Below, piece by piece: positions 1 to 64,000 of a DNA stretch of 64,000 bases (its first letter is position 1; the number at the start of each line of letters is the position of its first letter). The position numbers and the translations under genes are program-made. The notes beneath the pieces were generated by a model. It ran no database searches. It worked only from the letters and a program-made list of their open reading frames with translations, and was not told where the DNA came from. This stretch comes from Oceanicaulis alexandrii DSM 11625 (GTDB lineage: Bacteria; Pseudomonadota; Alphaproteobacteria; Caulobacterales; Maricaulaceae), in the NCBI RefSeq assembly GCF_000420265.1, contig NZ_ATUP01000001.1:2046001-2110000 (forward strand), in the 5' to 3' direction.

Positions 1-1
1 C

Positions 2-168
2 AGCCGCACCTCTCTGCCGGGCGTGTATGCGGGCGGCGACGCCGTGCGCGGCGCCTCCCTGGTGGTCTGGGCTGTGAAAGACGGCCTGGACGCCGCTGAG
101 ACCATCCACGCCGATCTGATGGCGGGCGCGCGCTCTGCGCAGGCGCAGCCGATTGCGGAGCCAGCCGA

Positions 169-172
<4 letters not shown>
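2..172 (+). CDS. gltD: Glutamate synthase small subunit, C-terminal end (partial)
   Basis: The frame open from the window edge ends in TGA at 170-172. It encodes about 56 residues with the segment GVYAGGDAVRGASLVVWAV, which matches the conserved C-terminal FAD/NADPH-domain end of GltD, where the GGD motif contacts FAD. GltD passes NADPH electrons to the large subunit, which reduces 2-oxoglutarate plus glutamine to two glutamates. Its stop overlaps the gltB start as ATGA at 169-172, so the two subunits are translationally coupled. The gene order gltD-gltB is the reverse of the E. coli order. The rest of the gene lies outside the window. Confidence 0.9.
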
Positions 173-4673
<4,501 letters not shown>

Positions 4674-4677
<4 letters not shown>

Positions 4678-5633
4678 GCGGGGTCAGCGTCCCGCCGCAC
4701 GGCGCCAGGGGCGTGACCGAACTGGCGTTTGAAGGCGCGGCTGAACGCGGCTTCAGAGCTGTAGCCCGCAGCTTCGGCGATCTCGATCATCGGGGTGCGT
4801 GTGTCTGACAGGGCGCGATGGGCCAGATGCAGCCGCCATTGGGTGAGATAGCTGATGGCGGATTGGCCCAGTTGTTCGGTGAAACGCGCGGCGAAGATCG
4901 AGCGCGACAGCCCGGCTTCGCGCGCGAGCGCCTCTAATGTCCAGTCACGTTGCGGCTGGTCATGAAGCGCGGTGAGGGCGCGGCCCAGATGCGGATCGCG
5001 CAGGGCGGCCAGCCAGCCGGTCTGCGCGCGGGTTTCAGTCGCGAGCCAGCTGCGGACCAGCTGGATCACCAGCACATCGGTCAGGCGCGTGATCACCGCT
5101 TCGCCGCCCGGTGAGAGCTGTTCGGATTCCCGCGCGATGATCGCCAGCGTGGAGGTGATCCAGCTGTCTTCCGCCTCCGCGCCTCTTGAGACGATCAGCC
5201 TGGGCAGATGCGCCATCAATTGCGCGCCCAGAACCTGATCAAAGCGCACCACGCCATAAGTGATGCGCGCACGCGGGCCGGGGCCGTCCAGCGTCAGGGT
5301 CTCATACCTCTGGCTCAGCGGCGTCACGTCCAGCTTGTCCAGCGGGACCCTGTCAGCCTCAGGATCGCTGAAAAGGTCATGGCGCACGCCGTTGGGAATA
5401 AGCGCCAGATCGCCTGCTTTCAGCAGAACAGGCGCTTCGCCGTCCAGCTGCAGCTGACAAGCGCCGTCGAGGACGATGGCGATCAGAGACAAGCCCTCAA
5501 ACGCGGGCAGGGCGATGCCCCAGGGCGCCGCCATGTCGGTCTGGCAATACAAGGTCCCCGTCAGCTTCAGCTGATCAAGCAGAGCCGTCAGCGGATCGGG
5601 TCGGGGGCGAGGGTCTGTGTTGGGCGTGCTCAT
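4674..5633 (-). CDS. AraC-family transcriptional regulator with cupin sensor domain
   Basis: This is a 319-residue AraC/XylS-type regulator. The N-terminal part (about residues 20-190) looks like the cupin sensor of the AraC_binding/Cupin_6 group, with PVLLKAGDLALIPNGVRHDL. The C-terminal 100 residues form the double helix-turn-helix, including LEALAREAGLSRSIFAARF and IAEAAGYSSEAAFSRAFKRQFG. I place the start at the ATG at 5633 (MSTPNTD), because the longer open frame runs into the divergent promoter region. It is divergent from a DUF4345 membrane protein 101 bp away, the usual arrangement for a regulator and its target. The ligand is unknown. Confidence 0.88.
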
Positions 5634-5734
5634 GAAAACCCCGGACGGAGGGTCAATTTTCTCGGATGGACGAGCATGGCCTGTTCGCAACGGCGAATGC
5701 AATCTCCACCCGGCTTTTGGACAGGAGAAACGCC

Positions 5735-6157
5735 ATGAACACACACGGGATTATTCGCGCACTGCTCGGGATCAACGGCGTCGTGCTGACAGGGGTCGGA
5801 GCCATGCTGATCTCCGACCCGCACGCCATGTTTGCGCTGAACGGGGTGACGCTCAGTTCCGATCCCAATTTGCTCAGCGAATTGCGCGCGCCGGGCGGCG
5901 GCTTGGCCCTGGGCGGCGGTTTTGTGCTGGCATCAGCCGCCTTGGGGCTCTGGACGAGAGCGGCGAGCGGAGTGAGCGCCCTCATTCTGCTCGGCTGGGC
6001 GCTGGGGCGCTTGGTCTCTATCGCCATTGACGGCATGCCCGATGCCAGCTTGCTCGCTGCTTTCGGGATCGAACTGGTCCTGGGCTTCGCCAGCGTCTGG
6101 GCGATGGGAGCGCTATCGGAGTCCTCCACACTGGAAGCGGGGCTTAAACCCGCCTAG
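5735..6157 (+). CDS. DUF4345-like small integral membrane protein
   Basis: This 140-residue hydrophobic protein has about four predicted membrane segments and the pattern of the DUF4345 family (early GINGVVLTGVGAMLISDP, then LRAPGGGLALGGGFVL). No biochemical function is known for the family. The start at 5735 is set by the Shine-Dalgarno sequence GGAG at 5724-5727; an upstream ATG at 5666 in the same frame has no ribosome site and would extend into the regulatory region. It is transcribed divergently from the AraC-type regulator, which is the likely controller. A further small membrane protein follows 9 bp downstream, probably in the same transcript. Confidence 0.75.
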   Translation: MNTHGIIRALLGINGVVLTGVGAMLISDPHAMFALNGVTLSSDPNLLSELRAPGGGLALGGGFVLASAALGLWTRAASGVSALILLGWALGRLVSIAIDGMPDASLLAAFGIELVLGFASVWAMGALSESSTLEAGLKPA

Positions 6158-6166
6158 GCTTCGGTC

Positions 6167-6526
6167 ATGACACGCCTTTTGCAGACCCCTTACTGGCTGG
6201 CGGCGGCTTTGCTCGTCATCGGTCTCGCCTGGACCGCCTCGGCGGGCCTTCTGGTGACCACGCACTGGAGCGCGCTGCTCGGGCCCTATGTCGGCACGGC
6301 AGCGCTGATCGGGGTCGGTTTCATCAATCGTGAGCGCTGGCGTGCAGCGCCCACCCTCTGGCGAACGCGCACGAGCCTCGCCGCGCTCGGGGCAGCACTG
6401 GTCAGCGGCGTCATCGCCGCCTTGCTCTTTGGCCCCGCCGTGATCGGCATCGGCCTGCAACTGGGCGGTCTGGTCGGCTTTGTGGGCTTGGCGGTGATGG
6501 CGCGAAAGCTGCCGGGCGCAAGCTGA
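6167..6526 (+). CDS. Small integral membrane protein, unknown function
   Basis: This 119-residue protein is largely hydrophobic, with about four transmembrane stretches (residues 10-30, 37-52, 70-88 and 92-112) joined by an Arg-rich cytoplasmic loop (NRERWRAAPTLWRTRT). I recognise no family. It starts 9 bp after the DUF4345 gene and is probably co-transcribed with it. The ribosome site is weak, consistent with coupling to the gene upstream. The frame is supported by GC-rich third positions and by a hydrophobicity pattern that the overlapping frames lack. Confidence 0.6.
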   Translation: MTRLLQTPYWLAAALLVIGLAWTASAGLLVTTHWSALLGPYVGTAALIGVGFINRERWRAAPTLWRTRTSLAALGAALVSGVIAALLFGPAVIGIGLQLGGLVGFVGLAVMARKLPGAS

Positions 6527-6645
6527 AGCGGTTCTGACCGGAGCCCCACACCCCTGATCTTACCAATGTTTCATTGGCTTTAGCTGAGCCTGTCCGCTCT
6601 GCTGACGGTTGCACCCGCGACACTTGAACAGCATCGGACTACCCC

Positions 6646-7320
6646 ATGACTTTGAGCGCTCTGGCTTTGACCTTCGCCCTGCAGGCGTGCGCCGCCACTG
6701 ACTGCGACGCGCCCTGGCCCGCGCCCATGCGTCAGGCCGAAGGCGCCACACTGTCTTCGTCCTATCAGCCGGACGCGCGCATTGAGTTGCCCGAGACCGC
6801 GGTCTATGCGGGCGGGCGCCGCTGGGCGCTCTATGATGTCGTGGATGCAGAGATGCACCTGTTTGTGGAAGCGGGAGAGGACCGGATCGTGGATCGGCTC
6901 TACTGGATCCAGTTTGAGGCCTATCTGCCGAACCGGCCCGAGGCGAGCTATGACTTTCACCTCTCGGATCTGGAAACGCGCACGCTTGGCGAGGCCGAAT
7001 TCTTCGTTCGGGCCCGTTTCGGAGAGGGCGCGAGCGATGCGCCCGAGCCCGGCTCGGATAACGCCATGATGCGCGCCGTGCTGGCCGAGGCGGGCTACAC
7101 CCTGCCGGCGGAAACCATTAACGCGACGATGAAGCATCTGCTGGACCCCGACACCGCGCGGGAAGAGCTGATGATCATTTATATCGAGGATCTGGAGCCC
7201 ACGGGCTCGACCATGGCCGAGATCATCGAAACCCGCCTTGAGGGACCGCTCTGGGCCGGGCTCTCCCAAGGCGTGCTCGATCGCGCCCAGGAGCGGATCG
7301 CGGTGCGCTCGACCGAGTAG
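6646..7320 (+). CDS. Hypothetical protein, possibly exported
   Basis: This 224-residue protein matches no family I recognise. The N-terminus (MTLSALALTFALQACAA) is hydrophobic and has a lipobox-like LQAC around Cys15, but lacks the usual positive charges before the hydrophobic core, so export is uncertain. The body is acidic, with many Glu/Asp residues and repeated aromatic positions (RRWALYDVV, LYWIQFEAYLP), suggesting a soluble mixed alpha/beta domain. No catalytic motif is evident. A membrane protein gene follows 88 bp downstream on the same strand. The frame is long and free of stops, and its codon use matches its neighbours. Confidence 0.6.
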   Translation: MTLSALALTFALQACAATDCDAPWPAPMRQAEGATLSSSYQPDARIELPETAVYAGGRRWALYDVVDAEMHLFVEAGEDRIVDRLYWIQFEAYLPNRPEASYDFHLSDLETRTLGEAEFFVRARFGEGASDAPEPGSDNAMMRAVLAEAGYTLPAETINATMKHLLDPDTAREELMIIYIEDLEPTGSTMAEIIETRLEGPLWAGLSQGVLDRAQERIAVRSTE

Positions 7321-7408
7321 GACGGGGCGCGGGCGTTTCGTTCGTTTTCCCCATCTGCGACCAACGCCTCATCTGGCGCGGGTCGGCGACACGTTCTAAG
7401 CTCGCCCC

Positions 7409-7774
7409 ATGTTGCAACGTATCAATCATCCCCTGGTCTGGGGCGTTCTGATGATGCTGGCGGGCGCGGGCGGGCTTGTGGCCCAGGGCGCGCTCGCGGG
7501 CGCGGGTTTGCCGGCCTATCTGGCGCTGGGCCTTGCTCTCGTGGTGTTGCCGGTTCTGACCTGGACCTCGCGGGCGCGCTGGCGCGGCGCGGAAGACCGC
7601 GCGCTGGGCCGGATCGTGGTTCTGGCGCTGGCGGTGTACGGGTTGGTCATGGCCGTGATGGCGCTGGTCGTCGGGCAGGTGGGCTATGCGCCCTTCGCCG
7701 GGCTCTTTGTGGGCGGGGCGGTGATGCTGCTGGGGCTGCACTATGTGGCGCTGACCGCGCCGCGCACGGCTTAG
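7409..7774 (+). CDS. Small integral membrane protein, unknown function
   Basis: This 121-residue protein has four predicted membrane helices (about residues 10-30, 36-52, 69-87 and 92-112) with short polar loops, including TSRARWRGAEDRA between helices two and three. I do not recognise the family. Its size and topology resemble the small membrane protein at 6167-6526, but the sequences show no clear similarity by eye. It lies 12 bp upstream of the YgjP-like protease gene and may be expressed with it. Confidence 0.6.
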   Translation: MLQRINHPLVWGVLMMLAGAGGLVAQGALAGAGLPAYLALGLALVVLPVLTWTSRARWRGAEDRALGRIVVLALAVYGLVMAVMALVVGQVGYAPFAGLFVGGAVMLLGLHYVALTAPRTA

Positions 7775-7786
7775 GCGGTCGCCAGC

Positions 7787-8527
7787 ATGGCCGGGCCTGA
7801 CATGCAGATGCGCCAGATCGAGCTGGCCGACCGGGCGCTGATGTACACGCTCAAACGCTCGGCCCGGCGCAAGACGATCGGTCTGAAAGTCAGCGAGGAC
7901 GGCCTGACGGTGACTTTGCCCGTACGCGTGAGCGTGCGCGAGGCGGACGCCGTCGTGCGCGAGAAAGCCTCCTGGGTGATCGACCGGCTGGAGCGACGGC
8001 AAGCGCGCACGCCGCCGGCGCTGAAAGGCGTGGACGGCGAAATGATCGGTTGGCTGGGCGAGGAGTTGCGCCTGACCGTGCGTCCCCATGACAAGGCGCG
8101 CAGCACGGTGATGCGCGAGGCGGAGGCGGTGGTCGTCTGCGTGGACCGCCATCTCGACCCTGCCGGAAGCCGCAAGGCGGTGCTGGCCGCACTGAAACGC
8201 TGGCGCAAGCGTGAGGCGCTCGATCTGATGACGCCCAAGCTTGAGGCCTATGCCGAGGCGCTGGGCGCGAAACGCCCGCGTGTCAGCGTGCGCGAGCAAA
8301 AGGCGCGCTGGGGGTCGTGTTCGTCTGACGGCTCGATCCGCATGAACGCACGCCTGATCGCCTATCCTGAAAGTCTGGTTGATTATGTCTGCGCGCACGA
8401 GGCGTGCCATCTTCTGGTGATGGATCACTCGCCACGCTTTCATCGCTTGCTCGATGAGTTGATGCCGGATCAGCGGCGACGTCAGCGCGCCTTGCGCGAT
8501 ACGCGGCCCGCGGGCGGGGCGTTTTAG
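7787..8527 (+). CDS. YgjP-like (DUF45) zinc metallopeptidase
   Basis: This 246-residue protein belongs to the YgjP/DUF45 family of putative gluzincin-like metalloproteases. The zinc-binding HExxH is present as His204-Glu205-Ala-Cys-His208 in CAHEACHLLVMDHSPRFH, with a downstream histidine in the position of the third ligand. The preceding segment KARWGSCSSDGSIRMNARLIAYP is the family's conserved WGSC block. No signal peptide is visible, so it is probably cytoplasmic. The family's substrates are unknown. It follows a small membrane protein gene by 12 bp. Confidence 0.85.
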   Translation: MAGPDMQMRQIELADRALMYTLKRSARRKTIGLKVSEDGLTVTLPVRVSVREADAVVREKASWVIDRLERRQARTPPALKGVDGEMIGWLGEELRLTVRPHDKARSTVMREAEAVVVCVDRHLDPAGSRKAVLAALKRWRKREALDLMTPKLEAYAEALGAKRPRVSVREQKARWGSCSSDGSIRMNARLIAYPESLVDYVCAHEACHLLVMDHSPRFHRLLDELMPDQRRRQRALRDTRPAGGAF

Positions 8528-8655
8528 TCGCCCTATCCGGGTTGGCGTGATTTTGTCCGTGCAATTCTTCGCTTCGCCACAGCTGCGCCCCATTGACGCC
8601 CTGTGGGGCGGGCGGAGTAGGCTGCATGTTGCAGTACAGCAGGGCGATTTGACCG

Positions 8656-9840
8656 ATGTCCCACGACGAAGAATTTTACCGCGAGCGGCGTTTGCCGCCT
8701 TATGTGTTCGCGGAAGTGAACCGGATGAAGCAGGCCTATCGCTCCGAAGGCCGTGACGTCATTGATTTCGGCATGGGCAATCCTGACCTTGCCCCCGCAC
8801 CGCACATCATCGCCAAGCTCGCCGAAGTCGCCGCGGATCCGCGCGCGCACCGCTATTCCGCCAGCCAGGGCGTACCGTCGCTTCGCAAGGCGCTGGCGCG
8901 CTATTATGAGCGCCGGTTCGATGTGGGGCTGAACCCCGACACTGAAGTGTGCGTGACCTTGGGCTCAAAGGAAGGCCTTGCGAACCTGGCCCAGGCGATC
9001 ACCGCGCCGGGCGATGTGATCCTGGTGCCCGATCCCTCCTATCCGATCCACATGTTCGGCTTCCTGATCGCGGGCGCCGCCGTTCGTCCGGTGGGCTTCA
9101 AGGATCCTGAGGATTTCTTGCGCGAGGCGGTGCATGCCTGCCGCCGCTCGATTCCCGCGCCGTCGGCGCTGGTGCTGAACTTCCCGTCCAACCCGACCGC
9201 GCAGGTGGTCGATCTGGATTTTTACAAGGAAGCGGTGCGGATCGCGAAAGAGAACGATCTCGTTCTCATCTCCGACCTTGCCTATTCCGAGATCTATTTT
9301 GACGGCAATCCGCCGCCCTCCATCCTCGAGGTCGAGGGCGCCAAGGATGTGGCGGTGGAGTTCACCTCCATGTCCAAAACCTATTCCATGCCGGGCTGGC
9401 GGATGGGCTTTGCGGCGGGCTCGGCGCGTCTGGTGGATGCGCTCAAGCGGGTGAAATCCTATCTTGATTATGGCGCGTTCACGCCGATCCAGATCGCGGC
9501 GGTGGCGGCGCTCGACGGGCCGCAGGACCATGTGGCGCAAGCGCGCGAGACCTACAAGAAACGCCGGGACGTGCTGGTGGAGAGCTTTGGCCGCGCCGGG
9601 TTCCATATCCCGAGTCCCCCCGCGACCATGTTCGCCTGGGCGCCGATCCCTGAGCCCTTCGCGCATCTGGGCTCGGTGGAGTTCGCCAAGAAGCTGCTGG
9701 AAGAGACCGATGTGGCGGTGGCGCCGGGGCTGGGATTCGGCGAGCGCGGCGACACCCATGTGCGCCTGGCCGTGGTGGAGAACGAGCAACGTATCCGCCA
9801 GGCCGCCCGCGCCCTGAAAGGCTTTTTCGCCAAGGGCTAA
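8656..9840 (+). CDS. alaC: AlaC-type alanine/glutamate aminotransferase (class I/II)
   Basis: This 394-residue, PLP-dependent fold-type I aminotransferase aligns from memory along its full length with E. coli AlaC (formerly YfdZ), including RLPPYVFAEVNRMK, DFGMGNPD, GSKEGLA, NFPSNPTAQ and FGERGDTHVR. Lys241, in SMSKTYSMPGWR, should form the Schiff base with PLP. AlaC transfers the amino group of glutamate to pyruvate to make alanine; close relatives act in lysine or methionine metabolism, so the exact substrate is inferred. The gene is monocistronic, with its own rho-independent terminator about 10 bp after the stop. Confidence 0.85.
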   Translation: MSHDEEFYRERRLPPYVFAEVNRMKQAYRSEGRDVIDFGMGNPDLAPAPHIIAKLAEVAADPRAHRYSASQGVPSLRKALARYYERRFDVGLNPDTEVCVTLGSKEGLANLAQAITAPGDVILVPDPSYPIHMFGFLIAGAAVRPVGFKDPEDFLREAVHACRRSIPAPSALVLNFPSNPTAQVVDLDFYKEAVRIAKENDLVLISDLAYSEIYFDGNPPPSILEVEGAKDVAVEFTSMSKTYSMPGWRMGFAAGSARLVDALKRVKSYLDYGAFTPIQIAAVAALDGPQDHVAQARETYKKRRDVLVESFGRAGFHIPSPPATMFAWAPIPEPFAHLGSVEFAKKLLEETDVAVAPGLGFGERGDTHVRLAVVENEQRIRQAARALKGFFAKG

Positions 9841-9851
9841 CGCCTTGATTG

Positions 9852-9888
9852 GAAACAGGGTGAACGCAGCATTTACCCTGTTTCTTTT
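9852..9888 (+). terminator. Rho-independent terminator after alaC
   Basis: An inverted repeat pairs GAAACAGGGTGAA (9852-9864) with TTTACCCTGTTTC (9872-9884), a 13-bp stem with one G:T pair and a 7-nt loop, followed by TTTTC. It lies just after the alaC stop and before the TadG-like gene. Confidence 0.8.
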
Positions 9889-9956
9889 CAATGTTTTAAT
9901 AGGGGTAAGCGAAGTCTGGATCCGTTTTGCGCAAGGGCGCGAATAAGGGTCTGGAC

Positions 9957-11225
9957 ATGCGCTCGCTTCTGGCGAAATTTTTCAGCGATGCACGCGGTAA
10001 TGTGGCGATGATGTTCGCCATGCTGCTGGCCCCGATGGTGGTCAGCGTCGGCGGGGCGCTGGACTATTCACGCACCTTCACCATCGGCTCTGAAATCCAG
10101 TCGGCCATGGACGCCGGCACTCTGGCGGCGGCGTCGCTGACCCAGGGCGAAGACCCTGAAACGGTCGTGCGCAATTACATCACCGCCGCCCTGTCAGAAC
10201 ATAACGGCGTGCTGGAGCGGTTGAATGTTCAGGTCAGCTCGGACACGGCGATCAATTCACGCGAGGTGACCGCCGACGCCGTGATCAGCGTGCCGACCTT
10301 GATGCTGGGCCTGATCGGTTATGACGCGCTGACGCTGAACCGCACCTCGGAAGCCAATGAACGGGTGCGCAATCTGGAGATTTCGCTGGTGCTTGATATT
10401 TCGGGCTCCATGGGCGGCTCCAAGATTTCCGCTTTGCGCGACGCTGCCGAAGAGTTTGTCCTGTTGATGATGGACCCTGATCTGGACGGTCTGACCAGCC
10501 TGTCCGTGATCCCCTATAATGGCGGGGTGCGTCTGCCGGCGACAGTCACCAATGACCTTTTGCCGGGCACGCCCAATGATAGCGGCTGCATCGAGCTGGG
10601 GGTCACAGACCCGGTCGAGATGGAGTTGGCGTCTGATGGTTATGACTGGCTGGACTGGCAGGATCGAGACCAGCGCGGCTGGCGGTCGTCTTCATTCTGC
10701 CCGGATCAATCTGAGGCCACGGTGTTTTTAGAGCAGACCCGTTCGGTCTTGCTGGATCTGATCGAAGGGCTCAGTGCAGGCGGGAACACCGGACTTGATC
10801 TGGCGACGGCCTGGGGCGCGCGGGCGCTCGATCCGGTCTGGCGCGGGCGTCTGGGCGGAGATTTTTCGGATCGTCCGGCCGCCTATGACGATACATCCAC
10901 AATGAAAGTTCTGGTGGTGATGACGGACGGCGCCGCCACCGCCCAGTATCGGCGGGCGCAAAACTGGCAAGGCGACTGGTACACTTACGAACTTTACAGC
11001 GCCGCTACGGCGCGCGCGAACATGGAAGCGGCGTGTGACGACGCGGAAACCGCGGGCGTGCACATTTACACCATCGCCTTTCAGGTTTCAGGCTCCACCA
11101 ACCGCACCTTGATGCGCGAATGCGCCAGCAAGACCGAGAACTATTACCAGGTCGAGAGCCTGGACATTTCCTCCGCCTTTAACGCCATTGCAGCGGACCT
11201 CAACAGCCTGCGTCTGGCGCGCTAG
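9957..11225 (+). CDS. TadE/TadG-like pilus-assembly protein with von Willebrand A domain (copy 1)
   Basis: This 422-residue protein has an N-terminal TadE/G-like segment (DARGNVAMMFAMLLAPMVVSVGGALDYSR form), a single membrane anchor used by Tad/Flp pilus-associated proteins. It continues into an extracytoplasmic von Willebrand A domain with a MIDAS metal site (Asp147, Ser149 and Ser151 in DISGSMGGSK, then VVMTDGAAT). I use the ATG at 9957 (AAGGGT ribosome site 7 bp upstream) rather than an upstream in-frame TTG. TadG proteins help anchor or assemble Flp pili in the envelope. The rest of a tad locus is absent here. The next gene is a close paralogue. Confidence 0.85.
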   Translation: MRSLLAKFFSDARGNVAMMFAMLLAPMVVSVGGALDYSRTFTIGSEIQSAMDAGTLAAASLTQGEDPETVVRNYITAALSEHNGVLERLNVQVSSDTAINSREVTADAVISVPTLMLGLIGYDALTLNRTSEANERVRNLEISLVLDISGSMGGSKISALRDAAEEFVLLMMDPDLDGLTSLSVIPYNGGVRLPATVTNDLLPGTPNDSGCIELGVTDPVEMELASDGYDWLDWQDRDQRGWRSSSFCPDQSEATVFLEQTRSVLLDLIEGLSAGGNTGLDLATAWGARALDPVWRGRLGGDFSDRPAAYDDTSTMKVLVVMTDGAATAQYRRAQNWQGDWYTYELYSAATARANMEAACDDAETAGVHIYTIAFQVSGSTNRTLMRECASKTENYYQVESLDISSAFNAIAADLNSLRLAR

Positions 11226-11230
11226 AGTTG

Positions 11231-11247
11231 TTAATCTTTCATAAACC
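11231..11247 (+). promoter_or_regulatory. Possible CtrA-type site (TTAA-N7-TAAACC)
   Basis: TTAA at 11231-11234 is followed after 7 bp by TAAACC, one mismatch from the alphaproteobacterial CtrA consensus TTAA-N7-TTAACC. It lies about 87 bp upstream of the second TadG-like gene. A single near-match is weak evidence; in Caulobacter, pilus genes are CtrA targets. Confidence 0.3.
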
Positions 11248-11333
11248 ATTGTTTTAACTGGTTTTTGGTCTGTTTGTTGCAAGCTCCACCTTCGCATGTT
11301 CCGGCTTGGAACGGTTTTGGCGAAGGCGTTCAG

Positions 11334-12644
11334 ATGCAGGCGCTCCTGAGTTTTCTTTCTGGCTGGTCTTCGGACCGCCGCGGCAATGTGGCCATCATCA
11401 TGGCGCTGTGCTCGGGCGTTCTTGTGACGGCAGTGGGCGGCGCGCTCGATTTTTCACGTAGCGCCACGGTCAGCTCTGAACTGCAAAGCGCTTTGGATTC
11501 CGGCGCCTTGGCGGCGGCGTCCCTGACCCAGGATCGCGCCCCTGCTGATGTGGTGCGCGCCTATGTGGAAGCCGCGCTGGAAGATCATCCGCAATTGCTG
11601 GCGAGCCTTCAGCTGGATGTGAACGCGGACATCTCGCTCAATTCACGCATCGTGACCGCGACCGCCAGCGTTTCCATGCCGACCACCATACTGGGCCTGG
11701 TCGGCATCAACTCTCTCACTCTGGAACACTTCTCCGAAGCCATCGAACAGGTGCGCGATGTGGAGATTTCCCTGGTGCTCGACGTGTCGGGCTCCATGGG
11801 CGGCAGCAAGATCAATGCGCTGATCGATGCGGCGAACGAGTTTGTGGAAATTGTGCTGGCGGCAGATGCGGCGGAACGCACGTCGATCTCTGTCATCCCC
11901 TATAATGGCGGCGTGCGGACGCCGAGCGATGTGAATGACGATCTGATTGACGGGCGCAATAATGAGCGACGCCGGTCAGGCTGTGTCGATATGGGAACAG
12001 ATTATCCGATCGAGATGGAGCTGCCTTACCGGCAGATGGCGTACACGGAGTACAATGGCGATATCCAGTGGAACAATAATCACTCGTCGTTCTGCCCGCG
12101 CAGCAATATGGAATCTGAATTCCTCTCCCAGAATGAGGGGCGTTTGCGCGGCCTGATCAACTCCCTGCGCGCCAGCGGCAATACCGGTCTCGACGTGGCG
12201 ACAATGTGGGGCGCTCGGGCGCTGGACCCGTCCTGGCGCGGGCAACTGGGCGGTAGTTTCTCCGATCGTCCAGCCTCCTATGCGGATCGTGATACGATCA
12301 AGATCCTCGTCGTGATGACCGACGGTGAGGCCACGGCGCAATACCGGACCGAAGAGTATACCTATTACGACTGGCGGGGCCGTCGCCGGACCGGCACGCG
12401 CAGTTATGAGATTTATTCGGCGCGTCAGGCGCGTGAGAACATGGCCGAGGCTTGTGACGTCGCCGAAGAGAACGGCGTGCAGATCTACACCATCGCGTTC
12501 CAACTGAGCGGCGACACCAATCGCGATCTGATGCGCAACTGCGCCAACAAGCCCCAGAACTATTATCAGGTGGAAAATCTCGACATCGCCGAGGCGTTTT
12601 CCTCCATCGCCGCCGACATCAATCGCCTGCGCCTGACCCGTTAA
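11334..12644 (+). CDS. TadE/TadG-like pilus-assembly protein with von Willebrand A domain (copy 2)
   Basis: This 436-residue paralogue of the upstream gene has the same architecture: an N-terminal TadE/G anchor (DRRGNVAIIMALCSGVLVTAV region) and a von Willebrand A domain with MIDAS Asp150 in DVSGSMGGSK and VVMTDGEAT. Many blocks are shared with copy 1, including SVIPYNGGVR, GNTGLD, WGARALDP and YYQVE. It is longer because of a charged insert around residue 345 (TYYDWRGRRRTGTRS). The start at 11334 has GAAGG 7 bp upstream; an in-frame TTG further upstream has no ribosome site. It was probably generated by tandem duplication and may assemble with copy 1. Confidence 0.85.
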   Translation: MQALLSFLSGWSSDRRGNVAIIMALCSGVLVTAVGGALDFSRSATVSSELQSALDSGALAAASLTQDRAPADVVRAYVEAALEDHPQLLASLQLDVNADISLNSRIVTATASVSMPTTILGLVGINSLTLEHFSEAIEQVRDVEISLVLDVSGSMGGSKINALIDAANEFVEIVLAADAAERTSISVIPYNGGVRTPSDVNDDLIDGRNNERRRSGCVDMGTDYPIEMELPYRQMAYTEYNGDIQWNNNHSSFCPRSNMESEFLSQNEGRLRGLINSLRASGNTGLDVATMWGARALDPSWRGQLGGSFSDRPASYADRDTIKILVVMTDGEATAQYRTEEYTYYDWRGRRRTGTRSYEIYSARQARENMAEACDVAEENGVQIYTIAFQLSGDTNRDLMRNCANKPQNYYQVENLDIAEAFSSIAADINRLRLTR

Positions 12645-12748
12645 GAGACAAGAAAAGAAGGGGGCTTGAATATCCCTTGTTTCCTTGCGGTTGAAAAACA
12701 TGGCGTCTCAGACTTCATTGTGTCCTGAAATTCACAATGGAGTCACAG

Positions 12749-14407
12749 ATGGCGGATTCGCAGCCTCAAACCCCTGAAGCGCCCAAGCGCAACGCGTTCA
12801 CACGCTTCCTTGATGCTGTGGAATGGCTGGGCAATCTGTTGCCGCACCCGGTGACCCTGTTCGCCTTGCTGGCGGCGGGCATCGTCCTTCTCTCGGGCGT
12901 GTTCGGCTGGATGGGCGTGGCGGTCGAGGATCCACGTCCTGCAGGGTCTCGAGGCGTCGCCGAGGACGGCATGATCCGGGCGGTCAGCCTGATGAATGGC
13001 GATGGTGTCCGGCGTATTTTCACCAGCCTGACCGAGAACTTCACCAGCTTCGCTCCGCTTGGCGTGGTGCTGGTGGCGATGCTGGGCGTTGGCGTCGCGG
13101 AAAAGTCCGGCCTTCTGTCCGCCGCCGTGCGCGCCATGGTGCTGGGCGCGCCGCGCCATGTGGTGACAGTGGCGGTTGTGTTCGCCGGCATCGTTTCAAA
13201 CACCGCTTCCGAAGTGGGGTATGTGGTGCTGATCCCGCTGGCTGGCGCGATCTTCTACGCGCTGGGGCGTCACCCGCTGGCGGGCATGGCGGCGGCGTTC
13301 GCCGGGGTGTCAGGGGGCTATAGCGCGAACCTGCTTATCGGGACGGTCGATCCGCTCCTGGCGGGCATTACCGAAGAAGCCGCGCAACTGGTTGACCCGG
13401 CCTATACGGTGAATGCGACGGCGAACTGGTTTTTCATGATCGCGTCCACCTTCCTGATCACGATTGTAGGCTCGCTGGTGTCGATCTTCGTCGTCGAGCC
13501 CAAGCTCGGCGCTTATAATCCCGAGCGTGCCGATCCGACGATCCTGAACAAGTCCATGATGGAGCCTCTGGCCAAGCCGGAGAGAAAAGGGCTCGGCGCT
13601 GCGGGGCTCGCCTTCCTGGCCGTACTGGCGGTCATGGCCTACACGCTGCTGCCCGATGTACGCTTTCCCGCCTGGATGCCCTTGCTAGCCGGCGGATCAG
13701 TCCCGGAGACTCTGCCCGGTTGGGGGGTGTTGCGCGACCCCGACACCGGCAGCGTCATGCGGTCGCCGTTCTTTTCCGGCTTCGTCGTCTGGATCCTGAT
13801 CTTCTTCATCGCCGTGGGCTACGCCTATGGCCGTGTCGCAGGCACCATGAAGACCGATCGCGACATCATCGACGCCATGGCCGCGGCGTTGGCGTCCTTG
13901 GGGCTCTACATCGTCCTGGTGTTCTTTGCGGCCCAGTTCGTGGCCTTTTTCGGCTGGACCAATCTGGGCGCCATCACCGCGGTGACGGGCGCAAACTTCC
14001 TGCAAGAGACCGGCATGACCGGGCCGGCCCTGTTCTTCTTCTTCATTCTGATGTGTGCGGTGATCAATCTGTCTCTGGGCTCGGCTTCGGCCCAATGGGC
14101 GGTGACGGCGCCCATTTTCGTGCCCATGCTGATGCTGATCGGATATTCGCCGGAGGTGATCCAGGCGGCCTACCGGATCGGGGACAGCTCCACGAACATC
14201 ATCACGCCCATGATGAGCTATTTCGGCCTCATCCTGGCCTGGGCCACGCGCTATGACAAAAATCTGGGCGTTGGCACGTTGATCGCGATGATGCTGCCCT
14301 ATTCGATCTTCTTCTTGCTGACCTGGTCGGGTTTCTTCTTCACCTGGGCCTTCGTGCTGGACCTGCCGGTCGGCCCGGGTTCGCCAACGCTGTATCCGGC
14401 GCAGTAA
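12749..14407 (+). CDS. AbgT-family transporter
   Basis: This 552-residue polytopic membrane protein belongs to the AbgT family (p-aminobenzoyl-glutamate transporter and MtrF-like drug/folate-metabolite exporters). Family features include NTASEVGYVVLIPLAGAIFYALGRHPLAG, then NLLIGTVDPLLAGIT, and a C-terminal GDSSTNIITPMMSYFGLIL. I chose the ATG at 12749 because GGAG at 12739-12742 sits 6 bp before it; an ATG 12 bp upstream overlaps that ribosome site. The substrate is probably aminoacyl- or p-aminobenzoyl-glutamate-like, but family members also export sulfonamides. It ends in a terminator shared with the convergent M28 peptidase gene. Confidence 0.9.
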   Translation: MADSQPQTPEAPKRNAFTRFLDAVEWLGNLLPHPVTLFALLAAGIVLLSGVFGWMGVAVEDPRPAGSRGVAEDGMIRAVSLMNGDGVRRIFTSLTENFTSFAPLGVVLVAMLGVGVAEKSGLLSAAVRAMVLGAPRHVVTVAVVFAGIVSNTASEVGYVVLIPLAGAIFYALGRHPLAGMAAAFAGVSGGYSANLLIGTVDPLLAGITEEAAQLVDPAYTVNATANWFFMIASTFLITIVGSLVSIFVVEPKLGAYNPERADPTILNKSMMEPLAKPERKGLGAAGLAFLAVLAVMAYTLLPDVRFPAWMPLLAGGSVPETLPGWGVLRDPDTGSVMRSPFFSGFVVWILIFFIAVGYAYGRVAGTMKTDRDIIDAMAAALASLGLYIVLVFFAAQFVAFFGWTNLGAITAVTGANFLQETGMTGPALFFFFILMCAVINLSLGSASAQWAVTAPIFVPMLMLIGYSPEVIQAAYRIGDSSTNIITPMMSYFGLILAWATRYDKNLGVGTLIAMMLPYSIFFLLTWSGFFFTWAFVLDLPVGPGSPTLYPAQ

Positions 14408-14425
14408 GACACTGGCGGACACAAA

Positions 14426-14453
14426 AAAGCCGGGCGGAGGACCGCCCGGCTTT
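14426..14453. terminator. Bidirectional terminator between convergent genes
   Basis: AAAGCCGGGCGG (14426-14437) pairs perfectly with CCGCCCGGCTTT (14442-14453) around an AGGA loop. A-rich and T-rich flanks allow termination of both the AbgT gene (plus strand) and the M28 peptidase gene (minus strand). Confidence 0.9.
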
Positions 14454-14476
14454 CTGCTGTCGGCGTCTAGGGTTGC

Positions 14477-16198
14477 CTACTCATCCATCATCGCATCGCG
14501 GATGGCGCGGAACTCGTTGTCCTCATACCAGTTCGGCCAGTCCTCAGAGTCCGTGAGGCGGCGCGAGACGCGGTAGACCAGCTCGGTGGATTGCACGAAA
14601 CCGCCCATATCCCAGTTGGGATCAAACTCGTCAGCCGGCTTGTGATAGGCCTGCAGGCGGTACGCCGCTTCGATCTGTGCGCCATATTCGGCGCCGCCTT
14701 CTTCAGCGACAGAGCCGGAATCCGCATACAGCATCGGCACGCCGCGACGGGCGAGCGTGACATGGTCGGAACGGTAGAAATAGCCCGCTTCCGGGTTCGG
14801 ATCGGGGCTGAGATACATGCCGTCCGCTTCCGCTTCTGTGCGCAGCAGGTCTTCAAGTTCGGACGCGCCATAACCGATCACCACGATGTCTTCCGTACGG
14901 CCGATCGGCAGGATGCCGTCAAAGTTGAAACCGCCCACGGTCTGATCCAGCGGGACCAGCGGGTTCTGGGCGTAGTATTCCGATCCCAGAAGGCCCTGCT
15001 CCTCAGCGGTGACCGCGACAAAGATCACGGACCGCTCAGGCGGCGTGTCCGATTTGGCGTAGGCTTCCGCCAGTTCCAGCATGGCGGTGACGCCGGTGGC
15101 GTTGTCGATGGCGCCGTTATAGATCTGGTCGTCGCCGGAGAAGTTCAGGCGCACGCCGATATGGTCCCAATGGGCCATGAACAGCACGTATTCGTCCGGA
15201 CGTTCGGATCCCTCGACCTGCCCGGCCACATTATTGGAGGTCAGGGTGCGCAGGGAGTTCGTGAGCGAGGCGCTCATCGTCGCCCGGCCCATATCCACCG
15301 GCGTGAAATCCGGGCTGACAGCGGCGTCGCTGAGCTCCGCAAAATCGAGATCGAGCGCTGAGAACAGCTCGACGGCCTTGTCCTCGGTGATCCAGGCCTG
15401 AACGTCGGCGCGTTCCTGACCGGCGGAGGAGGCCAGGGTGAACTGCGGCCCGGTCCAGCTTGATTGCACGGTGCCCCAGGGATAGGCGGCCGGGGCGGTC
15501 TGGTGGACGATGATCGCGCCTTCGGCGCCCTGGCGGGCGGCTTCCTCGTATTTATACGTCCAGCGGCCATAATAGGTCATGGCCGAGCCGTTGAACCAGC
15601 CGGCGTCCGGATCGGCGAAGCCCGGATCGTTGATCAGGATGACCACCGTCTTGCCGGTGACGTCCACGCCTTCATAGTCGTTCCAGCCATATTCGGGCGC
15701 GACCACGCCATAGCCCACGAACACCAGCTCGGACGCGTCCAGACTGACCTGTTCTTCAGGGTTCTGGGACCAGAACACCACGTCCACATTGGTCTGAAGC
15801 CCCATGGCCTCGCCATCCACAGTGATGTCAAAGCTCGACGCGCTTTCATCCAGGGTGGATTCAATCAGCGGGACAGGCTGGAACCAGCCGTCCGTACCTG
15901 CGGGTTCAAGGCCGACGGCGTCCATTTCCTCGGCGATCCAGGTCGCCGCCTGCTCGCCATGTTCGGACGCCGGGCCGCGCCCTTCAAACCGGTCATCGGC
16001 GAGCGCGCTGATCCGATAAGCGAAATCCGCTTCGGTGATGGCCGCATCGCTCGCCTGATGTGCCGGGTAGGCGCTGCTGGCTTGCGTTTCAGCGGGCGCG
16101 GCTTCGCTTTGCTCATCTGTTGCCGGCGCGTTGGCGGGCTGGCTGCAGGCGGTCAGCGCCAGCGCGGCCAAGCTCGACGTTATTAAGTAACGTAACAT
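14477..16198 (-). CDS. M28-family zinc aminopeptidase lipoprotein
   Basis: This 573-residue exported peptidase starts with a lipoprotein signal (MLRYLITSSLAALALTAC, lipidated Cys18). It has a PA-domain-like insert around residues 160-340 and a C-terminal M28 catalytic domain. Candidate zinc ligands and catalytic residues are visible in order: MAHWDHIG, GAIDNATGVTAM, VTAEEQGLLGSE, FNFDGI and RSDHVTLARRGVPML. M28 enzymes remove N-terminal amino acids from peptides in the periplasm or outside the cell. The start at 16198 has GGGGAG upstream; a longer frame reaches 16324 but has no signal sequence. It is divergent from the BASS transporter across a region holding a strong palindrome. Confidence 0.9.
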   Translation of the reverse strand: MLRYLITSSLAALALTACSQPANAPATDEQSEAAPAETQASSAYPAHQASDAAITEADFAYRISALADDRFEGRGPASEHGEQAATWIAEEMDAVGLEPAGTDGWFQPVPLIESTLDESASSFDITVDGEAMGLQTNVDVVFWSQNPEEQVSLDASELVFVGYGVVAPEYGWNDYEGVDVTGKTVVILINDPGFADPDAGWFNGSAMTYYGRWTYKYEEAARQGAEGAIIVHQTAPAAYPWGTVQSSWTGPQFTLASSAGQERADVQAWITEDKAVELFSALDLDFAELSDAAVSPDFTPVDMGRATMSASLTNSLRTLTSNNVAGQVEGSERPDEYVLFMAHWDHIGVRLNFSGDDQIYNGAIDNATGVTAMLELAEAYAKSDTPPERSVIFVAVTAEEQGLLGSEYYAQNPLVPLDQTVGGFNFDGILPIGRTEDIVVIGYGASELEDLLRTEAEADGMYLSPDPNPEAGYFYRSDHVTLARRGVPMLYADSGSVAEEGGAEYGAQIEAAYRLQAYHKPADEFDPNWDMGGFVQSTELVYRVSRRLTDSEDWPNWYEDNEFRAIRDAMMDE

Positions 16199-16307
16199 GG
16201 TGACTCCCCACATGAAATTCTCTGCGTTGCATCGTGCATTGATCCCATACGCGTGCAAGCCCGGCATGACGAGGTCTCGACAGGACGCGTCAAAGGATGC
16301 GAGGATT

Positions 16308-16326
16308 AAGTGAACGCCGTTCACTT
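16308..16326. promoter_or_regulatory. Perfect palindromic operator, site 1 of 4
   Basis: AAGTGAACGCCGTTCACTT is a perfect 9+1+9 inverted repeat. It lies 66 bp upstream of the BASS transporter start and 109 bp upstream of the divergent M28 peptidase start. Closely matching sites occur at 27662, 32584 and 34163. The symmetry and length suit a TetR-family dimer. No TetR gene is present in the window. Confidence 0.65.
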
Positions 16327-16392
16327 GTCCGTTTCAGAGGCGAGGGCGGATCGGGACCGCAGACCCGGTCACAGGGGAGGAGACAGCGCGCT

Positions 16393-17328
16393 ATGGACAT
16401 AGCTGCGTTAGACGCCGTGCAGATTGAGCTGGCGCCCGGATCGCAAGTGATCTTGCCGATGCTGCTGGCCGTTTTGATGTTCGCGGTTGCGCTGAACGTG
16501 CATGTGGCGGACTTCGCCATGGTCAAACAGCGCCCCGTCAGGTTTCTGGGCGCCGCGGCGGCGCAAATTCTGGGGTTGCCGCTCGCGACGCTTGGACTTC
16601 TCTATGTATTGAACCCGCCCCCCTCCATCGCGCTTGGGATGATCGTGGTGGCGTGTTGCCCGGGCGGCAATGTCTCCAATTTCTTCACCCATCTGTCGCG
16701 GGGCGACACCGCGCTTTCAGTCTCGCTGACGGCGACCTCCAGCCTCGCCGCCGCGCTTCTGACGCCGATCTCGATCCTGTTTTGGACCTCGCTTTACGCG
16801 CCCGCTGACGCGCTGGTGGATGCGATCGAGGTGTCGCCTATTCCCTTCGTGCTGCAGATGACTGTGTTGCTGGCCGTGCCCCTGGCGGTTGGGATGGGCA
16901 TTGCGCACCGCTATCCGCGTCTGGCTCACTGGCTGCGCCCGGTCTTTCTGGCTGCAGGCCTGTTCGGGCTGGCGGTGATGGTTGTGGGCGGGGTCGCCTC
17001 CAACTGGGCTTTGTTCACCGCGACGGCGGGAACCGTGCTGGTGATCGCGATGATCCACAACGCCGTCGCGTTCGGCGTCGGGACGCTGTCGGCGCGCGCT
17101 CTGCAGTATGACGTGGCGGGACGTCGCTCGGTGACCTTCGAAGTGGGTATCCAGAACACCGGGCTCGGCCTTGTGATCCTGCTCGGCCAGTTTGAAGGCG
17201 TGGGCGGGGCGGCGGCCATCACCGCGCTCTGGGCGGTCTGGCATTTGTTCAGCGGCGGCATGCTCGCCGGGTTTTATCGCGGGCTCGATGCGGTCCGCGC
17301 ACAGAAGAGCGCCCGAACGGCGCCTTGA
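16393..17328 (+). CDS. Bile acid:sodium symporter (BASS) family transporter
   Basis: This 311-residue membrane protein has about nine to ten helices and the BASS family blocks ACCPGGNVSNFFTHLSRGDTALSVSLTATSS and RSVTFEVGIQNTGLGLVIL, which surround the sodium sites. BASS carriers import organic anions (bile acids, pyruvate, pantoate-type acids) with sodium; the substrate here is unknown. The start at 16393 follows GGGGAGGAGA by about 9 bp; the frame is open further upstream, but that extension crosses the palindrome. A D-aminoacylase-like gene follows 26 bp downstream, so the transporter may bring in its substrate. Confidence 0.88.
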   Translation: MDIAALDAVQIELAPGSQVILPMLLAVLMFAVALNVHVADFAMVKQRPVRFLGAAAAQILGLPLATLGLLYVLNPPPSIALGMIVVACCPGGNVSNFFTHLSRGDTALSVSLTATSSLAAALLTPISILFWTSLYAPADALVDAIEVSPIPFVLQMTVLLAVPLAVGMGIAHRYPRLAHWLRPVFLAAGLFGLAVMVVGGVASNWALFTATAGTVLVIAMIHNAVAFGVGTLSARALQYDVAGRRSVTFEVGIQNTGLGLVILLGQFEGVGGAAAITALWAVWHLFSGGMLAGFYRGLDAVRAQKSARTAP

Positions 17329-17354
17329 AACAATGATTTCTACGGGAGGCTTCC

Positions 17355-19139
17355 ATGGCGACTTATGATCTGAAAATCACCGGCGGCATGATCCATGAGG
17401 GCGAGGGCGGCTCACCTTATATTGGCGATGTCGGGATCAAGGCGGGCCGTATCGTTGCGGTGGGCGAGGCGCCGGGCGACGCCGACGAGGTGATCGACGC
17501 CCAGGGCTGCATCATCACGCCGGGCTTTATCGACGTGCACACCCATTATGATGGCCAGGCCACCTGGGACGACCGCATGGAGCCGTCGATCAAGCATGGC
17601 GTGACCACCGCCGTCATGGGCAATTGCGGCGTCGGTTTCGCGCCCGTGCGCGAAAGCGACCATGAGCGCCTGATCAAGCTGATGGAGGGGGTGGAGGACA
17701 TTCCCGGCACTGCGCTCGCCGAAGGGCTGAGCTGGGATTGGGAGAGCTTCCCCGATTATCTCGACGCGCTGGAGAAGACCCCGCGCACCCTCGATGTGGC
17801 GGCCATGGTCGGCCATGATCCGCTCAGGGTTTATGTGATGGATCAGCGCGCCAGCTTTGACCAGCAGGCCAATGACGAGGAAATCGCGAAAATGCGCGAC
17901 CTCGTCTCTGAAGCGCTGGACGCCGGCGCCATCGGCTTCGCCACCGGACGGTCAGATCTGCACCGCACCGCAGATGGCGACTGGACCCCGGCCAGCGAGG
18001 CCACCACCAAGGAACTCACCGGCATCGCCAGCGCCTTCAAGGGCCGCGACCATGGCGTCATCCAGGCCGTCTCCGACTTTGACCTTGAGCGCGACCAGTC
18101 GCGGTTCGAGGAGGAGTGGAAAGTGGTCGAGGAGTATGTCCGCGCCGCCGGCGGTCGCCCCTTCTCCATGTCCCTGATGCAGCGCGACTTCGCGCCGGAT
18201 CAATGGCGTAAAATCCTCAAAGGGCTCGAGGCGCTGGATGAAGAAGGCTACACCGTGCGCGCCCAGGTCGCCCCGCGCGCCATCGGCGTCTTCCTCGGGC
18301 TGCAATGCACCTTCCATCCCTTCATGGGCTTCCCGGCCTATAAGGAGATCGCCGATCTGCCGCTCGATGAGCGCGTGGCGGTGATGAAGACCGACGCCTT
18401 CCGCAAGAAGATCCTCAGCCAGAAATCAGACAAGCTCGCCGGTCCCGGCAGCTCGATCCCGCCCATCGCCGATCTTCTGATCGAAAACATGGAGATGGTG
18501 GCGGGCAAGCTCTTCACCCTGTCGGAAAACCCCGATTACGAGCAGCCGCCTGAGAACGCCATCGGCGCCAAGGCCGAAGCGCGCGGCGTGTCGGTGTGGG
18601 AGGAGCTGTTCGACACGGTGATCGCCCGCGACGGCCGCGAGCTGATCTATCTGCCGATCTATAACTATACCGAGCTGAGCTATGACAATGTGCTGACCAT
18701 GATGCAGCACCCGCTCGCCATTCCGGGCCTGTCTGATGGCGGCGCTCATGTGGGCACGGTCTGTGACGCCAGCTTCCCCAGCTATCTGTTGAGCTACTGG
18801 ACCCGCGACCGGACCCGTGGGCCGCGTATTGCGCCCGAACGCGCGGTGCAGATGCTGACCGGCGACATCGCCGATTATCTGGGCCTGTCAGACCGCGGCC
18901 GGATCAAGCCGGGGATGAAGGCCGACCTCAACGTCATCGACTACCAAAAGCTACGCCTGCACCCGCCGCGCCTGGTCAAAGACCTGCCCGCGGGCGGCCA
19001 GCGCCTTCTGCAGGACGCTGAAGGCTATCGCGCGACAATTGTCTCCGGTGAAGTCGTTGTGCGGGATGATCAGGTGACGGAGGCTCGGCCCGGGCGTCTG
19101 GTCCGCGCCGGGCGACAGGAAGCGCTGGCGGCGGAGTAG
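17355..19139 (+). CDS. N-acyl-D-amino-acid deacylase-like amidohydrolase
   Basis: This 594-residue amidohydrolase-superfamily protein has the D-aminoacylase/dihydroorotase-like pattern: an N-terminal beta-sandwich strand set, the metal motif [12 protein letters not shown] near residue 60, [10 protein letters not shown], and the late [15 protein letters not shown] block. Family members hydrolyse N-acyl-D-amino acids with one or two zinc ions in the cytoplasm. It has a good ribosome site (GGGAGG) and follows the BASS transporter by 26 bp, so import and hydrolysis of an acylated substrate are probably coupled. The true substrate cannot be read from sequence. Confidence 0.82.
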
Positions 19140-19149
19140 AGAAGTGAAT

Positions 19150-19260
19150 CCCCGGCCAAGCGCAGCGCAGAGCCGGGGCCTCCATCAGGATGTGGCGCTT
19201 TTTGTGGAGCGAGGTCCCGGGGCTTCGCTGACGCTCCCCCAGGAGTTCACTCGCTCTGTC
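19150..19260. repeat. Intergenic palindromic repeat region
   Basis: CCCCGGC (19150-19156) pairs with GCCGGGG (19172-19178), and a second imperfect hairpin-forming stretch follows (GAGCG...CGCTC around 19218-19246). The sequence lies between the convergent amidohydrolase and SDR genes and looks like a dispersed REP-type element, perhaps aiding termination in both directions. Confidence 0.4.
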
Positions 19261-19267
19261 TCAGCCC

Positions 19268-20026
19268 CTAACGCACATAGCTTGCGCCATTGACGTCAAA
19301 GGTCGCGCCGGTGGCGCTTTTGCACGCGCCGGACAGCAGGAAGGCGCAGAGGCGGCCCAGCTCATCCGGGCTCGCCATATCGCCATAGGGGACTTCTGAG
19401 AGGGCGGCCTTGCGGTCGTCTGGGGCTTGCGGCGCCATTTCCGTGTCGATCCAGCCTGGCGAGATGGCGTAAGCGAGCAGCCCCCGGCCAGAATAGGCGC
19501 GCGCCAGCGTCTTGATCATCGCGATCAGCCCGGCTTTTGACGCGGCGTAGGCGGGATGGTCCGCATCGTCGCCACGATGCGCGGCGCGAGAGCTGATCGC
19601 CACCAGCGATCCGCCCTGCGCGCTGTCCACCCAATCCTGCGCCGCGCACCGGGCGAGATCGGCGCAACTTTGCAGATTGATCTGAAGCGTGCGCGCCCAG
19701 TTCTGCCGCCAGATGTCGGCGGGGTCGTGGACGTTGGACGCTTCAAAAACGCCGTGATTGAGCACCAGGCCGTGGATCGGGCCGCCAGCGAGGGATTTCG
19801 CCTCGTTCCAGGCGGGTTCGGCGGCGTCCGGGGCTGAGAAATCGGCCTGCACCAGACCGATGGCCTGATCGCCCAGCTCGCTGGCCATGGCCTTGGCGGC
19901 TTCGGTGTTGCGGGCATAGCCCAGGATCACCTTGCCGCCGGCTTCGGCGATCTGGCGGGCGATGCCGGCGCCGGCGCCGCGGGAGGCGCCGGTGACGAAA
20001 AGGGTCTGGTTCTCAAGGCTGATCAT
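19268..20026 (-). CDS. SDR-family NAD(P)-dependent oxidoreductase
   Basis: This 252-residue classical short-chain dehydrogenase/reductase carries the cofactor motif TGASRGAGAGIA near residue 12, NHG near residue 90, catalytic Ser in ISSRAAH, and YAASK holding the catalytic Tyr and Lys. The C-terminal GATFDVNGASYVR is typical of the FabG-like branch. It starts 8 bp after the penicillin-acylase gene and forms an operon with it. The substrate is unknown; a hydroxy- or keto-acid released or used with the acylase is possible. Confidence 0.87.
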   Translation of the reverse strand: MISLENQTLFVTGASRGAGAGIARQIAEAGGKVILGYARNTEAAKAMASELGDQAIGLVQADFSAPDAAEPAWNEAKSLAGGPIHGLVLNHGVFEASNVHDPADIWRQNWARTLQINLQSCADLARCAAQDWVDSAQGGSLVAISSRAAHRGDDADHPAYAASKAGLIAMIKTLARAYSGRGLLAYAISPGWIDTEMAPQAPDDRKAALSEVPYGDMASPDELGRLCAFLLSGACKSATGATFDVNGASYVR

Positions 20027-20034
20027 GGCGGGTC

Positions 20035-22350
20035 CTATTGCGGCGTCAGGGTCAGCACATGGCTGCCTTCGGGCGCGGTTTCAACGGCCCAGTCATCCCG
20101 GATCTCGAAATACTCGCCCGCCGCCCAACGCGGGGCGAGGTCGCCATGATGGTCCGAGAGCGGGTGGCCCGACTGGCCCGGCGCGAACATGTACAGCGAG
20201 TTGTTGAGGTCTGACAAATCATAGATCGCCCGCAGCGAGGCGGCGTGGAAGACATCATAACTGCCTGAGTCATAGCTGAAATGCGCCACATTGATCGTCG
20301 CGCCGTCGCCGGGGACGGGCACGCGGTTGGCGAACATGGACCCGATCAGCGGCAGGGAATCAAACGGGTGGTCGAAATCGGCCACATGCATGTCGCCCCA
20401 GCGCCAGCTGTTCATGTCAGGCCCGAAGGCGTCCGCGGTTTCCGCCATGGCGGCGTCGAGCGCCAGCCCGGCGGTGATGGAGCAGCTCTCCACCGCATCC
20501 GTCCGCACGTCATCGCACCAGGCCGAGGCTTCACCGGCCAGAACCTCTTCCAGGAAGGCGCGGCGCGGCTGGTTGAAGGCGGAGGCGAGCGTATCAAGCT
20601 CATCGTTCCAGATTGCGCCGGACAAGACGCGCAGCCAGGCCGAATAGATCAGCGCTTCTGGCGCATCCATGTCCAGCGCGCCGTCCCAGGCTTCCAGCCG
20701 CGCCAGGGCTTCCGCTCCCAGCTGGCTTTCAGGCTCGGACCCCAGCAGCACGGGCAACAGACGCAGGGCCTGCTCGCTGGTCACATCCATTTGCAGGGCG
20801 GCGAAGCTTTCCAGCGTATGACGGTCGCGCGCGATGAGCTCACGCTCGATCCGCGGCGCACGATAGGTCGCGTACGAGCCCGGCAGCGGATACGGATAGT
20901 CTGGCCCCGCCACCAGATTATTGCCCGATGCGATGAACCCGCCTTCGGGGTTTCGCACGCGCGGCAGCTCTTCAAACGGGATAAAGCCCGTCCACTCGCC
21001 GCTCTCATCGCGGATCGGCAATAGACCCGCCGTCGTGTACCCGATCGTGCCGTCCACGCTGGCGAAATGCATGTTTTGCATGGGGGCGGTCCAGCCGCGG
21101 CCCGCTTCGACAAATTCGTCAAAGGTCTGCGCCTGCATGATCGCCAGGGTGGCGTCCGCCACGCGGTTGCCCGGCGCGGTCACAGTGGAGCGTCGCACCA
21201 CGATGGCGTCCTCGTCAAAGCCGCGCAGATCAAACCATTCCGGGTCCAGCACGGGGCCGTCGCGGGTTTCCTCGACGGTCAGCTCATAAGGGTCGGAGCG
21301 GCCCTTGATCTGGATGGTTTCGGTGCGGCTTGTGATCTCTTCGGCTGAGCGATCGCGTTCGAGAATGTCGATCACGTCAAAGCCGGTATTGGTGAAGCCC
21401 CAGGCGGCGTGGGCGTTGCGCCCCAGAATGACGAAGGGCGCGCCCGGCACGGTGCCGCCGATGACCGGTCCGTAAGACAGGTTCAGCCGCACATAGTACC
21501 AGATCGCCGGGGTGCTCAGGCCCAGATGGGGGTCGTTCGCCAGCAATGGGCGTCCGGTTTCAGAGCGCTCGCCAGAGACCACCCAGGCGTTCGAGCCTGG
21601 CTGGTTGTCGGGTTGCGCGCTCGGCTGGGCGGGCTCGCTCAGGGGCAGCGTCTGCACCTCGCCGAAGCGGGCGCGCATATCCTCGGCCTTGAGCATGGTC
21701 GGCGCCCAGTCGGGGAAGTTCAGGGTGAACTGCGCGAGCTGCTCGGCGGACAGAATATCGTCGAGCAAGGCGCGATCCATGTCAGCGCCCGCCCCAGCGG
21801 CCAGATCATGGGCCAGCAGCACGACAATCGCCGCGCTGTCTTCCAGGCTCCACGCTTCAGGCGCGGTGCGAAGCACAGCGTATTCAGGCGCGACCGAGCC
21901 CTCGGCCAGGCGCGCGTTCACGCCGGAGATATAGGCCTGCATCATTGCGCGGGTGTCTGCGGATGCGTTGGCGACGATCTCTTCGGTCAGGCGACGGAAG
22001 CCATAGGTGCGGGTCTGGGCGTCGGCGCGCAGATACTCCTCGCCAAACAAGGCGGAGAGTTCGCCGCGCATATAGCGCCGGGCCATGTCCATCTGGAAAA
22101 AGCGTTCACTGGCGTGCACATAGCCCAACGCCGCCATCACATCGGCGTCGCTGTCGCCAAAAATGTGGGCGATGCCGTTGGCGTCGCGCACAACGTGTGC
22201 GGGGGAATCCAGCACGGAAAGCGTGACCTCGCCGGACTGGCGGGGCTTGGAGGCGTGAAACCGCTCCACCATCCAGGCGCTGACGCCCAGAACGGTGATC
22301 AGAACCAGCGCTATCGCTGCGAATACTATGCGGATGATCCAGGTTTTCAT
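20035..22350 (-). CDS. Penicillin acylase family (S45) N-terminal nucleophile hydrolase
   Basis: This 771-residue precursor is of the penicillin G acylase/acyl-homoserine-lactone acylase type. An N-terminal hydrophobic segment (residues 5-27) may be a signal anchor. The alpha-chain motif FGDSDADVMAALGYVHASERFFQMD is present. Autocatalytic cleavage should expose Ser253 in GSNAWVVSG as the beta-chain nucleophile, followed by ANDPHLGL. Such enzymes hydrolyse amide bonds of acylated compounds in the periplasm; AHL quorum-sensing signals are one possible substrate. GGGGAGG precedes the start. The SDR gene follows in the same operon. Confidence 0.9.
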   Translation of the reverse strand: MKTWIIRIVFAAIALVLITVLGVSAWMVERFHASKPRQSGEVTLSVLDSPAHVVRDANGIAHIFGDSDADVMAALGYVHASERFFQMDMARRYMRGELSALFGEEYLRADAQTRTYGFRRLTEEIVANASADTRAMMQAYISGVNARLAEGSVAPEYAVLRTAPEAWSLEDSAAIVVLLAHDLAAGAGADMDRALLDDILSAEQLAQFTLNFPDWAPTMLKAEDMRARFGEVQTLPLSEPAQPSAQPDNQPGSNAWVVSGERSETGRPLLANDPHLGLSTPAIWYYVRLNLSYGPVIGGTVPGAPFVILGRNAHAAWGFTNTGFDVIDILERDRSAEEITSRTETIQIKGRSDPYELTVEETRDGPVLDPEWFDLRGFDEDAIVVRRSTVTAPGNRVADATLAIMQAQTFDEFVEAGRGWTAPMQNMHFASVDGTIGYTTAGLLPIRDESGEWTGFIPFEELPRVRNPEGGFIASGNNLVAGPDYPYPLPGSYATYRAPRIERELIARDRHTLESFAALQMDVTSEQALRLLPVLLGSEPESQLGAEALARLEAWDGALDMDAPEALIYSAWLRVLSGAIWNDELDTLASAFNQPRRAFLEEVLAGEASAWCDDVRTDAVESCSITAGLALDAAMAETADAFGPDMNSWRWGDMHVADFDHPFDSLPLIGSMFANRVPVPGDGATINVAHFSYDSGSYDVFHAASLRAIYDLSDLNNSLYMFAPGQSGHPLSDHHGDLAPRWAAGEYFEIRDDWAVETAPEGSHVLTLTPQ

Positions 22351-22477
22351 GTTGGGCCTCCCCAAGGGCCAAGTCGTCACTCTAAATGCGCCATAGATCT
22401 GGCGCCCCGTTCTTCAGGCGGAACATTCTTCATTAAGTTGTGTCAGTTATCGTCACAAAAAAATTCAAGGGTGTCCC

Positions 22478-23263
22478 ATGAACATCGCGAAGACCGCTGC
22501 TCCTGTGTGCGAAGAAACAGTCTGCCGATGCGCTGAGCTGATCCCTGAGCGGCTGCGGTTCGCGTTTCAGCCGATCATCGACTTCAAGACGCGCACGATC
22601 TTTGCGCAGGAAGCTTTGGTGCGCGGCGCGGAAGGGCAGTCTGCGGGCTCGGTCCTGTCCAAAGTGACCGCAGACAACATGCACGCCTTTGACCGGCATT
22701 GCCGTATCCAGGCGCTCAAATCCGCCAGTACAGCTTTGTCGGATCGGCCTGAGCTGTTGTCTCTGAACACCATGCCCAATGCCGTTTACGATCCCGCGAC
22801 GTGCCTGCGGACCACCCTGGCGGCGGCTTCGGCGAACGGGTTTCCGATCAATCGCATCATGTTCGAGATGACGGAACATGAAGCGGTCAACGACCCCGAC
22901 CATTTCGCCATGATCGTGCGCTCGTACAAGGATATGGGCTTCCTCACGGCGCTGGACGATTTCGGCTCCGGCGGTGCGGGCCTGACCCTTCTCGCGGCTG
23001 TGATGCCAGACATCATCAAGCTGGATATGGCGTTGGTGCGCAATGTTCATATCAGCCCGGTCAAGCGTACGATCCTGGCGGCCATGGTGGACATCTGTGA
23101 GCGCTTTGACATCAAGATCATCGCCGAAGGCATTGAGGTCAAAGCCGAGGCGCGCGCCTTGTTCGATCTGGGAATTCACCTGTTCCAAGGGTATTATTTC
23201 TCCAAACCGCAACTGGACGACGCCCCGGCGATTTCTGACATCAACTGGTCGATCGCAAGCTAG
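22478..23263 (+). CDS. Stand-alone EAL-domain cyclic-di-GMP phosphodiesterase
   Basis: This 261-residue protein is nearly all EAL domain. The signature EALVRG (about residues 47-52), EMTEHEA, DDFGSGGAG, IIKLDMALV and AEGIE are all present, so the metal-binding and catalytic residues appear intact. It should hydrolyse cyclic di-GMP to pGpG. No GGDEF, PAS or membrane segment is present. A short N-terminal tail contains three cysteines (VCEETVCRC), an unusual cluster that could sense metal or redox state. It sits between two minus-strand operons, and its stop overlaps the convergent aldehyde dehydrogenase stop by 4 bp. Confidence 0.9.
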   Translation: MNIAKTAAPVCEETVCRCAELIPERLRFAFQPIIDFKTRTIFAQEALVRGAEGQSAGSVLSKVTADNMHAFDRHCRIQALKSASTALSDRPELLSLNTMPNAVYDPATCLRTTLAAASANGFPINRIMFEMTEHEAVNDPDHFAMIVRSYKDMGFLTALDDFGSGGAGLTLLAAVMPDIIKLDMALVRNVHISPVKRTILAAMVDICERFDIKIIAEGIEVKAEARALFDLGIHLFQGYYFSKPQLDDAPAISDINWSIAS

Positions 23264-24693
23264 CCCGCTTGCAGCTTCTTGAAGAATTCAAACATCTTGC
23301 CGTAGGGCGGGCGGATCAGGCGGCTGGGGTGCCAGACCGGCGCTTCAAACACGCCGCGCTCATGGGTGAAGGTCAGGAACCCGCTTTCCCCGTGATAGCT
23401 GCCATAGCCGGAGGCGCCGACGCCGCCAAACGGCAGGTCTTCCACTGACAGGTGCAGAAGCGGGATGTTGACCGCCGCGCCGCCTGAAATCGTCCGTCCG
23501 AGAAAATCGCGCGCGGTCTGCTTGGACTTGGCGTAGACATAAAGCGCCAGAGGCCGGTCGCGTTCATTGATGAAGCGCGCAGCGTCTTCCAGTCCGTCAT
23601 GCCCCAGAACAGGCAGGATCGGGCCAAAGATCTCTTCCTGCATCAGTTTGGAGTCGAGCGGAGGATTGACCAACACGGTGGGCGGGAAGATGCGTGTATT
23701 GCCGGCATCCGCCTTGTTGAAAGCGAGCTGGTGAACTTCGGCGCCGGCCTGGCGCACTTCTTCGACCATCTCGCTCAAGCGGGCATGATGACGTTCGGAG
23801 ATGATCGCGGTGTAGTCGCCATTGGTGGCCACATCGGGCCACATCTCGCCGGTTTCATGCATCACGGCCTTGGCGAAGTCCTGCTCAGACCCGCGCGGAA
23901 CCAGTGCGTAATCCGGGGCGACGCAGGTCTGGCCGGCGTTCAGGAACTTGCCCCAGGCCAGGGTCTTTGCGGCTTCCGCGCCGTCAAAATCCGGCGCGAC
24001 CACGGCTGGCGATTTGCCGCCCAGCTCCAGCGTCACAGGGGTCAGGTTCTCCGCGGCGGCCTTGGCGACGATGCGCCCCACCTGAGTGGAGCCGGTATAG
24101 AACAGATGGTCAAAGGGCAGGGCGGTGAAGGCGCTCGCCTCTTCCACGCCGCCTTCGATGACCGCCACATGGTCCTCGCTGAACAACTCGCCCAGGGTGG
24201 ACTTGATCAATGCGGCGGTGCGCGGGGTGAACTCACTGGGCTTGATCATCACCCGGCAGCCCGCTGCGAGCGCGGCGACCAGCGGGGCGAAGGCCAGCTG
24301 CATGGAATAGTTCCACGGTGAGACGATGCCGACCACGCCCTTGGGTTCACGCCGCACATAGGCCTTGCCCGGCGCCAGCGTCATTGGCACCGAGACAGGC
24401 TTTGAGCTCGCCCATTTGGTCAGATGCTGGCGGCTGTGTTTGGCCGTGGCGATAGTGAAGCCCAGCTCCGCCAACGCGGTTTCAGACTTGGAGCGTCGAC
24501 CGAAATCGGCGTCGATGGCGGCGGCGAACTCGTCGCCACGGGTTTTGACCAGCTCTTCGATCTTCTCCAGATCCGCTTTGCGGTCAGAGAGCGGGCGATG
24601 GCGTTCAGCTTCGAACGCCGCCTTCTGCTGATGAAAGATCGCCTGCATGGCGTCGATGGAGCCCGTGGCGGTCTGCATATTGGTGTCAGGCAT
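23260..24693 (-). CDS. Coniferyl-type aldehyde dehydrogenase
   Basis: This 477-residue NAD(P)-dependent aldehyde dehydrogenase belongs to the coniferyl/aliphatic aldehyde branch (CalB-like). Motifs are SPWNYSMQLAFAPLVAALAAGC, FYTGSTQVGR, the catalytic-base segment TLELGGKSP, and the catalytic cysteine in NAGQTCVAPDY. It lacks the C-terminal NAD-specific extension, as usual for this branch. The ATG at 24693 is preceded by GGAGACAG; the longer open frame runs into the GMC gene. It is the third gene of an esterase, alcohol oxidase/dehydrogenase, aldehyde dehydrogenase operon, so it probably oxidises the aldehyde made by the GMC enzyme. Confidence 0.9.
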   Translation of the reverse strand: MPDTNMQTATGSIDAMQAIFHQQKAAFEAERHRPLSDRKADLEKIEELVKTRGDEFAAAIDADFGRRSKSETALAELGFTIATAKHSRQHLTKWASSKPVSVPMTLAPGKAYVRREPKGVVGIVSPWNYSMQLAFAPLVAALAAGCRVMIKPSEFTPRTAALIKSTLGELFSEDHVAVIEGGVEEASAFTALPFDHLFYTGSTQVGRIVAKAAAENLTPVTLELGGKSPAVVAPDFDGAEAAKTLAWGKFLNAGQTCVAPDYALVPRGSEQDFAKAVMHETGEMWPDVATNGDYTAIISERHHARLSEMVEEVRQAGAEVHQLAFNKADAGNTRIFPPTVLVNPPLDSKLMQEEIFGPILPVLGHDGLEDAARFINERDRPLALYVYAKSKQTARDFLGRTISGGAAVNIPLLHLSVEDLPFGGVGASGYGSYHGESGFLTFTHERGVFEAPVWHPSRLIRPPYGKMFEFFKKLQAG

Positions 24694-24704
24694 GAGGCTG
24701 TCTC

Positions 24705-26312
24705 CTAGCTCGCACGGATCATATCGGCGGCGCGTGTGGCGATCATGATGGTGGGCGCATTGGTGTTGCCGCCGACTATACGCGGCATGACGGACGCATC
24801 CACCACGCGCAGGCTTTTCACGCCGCGCACCCGGCATTGCGGATCGGTGACAGAGAGCGCTCCGCCCCCCATCGCGCAGGTTGAGGTGGGATGGTAGAGC
24901 GTCTCGGCACGTTGGCGGACTTCATCAGTCAGACTGGCCCGGCCCGCGCGGGGGTCTGCAGGCAGGTCAAGATGATCAAACTCGCCATCGAACGCGCTGC
25001 TGAGCAGCAGGTCGCGCGCGATCTCCAGGCAGTCCGTCATCACCTCAACATCTTCCTCATGGTCGAGATAGTTGGGATCAATGCGGATCGGCGCGCGCGG
25101 GTCCGCACTGTCCAGCCTGAGCCGTCCGGTGCTTTGCGGATAGAGGTGACAGGCGTGCAGGCTGATCCCGTGTCCTGTCAGGGTGTCACGACCGTGCGGG
25201 CTGGCCAGCGCCGGGATGAACACCAGCTGGATGTCGGGTAGATCCCGCGCCCGGCTGGAGCGCACAAACCCGCAGCCCTGGACCGGGTTGACGGTGAACT
25301 TGCCGGTGCCGGTTAGCGCCCACTGCATCACATCACGGGCCGTGGCGGGAAATTTGCGCGCTGAATAGCCAATCGAGGTCGCTGATTTTGTTCGGGCGCG
25401 CGCAAGAATGTCGAGATGATCCTGAAGGTTTTCACCGACGCCGGGCGCATCGTGTTCGACGCTGATTCCGTGCTCGCGCAAATGGTCGGCCGGGCCGATG
25501 CCTGACAGCATCAGAAGATGGGGCGAATTGATCGCCCCGCCTGACAGGATCACTTCGTGCTTGGCGGTGACGGTGCGCATCTCGCCGTCGGTCTCGATCA
25601 GCACGCCTTGGGCTTCACCCTTCTCGATCACGATGCGATGGGCCAGGGCGCCGGTGACGACGGTCAGATTGGGGCGGTTCATTGCGGGTTTGAGAAAGGC
25701 GTCCGCCGCAGACCAGCGTTTGCCGCCTTTTTGGGTCACCTGATAAGGGCCGAACCCTTCCTGCCGAGCGCCGTTATGATCCGGATTGTCAGGAATCTGG
25801 CGCTGGCGGCAGGCCTCGAAATAGCGCTCGGTCAGCGGATTGAGCGGACCAATGGTCTTCACGTTCAGCGGGCCGCCCTGACCGTGAAAGGGCGCGCCAT
25901 GGTTTTCGTTGTTTTCGACAGACTTGAAGGCCTCCAGCGCCGCATCGCCATTCCAGCCTTCGGCGCCGTACGTGCTTTCCCAATCGTCGTAATTCTCTAG
26001 CGCGCCGCGCATGTAATGCATGGCGTTGATCGAAGAGGAGCCGCCCAGCGCCTTGCCGCGCGGCCAGTAGAGCTTGCGGTCGCCGAGATTTTTCTGCGGT
26101 TCGGTCCAGTAATCCCAGTTGATCGCCGGGTTGGTGATGGCGAACTGCAGCAGCATGGGCGTCTTGATGACGGCCTTGTTGTCGGATCCGCCAGCTTCCA
26201 GAACGCAGACGGTCACGTCGCGATCCTGGCTGAGTCGGTCGGCGAGCACGCATCCCGCCGAGCCGGCCCCGACGATCACATAATCAAACTCCATGTCGTC
26301 TGCGCGGCTCAT
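24705..26312 (-). CDS. GMC-family choline/alcohol dehydrogenase-like flavoprotein
   Basis: This 535-residue FAD enzyme of the glucose-methanol-choline family carries the dinucleotide motif DYVIVGAGSAGCVLADRLS at the start and the first GMC signature WPRGKALGGSSSINAMHYMRG. The substrate domain follows, and the C-terminal end is LRVVDASVMPRIVGGNTNAPTIMIATRAADMI. The branch includes choline dehydrogenase and the alcohol dehydrogenase AlkJ of alkane degraders. Its start overlaps the upstream hydrolase stop as ATGA at 26309-26312, with GGAGAG as ribosome site. With the neighbouring aldehyde dehydrogenase it should convert a primary alcohol to the acid. Confidence 0.9.
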   Translation of the reverse strand: MSRADDMEFDYVIVGAGSAGCVLADRLSQDRDVTVCVLEAGGSDNKAVIKTPMLLQFAITNPAINWDYWTEPQKNLGDRKLYWPRGKALGGSSSINAMHYMRGALENYDDWESTYGAEGWNGDAALEAFKSVENNENHGAPFHGQGGPLNVKTIGPLNPLTERYFEACRQRQIPDNPDHNGARQEGFGPYQVTQKGGKRWSAADAFLKPAMNRPNLTVVTGALAHRIVIEKGEAQGVLIETDGEMRTVTAKHEVILSGGAINSPHLLMLSGIGPADHLREHGISVEHDAPGVGENLQDHLDILARARTKSATSIGYSARKFPATARDVMQWALTGTGKFTVNPVQGCGFVRSSRARDLPDIQLVFIPALASPHGRDTLTGHGISLHACHLYPQSTGRLRLDSADPRAPIRIDPNYLDHEEDVEVMTDCLEIARDLLLSSAFDGEFDHLDLPADPRAGRASLTDEVRQRAETLYHPTSTCAMGGGALSVTDPQCRVRGVKSLRVVDASVMPRIVGGNTNAPTIMIATRAADMIRAS

Positions 26313-27592
26313 TGCGGCTCTCCGTCCTGAGACTGAACCTCGCCTTCCATCGGAGGCGTCATGGGGGCTGTGGACGAAGCAGGCGTCAGCGGCGCGACGG
26401 TCTCGGCGATGGCGCGAAAGACGGCTGTCATTTCTACGTTCCGCTCGCCCCAGTCCGCATCGCCGGCATTCTGGGCGATCACCAGATCACGGTTGCGATC
26501 CATCCAGATATACTGGCCGAACACCCCGGCGGCGTAGAATTCACGGTCATAGTTTTCCGGGATCCAGAAGTGCAGTCCATAGCCGCGATGGGCGTAGCGG
26601 CTGGCGCCGGGCTCATGCGACGGCGTGGGCGGCGTGGACACCAGATCCACCCAGCCTTCCGGCAACAGGCGTTCGCCGTTCCAGACGCCGTCCTGCAGGT
26701 AGAGCTGGCCGAGGCGCGCATAATCCTCGCTGCTGGCCTGCAGGCAGCAATACCCGATGGCGACCCCTTCAGGGCCCGGCTTGTGCTGCAGCCAGGTCGC
26801 CGGATCGCTCATGCCGAGTGGTTCCCACAGCTCCCGCTGCATGATTTCGGCGAGGCGGCCCTCATAGACGCCACGCACGACCGCCGACAGCACATGGGAG
26901 TTGGGGCTGATATAATGAAAATCCTCGCCCGGCTCACGATCGCGCTCGATCAGAGCAATCATGTCGTCGGGATTGCGGCGCATGATGAAGGCGTTGAAAA
27001 AGAGCGGCCGCACATCGGAGGGGGCGTCGGCGCTATATTCCTCGTTAAACGCCATGCCCGACGACATCATCAGGAGATGGCGCAGGCTGGTCGCGCCATA
27101 ATCAGTCCCGGCAAATTGCGGCGCATACCGGTCCACCCGGTCGTCCAGGCTCTCGATCAGGCCTTCATGCAGCGCCTTGCCGATCAAGGTGGCGACAAAG
27201 GACTTGCCCACAGACCAGGATGTGAAACGTGACTGGGCGTCCGCCTCATACGCATAGGTCTGGGCGATCACCTCGCCGTCAGACAGCACGGTCAAACCAG
27301 TGACTTTGGCTTCGGCGAGGTATTCGGCGAGCGTTTTGGTTTCGCCTTGCCATTCATAAGTGATGTCGAGCGATTGAACGTCGCGAGGGAAAGGCGAGGG
27401 CGCGACGGCGTCGATCCCGGTGCTCGGCAGGAATTCGTCCATGCGCTGATAGGTCAGCGGATACTGGTCCGGGTCGTCCAGCGACCGGATCTTGGCCGGC
27501 GCATAATCGGACCAGGGTCTGTAATACCAGCCTGCGCCCACGAGCCCGAGCAAAACCAACGCGCCCACTACGGCTGTCAGGAAACGCTTCAT
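26309..27592 (-). CDS. Beta-lactamase-fold serine hydrolase/esterase, membrane anchored
   Basis: This 427-residue protein has an N-terminal hydrophobic anchor (MKRFLTAVVGALVLLGLVGAGWYY) and a beta-lactamase/esterase domain. The SxxK nucleophile motif is FTSWSVGKSF; the YxN-like motif may be in HYISPNSHV; HRGYGLHFW occupies the KTG-like region. The C-terminus is rich in Pro, Thr and Glu. Members act as esterases, D-aminopeptidases or peptidoglycan-related hydrolases. As the first gene of an operon with alcohol and aldehyde dehydrogenases, ester hydrolysis yielding an alcohol is the most economical reading. GGGGAGAG precedes the start, and two palindromes lie upstream. Confidence 0.85.
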   Translation of the reverse strand: MKRFLTAVVGALVLLGLVGAGWYYRPWSDYAPAKIRSLDDPDQYPLTYQRMDEFLPSTGIDAVAPSPFPRDVQSLDITYEWQGETKTLAEYLAEAKVTGLTVLSDGEVIAQTYAYEADAQSRFTSWSVGKSFVATLIGKALHEGLIESLDDRVDRYAPQFAGTDYGATSLRHLLMMSSGMAFNEEYSADAPSDVRPLFFNAFIMRRNPDDMIALIERDREPGEDFHYISPNSHVLSAVVRGVYEGRLAEIMQRELWEPLGMSDPATWLQHKPGPEGVAIGYCCLQASSEDYARLGQLYLQDGVWNGERLLPEGWVDLVSTPPTPSHEPGASRYAHRGYGLHFWIPENYDREFYAAGVFGQYIWMDRNRDLVIAQNAGDADWGERNVEMTAVFRAIAETVAPLTPASSTAPMTPPMEGEVQSQDGEPQ

Positions 27593-27604
27593 TTAATCTC
27601 TCCC

Positions 27605-27616
27605 CGAACATGTTCG
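27605..27616. promoter_or_regulatory. 12-bp perfect palindrome next to the ribosome site
   Basis: CGAACATGTTCG is a perfect palindrome touching the GGGGAG ribosome site of the serine-hydrolase operon. It could be an operator or a small RNA hairpin. Its half GAAC recalls the larger operator at 27662, but the spacing differs. Confidence 0.3.
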
Positions 27617-27661
27617 CCCGGTCTCGCCGCAATCTGCGGGGCGGGCAAATCAGTTAGCCTT

Positions 27662-27680
27662 GAGTGAACACCTTTCAGAG
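27662..27680. promoter_or_regulatory. Degenerate palindromic operator, site 2 of 4
   Basis: GAGTGAACACCTTTCAGAG matches 12 of the 15 core positions of the perfect site at 16308 (GTGAACGCCGTTCAC). The left half is intact and the right half is altered. It lies about 70 bp upstream of the serine hydrolase/GMC/aldehyde dehydrogenase operon start at 27592. Confidence 0.4.
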
Positions 27681-27728
27681 AGTGAGCGCCAGTCAAAACC
27701 GGCTGTCCATGTCTGCGCGGGCGCGCGG

Positions 27729-28877
27729 TCACTCCGCCGGTGTCAGCCGCAAAACCTGACCGTCCGGGGATTCCGCCAGCAGCCAGATTGCGCCATCCGG
27801 ACCATTGAGCACCTGTCGGATTCTTTGCCCGCGCTCGGCGAGCAGGCGCTCTTCGCCAACCACGACGCCGTCTTCCAGATCCAGCCTGTGCAGCGCCTGG
27901 CCCGCCAGCGCTGACACCAGCAGATCGCCACGCCAGTCGGCGAAGAGGTCGCCGTCATAAAGCGCCATCCCGCTGGGTGCGATTGAGGGCGTCCACACCC
28001 ATTCCGGCGCGTCAAAGCCTTCATGGTCGAAGAAAGGCGAGATGCGCGCGCCATTGTAATCCAGGCCCATGGTGGCGATCGGCCAACCGGCGTTGGCGCC
28101 GGCGTTCAGCGCGTTCAGCTCGTCCCCGCCTTGCGGACCGTGCTCATGGGTCCAGATCGTACCCGTTGCGGCGTCCAGCGCGATGCCTTGCATATTGCGA
28201 TGGCCATAGCTGTAGACATAGGCCGCGGCCCCGCCTTCATCGGCGAAGGGATTGTCGGTCGGCGCCGAACCGTCCGTGTTCAGCCGCAGCACGGCGCCCA
28301 GATGATTGCTGCGCACCTGGGCCTCTTCGCGGTAGGCGAAGCCTTCTCCGGCGGTCATTAAAAGCGTGCCGTCCGGCAAAAAAGCCAACCGTGCGCCATA
28401 ATGAGCGCTTGTGCTGCGCAAGGGGTCGGCGCGGAAAATCGTTTCGCCATCCACCAGACGGTCCGCTTCGAGCCGGGCGCGATAGAGCGCGGGCGTATTG
28501 GCGTCCGCCGTTCCGGAGGCATAGCTGAGATAAACGACGCCCGAAGTTTCAAAGTCCGGGCTCAGCGCCAGGTCGAACAGTCCGGCCTGCCCTTCGGCGA
28601 AGACGTCATCCGGGCCGCCCGGCACATCGCTCAGCACGCCATCGCGGAGGTGTTTAACGCCGCCATTGCGTTCGCTGATCAACGCGGACCCATCGGGCAG
28701 GAAGGCCATGTCCCAGGGGGTGAGCAGGCCGTCCGCGATCAGTTCGACCTGATAGCTTGCAGGGTCGAGATCATCCGCAGGCGGCGCCGCTTCAGGCGCT
28801 TGGGAACAGGCGCTGACGGCGCCGAGAACAAGCGCGAGCCCGGTCGGGGCGATGACGGATTGGATCAGCCGAATCAT
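27729..28877 (-). CDS. PQQ-dependent soluble aldose sugar dehydrogenase-like lipoprotein
   Basis: This 382-residue lipoprotein has the signal MIRLIQSVIAPTGLALVLGAVSAC, with lipidated Cys24. The rest is a six-bladed beta-propeller of the soluble glucose/aldose sugar dehydrogenase family (E. coli YliI/Asd type): GLLTPWDMAFLPDGSALISERNG, EGQAGLFDLALSPDF, SYGHRNMQGIALD and WTHEHGPQGGDELN. The family uses pyrroloquinoline quinone and calcium to oxidise aldoses in the periplasm. The start at 28877 has GAGGGAA upstream; the longer frame has no signal peptide. It is divergent from a small membrane protein gene. No pqq synthesis genes are in the window. Confidence 0.85.
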   Translation of the reverse strand: MIRLIQSVIAPTGLALVLGAVSACSQAPEAAPPADDLDPASYQVELIADGLLTPWDMAFLPDGSALISERNGGVKHLRDGVLSDVPGGPDDVFAEGQAGLFDLALSPDFETSGVVYLSYASGTADANTPALYRARLEADRLVDGETIFRADPLRSTSAHYGARLAFLPDGTLLMTAGEGFAYREEAQVRSNHLGAVLRLNTDGSAPTDNPFADEGGAAAYVYSYGHRNMQGIALDAATGTIWTHEHGPQGGDELNALNAGANAGWPIATMGLDYNGARISPFFDHEGFDAPEWVWTPSIAPSGMALYDGDLFADWRGDLLVSALAGQALHRLDLEDGVVVGEERLLAERGQRIRQVLNGPDGAIWLLAESPDGQVLRLTPAE

Positions 28878-28977
28878 GATGGTTCCCTCACGCGTGTGTT
28901 TGCGGCACTCTCGCTTTAATCGCGAGTTCAAAGCACTATGAGCGCTATGACCGGTGCGCGCAAAGGGGGAATGGGCC

Positions 28978-29433
28978 ATGACGATATTGCGGGTTTTCGG
29001 CGCCTATCTGGCGACAGTGCTGGTTCTGGTGGCCTTGGCCGTCATAGCGCAAAGCCTGTTCGTACTGGCGGGGTTGATGGCGGTCGGCGCGGAAATCGGC
29101 GCAGCGGATGCACTCTCCATGGTCGTTGATGACCTGACCGGATTGGGGCCGCTCTATGCGATCTTCATTGCGCTCGGGTTGGCGATCGCCCTGCCGGTCG
29201 CCGCGCTGGCCGGGCGCGTGCTGCCCGTGCCGCGCGGATGGGTGTTCAGCGCGGCTGGGCTGGTGTGCATGCTGGTGATGCTGACCTTGATGAAAGAGGT
29301 GTTTTTCGGGGTGCAGGTTATTGCGGGCGCGCGCAGCATGGCGGGGCTGCTCACCCAGGCGGTCATGGGCGGCCTAGCGGGGGTGGTCTTCGTCCTTCTG
29401 ACCGCGCCGCCGCGGTCCAGACACACAGCATAA
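28978..29433 (+). CDS. Four-helix membrane protein, unknown function
   Basis: This 151-residue hydrophobic protein has about four transmembrane helices (about residues 5-35, 55-80, 85-105 and 120-142) and few polar loops. I recognise no family. The ATG at 28978 follows AGGGGGA; an in-frame non-ATG start 24 bp upstream is less likely. It is divergent from the PQQ-type sugar dehydrogenase gene. Confidence 0.6.
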   Translation: MTILRVFGAYLATVLVLVALAVIAQSLFVLAGLMAVGAEIGAADALSMVVDDLTGLGPLYAIFIALGLAIALPVAALAGRVLPVPRGWVFSAAGLVCMLVMLTLMKEVFFGVQVIAGARSMAGLLTQAVMGGLAGVVFVLLTAPPRSRHTA

Positions 29434-29757
29434 AAGACTGATTCCTAAGCCGAACGATGGCGGCACGGTCTCAAGGCGCATGATGCGGCGATGAATGCCT
29501 GTCATGCCTGATAGCATGATCTATTGTGCGCAGCATAAAATCATTATCTCAAAAAACATAAGCTATCTCAGGTATATAAGGATAATGCTGCACTGCACGC
29601 TATGGCTGCGCCTGTGCTGTTTGCGCAACGCTTGGCTGGTCTTGAGAAGAAGTTTGCATGACAAAATGATCAAAGCCTGCATAAGCTAAGCGTAAGTGCG
29701 GACAGCGATCCTACACAGAATATCGCGACGCCAGACCTATCAGGGGAGGAGACCTGT
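29434..29757. other. 324-bp leader before TonB receptor with an AT-rich core
   Basis: No convincing gene is present. Bases 29520-29600 are much richer in A and T than the surroundings (stretches such as CATAAAATCATTATCTC and GGTATATAAGGATAATG), and GCATGAT occurs twice (29478 and 29514). This is probably the promoter and regulatory region of the receptor gene at 29758. I could not fix a promoter or a named operator such as a Fur box. Confidence 0.4.
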
Positions 29758-32490
29758 ATGAACCGTTTGACCAAAGCAGCCGTTCTCGGGGCGACGGCGC
29801 TCGCTGCGGGCGTTGTCGCTGCGCCAGCGCTGGCGCAGCAGCCGGACGTGATCACCGTCACCGCGCAAAAACGCGAACAGACCTTGCAGGAAACGCCGGT
29901 ATCTGTGGCAGTTGTCACCGATACCGCGATCCAGCAATCGCAAATCCGCGACGCTGCGGATCTGCAAACCCTCGTCCCGTCTCTGCGCGTGGCCGAGTTC
30001 GCCTCCTCCACCAATACCGAATTCAGTCTGCGCGGCATCGGTACGTCGAGCTTCAACCCAGGGCTTGAGCCCTCTGTGGGCGTGTTTGTGGACGGCGTGT
30101 ACCGCCCGCGTGCAGGCGCAGCGATCAACGATCTGTTGTCCATCGAGCGCGTTGAAGTCATCCGCGGTCCGCAATCGACGCTGTTCGGCCGCAACACGCC
30201 GGCGGGCGTGGTGAGCTTCATCACCAAGGAGCCCGAGTTCGAACTGGGCGGTGACGCAGAAGTCACCTTTGGCGAGTTCGGCCAGTTCGTGGCCAAGGCC
30301 ACGGTCACCGGCCCCATTGTTGAAGACGTGCTGGCTTTCCGTCTGGACGCCACCACCCACACCAATACCGGCTACCTGGACAATGTTTCGCCAGTGGCGC
30401 AGCGCCAGGAGCTCAACAACCGCGATCGCCAGTCCTATCGCGGTCAGCTGATGTGGTATCCGACTGACGCGACCGAAGTGCGTATCATCGCCGATATGGG
30501 CGTCATTGATGAAAATTGCTGCGCGGCGCCGTTCGGATATTACGACCCGATCGACCAGGCCGCGATCATCGCGCTGGGCGGCACGGCGCTGCCCGCCGAT
30601 CCCTTTGATGGTCAGATGGCGGTCGACGGCAATGTGAACACTCAACTCGATACGGCCGGCCTGTCCGCCCAGATCGATCATGAGTTTGACGGGTTCACCT
30701 TCACCTCGATCACCGCGTATCGCACCTATGACGAATCCCAGAACATCGATGCGGACTTCTCCGATATCGATCTGTTGGGCGCTCGCAATATCGATAACGA
30801 ATACAACAGCTTCACCCAGGAATTGCGCTTCACCTCAAATGGCGGCCAATTCATCGACTGGATGTTTGGCGGGTTCTATTACAAGAACGAACTCGAGTTC
30901 AATCAGCGTCTCGTCTATGGCGCGGACACCAAGGCGTTCTTCGACCTGGCGTCTGCCGCGCAAGTGGCCGATCTGGCTGCAGCCTTTGGTCTGCCGGCCG
31001 GCACGGGCGGCGTCACGCTGACCGAGTTCCTGGTGGGTGCGAACAACCAGCTAGGCGTCAACAATGTTCCCTTGCTGCCTGCCGGCGGTTATCTGCAGGA
31101 AGGCGATGCGCTCGAGCAGGAGAACTACCAGTACGACACCACGTCCTGGTCCGCCTTCGGTCAGTTTGACATCAACTTCACGGATCGTCTGACCCTGACG
31201 ATTGGCGGCCGCTACACCGAAGAAGACAAGGAGATGGAGACCCGGATCAATATCAATGATCCGATCTCGGCTCTGAGCTTCACCTCTCTGGGCGCCAATT
31301 TGCGCCTGCCTGAGGCGTCGCTTTGCCCGTCCTTCCCGGACGGCAATTCGTGCCCGTTCCTGCTGACCACGGTTCTGGCGCAGCAAGCCGCAGGCGATCC
31401 GACCCTTGCGGCGCAGCTGGAAGGCGCGCTTCAGGCCTCCGGCATTCCTGGCGCGACGCTCGCCAATCCGTTCGTGGTATATGATCCGACCGTGGCGGCT
31501 TTTCTGGCCAACACGCCGTTCAACCTGCTCAACGGCTTCGCTGCGTTCCAGAATTTTGGACCCGTGGACGCCAGCCAGTATCCGACGTCTCGTTCGGACG
31601 ACAATTTCTCCTACAACGCCATCCTCAGCTATGATGTGACCGATACGTTCAACATCTATGCGAGCTATTCCACCGGCTTCAAACCGGGCGGGTTCAACCT
31701 GTCCTATGAAGCGGCGGAAACCGGCATTTTCGAGTTCGAGGATGAAACCGCCTCGTCCTGGGAGTTGGGCGCGAAAGGTTCGCTTCTGGACGGCTCGCTC
31801 GTCTATGCGGTCACCTACTTCAACCAGGAAATCGAAGACTTCCAGTCCGAGGCCTTTGTGGGCACGGGCTTCGCGCTCGACAACGCCGGCTCCATCGAAG
31901 TCAGCGGCATCGAGTTCGATTTCAGCTATGCGCCGACCGACCGGTTGTTCTTCACTCTGGGCGGCACCTATCTGCTGGATGACAAGTTCGGCGAATATCC
32001 CTTCGCCCCTTGCCCGGACAGCTCGCCGCTGTTCGGCCCGGTCTGGGATCCGGCCGATCCGACCTTCGCCAATTGTAACGCCCCGCGGGTCAATGATCAG
32101 GGTCAGTCCGGCACGTTCAATGACCTGTCTGGCGTCGAGCGCGGCAATCCTGAGCTGGTGGCGTCCTTCACGGGCACCTACACCCACCCGGTCAATGATC
32201 GCCTGGACCTGATCCTGCGCGGTGAAGCCCAGCACACGTCGGACTTCAATCTGGTGGCGAGCCTGGATCCGCGGGCGATCGCCAATCAGGACGCCTTCAC
32301 CCTGTACAATGCGTCTGTGACGCTGTCGGCGGCGGATGAAAGCTGGGCGCTGCAGTTCTGGGGCCGTAACCTCACCGAGGAAGACTACGCCAAGGGCGGC
32401 TTCCCGTCGGTGGGCTATCTGGGATCGAGCTTCAACATCTATCCCGGCGACCCGCGCACCTATGGCGTGACCCTGCGCGCCCGCTTCTAG
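29758..32490 (+). CDS. TonB-dependent outer-membrane receptor
   Basis: This 910-residue receptor has a signal peptide ending near APALAQQ, a TonB-box-like ITVTAQKREQTLQETPVSV, a plug domain with RGIGTSSFNPGLEPSVGVFVDGVYRPR and VEVIRGPQSTLFGRNTPAGVV, and a C-terminal 22-strand barrel ending in ARF. The pattern is that of the large family of receptors in Caulobacter-like and sphingomonad bacteria that take up plant, sterol or aromatic compounds rather than classical siderophore receptors. It has a very strong ribosome site (GGGGAGGAGA), an AT-rich leader and a terminator. The substrate is unknown; the nearby GMC, desaturase and di-iron genes suggest a lipophilic compound. Confidence 0.93.
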   Translation: MNRLTKAAVLGATALAAGVVAAPALAQQPDVITVTAQKREQTLQETPVSVAVVTDTAIQQSQIRDAADLQTLVPSLRVAEFASSTNTEFSLRGIGTSSFNPGLEPSVGVFVDGVYRPRAGAAINDLLSIERVEVIRGPQSTLFGRNTPAGVVSFITKEPEFELGGDAEVTFGEFGQFVAKATVTGPIVEDVLAFRLDATTHTNTGYLDNVSPVAQRQELNNRDRQSYRGQLMWYPTDATEVRIIADMGVIDENCCAAPFGYYDPIDQAAIIALGGTALPADPFDGQMAVDGNVNTQLDTAGLSAQIDHEFDGFTFTSITAYRTYDESQNIDADFSDIDLLGARNIDNEYNSFTQELRFTSNGGQFIDWMFGGFYYKNELEFNQRLVYGADTKAFFDLASAAQVADLAAAFGLPAGTGGVTLTEFLVGANNQLGVNNVPLLPAGGYLQEGDALEQENYQYDTTSWSAFGQFDINFTDRLTLTIGGRYTEEDKEMETRININDPISALSFTSLGANLRLPEASLCPSFPDGNSCPFLLTTVLAQQAAGDPTLAAQLEGALQASGIPGATLANPFVVYDPTVAAFLANTPFNLLNGFAAFQNFGPVDASQYPTSRSDDNFSYNAILSYDVTDTFNIYASYSTGFKPGGFNLSYEAAETGIFEFEDETASSWELGAKGSLLDGSLVYAVTYFNQEIEDFQSEAFVGTGFALDNAGSIEVSGIEFDFSYAPTDRLFFTLGGTYLLDDKFGEYPFAPCPDSSPLFGPVWDPADPTFANCNAPRVNDQGQSGTFNDLSGVERGNPELVASFTGTYTHPVNDRLDLILRGEAQHTSDFNLVASLDPRAIANQDAFTLYNASVTLSAADESWALQFWGRNLTEEDYAKGGFPSVGYLGSSFNIYPGDPRTYGVTLRARF

Positions 32491-32515
32491 GCGATGCGCA
32501 CTGAGTAATGGATCA

Positions 32516-32546
32516 ACGGCGCTGGAGTTTTCCGGCGCCGTTTTTC
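32516..32546 (+). terminator. Rho-independent terminator after TonB receptor
   Basis: ACGGCGCTGG (32516-32525) pairs with CCGGCGCCGT (32532-32541), a 10-bp stem with one G:T pair and an AGTTTT loop, followed by TTTTC. Confidence 0.85.
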
Positions 32547-32583
32547 TTTGTGAGGCCCCCTTGCTTTACCCCTTGCTTTTTTG

Positions 32584-32602
32584 AGGTGAACAGCGTTCAA
32601 TT
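32584..32602. promoter_or_regulatory. Palindromic operator, site 3 of 4, overlapping promoter region
   Basis: AGGTGAACAGCGTTCAATT keeps both TGAAC and GTTCA halves of the site at 16308 with a different centre. It ends 6 bp before the ATG of the small protein at 32609, close enough to block transcription or initiation. A 12-bp direct repeat (CCCCTTGCTTT at 32557 and again at 32569-32570) lies just upstream and may hold the promoter. Confidence 0.6.
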
Positions 32603-32608
32603 TTTGGC

Positions 32609-33082
32609 ATGAATGAAAGCATGACAGATGTTCTCGCCTTAATCGGGGCGGCGTTTGGCATCGGCCTGATCATTTTGCTGAACATGGCCCTTGGCTGGAC
32701 ACGCTTGCGTCTGAACACCGAAGGTGAGGCGCAACGCTTTCTCAAGCGCGACGTGATGGGTTTCCAGGTCGGGGGCCAACAGGTTTTGACCCCTGACCGG
32801 TGCGGTTATCTGTGTCTTGAGGCCGATGGCGGGCGCGTGGGCCTGGTTCTGGCGCGCGGCGATAATGCTGTCGTGCGCGCGCTACGCCCTGGGGAGGTGC
32901 GCTCGGTCCAGGTGAGTGGGACGACCCTGACGCTGACGCTTTATGATTACACCTTGCCGCGTGCGGTGCTGGAGCTTGGCCGGGACGGTCAGGCGACAGA
33001 CTGGGCGGACCGTCTGCAAGACTTTGTGCGTGCGCCAGGCGGCGCACCCGGAAATGAGGCGCGTTATGCCAAATCTGCCTGA
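32609..33082 (+). CDS. Single-span membrane protein, unknown function
   Basis: This 157-residue protein has one N-terminal membrane helix (residues 8-28) and a soluble domain of about 120 residues that looks beta-rich (VLTPDRCGYLCLEADGGRVGLVLARGDN and TLTLTLYDYTLPRAVLELG). I do not recognise the family. It overlaps the sterol-desaturase-family gene by 17 bp, so the two proteins are translationally linked and may form a membrane complex. A TetR-type palindrome sits directly upstream. Confidence 0.7.
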   Translation: MNESMTDVLALIGAAFGIGLIILLNMALGWTRLRLNTEGEAQRFLKRDVMGFQVGGQQVLTPDRCGYLCLEADGGRVGLVLARGDNAVVRALRPGEVRSVQVSGTTLTLTLYDYTLPRAVLELGRDGQATDWADRLQDFVRAPGGAPGNEARYAKSA

Positions 33083-34004
33083 TCCGATCTTATGGGCCAT
33101 CCCCGGCTTCATCCTGTTGGTCATCGCCGAGATGATTTACGGGCGGATGACAGGCAGGACCCGGTTTGAGCCCCGCGACACGGCCGGCAGTCTGATTATG
33201 GGGCTGGGCAATACGGTGTCGGGCGTGCTTCTGGGCGGGATCGTTGTGGCCTGGTTCGTCTTCGTCGAACAGTTTGCGATCCTGGACATTGGCTGGGCCT
33301 GGTACTGGTTCGTCATCGCCTTCGTGCTGGATGATTTCGTCTATTACTGGAGCCATCGCTGGGCGCATACCGTGCGCTGGTGGTGGGCGGACCATGTGGT
33401 TCATCATTCCAGCCAGCACTACAATCTATCGACCGCTTTGCGGCAGCCTTGGCTGAATCCGCTGACCCTGAAATTTATCTTTCTGGGCAGCTGGCTGGTC
33501 TTGATCGGTTTCCCGCCGGCCATGATCGCCTTCGTGGCGGCGTTCAACCTGATCTATCAATTCTGGATCCACACCGAGGCGATCAAACGCTTGCCCGGGC
33601 CTGTGGAATGGCTGATGAACACGCCCAGCCATCACCGGGTCCACCATGCCACCAATCCGCGCTATCTGGACCGCAATTACGGGGGGGTCTTCATCATCTG
33701 GGATCGGATGTTCGGCACGTTCGAGCCTGAAACCGACGAAGAAGAGATCCGCTATGGCATCGTTCGCAATCTGGGCACCCATAACCCGCTGACGATCTGT
33801 CTGCATGAATGGTGGGGCATCATCAAGGATGTCCGCACGGCGCGCTCGCCACGCGAAGTGCTGGGCTATTGGCTTGGACCGCCGGGATGGTCGCCGGATG
33901 GCAGCCGGGACACCTCCGCCATGCTGAAGGCCCGCTGGCTGGAAGAACAAGGGGGCGACGTTTCATCGCGGTCTGACAAGCATCCGCCTGTCGCCGCCGA
34001 ATAG
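33066..34004 (+). CDS. Sterol desaturase / fatty-acid hydroxylase family protein
   Basis: This 312-residue membrane di-iron oxygenase has about four helices and the three histidine clusters of the family: HRWAH, HVVHHSSQHYN and HHRVHHATN, with another histidine in the following loop. These bind two irons and use O2 to hydroxylate or desaturate a lipid, sterol or carotenoid at the membrane. The start at 33066 has GAGG 6 bp upstream and overlaps the preceding gene. Bacterial members include C-4 sterol oxidases and ornithine-lipid or carotenoid hydroxylases; the substrate here is unknown. The shared palindrome upstream links it to the di-iron protein at 34279. Confidence 0.9.
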   Translation: MPNLPDPILWAIPGFILLVIAEMIYGRMTGRTRFEPRDTAGSLIMGLGNTVSGVLLGGIVVAWFVFVEQFAILDIGWAWYWFVIAFVLDDFVYYWSHRWAHTVRWWWADHVVHHSSQHYNLSTALRQPWLNPLTLKFIFLGSWLVLIGFPPAMIAFVAAFNLIYQFWIHTEAIKRLPGPVEWLMNTPSHHRVHHATNPRYLDRNYGGVFIIWDRMFGTFEPETDEEEIRYGIVRNLGTHNPLTICLHEWWGIIKDVRTARSPREVLGYWLGPPGWSPDGSRDTSAMLKARWLEEQGGDVSSRSDKHPPVAAE

Positions 34005-34162
34005 GCGTGCAGTGCAGCAAGCAAGAAGAGTGATATTGATCAACGCACAGCGTGGATCGCCTTGGAATTCTATGCTGCTATGCGGCGAAATTAATTCCCT
34101 TTTTTATTGAAAATGCCCGGTCTTGTGCTGGACACAGAGCGGCCTCTTGATCCAAAGTCGAG

Positions 34163-34181
34163 AAGTGAACGCCGTTCATTG
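34163..34181. promoter_or_regulatory. Palindromic operator, site 4 of 4
   Basis: AAGTGAACGCCGTTCATTG is identical to the perfect site at 16308 over its first 16 bases. It lies 97 bp upstream of the di-iron protein start at 34279, in the 274-bp gap after the sterol-desaturase gene. Confidence 0.6.
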
Positions 34182-34278
34182 CTTGCCGAAGACAAGCAGA
34201 CGGCGTGGAGCTGGCGCGTCCGGCTCATCGCAGATTCGCGGACGCGCAGGCTCCTCTCGCAACAGGCAGGAGGACCTG

Positions 34279-35403
34279 ATGACGGCTTTGCGTGACCTTT
34301 ATCCCATGCCCGGGATCGACCCGCACTGGCATGTGCCGAACGAATTTGAGTCCGTGTTCGACTGGCGCTTCGACGAAGGCCGCACCACGCTCATGCACCT
34401 GTATCAAAAGGGCAAGGACATGCAGTGGGATGCGGTGGACCGCATCGATTGGGAGCTGGATCTGGACCCTGAAAACCCGATGGAGATGCCCGACGAGGCG
34501 GTCTCCATCTATGGCTCGGATGTCTGGAACAAGATGAACAAGGCCGAGCGCATTGATTTGCGCCGCCACACTCAAGCCTGGAATATTTCGCAGTTTCTTC
34601 AAGGTGAGCAGGGGGCGCTTCTCGCTGCTTCCAAGATCGTACAGGCGGTGCCCGATCTCGACGCCAAGTTCTACGCCGCCACCCAGGTGATGGACGAGGC
34701 GCGCCATGTGGAGGCGTATCGCAAGCTGCTGGGCAAGTTCGGCGTCGCCTATCCCATGACCGATCCCTTGCAAAGGCTGGTCAATGACGCGCTGTCAGAT
34801 TCGCGCTGGGATGTGACCTATCTCGCCATGCAGGTGGTGATTGAAGGGTTGGCGCTCGCCGCTTTCGGCACCATCCGCGACCTGGCGCAGAACCCGCTGG
34901 CGCGCATGGTCAACGCCTATGTGATGGAGGATGAGGCGCGGCATGTGGCCTTCGGCCGGTTATCGCTGCGCGATTACTATCCTCAGCTGACCCAGAAGGA
35001 ACGCGATGAGCGCGAGGAGTTTCTGGTTGAAGCCTGTTATCTGATGCGGGATCGCATGACACAGTCCAAGGAAATCTATGAGGTCCTGGGTCTGCCCGAA
35101 AAAGAGTGCCAGGAATTCACCGAGAACTCCGAAATCGTCAAACTCTACCGCACCATGTTGTTCCAGCGCATCGTGCCGATCGTCAAGGATATCGGCCTGT
35201 GGGGGCCGAAGATTCAGCGCGCGTATGAAGATATGGGCGTGCTGCACTTCGCAGAACTCGACCCGCAGGCGCTTCAGGATGAAGACGAGCGCATCGCCCG
35301 TGAAATCGACGGAGACCGCACCGGCCAGGTGGACGCCGCCAAGGCCCGCCGGGATTATATTCACGCCGTGGCGGCCGAGGGCGCGGCCGGGGCTGCGGAG
35401 TAA
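34279..35403 (+). CDS. Ferritin-like di-iron carboxylate protein, possible oxygenase
   Basis: This 374-residue protein has the paired iron-binding motifs of the ferritin/ribonucleotide reductase R2/acyl-ACP desaturase superfamily: a glutamate in QGEQGAL followed by MDEARHVE, and a glutamate in VIEGLAL followed by MEDEARHVAFG. It should hold a carboxylate-bridged di-iron site in a four-helix bundle and activate O2. It is not a standard R2 subunit, as I see no radical-tyrosine context or C-terminal R1-binding tail. The ATG at 34279 follows GGAGGA. It sits downstream of a sterol-desaturase gene and carries the same operator. The reaction is unknown. Confidence 0.8.
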   Translation: MTALRDLYPMPGIDPHWHVPNEFESVFDWRFDEGRTTLMHLYQKGKDMQWDAVDRIDWELDLDPENPMEMPDEAVSIYGSDVWNKMNKAERIDLRRHTQAWNISQFLQGEQGALLAASKIVQAVPDLDAKFYAATQVMDEARHVEAYRKLLGKFGVAYPMTDPLQRLVNDALSDSRWDVTYLAMQVVIEGLALAAFGTIRDLAQNPLARMVNAYVMEDEARHVAFGRLSLRDYYPQLTQKERDEREEFLVEACYLMRDRMTQSKEIYEVLGLPEKECQEFTENSEIVKLYRTMLFQRIVPIVKDIGLWGPKIQRAYEDMGVLHFAELDPQALQDEDERIAREIDGDRTGQVDAAKARRDYIHAVAAEGAAGAAE

Positions 35404-35434
35404 CCTCACAGCTCAGCTCTGAGCTTGCCTCACT

Positions 35435-35472
35435 CGTCGCCTTGGCATTTCCGCTGGGGCGGCGTTTTTTTT
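35435..35472 (+). terminator. Rho-independent terminator after di-iron gene
   Basis: CGTCGCC (35435-35441) pairs with GGCGGCG (35458-35464), a 7-bp stem with one G:T pair and a 16-nt loop, followed by eight T residues at 35465-35472. Confidence 0.7.
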
Positions 35473-35496
35473 GACGCTTGCTTGCTGGAGTGAGAC

Positions 35497-35512
35497 CTTA
35501 ACGCCTGTTAAG
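35497..35512. promoter_or_regulatory. Palindrome CTTAAC-GCCT-GTTAAG
   Basis: A perfect 6+4+6 inverted repeat sits 30 bp upstream of the L,D-transpeptidase start. The spacing TTAA-N6-TTAA is one base short of the CtrA consensus (N7). It may be an operator in the promoter. Confidence 0.35.
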
Positions 35513-35541
35513 ACTTGCCCGTCTGAGGGGGCGTACCAATC

Positions 35542-37119
35542 ATGGTCTGGCGAAATTGGATTGCGGGTCTCACGCTGCTGATCTGGCTGTGCGCCAGCCA
35601 GGCGCAAGCGACGGGCCGCAACTGGACGGCGCGCTGGACCGATGCGGAAGTGGATGCGCTGGGCTATGCATTGGCTGAAGCGTGGACGCATGGACTCGAT
35701 CCGTCCGCCTATCCGCATCCAGACGCCTTGCGTGCCTTACCCTATGGCGAAAGCCGTGATGAACGCGCCCGCGCCGTCTGGTTCGCCCTTGCTGAAGATC
35801 TGGCCTTTGGCGTGGTTGATCCGCGCGCGCTCGATCCTGACTGGACCGCGCCCATCGAAGATGTGGACTTGCTCACGGTTTACGCCGAGGCGCGCGAAGG
35901 GGCGGGGATATATGAAAGCCTTGAAGCGCTGGCGCCGTCTCATCCCGACTATCAGGCCTTGCGGGCTGAACTGGTGCGCCGCATGGCCTTGCAGGACGCG
36001 CCAATACGCGTGCCCCCTGGCGAGGGAGCGCTAAGCCTGGGAGATGCGGGGCCGCGGGTTGACGCCTTGCGCGCCCGCTTGCGGCAACTGGGCTTGTTGT
36101 CGGGCGAGACCGCACCGGGCGCGCCGTTTGACGCACGGCTTGAAAGCGCGGTGATCCGGTTCCAGACCCGTCACAATCTGGCGGCGGATGGCGAGGCGGG
36201 GGCGTCCACCCTGTCGGAGCTGAACGCTGGAGATGCCCGCCGCATCAACCAGATCCGGGTCAATCTGGAGCGTTGGCGCTGGCTGCCCTCTGAGTTGGGC
36301 GCGCGGCATATCAGAGTGAACATCGCCGATTATGGTCTGGAGGCGTGGGAAAATGGCGAGGTCGTGCGCACCCATGAGGTGATGATCGGACGACGCTATT
36401 CACGTACGCCGATATTCTCTGAAGACATGTCCATCATCGAGATCAATCCCTATTGGCTGACGCCGACCAGCCTGGGCTCGCGTTGGCTGCGCAGTTTCCG
36501 CACCAATCCCGCCTATGCTCTGTCTCAGGGGTATCGCCTAGTGGATCTCGATACCGGCGCGCGGACAAACCCCTATGAGGCGGACTGGGCGAACCGGCGC
36601 TACCGGGTCATTCAGGTGCCCGGGCCGAACAACGCCATGGGCCGAGTCAAATTCCTCTTCCCGAACGTGCATAATGTGTACATCCACGACACGCCGCATC
36701 GCGAATTGTTCGCCAACGCCCAGCGTGACGATTCCTCAGGCTGCGTGCGGGTTCAGAACCCCGAAGACCTTGCGATCTGGATTCTGGCGGGCGAGGGCTG
36801 GAGCGCACAAGAGGTGGTCCGGGCCTTTGACTCCGGCCAGACGCGGCGCATCCGGCTTCGCTATGTTGTTCCGGTTCATATCCTTTATTTTACGGCTGTG
36901 TCTGATGAGCTGGGGCGGATCCGCTTTATTCATGACGTGTACGACCGTGATGCGGCCCTGGTTGCAGCCTTGTCGGACCCACCGCTGTATATCCCGCCCG
37001 AGCAGCGGCAGGCCGAGGCTGACGAGGAAGTCGAGGGCGAGCCGGAGAGTGAGCTGGAGGCTGAGCCGGGGACCGAGCCGGAATATGAGCCCGAGCCGGG
37101 GGCCGTCCCTTCGCCCTGA
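35542..37119 (+). CDS. L,D-transpeptidase (YcbB/LdtD-like) with peptidoglycan-binding domain
   Basis: This 525-residue exported enzyme has a signal peptide (MVWRNWIAGLTLLIWLCASQAQA), a scaffold region, a PG_binding_1 domain near residues 165-230, and a YkuD catalytic domain. Candidate catalytic residues are His382 in IHDTPHRELF and Cys401 in SSGCVRVQNPEDLA, the form used by YcbB/LdtD. These enzymes make 3-3 peptidoglycan cross-links or attach proteins to the wall. The last 40 residues are almost all Glu, Pro and Gly (PEPE-type tail), unusual for the family. The gene appears monocistronic. Confidence 0.92.
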   Translation: MVWRNWIAGLTLLIWLCASQAQATGRNWTARWTDAEVDALGYALAEAWTHGLDPSAYPHPDALRALPYGESRDERARAVWFALAEDLAFGVVDPRALDPDWTAPIEDVDLLTVYAEAREGAGIYESLEALAPSHPDYQALRAELVRRMALQDAPIRVPPGEGALSLGDAGPRVDALRARLRQLGLLSGETAPGAPFDARLESAVIRFQTRHNLAADGEAGASTLSELNAGDARRINQIRVNLERWRWLPSELGARHIRVNIADYGLEAWENGEVVRTHEVMIGRRYSRTPIFSEDMSIIEINPYWLTPTSLGSRWLRSFRTNPAYALSQGYRLVDLDTGARTNPYEADWANRRYRVIQVPGPNNAMGRVKFLFPNVHNVYIHDTPHRELFANAQRDDSSGCVRVQNPEDLAIWILAGEGWSAQEVVRAFDSGQTRRIRLRYVVPVHILYFTAVSDELGRIRFIHDVYDRDAALVAALSDPPLYIPPEQRQAEADEEVEGEPESELEAEPGTEPEYEPEPGAVPSP

Positions 37120-37194
37120 CAGGCGGAGCCGTTCAGGGGCGGCCTGTCTACACACGGTATTTGCCAAGTTCGTCGTCTCTGACTACACCGCAGA

Positions 37195-37214
37195 CTTTGT
37201 TTGTTCAGACAAAG
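37195..37214 (+). other. Stem-loop overlapping the argF' ribosome site
   Basis: CTTTGT (37195-37200) can pair with ACAAAG (37209-37214). The second arm contains most of the AAGG ribosome site for the start at 37225, so the structure could limit translation initiation of the arginine operon. The stem is short and A:T-rich. Confidence 0.25.
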
Positions 37215-37224
37215 GTCCGCAGCC

Positions 37225-38232
37225 ATGCGCCATTTCCTGTCGACGGAAGACTGGTCCCGGAATGAATTGCAATCGATCCTTGATCGTGCGCGAGAGCTCC
37301 GATCCAGCCCGATGGGCGATGCGCTGAAGGGCAAGTCGGTCGCCCTGATGTTCTTCAATCCCTCGCTGCGCACCCGCTCGAGCTTTGACATCGGCGTGCA
37401 TCAGCTGGGCGGTCACGCCATCATTCTCGATGCGCAGGGCCAGACCTGGCCAGTGGAGTTTGAAGAGGGCGCTATCATGGATGGCGGTCCTGAAGAGCAT
37501 ATCAAGGAAGCCGCGCGCGTTCTGTCGCGCTATGCCGACCTGATAGCCATTCGTTGTTTCCCGAAGTTCCAGGACTGGGAAGCCGAGCGTGAAGATCCGC
37601 TGATCACGGCCTACGCCAAGCATGCGACGGTGCCTGTGATCAATATGGAGACCATTGTCCATCCGTGTCAGGAGCTGGCGATGATGCTGGCGCTGCAGGA
37701 CCGTCATGGCGATGTGTCGGGCAAGGATTTCCTTCTGACCTGGGTGCCGCATCCCAAGCCGCTCAACACCGCGGTCGCCAACTCCGCGATCCTGATGGCG
37801 TCCAAGATGGGCATGAATGTGCGGATGCTGATCCCCGATGACGTGTATCAGCTTGATGAGCGCTACATGGACGCCGCCGAGCGCTTCTGCGGTGAGAATG
37901 ACGCGCGTTTCTCCGTCACCACTGACGTTGAAGAAGCCTATGCTGGTGCGCATGCGGTCTACGCCAAAAGTTGGGGTGCGCTGCCGTTCTACGGCGCCTG
38001 GGAGGGGGAAGCCCCCTACCGCGCCAAAGGGGCGGGCTTCATGATCGACGACGCCAAGATGGCGTTGACCGATAATGCGACCGTCAGCCACTGCCTGCCC
38101 ATGCGCCGCAATGTGAAAATTGCGGATTCCGTGGTCGACAGTCCGGCCTTCCTCGGCATCGAGGAAGCGGAGAACCGCCTGCATGTTCAAAAGGCGATGA
38201 TGGAGCGCCTGGTTCAGGATTCTGATGGATGA
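37225..38232 (+). CDS. argF': N-acetylornithine carbamoyltransferase
   Basis: This 335-residue carbamoyltransferase has the carbamoyl-phosphate motif FFNPSLRTRSSF, HPCQELAMM, and the segment KSWGALPFYG characteristic of the acetylornithine-specific enzyme (AOTCase) of Xanthomonas and relatives rather than classical OTCase. It makes N-acetylcitrulline from N-acetylornithine and carbamoyl phosphate in arginine synthesis. Its stop overlaps the start of the fused kinase/synthase as ATGA (38229-38232). The substrate assignment rests on family resemblance and on the fused partner downstream. A later deacetylase (ArgE type) must be encoded elsewhere. Confidence 0.88.
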   Translation: MRHFLSTEDWSRNELQSILDRARELRSSPMGDALKGKSVALMFFNPSLRTRSSFDIGVHQLGGHAIILDAQGQTWPVEFEEGAIMDGGPEEHIKEAARVLSRYADLIAIRCFPKFQDWEAEREDPLITAYAKHATVPVINMETIVHPCQELAMMLALQDRHGDVSGKDFLLTWVPHPKPLNTAVANSAILMASKMGMNVRMLIPDDVYQLDERYMDAAERFCGENDARFSVTTDVEEAYAGAHAVYAKSWGALPFYGAWEGEAPYRAKGAGFMIDDAKMALTDNATVSHCLPMRRNVKIADSVVDSPAFLGIEEAENRLHVQKAMMERLVQDSDG

Positions 38233-39584
38233 CTGAGGTGAAATCGTTTCCCGAACGGGGCGGCGCCAATGCGCCGGTCCGGTCGGCCATCGTGCAGCTG
38301 TTGTCCAATATGCGCGACGGCAAGGAAATCCGCGAATATCTCAACCGCTTTTCCGAGCTGGACCAGGAACGCTTTGCGGTCGTCAAGGTCGGCGGCGCGA
38401 TCATCGAGGAAGACCTTGATGCGCTCGCCGCCGCGCTCGCTTTCCTGCAATCGGTGGGGCTTGCGCCCATTGTCGTGCATGGCGGCGGCCCGCAACTGAA
38501 CGCCACGCTGGAGGCGGCGGGCTTCCCTGAAGAACGCAAGGACGGCCTGCGCATCACCCCGCCTGAAGCCATTGGCGTGGTGCGTGACACGCTGACTGCG
38601 GTGAATGTGAAACTGGTGCAAGCCGTGCGCGATTGCGGCGGCCGGGCGGCGGCGGTGCCCTCCGGAGTTTTTGAGGCCGAGCTGATCGACGAGGCGGGGC
38701 TGGGCCGGGTGGGCGAACCCACCGGTGTTCGGCTGGATCTGGTGGCGGCGGCGGCGAAAGCCGGTCAGGCGCCGATCCTGACCTGTCTGGGCGACACTGC
38801 TGACGGACGTCTGGTCAATATCAATGCGGACAGCGCTGTCCGCGCGCTGGTGCACAAGCTTCAGCCCTACAAGGTCGTTTTCCTGACCGGCACGGGCGCG
38901 CTGCTGGATGCGAACAAGCAACCGATTTCCGCGATCAACCTCGCCACCGATTATGATGACCTGATGGCGTCATCCTGGGTGGCGGGCGGCATGCGGCTGA
39001 AACTGCAGGAGATCAAGCGCCTGCTCGATGACCTGCCGCTCTCAAGCTCGGTGTCGATCACCCGGCCGGATCAACTGGCCAAAGAGCTGTTCACTCATGC
39101 CGGGTCAGGAACGCTGGTGCGCCGCGGCGAGCGCATGCTGGAACTCGAGAAGCTGGATCAGCTCGATCAAGAGCGCACGCGGCAATTGATCCGAAAGGCG
39201 TTCGGGCGCGCGCCGGTCGCTTCATATTTCGACAGCATCGACTTTGATCATGCCTTCGTCACCGAAAACTACCGGGCGGCGGCGATCACCACGCGTCTGG
39301 ACGACATGGTCTATCTCGACAAGTTCGCCGTGTTGGATGAAGCGCGCGGCGAGGGTCTGGGCGGCGCTGTCTGGCGGCGTCTGATTGAGTATGCGCCGCG
39401 GCTCTACTGGCGCTCACGCACCAACAATCCGGTCAACGAGTTCTATTTCGCGACCTGTCATGGCGCGGTGAAATCGGGGCCGTGGACGGTGTTCTGGCGC
39501 GGCGAGGATGATCTGTCCAAAATCCCGGCGCGGGTCGAGCGGATCGCTGCGCTGCCGGCGACTCTTGAGGAGGGCGGCTCATGA
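38229..39584 (+). CDS. Bifunctional N-acetylglutamate kinase / N-acetylglutamate synthase
   Basis: This 451-residue fusion has an N-terminal amino-acid-kinase domain (about residues 50-290: VVKVGGAIIEED, VVHGGGPQLNA, INADSAVRALV) and a C-terminal GNAT domain of the DUF619 type (about residues 300-445: RAAAITTRLDDMVYLDKFAVLDEARGEGLGGAVWRRL, then RTNNPVNEFYF). This NAGS/K architecture is known from Maricaulis maris and Xanthomonas campestris and is related to the vertebrate and fungal enzymes. It performs the first two steps of arginine synthesis and is usually inhibited by arginine. It overlaps argF' and argC by 4 bp each. Confidence 0.93.
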   Translation: MTEVKSFPERGGANAPVRSAIVQLLSNMRDGKEIREYLNRFSELDQERFAVVKVGGAIIEEDLDALAAALAFLQSVGLAPIVVHGGGPQLNATLEAAGFPEERKDGLRITPPEAIGVVRDTLTAVNVKLVQAVRDCGGRAAAVPSGVFEAELIDEAGLGRVGEPTGVRLDLVAAAAKAGQAPILTCLGDTADGRLVNINADSAVRALVHKLQPYKVVFLTGTGALLDANKQPISAINLATDYDDLMASSWVAGGMRLKLQEIKRLLDDLPLSSSVSITRPDQLAKELFTHAGSGTLVRRGERMLELEKLDQLDQERTRQLIRKAFGRAPVASYFDSIDFDHAFVTENYRAAAITTRLDDMVYLDKFAVLDEARGEGLGGAVWRRLIEYAPRLYWRSRTNNPVNEFYFATCHGAVKSGPWTVFWRGEDDLSKIPARVERIAALPATLEEGGS

Positions 39585-40525
39585 AAACCCTCGGACTGGT
39601 CGGCGCGCGCGGGCATACCGGGCGCGAACTGATCCGATTGATCGCGGAGCGCGATGATCTGTCGCTCGATTTCGCCGTGTCTCGAGCCATGGACGGCCAA
39701 CCGGTCACAGCTCTCGCCCCGGAAGCGCCTGCGGGCCTTCTGTTTGAGGCGCTGAGCCCTGAAGAGGTGGCTCAACGCCAGTGCGACGGCGTGATCCTCG
39801 CCATGCCCAATGGTCAGGCCGCCCCCTATGTGGCGGCGATCGAGGCGGTGAAGCCGGACACGGTCATCGTCGATCTGTCGGCTGATTACCGCTTTGACGA
39901 GACCTGGGTCTATGGCCTGCCGGAATTGTACGGCGAAGGTCCGATCAAGGGCGCGACGCGCATCTCAAATCCGGGCTGTTACGCCACCGCCGGACAATTG
40001 GCGGTTGCCCCGATGCGCAAAGCGCTGGCGGGGCCAGCGCATCTGTTCGGCGTTTCCGGCTATTCCGGCGCCGGCACCACGCCGAACCGCCGCAATGATG
40101 TGACCGCGCTCAAAGACAATCTGATGCCGTATGCGCTGATCGGGCATATCCATGAGCGCGAGATGAGCCGTCATCTGGGTCATGAGGTGCGTTTCAGCCC
40201 TCATGTGGCGGCGTTTTTCCGCGGCATCGTGCTGACCGCGCAGATGGAGTTCTCCGAGCCGGTGACGGCGGACGCGTTCCGATCAGCCTATGAGGATGCC
40301 TTTGGCGCTCAGCCTTTGATCCGGGTTCAGGATGAGGCGCCGGAAGTCATTGAAGGCGCGCATAATCCGGGCGCGGTTCTGGGCGGGTTCGCCTTGAGCG
40401 AAGATGGCCGCCGTGGCGTCATGGTGTGCGCGCTCGATAATCTCCTCAAAGGCGCCGCGGTGCAGGCGATGCAGAATCTGTGTCTGGGACTGGCGCTGCC
40501 CGGCTTCAAGCCGCAGCAAAACTGA
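39581..40525 (+). CDS. argC: N-acetyl-gamma-glutamyl-phosphate reductase
   Basis: This 314-residue enzyme matches ArgC: N-terminal NADPH motif GLVGARGHTGRELIRLI, active-site cysteine in SNPGCYATAGQLA, and the sequence HNPGAVLGGFALSEDGRRGVMVCALDNLLKGAAVQAMQNL near the end. It reduces N-acetylglutamyl phosphate to the semialdehyde, the third step of arginine synthesis. The length fits the standard bacterial form. Its ATG overlaps the kinase/synthase stop as ATGA, so argF', argBA and argC form one coupled operon. Confidence 0.95.
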   Translation: MKTLGLVGARGHTGRELIRLIAERDDLSLDFAVSRAMDGQPVTALAPEAPAGLLFEALSPEEVAQRQCDGVILAMPNGQAAPYVAAIEAVKPDTVIVDLSADYRFDETWVYGLPELYGEGPIKGATRISNPGCYATAGQLAVAPMRKALAGPAHLFGVSGYSGAGTTPNRRNDVTALKDNLMPYALIGHIHEREMSRHLGHEVRFSPHVAAFFRGIVLTAQMEFSEPVTADAFRSAYEDAFGAQPLIRVQDEAPEVIEGAHNPGAVLGGFALSEDGRRGVMVCALDNLLKGAAVQAMQNLCLGLALPGFKPQQN

Positions 40526-40592
40526 CGGCTTCGTGACTTGGCGGTGAGCGGCTTTGGCCCACATCTATAGGGAAACCCCTATGGAGGCCCTT

Positions 40593-41228
40593 ATGAAAGC
40601 TGTCCTCACCGCCGCGTTCGCGGCTTTCGCCCTGTCCGGCGCCGCGTTGGCGCAATCAGACGACTATGTTCGCCCGGCCGAGGCGGCGGGCGCCGATCTT
40701 CCGGACGGGCTGGCCCACGCCGTGTTCTCTTCGGGCTGCTTCTGGTGCACGGAAGCGGATTTTGAAAAGCTCGACGGCGTCGTCGAAGTGGTGTCCGGCT
40801 TCGCTGGCGGCACGGAAGTAAACCCCGATTATTACGACGTGGCTCGTGGACGCAGCGACCACCACGAAGCGGCGCGCGTGATCTATGATCCCAGCGTGGT
40901 CAGCTATGAGGCCTTGCTTGACCATTACTGGCGCAATGTGGACCCGTTTGATGAGGGCGGGCAGTTCTGTGATCGCGGATCAGGCTATGCGCCGGGCATC
41001 TACACCGCCAACGCCGAGCAACGCGCTGCAGCCGAGGCGTCACGCCAATCGGTGCAGGCCCTGTTTGAGCGTTCGATCATCGTGCCCGTCGAGGACCTGA
41101 CCACCTTCTGGCCGGCGGGCGCCGAACATCAGGACTATTATCTGGAGCGCCCCGCACGCTATCAGCGCTATCGCTTCGGCTGTCGCCGGGATGCGCGTTT
41201 GCGCCAGATCTGGAACGACGTCGAGTAG
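40593..41228 (+). CDS. msrA: Exported peptide methionine-S-sulfoxide reductase
   Basis: This 211-residue MsrA has a signal peptide (MKAVLTAAFAAFALSGAALA) not found on cytoplasmic MsrA. The active-site motif GCFWCTE places the catalytic cysteine at 49, with a second cysteine at 52. The family segments SGFAGGTEVNPDYYDVARGRSDHHEA and the late AEHQDYYLERP are present. It should repair oxidised methionine in periplasmic proteins using thiol donors. The start at 40593 follows GGAGG; an upstream ATG in the same frame overlaps that site and lacks a proper leader. No MsrB partner is adjacent. The convergent glycosyltransferase gene ends 3 bp away. Confidence 0.93.
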   Translation: MKAVLTAAFAAFALSGAALAQSDDYVRPAEAAGADLPDGLAHAVFSSGCFWCTEADFEKLDGVVEVVSGFAGGTEVNPDYYDVARGRSDHHEAARVIYDPSVVSYEALLDHYWRNVDPFDEGGQFCDRGSGYAPGIYTANAEQRAAAEASRQSVQALFERSIIVPVEDLTTFWPAGAEHQDYYLERPARYQRYRFGCRRDARLRQIWNDVE

Positions 41229-41231
41229 CCG

Positions 41232-42800
41232 CTAGTCCGATCCGGCGCGTAGCTCCGCGACGCGGTTTTCATAGGCCGCGTCGCGATCGCGCCGCTGGTG
41301 GCCTTGCGCCCGGAAAACCTGGTAGGTGCGATAGCGGTCCCCGCCCAAGGGGATCGAAACCTCGTCCACCTGTTCAAATTGCGCAAAGTCCCACTCCATC
41401 AGCAGCGTCTCTTCGGGCCGTTCCGAGATGATGAGCACCGGCTCTGCAAAGCCGTCAGGCAGGGGCCATGTCTGCTCAGCGAAATTCTGCGCATGTTCCG
41501 CGCGCACCCACATGAACATCTGGCCGTCAAACCCCTGGCCATAGCGTTGCATCTGGTGAAAGTCGTTGCGGTTGTCATAGACCAGATTGGTGATGTCCTG
41601 CTCCTGTGCGATGCGCTCGACCGCCTGCACGGTTTCCGGCCAGCCGCGCACGCGTTTGAAGGCGTTGGCGAGGCCTGCGGCGTCTGAGAGCGGGGTAGAG
41701 GCGGCGAACGCCATCAAGGCCAGCCCGGCGACCGTATGCAGCCCCAGCGAGCCATAGAGCGCCCAGCGCCGCCAGGCCGGGCCTTGCAAGAGAAACGCGA
41801 TGACCAGGATCAACCCGGTCAGATAGGCGGAAGCGGCCCAGTTGGCGTGCGCCCGGCTTATGAAGGCCTGGGCGGAAACGATGACCAGCACCGGCAGGCA
41901 GAAGGCGACGAGCATCAGGCGGGGGCGCGCCGTGTTCCACGCCAGCGTAGTGGCGCGAAACGTCGTCATCACCGCCGCGATCAGGATGACGAAGAAGACC
42001 GGGCCGAACACACCCAGCTGACCGGACAGGAAGTCCGCCAGCTCTTCGGGATGAAACAGCGTCCCGCTCCAGTTGGCGTTGGCGGCGGTATGGCTGACCG
42101 TGGCGAAGTCATGCTGGGCGTTCCAGATCATATTGCCCGCAATGATGAGAGCGAACAGCGCCAAAGCCGCGGCGCCCTGAAGCGAGATCAGCGCGCGCCG
42201 TGACGGCGCGTCGATGACGGCGCTGACGGCGAGCCCGATCAACAGATAGATGGCGGCGTATTTGGACAAGAATGCATAGCCCGCCGCTGCGCCGAGCAGC
42301 AACGCAAAGCGCCAGTCCGGGCCTTCGCGCAGCCTGACCAGCGCATAGAGCGCCGTACTGAAGCCCGCCATCAACACGGCGTCGGTGGAAATGATGGTGG
42401 AGGACAGCCAGACCGCCGGCATCGTCGCCCAGCCCAGAGCGGTGAACGCGCCGACCCTGGCGTCAAACAGGCGCGCCGCGGTCAAACCCAACATCATTGC
42501 GGTGATCGTATGCAGGAAGGGCGCGGCCAGCCGCACCGCCCAGTCGGCGTCGCCGAACATGGCGGTGGTGGCGGCGATGATCCAGGCGATCATGGGCGGT
42601 TTGGAGAAATACCCCCAGTCCACCGAACGCGACCAGAGCCAATACTGGGTCTCGTCTGCATACAAGCTGTTGGGATCAGCCAGTAAAGCCAGGATGCGCA
42701 GGACAAGAAGACCGCCCAGGATGAGCACGGTCATACGCATCCAGCTGCGTGAGGGCGAATCTGAGGGTGTGGGGCTGAACTTTTCCATGAAAGGCTTCAT
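41232..42800 (-). CDS. Glycosyltransferase family 39 (PMT_2/ArnT-like) membrane protein
   Basis: This 522-residue polytopic protein has about ten to twelve helices and the GT39/PMT_2 first-loop motif LYADETQYWLWSRSVDWGYFSKPPMIAW, where the acidic pair after the first helix is catalytic. Members use polyprenyl-phosphate sugars to modify lipid A, proteins or teichoic-type polymers on the outer face of the inner membrane. About 100 soluble C-terminal residues follow the last helix. The start could be the ATG at 42800 or 42788, since neither has a strong ribosome site. The acceptor is unknown, and no other glycan genes flank it. Confidence 0.82.
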   Translation of the reverse strand: MKPFMEKFSPTPSDSPSRSWMRMTVLILGGLLVLRILALLADPNSLYADETQYWLWSRSVDWGYFSKPPMIAWIIAATTAMFGDADWAVRLAAPFLHTITAMMLGLTAARLFDARVGAFTALGWATMPAVWLSSTIISTDAVLMAGFSTALYALVRLREGPDWRFALLLGAAAGYAFLSKYAAIYLLIGLAVSAVIDAPSRRALISLQGAAALALFALIIAGNMIWNAQHDFATVSHTAANANWSGTLFHPEELADFLSGQLGVFGPVFFVILIAAVMTTFRATTLAWNTARPRLMLVAFCLPVLVIVSAQAFISRAHANWAASAYLTGLILVIAFLLQGPAWRRWALYGSLGLHTVAGLALMAFAASTPLSDAAGLANAFKRVRGWPETVQAVERIAQEQDITNLVYDNRNDFHQMQRYGQGFDGQMFMWVRAEHAQNFAEQTWPLPDGFAEPVLIISERPEETLLMEWDFAQFEQVDEVSIPLGGDRYRTYQVFRAQGHQRRDRDAAYENRVAELRAGSD

Positions 42801-43155
42801 GCGGCTGCGCCGCCGGACTGTCAAAGCCCTTGCCTGACCGTTCAAAAAGCGTGGCCTATATGCAACGATCCAAAACGCCTTGGTGCAGAGCAACAAACAC
42901 GACTAACAGGGTTTTCGACCCTGCCGTTGTTAATGGGCCTGCAAGCCGATCCTGAATCTCCTTGCGAGCACACGCTAATACTGAGTTAACGGCGCACACG
43001 GGACGCTCTGTTGACGGATTGGCGCCCTGAGCGCCGTCGCAAAACGTTCACATACCCGTCACGCAATCGTTAGCACCGGATTTTAAGGCCCCCCTCGAAG
43101 CAAGGGCGTAGTGCCCCTGCCTTTCATCAGGTCGATTTTTAGGGGACCCTCCACA
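42801..43155. other. 355-bp intergenic region before the Oar-like receptor
   Basis: No gene is supported. CAGGGT (42907-42912) and ACCCTG (42918-42923) form a 6-bp stem around TTTCG. Several TTAA half-sites occur (for example GAGTTAACGG near 42983). TTGACG near 43013 could be a -35 element, but no clear -10 follows. The GGGGA at 43142 is the ribosome site for the receptor. The long leader suggests regulated, strong expression. Confidence 0.4.
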
Positions 43156-46100
43156 ATGGCGATGTTCAAAAAGTTCGCTTACGGCGCTTCGGTAGCCGCG
43201 CTTGCAGCGCTGGCGCCGGTTGCCGCCGTGCACGCACAGACCACTTCTGCAAACCTGCGTGGTGAGATTGTTGACGCGTCCGGCGCTCCTGTGTCCGGCG
43301 CGACCGTCACCATCATCCACAGCCCGTCGGGCACCGCCTCGCGCGCCGTGACCAACGAAACGGGTCAGTTCTTCCAGTCCGGTCTGCGCGTTGGCGGTCC
43401 GTACAGCATCATCGTTGCAGCGCCGGGCTTCCAGGGCGAAGCTCTGGACGGCGTCAACCTGCGTCCGGGCAACCAGTCCCCGCTGACCCTGACCCTGAAC
43501 CCGCAAGCCGCTGACGTGATCGTCGTCACCGGTCAGGCCATCAACACCACGGACCTGAACAACGGCGTCGGCTCCAACTTCTCCGCTGACGACATCGCTA
43601 ACCAGCCGTCCGCCAACCGCGACGTGATCGGCACCCTGGTGCGCGACCCGCTGGCGTTCTCCGACGGCGAAGGCCAGCTCTACGTCGCCGGCGTGAACCC
43701 GCGCTTCAACGGCCTGGCCATTGACGGCTCGCTGCAGCAGGACGACTTCGGTCTCGGTTCCAACACCTACGCAACCGAGCGTTCGCCGATCTCCCTGGAC
43801 GCTGTTGAATCTGCGTCTCTGGTGGCGTCCGACTATTCCGTGACCGCATCCGGCTTCACCGGCGGCCTGGTGAACATCACCACCAAATCGGGCACCAACG
43901 AGTTCGACGGCGCTCTGTATTACTACTATCAGGACGAAGAGTATTTCGGCGACCGGATCGACGGCCAAGACGTCAACATCGCCCCGTTTGACGAAAAAGA
44001 ATACGGCATCACCCTGGGCGGCCCGATCATCGAAGACCGCCTGTTCTTCTTCGTCTCCTATGACGAGTTTGAATCCGGCTCCGGCACGGATTACTCCGTC
44101 GGCGACAGCAATGACGGCATCGACACCAACTTCTACGGCGCCCTGAACCAGTACGTTCTGGACAATCTGGGCTACGACATGGGCGGCCGTCCGACCGTCA
44201 CGTCCAACCCGGTGACCTCCGAGCGCCTGATCGGCAAGATCGACTGGAACATCAACGACAACCACCGTGCGTCGTTCACCTACCAGTCCACTGAAGAGAG
44301 CGGCACCTCCACGGGTCGTCAGAACTTTGAATCGGCCTGGTACGACATTCCTGTCGAACTGACCTCCTATTCCGGTTCAGTGTTCTCTGACTGGAGCGAC
44401 AACTTCTCCACCACCGTTCGCGCCACCTACAAGGAATTCTCCCGCGGCCAGCTCTGCCGCGCCGGTTCCGACACCGCGCACCTGGAATTCCGCCTGACGC
44501 CGGATGATCTGGTTGGCTCTCCGCTGGAAGGCCTTCTGATCGACAATGGCGAAGAAACCTTCGTGGGCGGCTGTGACCGTTTCCGTCACGCCAACGAGTT
44601 TAACGACGAGCGTCTGCAGCTCTTCGCACAAGGCGACTACATCCTGGGCGATCACCTGATCACCTTCGGCGCCGAGTATGAAGACTACTCGCTGTTCAAC
44701 TTGTTTGTTGCGGGCTCCAATGGCCGCTTCATCTACCGCTCGCTTGACGAGATTGCGAACAACACCCCGCAAATCGACTACGTCAACGCCAACACCAACA
44801 ATGCTGATGACGCAGCGGCTGCGTTCGGCCTTGAGAAGATCACCCTCTTCGCCCAGGACACCTGGCAGGTTCGTGACAATCTCGAAGTCGGCTTCGGCGT
44901 GCGCTACGAGACCTATCAGCAGGACGATGTTCCGCCGCTCAGCGCGGATGTGGATGCGCTGTACGGTGCAAACACCACCGGCCAGAACCTGGACGGCCTG
45001 GACCTGATCATGCCGCGCGCCAGCTTCCGCTGGGAGCCGAATGATCGCACCACTCTGACGGGCGGCTTCGGCCTGTTCGCCGGCGGTGAGCCGAAAGTCT
45101 GGATCTCCAACGCATTCCAGGGCGCTACCGGCTTTGCTCGCCAGAGCTCCGGCACCCCGACCGCCGGCCTGACCGTGCCTCAGCCGCTGCTGGACAGCGT
45201 TGCAGGCTCCACCGGCAGCGTGATCGACGTTGTTGCTGACGACTTCGAGATCCCGTCCGATTGGAAAGCGTCGCTGCGCGTTGATTACGATCTGAACCTT
45301 GAGGCCCTGGGCCTGGGCGACGGCTACCTGCTGTCCGCTTCCTGGCTCTACACCACCCCGCAGGACGCCTTCATCTGGCGCAACCGCGCTCAGACGGACC
45401 TGGCGGCGGCTCTGCCGACCGGCGTGGCGCCTGATGGCCGCACCATCTATGCGGACCTTGACGATCTTGGCTTCGCCAACCTGACCGAGCTGGGCAATGC
45501 TGACGGTTCTGAAAGCCACGTCTTCTCTGTCGCTGTTCAGAAAGACTACGAAAACGGCTTCGGCTTCTACACCAGCTACGCCTATCAGGATGTGGACTGG
45601 GTTTCCGAGGGCGGTTCTTCGCGCGGCATCTCCAACTGGCGCGGCCTGTCTGCGATCGACCGCAACAATCCTGAAGTGCGCACCTCCTTCTGGGAGATCG
45701 AGCACTCCTTCAAGATTGGCCTGTCCTATGAGCGTGAGATCATCTCTGATCTGACCTCCCGCGTGGACGTGTTCGGCCAGATCCGTTCGGGCACCCCGTA
45801 CTTCCTGACCTATGACGTCAGCGGTTCCAACTCCCTGTTCGGCCGCGCCGGCGCAGGCGAGAGCCCGTACGACAACAACCCGATCTACGTCCCGACCCGG
45901 ACCGGCGACGCGAACGTTGTGTTCGCAACCGGCTTCGACACGGCAGGCTTCTATGATCTGGTGAACCGTGCAGGCGCCGCAGAAGGTGAAATCATGCCGG
46001 TGAACAGCGCGTCTGGCGCCTGGAACCAGCAATGGGACCTTCGCTTCACGCAGGAACTGCCGGGCATTCCGGGTATTGATCGCTTTGTCGGCGACAACAA

Positions 46101-46413
46101 CTTCGAGTTCGTGATGGACATCGTGAACTTCCCGAACCTGCTGAACTCCGATTGGGGTTCCCAGACCAACGGTCCGGGCTTCGGTCAGTTCACCGCTGTT
46201 GATGCGGACCTGGTGTCGGCGACCGACGTGGCTCTGAATGGTGTTGACGGCGCCACCGCTCTGCGCGGTGACGACATCCGCACCACCTGCACCACGGCAG
46301 CGTCTTGCGTGTACCGCTACAACGATTTCCGGGCTGCGGGCCGCGACATCAACGAGCTGGACCGCAACGACTCGGTCTACGAAATCCGCATCGGCCTGCG
46401 TTACGAGTTCTAA
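43156..46413 (+). CDS. Oar-like TonB-dependent receptor with carboxypeptidase-regulatory domain
   Basis: This 1085-residue outer-membrane protein has a signal peptide ending near AAVHAQ and a CarboxypepD_reg-like beta-sandwich (residues 30-110: LRGEIVDASGAPVSGATVTIIHSPSG). A plug domain (VIVVTGQAI to FTGGLVNITTKSGTNEFDG) and a large barrel ending in YEIRIGLRYEF follow. This Oar-type architecture occurs in Caulobacter-like bacteria and myxobacteria and is linked to peptide or protein uptake and adhesion. Codon use looks strongly biased (many GGC, AAC, GTT, CTG), as in very highly expressed genes. The start at 43156 uses GGGGA upstream; the longer frame lacks a signal sequence. A terminator follows. 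Confidence 0.92.
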   Translation: MAMFKKFAYGASVAALAALAPVAAVHAQTTSANLRGEIVDASGAPVSGATVTIIHSPSGTASRAVTNETGQFFQSGLRVGGPYSIIVAAPGFQGEALDGVNLRPGNQSPLTLTLNPQAADVIVVTGQAINTTDLNNGVGSNFSADDIANQPSANRDVIGTLVRDPLAFSDGEGQLYVAGVNPRFNGLAIDGSLQQDDFGLGSNTYATERSPISLDAVESASLVASDYSVTASGFTGGLVNITTKSGTNEFDGALYYYYQDEEYFGDRIDGQDVNIAPFDEKEYGITLGGPIIEDRLFFFVSYDEFESGSGTDYSVGDSNDGIDTNFYGALNQYVLDNLGYDMGGRPTVTSNPVTSERLIGKIDWNINDNHRASFTYQSTEESGTSTGRQNFESAWYDIPVELTSYSGSVFSDWSDNFSTTVRATYKEFSRGQLCRAGSDTAHLEFRLTPDDLVGSPLEGLLIDNGEETFVGGCDRFRHANEFNDERLQLFAQGDYILGDHLITFGAEYEDYSLFNLFVAGSNGRFIYRSLDEIANNTPQIDYVNANTNNADDAAAAFGLEKITLFAQDTWQVRDNLEVGFGVRYETYQQDDVPPLSADVDALYGANTTGQNLDGLDLIMPRASFRWEPNDRTTLTGGFGLFAGGEPKVWISNAFQGATGFARQSSGTPTAGLTVPQPLLDSVAGSTGSVIDVVADDFEIPSDWKASLRVDYDLNLEALGLGDGYLLSASWLYTTPQDAFIWRNRAQTDLAAALPTGVAPDGRTIYADLDDLGFANLTELGNADGSESHVFSVAVQKDYENGFGFYTSYAYQDVDWVSEGGSSRGISNWRGLSAIDRNNPEVRTSFWEIEHSFKIGLSYEREIISDLTSRVDVFGQIRSGTPYFLTYDVSGSNSLFGRAGAGESPYDNNPIYVPTRTGDANVVFATGFDTAGFYDLVNRAGAAEGEIMPVNSASGAWNQQWDLRFTQELPGIPGIDRFVGDNNFEFVMDIVNFPNLLNSDWGSQTNGPGFGQFTAVDADLVSATDVALNGVDGATALRGDDIRTTCTTAASCVYRYNDFRAAGRDINELDRNDSVYEIRIGLRYEF

Positions 46414-46445
46414 GAACTCCAACGCCGATACGGCTGGATTACGGG

Positions 46446-46476
46446 AAAGGGCGGCTCTTTGGGCCGCCCTTTTCTT
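46446..46476 (+). terminator. Rho-independent terminator after Oar-like receptor
   Basis: AAAGGGCGGC (46446-46455) pairs perfectly with GCCGCCCTTT (46463-46472) around TCTTTGG, followed by TCTTTTT. Confidence 0.9.
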
Positions 46477-46509
46477 TTTATGCCTGCAAGGCCTTCATCG
46501 ACGTCCCGG

Positions 46510-46527
46510 TCGTCGCAAAACTGTGAC
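46510..46527 (+). promoter_or_regulatory. Pho-box-like sequence upstream of phoD
   Basis: TCGTCGCAAAACTGTGAC matches 13 of 18 positions of the two-repeat PhoB box (CTGTCATAAAACTGTCAC) with the correct 11-bp phase. It ends 54 bp upstream of the phosphatase start, a distance similar to that of the Pho-like box before the PstS-like gene. Confidence 0.4.
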
Positions 46528-46581
46528 CCCTGCGCGGTATGCAAAGCCCACGCTGACAGCTTCTTGGCATGGGAAAAGATC

Positions 46582-48177
46582 ATGGTCCGCACTCTCGCTT
46601 CTGCATGGACGCGCCGTTTCGTCCTGACCTCCGCCGCTTCCGGCGCCGCCGCCGCCCTGACGGCGGGCTGCACCATGCCGGTGACGCAAGGCTCCGCACC
46701 GGTCTTTCGCAATGATCCGTTCTCTCTGGGCGTGGCGTCTGGCGAGCCGACCTCTGACGGGTTCGTGCTGTGGACGCGCCTCGCCCCGAACCCGCTCGAT
46801 CCCGATGGCGGCATGGCGCCTGAAGCCGTCGATGTGAGCTGGGAGCTGGCCGAAGACGAAGGCTTCACCCTGATCGTGCGCTCCGGCGTCGAGCGGGCGC
46901 TGCCCGATTGGGGGCATTCCGTCCATGCCGAGATTTACGGACTGCCGGCTGGACGTGAATACTTCTTCCGCTTTCATGCGGGCGGCGTGACGAGCCCGAC
47001 CGGTCGTGCGCTGACCGCCCCGGCCTATGGGTCTGGCGTGGACGCGATGAAGATCGCCTGGTGCTCGTGCGCGCATTACGAGCAGGGCTATTTCCACGCC
47101 TATCGCAACATGGCTGAAGAGCGCCCGGACCTGATCGTGCACACCGGCGATTATATCTACGAATCCAGCTGGGGACCGCAGGTGCGCCGCCATGTGACGC
47201 CCGAGCCCTATACGCTGGAAGACTATCGCCGCGTGCATGCGCTGTATCGCCTTGACCCCGATCTTCAGGCCGCCGCCGCCATCGCGCCCTGGCTTGTGAC
47301 CTGGGACGACCACGAAGTGGATAACGATTACGCGGGCGACATCAGCGAGCAGCCGTTTGTCTCGGCGGAAGAGTTCCGCGCGCGTCGCCTCGCCGCCTAC
47401 CAGGCCTATTGGGAAAACATGCCCCTGCGCCGCCGCTCCATGCTGGAGCGCGCGTCGGGCCGGATGCGTATTTACTGGCAGACCGTGTTCGGCGATCTCG
47501 CGGAAGTGAACATGACCGACGGTCGCCAGTTCAAGACGCCGATGGCGTGCCCGTCCGAAACCGATCGCGGCGGCAATATCGTGCCGGCGAGCTGTGAGGA
47601 GCTGACAGACCCGAACCGCACCTATCTGGGCGGTTCGCAGGAGAACTGGCTGTCGCGCGGCGTCGCCGGATCCGGCGCGATCTGGAGCTTCATCGTTCAG
47701 CCGACCTTGTTCTCGCCGTTCAATTTCTCCAATCCGCAAACCGGTGAAGCCATGGTCTGGACCGATGGCTGGGACGGCTATCCCTTGGCTCGCCAACGCC
47801 TGGTCGACGCCCTGGCGCGCCGTGAAAACGCCAACCCGATCATTCTGGGCGGCGACACGCATTGCTACTGGGTCACCGATGTGAAGGCGGATTATGCGGA
47901 CATGAACTCGGCGACCGTGGCCTCTGAATTTGTCACCACGGCGGTCACCAGCCAGCGCGGCGGCTATGAAAGCACCGCCGCCTTCTTGCCCAATAACCCG
48001 CATATCAAGCATTTCGACACCCGCGAGCAAGGCTATGGCCTGATCCGTCTGAGCCGGGAGCGCGCCGAGGTGGATCTGCGCGTGGTGGGTGATGTGTCGC
48101 GCCGGGACGGGTATGCGCCACGCAACCAGAAACAGTATGTGATCGAAGCCGGACAACCCGGTGCGGTGGAAGTCTGA
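46582..48177 (+). CDS. phoD: PhoD-like alkaline phosphatase/phosphodiesterase
   Basis: This 531-residue exported enzyme has a Tat-type signal (Arg11-Arg12 in WTRRFVLTSAAS) and possibly a lipobox with Cys30 (LTAGC). The mature part has the PhoD N-terminal domain (FSLGVASGEPTSDGFVLWTRLAP) and a metallophosphatase domain with HTGDYIYE, TWDDHEVDNDY, and GGDTHCYW near the end. PhoD enzymes release phosphate from mono- and diesters outside the cytoplasm using Fe3+ and Ca2+. The start at 46582 follows GGGAAAAG. A Pho-box-like sequence lies 54 bp upstream. It is followed by agmatine deiminase on the same strand but probably as a separate unit. Confidence 0.9.
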   Translation: MVRTLASAWTRRFVLTSAASGAAAALTAGCTMPVTQGSAPVFRNDPFSLGVASGEPTSDGFVLWTRLAPNPLDPDGGMAPEAVDVSWELAEDEGFTLIVRSGVERALPDWGHSVHAEIYGLPAGREYFFRFHAGGVTSPTGRALTAPAYGSGVDAMKIAWCSCAHYEQGYFHAYRNMAEERPDLIVHTGDYIYESSWGPQVRRHVTPEPYTLEDYRRVHALYRLDPDLQAAAAIAPWLVTWDDHEVDNDYAGDISEQPFVSAEEFRARRLAAYQAYWENMPLRRRSMLERASGRMRIYWQTVFGDLAEVNMTDGRQFKTPMACPSETDRGGNIVPASCEELTDPNRTYLGGSQENWLSRGVAGSGAIWSFIVQPTLFSPFNFSNPQTGEAMVWTDGWDGYPLARQRLVDALARRENANPIILGGDTHCYWVTDVKADYADMNSATVASEFVTTAVTSQRGGYESTAAFLPNNPHIKHFDTREQGYGLIRLSRERAEVDLRVVGDVSRRDGYAPRNQKQYVIEAGQPGAVEV

Positions 48178-48230
48178 GCATAGCGATAAATCCGCTATTG
48201 CCGGGGTGCGGCGCGTGATATTGGCGTTTT

Positions 48231-49247
48231 ATGACCACACGCTCCGTACCCCACGAAACCGCCTCTCAAACCGTCATTCATACCGCATGGCCCTATCATG
48301 AGGACTGGGCCGATGCGCTGGATGGCGCGCGCGAGGAATTTGCCCGTTTTTTGAGCCTGGCCGCCGCCCCTGGCGCGAACGGCAAGGCGCAGCCGCTCAC
48401 GATCTATGTGGCGAACGCCGAGACCGAGGCGAGCGCGCGACGCGCCATGGGCGACAGGGCCCGGTATGTGCGCGCGCCCTATGGCGATGTGTGGACGCGC
48501 GACACCGGCCCGGTGTTCGTGACCTCTTCAGAGGGGCTGAAAGCGCTTCGCTTCAAGTTCAACGGCTGGGGCGGCAAGTACGAATATCCGGGCGACGAGA
48601 CCATTGGCGCCGTGATCGCCAAACAGGCCGGAGCCAAGATCGAGACGCTCGACTGGATCTGTGAAGGCGGCGCGCTGGAGTTTGATGGCGACGGCACTGT
48701 GCTCACCACGCGTGATGTGGTGCTCAACCCCAATCGCAACCCCAAGCTCAAATCCGCTCAGGTCGAAGCCGATCTGAAACGCACTTGCGGCGTGGAGAAA
48801 GTGATCTGGCTTGATGACGGGCTGGCGGGGGATCATACCGACGGTCATATCGACAATCTGGCGCGGTTCGCGGCGCCGGGCGTCGTTGTCACCCAGCGTC
48901 CTTCAGGTCCGGGCGATCCCAACACCGCGCTCTACGCCCGCACGGTTCGCGCGCTCAAAGCGTCGAAGGACGCCAAAGGCCGGGCTTTGACAGTGATTGA
49001 AATTCCTTCCCCCGGTTTTGTGATGGGGGAGGATGGCGGCCCGGCCGCAGCGTCTCACATGAACTGGATCATCGGGCCGCGCCATGTGGTGATGCCGGCT
49101 TATAACCGGCATTCCGAGGCGGCGGTGCGCGCACTTTCCCACGCTTTTCCCGATCATGAGGTTGTCGCCAGCCCCGCAAACCATATCCTGACAGGCGGCG
49201 GCGCATTCCATTGCGTCACTTGTAACCAACCCGATCAGGCTGGATGA
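48231..49247 (+). CDS. aguA: Agmatine deiminase
   Basis: This 338-residue member of the peptidyl-arginine/agmatine deiminase family (PF04371) carries GDVWTRDTGPVFV, WICEGGALEFDGDGTVLTT, DHTDGHIDNLARF and the catalytic Cys328 in GGAFHCVTCNQPDQAG. It converts agmatine to N-carbamoylputrescine and ammonia. AguB, which uses this product, is encoded two genes downstream on the same strand. Agmatine would have to come from an arginine decarboxylase elsewhere or from outside the cell. The serine hydrolase gene begins 5 bp after the stop. Confidence 0.93.
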   Translation: MTTRSVPHETASQTVIHTAWPYHEDWADALDGAREEFARFLSLAAAPGANGKAQPLTIYVANAETEASARRAMGDRARYVRAPYGDVWTRDTGPVFVTSSEGLKALRFKFNGWGGKYEYPGDETIGAVIAKQAGAKIETLDWICEGGALEFDGDGTVLTTRDVVLNPNRNPKLKSAQVEADLKRTCGVEKVIWLDDGLAGDHTDGHIDNLARFAAPGVVVTQRPSGPGDPNTALYARTVRALKASKDAKGRALTVIEIPSPGFVMGEDGGPAAASHMNWIIGPRHVVMPAYNRHSEAAVRALSHAFPDHEVVASPANHILTGGGAFHCVTCNQPDQAG

Positions 49248-49251
49248 CACA

Positions 49252-50436
49252 TTGATTGCACTCGCTTTACCGCTCAGCGTTCTGACCCTGGCCCTGTCTG
49301 ATGTGACGGCGAGTTCGCCTGCGCCGGAGCCTGAAGCGCCGATGCAGGCTGTTGAGCAAGCGCTTGATTATCTGGACGCCTTCCAGCTTGAAGTCGCTGA
49401 TGTGGCCCATCATGACCGCATGGTGGGCTTCGCCGCGGCGATCCTGGAAAACGGCGAGCCGGTGGCGATCTATACCTCCGGCGAAACCGTGCGCGGTTCA
49501 GGCGAGGCGGTGACGGCGGATACGGTGTTCCGCCTGGCGTCGGTGTCGAAAACCTTCGCCGGCACCATGCTGGGCCTTCTGGATGAAGCGGGTCTGGTCA
49601 GCCTGGATGCGCGGGTGCCTGAAACCGTGCTGGATCTTGGCGGCGCCCGCCAACCGACCTGGCGCGAGCTCGCGAGCCACCAGACCGGATTGCCGCCGAA
49701 CGCTTATGACAATCTGATCGAGGCGGGGCAGGACGCACACACCGTGCGGGCGCGACTGACCGAAGTGCCTCTGCTGTGTCAGACGGGCGCGTGTTATACC
49801 TATCAGAACGTCGCTTTTGACGTGGTGCGTGACCTGATCGAGGACGCGACCGGGCAAAGCTATCCCGAGGCGGTCCAGACCTATCTGTTTGATCCGCTGG
49901 GCATGCACAGCGCAGGGTTCGGCGCGGAAAACCTGACGCGCGCGGAGAGCTATGCCGCGCCGCATTTCGGGCGTCGGCAAAGGCTGGGCGGGACTGCGAC
50001 CGATTACGACACCCTGCCGGCGGCGGCGGGCGTGTCGCTCAGCCTCAATGATCTGATCATCTGGGCGCAGGCGCAGATGGATCCTGAAGGCTTTGGCTTG
50101 TCGCCACAGGGCGTCGAGCGTGCGCACACGCCGCAAACCCGCTCCTTGCGCGAAACGCGCAATCTGCGCCGCCTGGGCCGCGTCCAGGATACGTCTTACG
50201 GGCTGGGCTGGCGCATTTATGACTGGCAGGGCGAACGCACGCTGATCGTTCATGGCGGCGCGCTGGCGGGCTATGGCTCGCAGGTCGTGCTGGAGCCTGA
50301 AACCGGTTTCGCCTTCGTCGCGTTATGGAATGCGGATGTGGGCTTGCCGCGTCTGCTGTGGCCGACGGCTATGGACATGCGCACTGGCGACGGCCCGGGG
50401 GCCTTCGTCGATGACGCCATCGCGCGGATGAGATGA
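49252..50436 (+). CDS. Beta-lactamase-fold serine hydrolase within the agmatine operon
   Basis: This 394-residue protein has an N-terminal hydrophobic leader (IALALPLSVLTLALSDVTASSPA) and a serine hydrolase domain with SxxK in RLASVSKTFAG, SHQTGLPPN, and HGGALAGYGSQVVLEPE in the KTG-like position. The start is apparently TTG at 49252, 5 bp after aguA; no in-frame ATG precedes the leader. Its stop overlaps aguB at 50433-50436. The location between aguA and aguB is odd for an exported penicillin-binding-like esterase, and no link to agmatine is known to me. Confidence 0.82.
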   Translation: MIALALPLSVLTLALSDVTASSPAPEPEAPMQAVEQALDYLDAFQLEVADVAHHDRMVGFAAAILENGEPVAIYTSGETVRGSGEAVTADTVFRLASVSKTFAGTMLGLLDEAGLVSLDARVPETVLDLGGARQPTWRELASHQTGLPPNAYDNLIEAGQDAHTVRARLTEVPLLCQTGACYTYQNVAFDVVRDLIEDATGQSYPEAVQTYLFDPLGMHSAGFGAENLTRAESYAAPHFGRRQRLGGTATDYDTLPAAAGVSLSLNDLIIWAQAQMDPEGFGLSPQGVERAHTPQTRSLRETRNLRRLGRVQDTSYGLGWRIYDWQGERTLIVHGGALAGYGSQVVLEPETGFAFVALWNADVGLPRLLWPTAMDMRTGDGPGAFVDDAIARMR

Positions 50437-51269
50437 TGACCGATACTTTCACCATGGGGGTCCTGCAGGCGTCGCTGAACGCGAGCATGGACGACAATAT
50501 CAAGACCATCTCCGAACTGGTGCGCGACGCGGCCGGGCAGGGGGCGCAAGTGATCTTGCCGCCCGAACTGTTCCAGGGACCGTATTTCTGCAAGACCCAG
50601 GTCGAGGACTGGTTCGCGACGGCCTATCCGGCGCTGGAGCATCCGTGCGTCATCGCCATGCAGAAGCTCGCCCAGGAACTGGACGTGGCCATCCCCGTCT
50701 CGATCTATGAGCGTGACGGACCACAGTATTACAACTCCATGGTCATGGTGGATGCGGGCGGCCAGGCGCTGGGCGTTTACCGCAAGAGCCATATCCCTGA
50801 CGGGCCGGGCTATCAGGAGAAGTATTACTTCCGGCCCGGCGATACCGGTTTCAAGGTCTGGGATACGAAGTTCGGCAAGGTGGGCGTGGGCATTTGCTGG
50901 GACCAATGGTTCCCTGAGGCTGCGCGTTCCATGACGCTGCTGGGCGCTGAAATGCTGCTCTACCCCACCGCTATCGGCGCTGAACCCCAGGCGCCGGAGA
51001 TGGACACGGCGGCGGCCTGGCGCCGGGCGATGCAGGGACACGCGGTGTCCAATTGCATCCCCGTGGGCGCCGCCAACCGGATCGGCGACGAGGACGGACA
51101 GGTTTTCTACGGCACCAGCTTCATCACCGACAATACTGGCGCGGTGAAGGCCGAGTTGGGGCGGACCGAGACCGGGGTTCTGACCGCCACGTTCAACCGC
51201 AAGAACCTCGATACGTTTCGGGCGGCCTGGGGCTTCTTCCGCGATCGGCGGCCGGACCTGTATCTCTAG
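50433..51269 (+). CDS. aguB: N-carbamoylputrescine amidase
   Basis: This 278-residue nitrilase-superfamily amidase has the Glu-Lys-Cys triad in PPELFQGPYFC, YRKSHIPDGPGYQEKYYF and GVGICWDQWFPEAARSM. The KYYF and WDQWFPE blocks are typical of plant and bacterial AguB. It hydrolyses N-carbamoylputrescine to putrescine, CO2 and ammonia, completing the agmatine route with AguA. The start codon lies inside ATGATGA overlapping the upstream stop, so translation is coupled. Confidence 0.94.
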   Translation: MMTDTFTMGVLQASLNASMDDNIKTISELVRDAAGQGAQVILPPELFQGPYFCKTQVEDWFATAYPALEHPCVIAMQKLAQELDVAIPVSIYERDGPQYYNSMVMVDAGGQALGVYRKSHIPDGPGYQEKYYFRPGDTGFKVWDTKFGKVGVGICWDQWFPEAARSMTLLGAEMLLYPTAIGAEPQAPEMDTAAAWRRAMQGHAVSNCIPVGAANRIGDEDGQVFYGTSFITDNTGAVKAELGRTETGVLTATFNRKNLDTFRAAWGFFRDRRPDLYL

Positions 51270-51413
51270 GCGCTGCGCAAGCCGGGAAACCTTTGCGCGC
51301 TTGGTGCGTTTGTAGGCTGAAGTCGGCATGCGCCGACATGATGAATTCAAGGCGGCGCGGCGCGACCTTCGGGGAGGCGCAGCGCCGTTTATGGTGTCCA
51401 GAAGGGACTTTTG

Positions 51414-52958
51414 ATGACCCAGACCCGCCGCTCCGCAAAACTTCTGGTCCGAACCGCCACATTGTCTGACGTGCCCGCCATTCTGGACCTGCAGGAGCGC
51501 GCCTATCCGGGCTGGGATCCCGATACCCCCGCCATGATCCGCGGTCAGATCGCGAACTTCCCCGAAGGCCAGTTCGTGGTCGAATACGAAGGCGACCTGG
51601 TAGGCTGGTGCGCCAGCTTCATCATTGATGAAGAGGCTGCGTTCTCCCGCCATAGCTGGGCGTCGATCACCGGGGGCGGGTTTGCGGCGCGTCATGATCC
51701 CGATGGCGACTGGGTGTACGGCATGGAAGTGGCGGTCGATCCCAGCCGCCGCCGGTTGCGCATTGGCCAGCGCCTGTATGACGCGCGCAAGGCTCTGTGT
51801 GAGGAATGGGGGCTGAAGGGCGTCGTGTTTGGCGGCCGCATGGCGGGGTTTCGCCGAAAGCGCAAGCAATACCCGACCCCGCAGGATTATCTCGACGCCG
51901 TGGTCAACAATGAGCTGCGCGATCCGGTTCTGAACTTCCAGATGCGTATGGGGTATGAGCCGGCGGGCGTCCTCAAGGGCTATCTGCCCGACGATGCGGA
52001 TTCAGGCGGCGCCGCGGCGCGCATGGTCTGGCGCAATCCCATGTATGTGGAGAGCAATGGCCCGGTGAACCGGCCCACGCCCAACACCGTGCGGGTGGCG
52101 GCGATCCAGATGGCCATGCGCTCGATGGAGACGCTCAAGGAGTTTGAGCGCAACGTCGAATATTTCGTCGAGGTTTGCTCCGACTATCGCGCGGATTTCT
52201 GCGTCTTTCCTGAAATGTTCACCGTGGCCCTGCTGGCGCTTGAAAAGCGCAAGCTGACGCCCGAGGAAAGCATCGCCGCCCTGTCGCGTCATACGCCGGG
52301 CTTCGTCGAGCTGATGAGCACGCTGGCCGTGCGCTACAACATCAACATTGTCGGCGGTTCCCACCCCACGCGCACCGATGACGGCGACATCCAGAACGTC
52401 GCCTATGTCTTCCTGCGCGACGGCTCGGTGCACGCACAGGAGAAGATCCACCCCACGCCGAACGAGCGCTATTGGTGGAACATCAAGGGCGGCGATGCGG
52501 TCGCCACCATTCCTACCGATTGCGGTCCTGTGGGCGTTCTCATTTGCTATGACACCGAGTTCCCAGAGTTGGCGCGTCGCCTGGCCGATGAGGGCGCGAA
52601 GATCATTTTCGCCCCCTACGCCACCGATGACCGCGGCGGTCATTTGCGGGTGCGTTATTGCGCCCATGCGCGCGCCATCGAGAACCAGCTCTACGTCGTC
52701 ACCGCCGGCAATGTGGGCAATTTGCCCGGCGTCGAGAACATGGACATCAACTACGCCCAGAGCGCGATTCTGACGCCGTGCGACTTCCCGTTTGCGCGGG
52801 ACGGCATTGCGGCGGAAACCAGCGAGAACGTGGAGACGATCGCCGTTGCGGACCTGCATCTCGATGACCTTGTGCAGGCGCGTCGGTCGGGCACGGTGCG
52901 CAATCTGCGCGACCGCCGGTTCGATCTCTATCGGATTGTCTGGAAAGACCGCGGCTAG
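51414..52958 (+). CDS. GNAT acetyltransferase-nitrilase fusion protein
   Basis: This 514-residue protein joins an N-terminal GNAT domain (residues 10-215; VRTATLSDVPAILDLQERAYPGW, then the acetyl-CoA loop SRRRLRIGQRLY) to a C-terminal carbon-nitrogen hydrolase domain (residues 225-510). The second domain keeps its triad: Glu in FPEMF, Lys in QEKIHPT and Cys in LICYDTEFPELA. Such two-domain proteins are widely annotated without an assigned reaction. The start at 51414 has GAAGGGA upstream. It lies 145 bp downstream of aguB, suggesting a role in handling acetylated or amide derivatives of polyamines, but this is inference. Confidence 0.87.
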   Translation: MTQTRRSAKLLVRTATLSDVPAILDLQERAYPGWDPDTPAMIRGQIANFPEGQFVVEYEGDLVGWCASFIIDEEAAFSRHSWASITGGGFAARHDPDGDWVYGMEVAVDPSRRRLRIGQRLYDARKALCEEWGLKGVVFGGRMAGFRRKRKQYPTPQDYLDAVVNNELRDPVLNFQMRMGYEPAGVLKGYLPDDADSGGAAARMVWRNPMYVESNGPVNRPTPNTVRVAAIQMAMRSMETLKEFERNVEYFVEVCSDYRADFCVFPEMFTVALLALEKRKLTPEESIAALSRHTPGFVELMSTLAVRYNINIVGGSHPTRTDDGDIQNVAYVFLRDGSVHAQEKIHPTPNERYWWNIKGGDAVATIPTDCGPVGVLICYDTEFPELARRLADEGAKIIFAPYATDDRGGHLRVRYCAHARAIENQLYVVTAGNVGNLPGVENMDINYAQSAILTPCDFPFARDGIAAETSENVETIAVADLHLDDLVQARRSGTVRNLRDRRFDLYRIVWKDRG

Positions 52959-52959
52959 A

Positions 52960-53136
52960 CTACTTGGCGGGACGACCGGGGGCGATCAGCGCCAGCGCCA
53001 CAGCGCCAGCCAGGCCGGGCCAGGTGAACGCCACGGCCTGATCCAGCGCGCCGCCCATCAAGCTGAGGGCGCCCGCCAGCAGTCCGCCAATGGCGGTGAT
53101 CGCCGCGATGGCGAGTATGATCAGGCGGAACGACAC
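52960..53136 (-). CDS. 58-residue two-helix membrane protein
   Basis: A minus-strand frame starts at GTG 53134-53136 with GGAG 10 bp upstream and ends in TAG at 52960-52962. It encodes two hydrophobic segments, about residues 4-27 (LIILAIAAITAIGGLLAGAL) and 34-51 (AFTWPGLAGAVALALIAP), ending in GRPAK. It is convergent with the GNAT-nitrilase fusion, with stops 1 bp apart. The hydrophobicity pattern and ribosome site support a real small protein. Function unknown. Confidence 0.5.
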   Translation of the reverse strand: MSFRLIILAIAAITAIGGLLAGALSLMGGALDQAVAFTWPGLAGAVALALIAPGRPAK

Positions 53137-53210
53137 GGAATGCAGGCTCCAACATCAACAGAAGGGGAGCTTACACCCGCACCCGCTAACAATTGGTAAG
53201 AGCGACGCGC

Positions 53211-53864
53211 CTAGCCGGCCAGGAGCGCGCCTCTGATGCCGTCAAAGATGAACTGCGCCGCCAGCGCCGCCAGAATCACGCCCAGGATACGGGTGATCAT
53301 CGCGGCCAGCGTATCGCCGATCAGTTTCATGATCGCGCCCACGGCCAGGAACAGACCGAGGCACAGAACAAGATTGGCGCCCATGCCGATGAAGACCATG
53401 GCCTGGCCGCCCAGGCCTTCCGCTTCATTCATGAACAGCATGATGGAGGCGATGGCGCCGGGACCGGCCAGCATGGGGATGGCCATGGGGAAAACGGAGA
53501 TGTCTTCGTTGGTGCCCGCGATTTCCTCATCCGCTTCATTCAGCGCTTCCGCGCGTTCTTCACGGCGCTTGGAGCGGGTCTCGAAAATCATGTCGAGCGC
53601 GAGCATGAACAGAAGCACGCCGCCCGCGGCGCGGAAGGCGTCCAGGCTCACATGCAGAGCGCTGAGGAGCCATTCGCCCAGATAGGCGAAGCCAAACAGA
53701 ACAGCCGTCGCGATCAGGACCGACTTGATGGCCATCACCCGTCGGTGCGCCGGGGTGGAGCCTTCGGTCAGGCTTGCGAAAATCGGAGCCACGCCGATCG
53801 GGTCGATCACCACGAAAAAGGTGACCAGAGAGGCCGTCAAAAGGCTCAGATCCATCGCGTCCAT
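53211..53864 (-). CDS. MarC-family integral membrane protein
   Basis: This 217-residue protein has six predicted helices and MarC/UPF0056 features: FFVVIDPIGVAPIFASLT near the start, AAGGVLLFMLALDMIF, and SVFPMAIPMLAGPGAIASIM. The family is named after MarC but has no confirmed transport or resistance function. The ATG at 53864 follows GGGGACACCT; a longer frame exists without a ribosome site. It lies between the small membrane protein and the PstS-like lipoprotein, all on the minus strand, and could be co-transcribed with either. Confidence 0.9.
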   Translation of the reverse strand: MDAMDLSLLTASLVTFFVVIDPIGVAPIFASLTEGSTPAHRRVMAIKSVLIATAVLFGFAYLGEWLLSALHVSLDAFRAAGGVLLFMLALDMIFETRSKRREERAEALNEADEEIAGTNEDISVFPMAIPMLAGPGAIASIMLFMNEAEGLGGQAMVFIGMGANLVLCLGLFLAVGAIMKLIGDTLAAMITRILGVILAALAAQFIFDGIRGALLAG

Positions 53865-53989
53865 AGGTGTCCCCAGTTCGAACCGTGCAATACGGTTTCG
53901 GCCTAACACGCCCGCACAGCCTTGGCGAGGCCGCGTCCTTGCAAGTCCGCCCTGTCATAACGCAGGACGCGGGACAGGGCGCCGCGTGA

Positions 53990-55210
53990 TTATCGCTCTG
54001 GGGTCTGCATGGGCGTCAGGGCGCGTGCGGCCTGTCCCGCTTGCTGACGGCGGGCCTCCGGCAAGGCGATCAGGCCACGCTCGGCCAGATAGCCGAACGG
54101 ACCCCAGGCGTCCTCGCTGGTCAGCTCTTCGACAAAGGGAAGCAGGCCCGGCGCGACGCCCACATGCTGGTTCTTGACGTAGACGAACAAGGAACGCGAG
54201 CCCGGATAGACGCCGTTGGAGATGTTCTCATAGCTCGGGGTGATGCCGTCGATCCGGGCCGCTTGGATGCGGTCGCCATTCTGCTCCAGGAAGGAATAGC
54301 CGAATATTCCGAACGCGGTGGGGGAATTGGCCAGCGTTTGCACGATGGTGTTGTCGTTTTCGCCTGCATCCACCCAGGCGCCATCCTCGCGGATGCGAGA
54401 GGCGAGGCGCTCAAACACATGCTCGTCGCTTTCGGACAGGGCTGACAGACATTCCACTTCCCGCGCGCCCATGATCATGTCGAGTTCGACAAAGGCGTCG
54501 CGCGTGCCTGACGTGGGCGGCGGGCCGAAGACTTCAATGCGTTCCGCGGGTAGATCAGATGAGATGTCAGACCAGCGCTGGAAGGGGTTGGGAATGAATC
54601 TGTGGCATGAAAAGCCGGCGATCTCGCCAAAGCTGCGCCCTGCATTCAAAGCGCCCTGGTTATCAAAAAGCGGTTCGCCTTGTTCCGTGATCGGCATCGG
54701 GGTTTCTGCGGCGAGCGCCAGAAACAGTTGCACACGCTCGATATCCATTGCGTCTGAGCTGATTGAATTGCCCAGAACGATGCCGTCATAGCCGATCGGG
54801 ATTTCGGTGATGGCGACCACGCCATTGTCCTGGCACAGCTGATACTCGGTCGCCTTGATGGGGCGCGACGCCCCCGTCAGGTCCGGAAAGCCCAGCCCGA
54901 CGCCGGCGCAGAACAAGTTCATGCCGCCGCCCGTGCCGGTGGCCTCCACCACCGGAGTGGGGAAGGTGCTCTTCGCGCCGAAATTCTCAGCCACCGCAGT
55001 GGCGAAGGGAAAGACGGTGGACGAGCCCACCATGCGCAGACCATCGCGACCGCCGACGCCCGCGCCCAGGGGTTGGGATTCGGTGCGGGCGGTTGCGGCT
55101 GGCGCCGCGGGTTCATCAAGCAGCACTATGTCTTCGCGCGGCTCGCCGCAGGCCATCAGACTGAGCGCTGCGAAAACGAGGAGCAGGTGATCGGCGCGGA
55201 GTTTTGGCAT
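53990..55210 (-). CDS. PstS-like phosphate-binding lipoprotein
   Basis: This 406-residue exported protein has a lipoprotein signal (MPKLRADHLLLVFAALSLMAC, Cys21) and the PBP_like_2/PstS fold: RMVGSSTVFPFATAVAENF, VEATGTGGGMNLFC, SGTRDAFVELDMIMG, and YPGSRSLFVYVKN. The GSSTVFPF and SGTRD blocks correspond to phosphate-binding loops. No pstC, pstA or pstB gene adjoins, so it is a stand-alone binding protein, like SphX-type or sensor-linked forms. The start at 55210 has GGGAGAG upstream. A Pho-box-like repeat array lies 59 bp upstream, consistent with phosphate-starvation control. Confidence 0.85.
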   Translation of the reverse strand: MPKLRADHLLLVFAALSLMACGEPREDIVLLDEPAAPAATARTESQPLGAGVGGRDGLRMVGSSTVFPFATAVAENFGAKSTFPTPVVEATGTGGGMNLFCAGVGLGFPDLTGASRPIKATEYQLCQDNGVVAITEIPIGYDGIVLGNSISSDAMDIERVQLFLALAAETPMPITEQGEPLFDNQGALNAGRSFGEIAGFSCHRFIPNPFQRWSDISSDLPAERIEVFGPPPTSGTRDAFVELDMIMGAREVECLSALSESDEHVFERLASRIREDGAWVDAGENDNTIVQTLANSPTAFGIFGYSFLEQNGDRIQAARIDGITPSYENISNGVYPGSRSLFVYVKNQHVGVAPGLLPFVEELTSEDAWGPFGYLAERGLIALPEARRQQAGQAARALTPMQTPER

Positions 55211-55549
55211 GGCGTCTCTCCCGGAACTTTTCATCGTCGGCGGCGTTGGTTCTTCTAACGTGAGGGATGCATCAGTTTTATGACGGGTGTGCAAGCCATT
55301 CTTGACGGCGCAATGGCGCAGAGGTCACGCGCCACGCTTGAAACGTCCAAGGGTCTGATTAGTTGACCTCTTTGTGAAGCAGACACAAGCAGGCAGGGAT
55401 GAAACGGCTCAGGCCCCGACGAAAAAAAATTATGGCGCGCGGATTTTCAGCTTTACATGACGGGTCACAGGATTTAATTCGCGCCGTCCCGGCGGAGGCG
55501 ATCCGCTCGATGCCGGATTGGGTTAACAACAAGCAGGGGGTTCCGTGAG
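55211..55549. other. 339-bp divergent region between PstS-like and decarboxylase genes
   Basis: Apart from the Pho-like repeats, no gene is supported. A candidate plus-strand promoter is TTTACA (55452-55457), a 17-bp spacer and TAATTC (55475-55480); the -10 match is poor. The final GGGGG at 55536-55540 is the ribosome site for the TTG start at 55550. A run of eight A residues occurs near 55423-55430. Confidence 0.35.
55269..55308 (-). promoter_or_regulatory. Pho-box-like tandem repeats upstream of PstS-like gene
   Basis: Read on the minus strand, four 11-bp units follow in phase: CCGTCAAGAAT, GGCTTGCACAC, CCGTCATAAAA and CTGATGC. The third matches the PhoB repeat CTGTCATAAAA at 10 of 11 positions. 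The array begins 59 bp before the start codon at 55210. Confidence 0.45.
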
Positions 55550-56800
55550 TTGTCTCATTACCATACGCCCCTGGACCTGGTCCGCTCTCGGCCTGTCGAA
55601 GGCCCGGTCGCCTGCGCGCGGCCCGATCGACTGACGATTGCGGCATCCTGGTTCCAGAACAATTTTCCCGGCGAAGTTCTCTACGCGGTCAAATCAAACC
55701 CGTCTGCGTGGGTGATTGATACTCTGTATGCGGCTGGCATGCGCTGGTTCGACGTGGCGTCGCTCAACGAAGTTGAGTTGATTGCGTCACGCTGTCCGGA
55801 CGCCACCATGGCCTTCATGCATCCGGTGAAAAGCCGTCGGGCCATTCACTCGGCCTATTTTGATCATGGCGTGCGCATTTTCGTGCTCGACTGCGAGGCC
55901 GAGCTTGAAAAGATTCTCGCCGAGACCGGCTACGCCAAGGATCTGACCCTGGTGGTGCGGATCGCTGTCTCCAATGACGGCGCGACCCTGCCGCTGGCGG
56001 GCAAGTTCGGTGCGTCCGAAGACGTCGCGGTGGACCTGATCCAGCGCGTTCGCGCCTATGCCGACGAGTTGGGCGTGAGCTTCCACGTGGGCAGCCAGTG
56101 CATGGCGCCGAGCGCCTATCGCGCAGCGATGCTGGATGTGTCGCGCCTGATCAAGCGCGCGGCCGTCACCGTGGATATCGTGGATGTGGGCGGGGGTTTC
56201 CCTGTCGCCTATCCCGGCATGACGCCGCCGCCATTGTCTGAATATGTGGCCGCTATCGAGAACGCGTTCGAGGAGATGATGGTTCTCGAGAACGCCGATC
56301 TGTGGTGCGAGCCGGGCCGGGCGCTGTGCGCGGAAGCGACGTCGATCCTGACCCGCGTCGAGCTGGTCAAGGGCGATCAGGTTTACCTCAATGACGGCGC
56401 TTACGGCACGTTGTTCGATCTGGTCCACATGAAGTGGCCCTATCCGATCCGCGTGCACCGTCCCAAGGGGGAGCCGAGCGCTCAGACCGCGGCCTTCCGT
56501 CTGTACGGGCCGACCTGTGACGCCATTGACGCGGTCGCGGCGCCGATCGAGCTGCCTGCGGATTTGTCCGAGGGCGATGTGATCGAGTTTGCGCTCATGG
56601 GCGCATACGGGGTCGCCATGGCCACCCGTTTCAATGGGTTCGGAGAGGTGGAGACCGAAACGGTGTCCGACTTCCCCTGGGCCTCTGTCTATGACCGTCC
56701 GGTAGCGGATGTCGTGGGGCACGATGATGAGAGCGACCGCGTGGTCTCTTTTCCGCGCCTCAACCGGCGTCGTCGTAACCGCATCATGAAAAGGCGTTGA
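55550..56800 (+). CDS. Ornithine (or lysine/ornithine) decarboxylase, fold type III
   Basis: This 416-residue PLP enzyme is of the alanine-racemase-fold decarboxylase group. Lys48 in LYAVKSNP binds PLP. Other motifs are HVGSQC, DVGGGFPVAYPG, CEPGRALCAEA, and the active-site cysteine segment GPTCDAIDAV. Bacterial ornithine or lysine/ornithine decarboxylases of this type make putrescine or cadaverine. The start is apparently TTG at 55550, 9 bp after a G-rich ribosome site, because no in-frame ATG or GTG fits. It is followed 2 bp later by the deoxyhypusine-synthase-like gene. Ornithine preference is inferred from the pathway context. Confidence 0.88.
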   Translation: MSHYHTPLDLVRSRPVEGPVACARPDRLTIAASWFQNNFPGEVLYAVKSNPSAWVIDTLYAAGMRWFDVASLNEVELIASRCPDATMAFMHPVKSRRAIHSAYFDHGVRIFVLDCEAELEKILAETGYAKDLTLVVRIAVSNDGATLPLAGKFGASEDVAVDLIQRVRAYADELGVSFHVGSQCMAPSAYRAAMLDVSRLIKRAAVTVDIVDVGGGFPVAYPGMTPPPLSEYVAAIENAFEEMMVLENADLWCEPGRALCAEATSILTRVELVKGDQVYLNDGAYGTLFDLVHMKWPYPIRVHRPKGEPSAQTAAFRLYGPTCDAIDAVAAPIELPADLSEGDVIEFALMGAYGVAMATRFNGFGEVETETVSDFPWASVYDRPVADVVGHDDESDRVVSFPRLNRRRRNRIMKRR

Positions 56801-56802
56801 GG

Positions 56803-57858
56803 ATGGCTGACACCTCAAACCGCAAGGCCGAGCTGCTCTCCAGCCCGGTCGAACATATCGACATTGCGAGCTTTGACGGTCGCGTGATCATCGACGCCTG
56901 GGAGAAGATGAGCTTCACCTCCCGCGATGCGGCGCGGGCTGCGCGCATCCTGCAGGCTTCGCAGGAAGATCCCGACTGCTCGGTGATCCTGACGCTGGCG
57001 GGCTCTACGTCCGCGGGCGGTTGCATGCATGTGTGGCGGGACATGATCCGCAACAACATGGTCGACGCCGTGGTGGCCACGGGCGCGTCCATCGTGGACA
57101 TGGATTTCTTCGAGGCGGTGGGTTTCAAGCACTACCAGGCCAAAGAGATTCCTGACGACCGGGTGCTGCGCGACCTCTATATCGACCGCATTTACGACAC
57201 CTATATCGACGAGGAAGACCTGCAGGCGTGCGACCACATCATCGGCGACATCGCTGACAGCCTGCCCAATGGTCCGATCAGCTCACGCACCTTCATCAAG
57301 GCGATGGGCAAATGGCTCGCGGACGGCAACGCCAAGAAAGAGGGCTCTTTGATTGAAGAGTGCTATCGCCATGGCGTGCCGATCTTCGTGCCGGCGTTCT
57401 CTGATTGCTCGGCCGGGTTCGGCCTCGTCAAACACCAGGTGAACCGGATCAAGGCGGGCGAGGGCTATGTGTCCATCGATTCCGTCGCCGATTTCCGCGA
57501 ACTGACCGACATCAAGATCAAGGCGGGCTCGACCGGCCTGTTCATGGTGGGCGGCGGCGTGCCGAAGAACTTCGCGCAAGACACGGTCGTCTGCGCAGAA
57601 ATCCTCGGCCATGAAGACGTGGAAATGCACAAATACGCGGTGCAGATCACCGTGGCCGACGTTCGTGACGGCGCCTGTTCGTCCTCGACCCTCAAGGAAG
57701 CGTGTTCCTGGGGCAAGGTGGATGTGGCGCTGGAGCAGATGGTGTTCGCCGAAGCCACCACTGTGGCGCCGGTCATCGTCTCGGACGTCTATCACCGCGG
57801 CGCCTGGAAACAGCGCCCCCGCCGTCGGTTCGCCGACCTTTTCAACGACGCTTTTTAG
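56803..57858 (+). CDS. Deoxyhypusine synthase-like protein, probable homospermidine synthase
   Basis: This 351-residue protein belongs to the deoxyhypusine synthase family. The NAD-binding STSAGGCMHVWRDMIRNNMVDAVVATGASIVDMDFFEA region is present, and the catalytic lysine is Lys305 in ACSWGKVD. Bacteria lack the eIF5A substrate of true deoxyhypusine synthase, and bacterial homologues are reported to make sym-homospermidine from putrescine and/or spermidine. Its position between ornithine decarboxylase and SpeD supports a polyamine role. The ATG at 56803 follows the decarboxylase stop by 2 bp. Which product it makes when SpeD and SpeE are also present is unclear. Confidence 0.88.
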   Translation: MADTSNRKAELLSSPVEHIDIASFDGRVIIDAWEKMSFTSRDAARAARILQASQEDPDCSVILTLAGSTSAGGCMHVWRDMIRNNMVDAVVATGASIVDMDFFEAVGFKHYQAKEIPDDRVLRDLYIDRIYDTYIDEEDLQACDHIIGDIADSLPNGPISSRTFIKAMGKWLADGNAKKEGSLIEECYRHGVPIFVPAFSDCSAGFGLVKHQVNRIKAGEGYVSIDSVADFRELTDIKIKAGSTGLFMVGGGVPKNFAQDTVVCAEILGHEDVEMHKYAVQITVADVRDGACSSSTLKEACSWGKVDVALEQMVFAEATTVAPVIVSDVYHRGAWKQRPRRRFADLFNDAF

Positions 57859-57914
57859 AACACGGGACTGAGCGCGGCCGACGCGCCGCGTTCCCACATG
57901 GAAGGGACCTTCTC

Positions 57915-58364
57915 ATGGACGGACTGACCCTGGCGGACAGCCCCCAGTACAACACCGACTTCGAACCGGTCGACGCCAACGCCAAAGACGATCTTGATCA
58001 CTTCATCATGGTCGACGGCAAACAGGTGGCCGGTCGCCATCTGATCATCGATCTGATGGGCGCGCGTCACCTGACCGATGAAGACCGCATTCAGCAGGCG
58101 TTCCGCGATTGCGTGACTGCTTGCGGCGCGACGCTTCTGCACATCCATACGCACGTTTTCGAGCCCAATGGCGGCGTGTCGGGCGTGGCGGTGCTGGCGG
58201 AAAGCCACATCTCGACCCACACCTGGCCCGAGCGCGACTATGCCGCGTTTGACGTGTTCATGTGCGGCGACGCCCAGCCGATCAAGGCTGTGGCGATCCT
58301 CAAGGAAGCCTTTGAGGCCGCCGAGGTGCGCGTCACTGAAATCCTGCGCGGCGAGGGCGCGTAA
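57915..58364 (+). CDS. speD: S-adenosylmethionine decarboxylase proenzyme
   Basis: This 149-residue protein is a class 1b AdoMet decarboxylase. Self-cleavage is expected before Ser97 in LAESHISTHTWPE, turning that serine into the pyruvoyl cofactor; GRHLIIDL and the late FMCGDAQP follow the family pattern. It supplies the aminopropyl donor for spermidine. About 30 extra residues precede the usual N-terminus (MDGLTLADSPQYNTDFEPVD and beyond), which is longer than the typical bacterial enzyme. GAAGGGA lies 8 bp before the ATG at 57915. It ends in a terminator that separates it from speE. Confidence 0.92.
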   Translation: MDGLTLADSPQYNTDFEPVDANAKDDLDHFIMVDGKQVAGRHLIIDLMGARHLTDEDRIQQAFRDCVTACGATLLHIHTHVFEPNGGVSGVAVLAESHISTHTWPERDYAAFDVFMCGDAQPIKAVAILKEAFEAAEVRVTEILRGEGA

Positions 58365-58394
58365 GCGCACTTCGCCCGACGGGCTGACTGATAG

Positions 58395-58425
58395 GGGAGC
58401 GGTTCTGTGAGGAGCCGCTCCCTTT
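58395..58425 (+). terminator. Rho-independent terminator between speD and speE
   Basis: GGGAGCGGTTC (58395-58405) pairs with GAGCCGCTCCC (58412-58422), an 11-bp stem with one G:T pair and a 6-nt loop, followed by TTTC and a later run of T residues. Confidence 0.8.
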
Positions 58426-58516
58426 CATATTTTTTCTTGCCTTCACGCGGCGTGGGCGCGAGTAAACCCCGCGTCCCGCCCCCTAGCGTTCCTGCACGCG
58501 CCATCAGGAGAGTTTC

Positions 58517-59404
58517 ATGACCGACACCGCCAAGCACACCTATCGCGACGCCAATGGCGATCTGTGGTTCCGGGAATCGCTGAGCGAGGGCATCGGCAAC
58601 GGCCTGCGCATCGACAAGCTTCTGTACGCCGAAGCGTCCGACGTTCAGGACCTGATCGTCTTCGAGAACAATGAGAATGGCCGCGTGCTGGCGATTGACG
58701 GTCTGGTCCAGGTCTCCATGGCCGACGAGTTCATCTATCACGAGATGGTCAGCCACGTGCCGCTCTTGTCGCACGGCGCGGTCAAGCGCGTGCTGATCGT
58801 GGGCGGCGGCGATGGCGGCGCCATGCGCGAAATGCTCAAGCACAAGGGTGTGGAGTCCATCACCCTCGTCGAGATCGACCCCGATGTGATCGAGTTCTCG
58901 AAAAAATGGTTCCCGGACGTCTCCCAAGGCTCGTTCGAGGATCCGCGCGTCAATGTGGTGATCGCGGACGGCTCGAAATATGTCGAGGAGACCACCGACA
59001 CGTTCGACCTGATCCTGATTGACTCCTCGGACCCGGTCGGGCCGAGCGCGGTGCTGTTCACCCGTGAATTTTATACCGCGTGCTCCAAGCTCCTGAACGA
59101 GGGCGGCGTCATCGTCACCCAGTCCGGGCTCGCCGCGATCCACCCTGAGCCGGTGAAATCCACCTCCGACAGCTTCAAGGCGCTGTTTGAGCACTCAGGC
59201 TTTTACCTGATCTGCGTGCCGGCGTTTTCGGGCGGCTTCATGGCGCTGGGCTTCGCCACGAATGACGGCGCGACCTTTGATCGCGATATCGTCACCATTC
59301 GCGAGCGCTTTGCGGCGCTGAACATAAAGACCAAGTATTACAGCCCCGAGATCCACAAGGGCAGCTTTGCCCTGCCGCCCTATATCGCCGAGAAAATCGC
59401 GTAA
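58517..59404 (+). CDS. speE: Spermidine synthase
   Basis: This 295-residue aminopropyltransferase has the SpeE pattern: YHEMVSHVPLL, the AdoMet-type GGGDGGAMREMLKH loop, VEIDPDVIEFSKKWFP, and the catalytic-aspartate segment LILIDSSDPVGPSAVLFTREFY. It transfers an aminopropyl group from decarboxylated AdoMet to putrescine. GGAG lies before the ATG at 58517. The terminator upstream implies its own promoter in the 58423-58516 gap, although partial read-through from the decarboxylase-speD operon is possible. It ends in its own strong terminator. Confidence 0.95.
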   Translation: MTDTAKHTYRDANGDLWFRESLSEGIGNGLRIDKLLYAEASDVQDLIVFENNENGRVLAIDGLVQVSMADEFIYHEMVSHVPLLSHGAVKRVLIVGGGDGGAMREMLKHKGVESITLVEIDPDVIEFSKKWFPDVSQGSFEDPRVNVVIADGSKYVEETTDTFDLILIDSSDPVGPSAVLFTREFYTACSKLLNEGGVIVTQSGLAAIHPEPVKSTSDSFKALFEHSGFYLICVPAFSGGFMALGFATNDGATFDRDIVTIRERFAALNIKTKYYSPEIHKGSFALPPYIAEKIA

Positions 59405-59425
59405 GGGCCAGGCATGAGGATTGAG

Positions 59426-59456
59426 AGGCGGCGCAGGCGACTGCGCCGCCTTTTTT
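59426..59456 (+). terminator. Rho-independent terminator after speE
   Basis: AGGCGGCGCAG (59426-59436) pairs perfectly with CTGCGCCGCCT (59441-59451) around a GCGA tetraloop, followed by TTTTT. Confidence 0.92.
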
Positions 59457-59470
59457 GTTTGGGTGTCACT

Positions 59471-59501
59471 TCCCCTCTCCTCCTTGGCCAAGGGGAGAGG
59501 G
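59471..59501. repeat. Palindromic intergenic repeat upstream of clpB
   Basis: CCTTGGCCAAGG (59482-59493) is a perfect palindrome, flanked by CCCTCTCC on the left and GGAGAGGG on the right with one bulged base. This resembles dispersed CCTCTCC/GGAGAGG intergenic repeats common in proteobacteria. The rest of the gap to 59685 holds no supported gene. CTTGTG near 59574 followed by CACCTAC could be a heat-shock promoter for clpB, but this is uncertain. Confidence 0.4.
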
Positions 59502-59685
59502 ACAGCCTTCGCCCGCTCTAACGCCACTGCCCCTTCCTCCCTGCGACCGTTCGCCTCTTTACCCGCCCAGCCTCTTGTGTGCTGGATATGCAACACCTAC
59601 TTCGAGAGGTGACAGGGCGGTGTGGGGATGCTTCCAAGAAGGTCACCGGCCCCGCCTGTCTCGCTGACACTCAGGAGACATGATT

Positions 59686-62307
<2,622 letters not shown>

Positions 62308-62330
62308 GCCCGTGAGAGCCTCAAAAAGAG

Positions 62331-62364
62331 AAGAGGCGGAGCATCATGCTCCGCCTCTTTTTTT
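62331..62364. terminator. Bidirectional terminator after clpB
   Basis: AAGAGGCGGAGCA (62331-62343) pairs perfectly with TGCTCCGCCTCTT (62347-62359) around TCA, flanked by A-rich sequence on the left and TTTTT on the right. It serves clpB and the convergent gene ending at 62371. Confidence 0.93.
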
Positions 62365-62370
62365 GCGCGA

Positions 62371-62805
62371 TCACCTCGCCAGCGTCAGATAAGGCTGACC
62401 GTCCGAGGTTTTCTGCACCGAGCGTCCCTGACGGTCCATCGTGACCGTCACGCGTTTTCGATAGGCGGAAAAGCTATCGAATTTCACCACATCCACCGCT
62501 TCATCAAAGTCGAAACTGATTTCGTAGTGCGCCCCGTCATCGAGTTTTTTCAAGGCGTGAATAACGCCCGTGAAGGGCTGTCCCAGATAGGTGCCCGCCC
62601 ATTGGCCGCCCATATGATAGGGCTCGCTGGGGCGGTTTCCGACCTGAGCGTGAAGCGTGTTCCAGTCCCGGCGGCCATATTGCCGGGCGATCAGCTCGAG
62701 CGCTTCGGAATGGGTGATGAAGTCGCCCTCGGTCTCCAAGGCTGCGCGCAGGCGTTTGGCCTGAGCTTTCAGCTCGGTGAGGTCGGGCAGGATTTGAGTC
62801 GTCAT
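62371..62805 (-). CDS. Glyoxalase-related (Glyoxalase_8-like) small protein
   Basis: This 144-residue protein begins with a helical segment LKAQAKRLRAALETEGDFITHSEALELIARQYGRRDWNTLHAQVG, the hallmark of the small Glyoxalase_8-like domain (PF20066) often fused to glyoxalase/bleomycin-resistance proteins. Here no glyoxalase domain follows; the C-terminal half is a short beta-rich region of unknown type (YLGQPFTGVIHALKKLDDGAHYEISFDFDEAVDVVKF). No enzymatic residues are evident. The ATG at 62805 is the only good start. It is convergent with clpB across a terminator. Confidence 0.75.
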   Translation of the reverse strand: MTTQILPDLTELKAQAKRLRAALETEGDFITHSEALELIARQYGRRDWNTLHAQVGNRPSEPYHMGGQWAGTYLGQPFTGVIHALKKLDDGAHYEISFDFDEAVDVVKFDSFSAYRKRVTVTMDRQGRSVQKTSDGQPYLTLAR

Positions 62806-63091
62806 GGTGTGCGCCTTTCATCAAGGCGGCCTGTTCGGCGGGGCCCGCATTGCCGCCGCGCCGCTTGATGAGCTGCACGACATGCACAAGAAAAAGAAGA
62901 CTTCACCAAAGACCCATGGGTCTTGCGGACGGCGGGCGCTTCCAGCCCGGCGGGGGATTTACGCCCTGGAGCGGAGTAGGTCAAGCGTTCCCTTTGACGG
63001 CAAAACGCGCTCATTCCCCGATCGGCTCTGTCCGTCGCTGCAGAAAGAGGCCACACTCAACGCGTGGACACCATCAGAAGAGGCCGCCCCG
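62806..63091. other. 286-bp divergent gap, no supported gene
   Basis: Open frames cross this gap on both strands, but their translations are rich in Arg, Pro and Cys without domain features and lack ribosome sites. It probably holds the divergent promoters of the glyoxalase-related gene and the dienelactone hydrolase gene. I could not identify clear -35/-10 elements. Confidence 0.4.
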
Positions 63092-63931
63092 ATGCAGCAG
63101 GCGCAAGACCTATTCAGCCATACCGTGTTTGCTGACGTGCTGGCTCTTGATGACCGCACCCCTTTCACCGACGTGTTTGATTGGGAAGCGCAGGGCATGG
63201 CCCACCCTGTTCTGGTGGCGGGCGAGGGGCCGGGGCTTCTTCTGATGCATGAGCTGCCGGGGTTTGTGCCGGAGTTCTGGCGTCTGGCGCACTGGCTGGT
63301 CGCGGCGGGGTTCCGGGTCTATGCGCCTGCGCTCTATGACCCGGTCGGCACGCCGCATGAAGAACTGGTTCAGGTTCATGGCAAGGTGGGCGGCATGGCG
63401 CGCGCCTGCATCAGCCGGGAAATCCGGCTGTTTGCGCGCACCGGCGGCTCTCCCATCTCAGACTGGTTGCGCACGCTGGCCCGCGAAATCCATGAAGAGT
63501 GCGGCGGTCCCGGCGTGGGCGCGATCGGTTTGTGCCTGACGGGCAATTTCGCCTGGTCAGTGGCGGTCGAGCCCAGCGTTATTGCGGCCGTAGCGGGCGA
63601 ACCGGCCTTGCCGTTCAACGCTGCTCATTCCGTGCATCTTGATCCCGATGAGGCCCAGACGCTCTCCGCGCGCGATGACCTTGAGGTGATGGCCCTGCGC
63701 TTTGACGGCGATCCGTCGTGCAAGGCCGGGCGGTTCGCGGCCTTGCAAGCAGTGCTGGGCGACAAGCTGGAGACGCGGGTGCTGCCTGATGAGGCGAAGA
63801 ACCCGAACGGCAATCCGTTTCCGCATGCGGTGCTGACCAAGGATCTGATCGCCGAGGACGGCCAGCCCACCTATGAGGCGGCGCGGGACGTGCTGGCTTT
63901 TCTCAGCCATCGTCTGCAGACCAACCGATAG
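63092..63931 (+). CDS. Dienelactone hydrolase family protein
   Basis: This 279-residue alpha/beta-hydrolase has the dienelactone hydrolase pattern: LLLMHELPGFVPEFWRLAHWLVAAGFRVYAPALYD near residues 50-85, a nucleophile cysteine Cys148 in AIGLCLTGNFAW, an acid candidate in MALRFDGDPSCKAGRF, and His245 in NGNPFPHAVL. Such enzymes open dienelactones or related esters in aromatic breakdown, but many homologues have unassigned substrates. The ATG at 63092 follows GAAGAGG by 8 bp; the longer open frame upstream has no coding features. It is convergent with a partial gene at the window end. Confidence 0.86.
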   Translation: MQQAQDLFSHTVFADVLALDDRTPFTDVFDWEAQGMAHPVLVAGEGPGLLLMHELPGFVPEFWRLAHWLVAAGFRVYAPALYDPVGTPHEELVQVHGKVGGMARACISREIRLFARTGGSPISDWLRTLAREIHEECGGPGVGAIGLCLTGNFAWSVAVEPSVIAAVAGEPALPFNAAHSVHLDPDEAQTLSARDDLEVMALRFDGDPSCKAGRFAALQAVLGDKLETRVLPDEAKNPNGNPFPHAVLTKDLIAEDGQPTYEAARDVLAFLSHRLQTNR

Positions 63932-63938
63932 AAGACGC

Positions 63939-64000
63939 TCAGGCGTCGCCGGCGTTATCTGCGGTCAGAAACGGCGCAGAGTCAGTGGTCTCTAGCGCTG
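63939..64000 (-). CDS. Possible C-terminal end of a minus-strand gene (partial)
   Basis: A minus-strand frame entering from the window edge runs about 19 codons (ALETTDSAPFLTADNAGDA) to TGA at 63939-63941, 7 bp from the convergent dienelactone hydrolase stop. The composition fits a protein tail, but the segment is too short to assign. Confidence 0.3.
   Translation of the reverse strand, partial: ALETTDSAPFLTADNAGDA

What the first reader, a model, noticed from the sequence alone, without database searches (positions are those of the whole stretch)
16308..34181. A shared palindrome marks four operons: a possible undescribed TetR-type regulon
Four 19-bp sites share the core GTGAACGCCGTTCAC: 16308 (AAGTGAACGCCGTTCACTT, perfect), 34163 (AAGTGAACGCCGTTCATTG), 32584 (AGGTGAACAGCGTTCAATT) and, weaker, 27662 (GAGTGAACACCTTTCAGAG). 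Each lies 6-97 bp upstream of a separate unit: BASS transporter/deacylase; esterase-GMC-aldehyde dehydrogenase; small membrane protein-sterol desaturase; ferritin-like di-iron protein. Seen directly: the repeats and their positions. Inference: one dimeric regulator controls uptake and oxidation of a lipid or sterol-like compound. From memory, the form resembles operators of lipid-sensing TetR proteins such as DesT/FabR.
Basis: partly seen in the sequence, partly recalled or inferred. Interest (0 to 1): 0.75.

Follow-up and report, generated by a model that had tools for sequence, protein, structure and literature searches.

The report
TetR regulon joining efflux and oxidation
A repeated 19-base palindrome in this marine bacterium marks a real, conserved set of co-regulated genes, and its likely reader is a TetR-type repressor encoded beside a drug-type efflux pump elsewhere in the genome.

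Summary
The motif (AAGTGAACRNYGTTCACTT) occurs 8 times in the 3.02-Mb genome with at most one core mismatch, against 0 for the reversed control. All 8 lie 8-99 bp before a likely start codon. The weak 27662 site is real too: it is kept in 14 of 14 TetR-positive same-genus genomes, own genome included.

In 41 genomes, its strong ortholog and the perfect motif occur in exactly the same 23. In 299 genomes of the order, 89 of 90 TetR-positive genomes have the motif, against 32 of 209 others. Ortholog promoters examined in TetR-lacking genomes carry no site.

The regulon joins the pump (and TolC in most relatives examined) to a Baeyer-Villiger-type monooxygenase, SDR, thioesterase, Coq4-like, AurF-like and fatty-acid-hydroxylase-like proteins, a serine hydrolase and a BASS transporter. 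Repression, ligand and role are inferred. DesT/FabR membership was not supported. My literature searches found no description. A new regulon of a known kind.

The parts
16308..16326 (.). Operator 1, perfect 19-bp palindrome AAGTGAACGCCGTTCACTT, between divergent genes (BASS transporter + and M28-type peptidase -)
   Evidence: perfect sites at the orthologous place in relatives, e.g. L092, L098, L101, L111, L112
16393..17328 (+). BASS (SBF) transporter; start codon 68 bp after the operator core
   Evidence: PF01758, 92.9 bits
17355..19139 (+). Amidohydrolase (Amidohydro_3), probably co-transcribed with the transporter
   Evidence: PF07969; order kept in relatives L092, L111, L112
14477..16324 (-). 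M28-type peptidase ORF (label by resemblance, not by a profile search); divergent from BASS, so operator 1 may serve it too. The listed GTG start lies inside the operator; the real start is probably further in
   Evidence: divergent neighbour with the site between in L098, L101, L111, L112
27662..27680 (.). Operator 2, weak in this genome (core GTGAACACCTTTCAG)
   Evidence: kept in 14 of 14 TetR-positive same-genus genomes; footprint
26309..27592 (-). Serine hydrolase (Beta-lactamase / esterase type), start 71 bp from operator 2
   Evidence: PF00144, 125.4 bits
24705..26312 (-). GMC oxidoreductase, overlapping the hydrolase by 4 bp (same operon)
   Evidence: PF00732, PF05199
23260..24837 (-). 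Aldehyde dehydrogenase ORF (start codon uncertain)
   Evidence: PF00171
32584..32602 (.). Operator 3, AGGTGAACAGCGTTCAATT
32609..33082 (+). Small membrane protein, no Pfam match; start 8 bp after the operator core (or 20 bp if the second ATG is used)
32943..34004 (+). Fatty-acid hydroxylase / sterol desaturase family protein (ORF; start codon probably further in)
   Evidence: PF04116, 110.4 bits; weak match to OlsE (54.9 bits, cut-off 475)
34163..34181 (.). Operator 4, AAGTGAACGCCGTTCATTG
   Evidence: present at 14 of 14 TetR-positive same-genus orthologs
34279..35403 (+). AurF-like di-iron (ferritin-like) protein; start 99 bp after operator 4
   Evidence: PF11583, 78.7 bits, cut-off 29.6

Best explanation
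The palindromes are operators of one homodimeric TetR-family repressor, encoded at C1:2601175-2601906 of the same genome between a nitroreductase-family gene (divergent) and a downstream membrane-fusion protein and MexK-like RND pump. Without inducer it sits on AAGTGAACRNYGTTCACTT in the promoters of the pump and of about ten scattered operons and keeps them low; a lipophilic or otherwise toxic compound would bind its C-terminal domain, release it, and switch on export (RND pump) together with modification (BVMO-type monooxygenase, SDR, hydrolases, thioesterase, AurF-like and fatty-acid-hydroxylase-like oxygenases). Shown computationally: the sites, their promoter position, their conservation, and their strict association with this TetR gene. 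Inferred: that this TetR binds them, that it represses, that a ligand induces, and the nature of the ligand.
For: 8 sites with at most 1 core mismatch against 0 in the control, all 8 placed 8-99 bp before a likely start. A site lies in the TetR-pump gap of the own genome (AAGTGAACGCTGTTTGCTT, 58 bp before the fusion protein). All 23 of 23 strong TetR orthologs have a site with at most 2 mismatches at their locus (12 perfect, 2 with one, 9 with two mismatches), and 0 of 7 weaker TetR relatives do. In 41 genomes the 23 with a strong ortholog are the 23 with a perfect motif. In 299 genomes: 89 of 90 TetR-positive against 32 of 209 TetR-negative have a perfect motif, mean 2.4 against 0.18 per genome. 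Site at AurF-like orthologs in 18 of 18 TetR-positive Maricaulaceae genomes holding one (14 of them same-genus, own included) and in 0 of 4 TetR-negative genomes; serine-hydrolase site in 14 of 14 same-genus and 0 of 2 TetR-negative; TolC site in 17 of 22 TetR-positive and 0 of 8 TetR-negative. 70 of the 80 best named TetR loci have the site, 71 with one frame-broken locus. The helix around DYSPAALYKYF is nearly invariant in the 23.
Against: No binding or expression data. Related genomes are not independent, so Fisher-type numbers overstate. 8 of the 80 named TetR loci have no recognisable site (L158, L160, L176, L181, L188, L190, L191, L193), mostly Robiginitomaculum MAGs, and a ninth (L221) only a degenerate one. 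32 TetR-negative genomes have a perfect motif, including 5 of 10 TetR-negative genomes of family f2; some may be missed genes, since one search scored at most 9 candidates per genome. The pump genes travel with the TetR gene, so co-occurrence cannot by itself separate the TetR from another factor read by the same genomes. TolC in the own genome and its two nearest relatives has no site. Two of the nine 19-mer matches in the genome are not at promoters.
Confidence: 0.82

Rival explanations
1. The sites are operators of a different regulator (another of the genome's TetR proteins or another family), and the TetR-pump operon is only one more target.
For: The genome has 18 TetR_N domains. Some TetR-negative genomes keep the motif. 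The site is usually not perfect at the own TetR locus (2 core mismatches).
Against: The strong ortholog and the perfect motif coincide in 23 of 23 and are both missing in 18 of 18 of 41 genomes. In the four Hyphomonadaceae loci the perfect site is just upstream of tetR itself, the autoregulatory place. Scanning the 18 TetR loci with up to 2 core mismatches found a promoter-placed, motif-like site only at this one (other 2-mismatch hits in L019 and L025 lack the RNY centre and GTTCAC half).
Confidence: 0.12
2. The protein is a lipid homeostasis regulator of the DesT/FabR kind, controlling synthesis or desaturation of membrane lipids, with the pump as a side target.
For: Thioesterase, fatty-acid hydroxylase family and Coq4-like genes are in the regulon.
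Against: No fatty-acid synthesis or desaturase operon was seen beside the sites; no chain named DesT or FabR among the 60 PDB sequences at E <= 1e-6; no NCBIfam model reaches its cut-off (best 36.4 bits against 150; PsrA and FadR models 24 bits); the oldest, most widespread targets seen are pump and TolC.
Confidence: 0.1
3. Chance similarity of four short palindromes.
For: With two mismatches allowed the core is only twofold over control.
Against: 8 against 0 and 9 against 0 over control in the genome; conservation of position across genomes while flanks change.
Confidence: 0.01

Closest known systems
MexL / MexJK of Pseudomonas aeruginosa
   Same: TetR-type repressor encoded next to a two-gene pump operon (fusion protein + RND) that uses an outer-membrane protein encoded elsewhere; MexK is the nearest RND pump among solved structures (E 8e-85). 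That MexL represses mexJK, and that MexJK uses OprM or OpmH, is from passages of PMC9323910.
   Different: Here the operator is also at many distant catabolic genes and (in most relatives examined) at TolC; operator sequence of MexL was not compared; orthology of the two repressors was not tested.
TipR / AcrAB-NodT of Caulobacter crescentus
   Same: TetR-type repressor of an RND pump in the same wider bacterial group, with an inverted-repeat operator and few further targets.
   Different: TipR consensus is WTGaGWMtGAWC and it binds 4 chromosomal places (PMC10754441, section 9 read); the present operator is AAGTGAACRNYGTTCACTT with at least 10 supported promoters. The Caulobacteraceae-like family f3 genomes have no strong ortholog.
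DesT / FabR (lipid-sensing TetR proteins)
   Same: TetR fold; palindromic operator; GTGAAC-like half-site (recalled).
   Different: No membership evidence; gene content and locus differ.
KstR / KstR2 (steroid catabolism regulators of actinobacteria)
   Same: TetR proteins with multi-operon regulons; both appear among the PDB hits of the profile (E 1e-9 to 1e-7).
   Different: Hits are at general TetR level, not orthology; no steroid-ring degradation cluster was seen at the sites.

Membership tests
TetR family of transcriptional regulators | N-terminal TetR_N helix-turn-helix domain | tested here: met
   PF00440, 54.9 bits against cut-off 24; TetR_C_33 C-terminal domain 34.2 against 26.8
TetR family of transcriptional regulators | Binds a palindromic operator, often at its own locus | tested here: inconclusive
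   Palindrome at the TetR locus in 23 of 23 orthologs and 71 of 80 named loci; binding itself not testable here
TetR repressors of RND pumps (AcrR/MexL type, by neighbourhood) | Gene adjacent to fusion protein and RND pump genes | tested here: met
   L113: TetR 5176-5910, HlyD_3 6010-7146, ACR_tran 7151-10255
TetR repressors of RND pumps (AcrR/MexL type, by neighbourhood) | Represses the pump and is released by pump substrates | not testable with these tools
   Needs expression and binding assays
DesT/FabR | Sequence similarity to DesT/FabR | tested here: not met
   None named so among 60 PDB sequences at E <= 1e-6; no NCBIfam model over its cut-off (I do not know whether NCBIfam 20 holds a DesT/FabR model)
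DesT/FabR | Controls desaturase or fabAB genes | tested here: not met
   Genes beside the own-genome sites are others; the fatty-acid hydroxylase family protein is the nearest in kind
TipR | Operator WTGaGWMtGAWC | tested here: not met
   Operator here is AAGTGAACRNYGTTCACTT; TipR consensus from PMC10754441

The most novel reading that the evidence does not exclude
A pump repressor has been turned into a global 'export or oxidise' switch: an ancestral TetR regulon of only an RND pump and TolC (as in the Hyphomonadaceae loci seen) has been widened in Maricaulaceae, by spread of one operator, to about ten operons for monooxygenation, ester and thioester cleavage, di-iron oxidation, lipid hydroxylation and BASS transport, so that one lipophilic signal, perhaps an algal sterol- or oxylipin-like compound, triggers export and chemical disarming together.
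Probability: 0.3. Interest if true: 0.65.

Novelty: new member of a known kind. Interest (0 to 1): 0.5.

Why it matters
It gives a whole, testable regulon with a named candidate regulator in a group of marine alphaproteobacteria for which my searches of the held literature found no such regulon. It assigns about ten genes of vague annotation (Coq4-like, AurF-like, fatty-acid hydroxylase family, BVMO-type, class II aldolase, BASS) to one response, which is a strong hint about their shared function. Comparing families (few sites beside the pump and TolC in Hyphomonadaceae, several to many in Maricaulaceae) makes it a good case for watching how a local repressor gains a large regulon.

Tried and rejected
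Chance repeats: rejected by whole-genome controls and by conservation. DesT/FabR membership: not supported; passages of PMC3462791 did not give a DesT operator in the text that I could compare. TipR: operator differs. Further two-mismatch matches in the genome: I fetched 9 stretches (L042-L050). C1:208330, 796521, 941460, 2158827 and 2127031 lie inside open frames away from starts, C1:573698 lies in a flagellin cluster, and C1:1099377, 603333 and 2365701 are promoter-placed candidates. Of the two extra 19-mer matches, C1:519991 is not before a gene start and C2:312926 is inside an ORF. A loose literature search (023 papers) returned noise. Sigma-70 scan around operator 1 found no promoter-like site, which says little for this group.

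Not done: structure prediction and fold search; structure prediction was busy four times. No metagenome or viral collections were searched. The listing was capped (counts whole), the output was cut in the middle, so some relatives' sites were not seen, and one search scored at most 9 TetR candidates per genome and did not list 184 of the genomes without a match. The TetR-positive set used a cut-off of E 1e-30 chosen after seeing a gap between 1.6e-31 and 1.1e-21; with 1e-20 the figures become 90 of 95 and 31 of 204 (arithmetic). The counts were copied by hand from the two listings.

Full report
WHERE. The window is C1:2046001-2110000 of a 3,018,426-base genome in 4 contigs. Its genus (g1) includes G007, whose contig of 3,168,988 bases and TetR position agree with Oceanicaulis sp. 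HTCC2633; Oceanicaulis is in Maricaulaceae. Family f2 includes a genome agreeing with Henriciella marina (G033, contig of 235,840 bases), so I read f1 as Maricaulaceae and f2 as Hyphomonadaceae; that naming is inference from contig lengths.

THE SITES. In the whole genome GTGAACNNNGTTCAC occurs 8 times with at most one mismatch; the reversed pattern occurs 0 times. With two mismatches it is 89 against 44, so the loose class is mostly noise. The 19-mer AAGTGAACRNYGTTCACTT within 3 mismatches gives 9 against 0; 7 of these 9 are at the promoters described here, 2 are not. In 57 sites with at most one core mismatch from the named loci, the centre is R at position 9 in 57 of 57 and Y at position 11 in 57 of 57, although the search pattern left these free (the sites are from related genomes).

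THE GENES (own genome; start codons chosen by eye; distances; families). Core matches with at most one mismatch: BASS transporter then amidohydrolase (68 bp); small membrane protein then fatty-acid hydroxylase family protein (8 bp); AurF-like di-iron protein (99 bp); FMO-like/BVMO-type monooxygenase with a carboxylesterase gene just upstream (43 bp); SDR (34 bp); class II aldolase, followed on the same strand by an unknown ORF, a membrane-fusion protein and a 1044-aa RND-like ORF (56 bp); acyl-CoA thioesterase family (18 bp); Coq4 family (77 bp). Weaker: fusion protein of the TetR-pump locus (58 bp), serine hydrolase-GMC-aldehyde dehydrogenase (71 bp), MFS transporter (53 bp) and arylesterase (50 bp). 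The last two are candidates only; a relative's MFS gene (36% identical) has a perfect site 42 bp before its listed start (L071).

THE REGULATOR. Reading perfect-site neighbourhoods in relatives showed a recurrent TetR gene next to a nitroreductase family gene, a fusion protein and an RND pump. Its own-genome ortholog is at C1:2601175-2601906, with the site AAGTGAACGCTGTTTGCTT between it and the pump. Of 41 genomes, 30 have some TetR match at E <= 1e-10; 23 of these are strong (E <= 2.5e-39) and 7 weak (E >= 2.7e-18). The 23 strong ones are exactly the 23 genomes with a perfect motif. All 23 strong TetR loci have a site with at most two mismatches (12 perfect); 0 of the 7 weaker loci that I scanned do. 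In 19 Maricaulaceae loci the site is between tetR and the pump; in 4 Hyphomonadaceae loci it is before tetR. A profile scan of named genomes returned the best 80 of 220 relatives: 70 of 80 have the site at the TetR gene, 37 of them perfect; one more was hidden by a frame break, one is degenerate, and 8 have none.

WIDER TEST. Over 299 genomes of the order, 89 of 90 TetR-positive genomes (E < 1e-30) have at least one perfect motif against 32 of 209 without; means 2.4 and 0.18 per genome. By family: f1 37 of 37 against 5 of 23; f2 50 of 50 against 5 of 10. The f2 remainder is against a perfect rule, or reflects missed or lost genes. Relatedness inflates any probability here.

CONSERVATION AT ORTHOLOGS. 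AurF-like gene: site in 14 of 14 TetR-positive same-genus genomes and in 4 of 4 other TetR-positive f1 genomes with an ortholog; none in 4 of 4 TetR-negative genomes (G017, G032, G038, G040); none in two f2 genomes whose matches are only 36-37% identical. Fusion protein: 18 of 18 scorable f1 TetR-positive loci; G003 could not be scored because the contig breaks; 0 of 4 f2 loci (their site lies before tetR) and 0 of 1 TetR-negative. TolC: 17 of 22 TetR-positive, 0 of 8 TetR-negative; absent in the own genome, G007, G014, G016 and G019 (30 of the 38 genomes with a match were fetched). In the promoter alignments of 14 genomes, the operator is the longest conserved block while the flanks have diverged.

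HOW IT MOST LIKELY WORKS. Established for the TetR family (general knowledge): homodimer on a palindrome, repression by occlusion, release by a ligand bound in the C-terminal domain. By analogy with MexL (passages of PMC9323910) and TipR (section 9 of PMC10754441), the local pump operon would be the main target. New here is the breadth. BVMO-type monooxygenase, esterase and SDR form a familiar series for ketones (ketone to ester to alcohol; recalled), and in one relative the monooxygenase and SDR genes are adjacent and share a site (L083). So I think an inducer that is lipophilic or carbonyl-bearing is likely, and that export and modification are induced together. The BASS transporter and amidohydrolase fit less neatly. 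The closest solved pump is MexK; the monooxygenase's nearest solved relatives are Baeyer-Villiger enzymes, but the match covers mainly its N-terminal half; the AurF-like protein has no close solved relative.

KNOWN OR NEW. Searches for the operator strings gave 0 papers; for Oceanicaulis with TetR and regulon, 5 papers, judged from the listing as unrelated; for TetR with RND efflux and BVMO, 0; for Maricaulis/Hyphomonas with TetR and efflux, 0. Only an open-licence library was searched. The NCBIfam models do not name this TetR. I file it as a new member of a known kind: a TetR efflux repressor with a large, previously undescribed regulon.

Noticed in passing
L039:482-6480 (C1:335482-341480): The class II aldolase with a site is followed on the same strand by an unknown ORF, a membrane-fusion protein and a 1044-aa RND-like ORF, so a second pump may be under the same operator.
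   Followed up: partly
L043:4334, L047:3702, L044:4378: Two-mismatch sites 50-90 bp before an MFS transporter, an arylesterase-family gene and an S9 peptidase: candidate extra members.
   Followed up: partly
L158, L160, L176, L181, L188, L190, L191, L193: TetR relatives, mostly in Robiginitomaculum MAGs, with no recognisable copy of the operator at the locus: possible operator turnover.
   Followed up: no
G004 (1.7 Mb, same genus): A genome half the usual size, given as 91% complete, that lacks the TetR gene, the perfect motif, and all the target orthologs searched.
   Followed up: no
window 14477-16324: A divergent M28-type peptidase ORF shares operator 1 with the BASS operon, an arrangement kept in several relatives.
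   Followed up: partly
window 29758-32490: A TonB-dependent receptor lies directly upstream of operator 3; no operator at its own start was seen.
   Followed up: no
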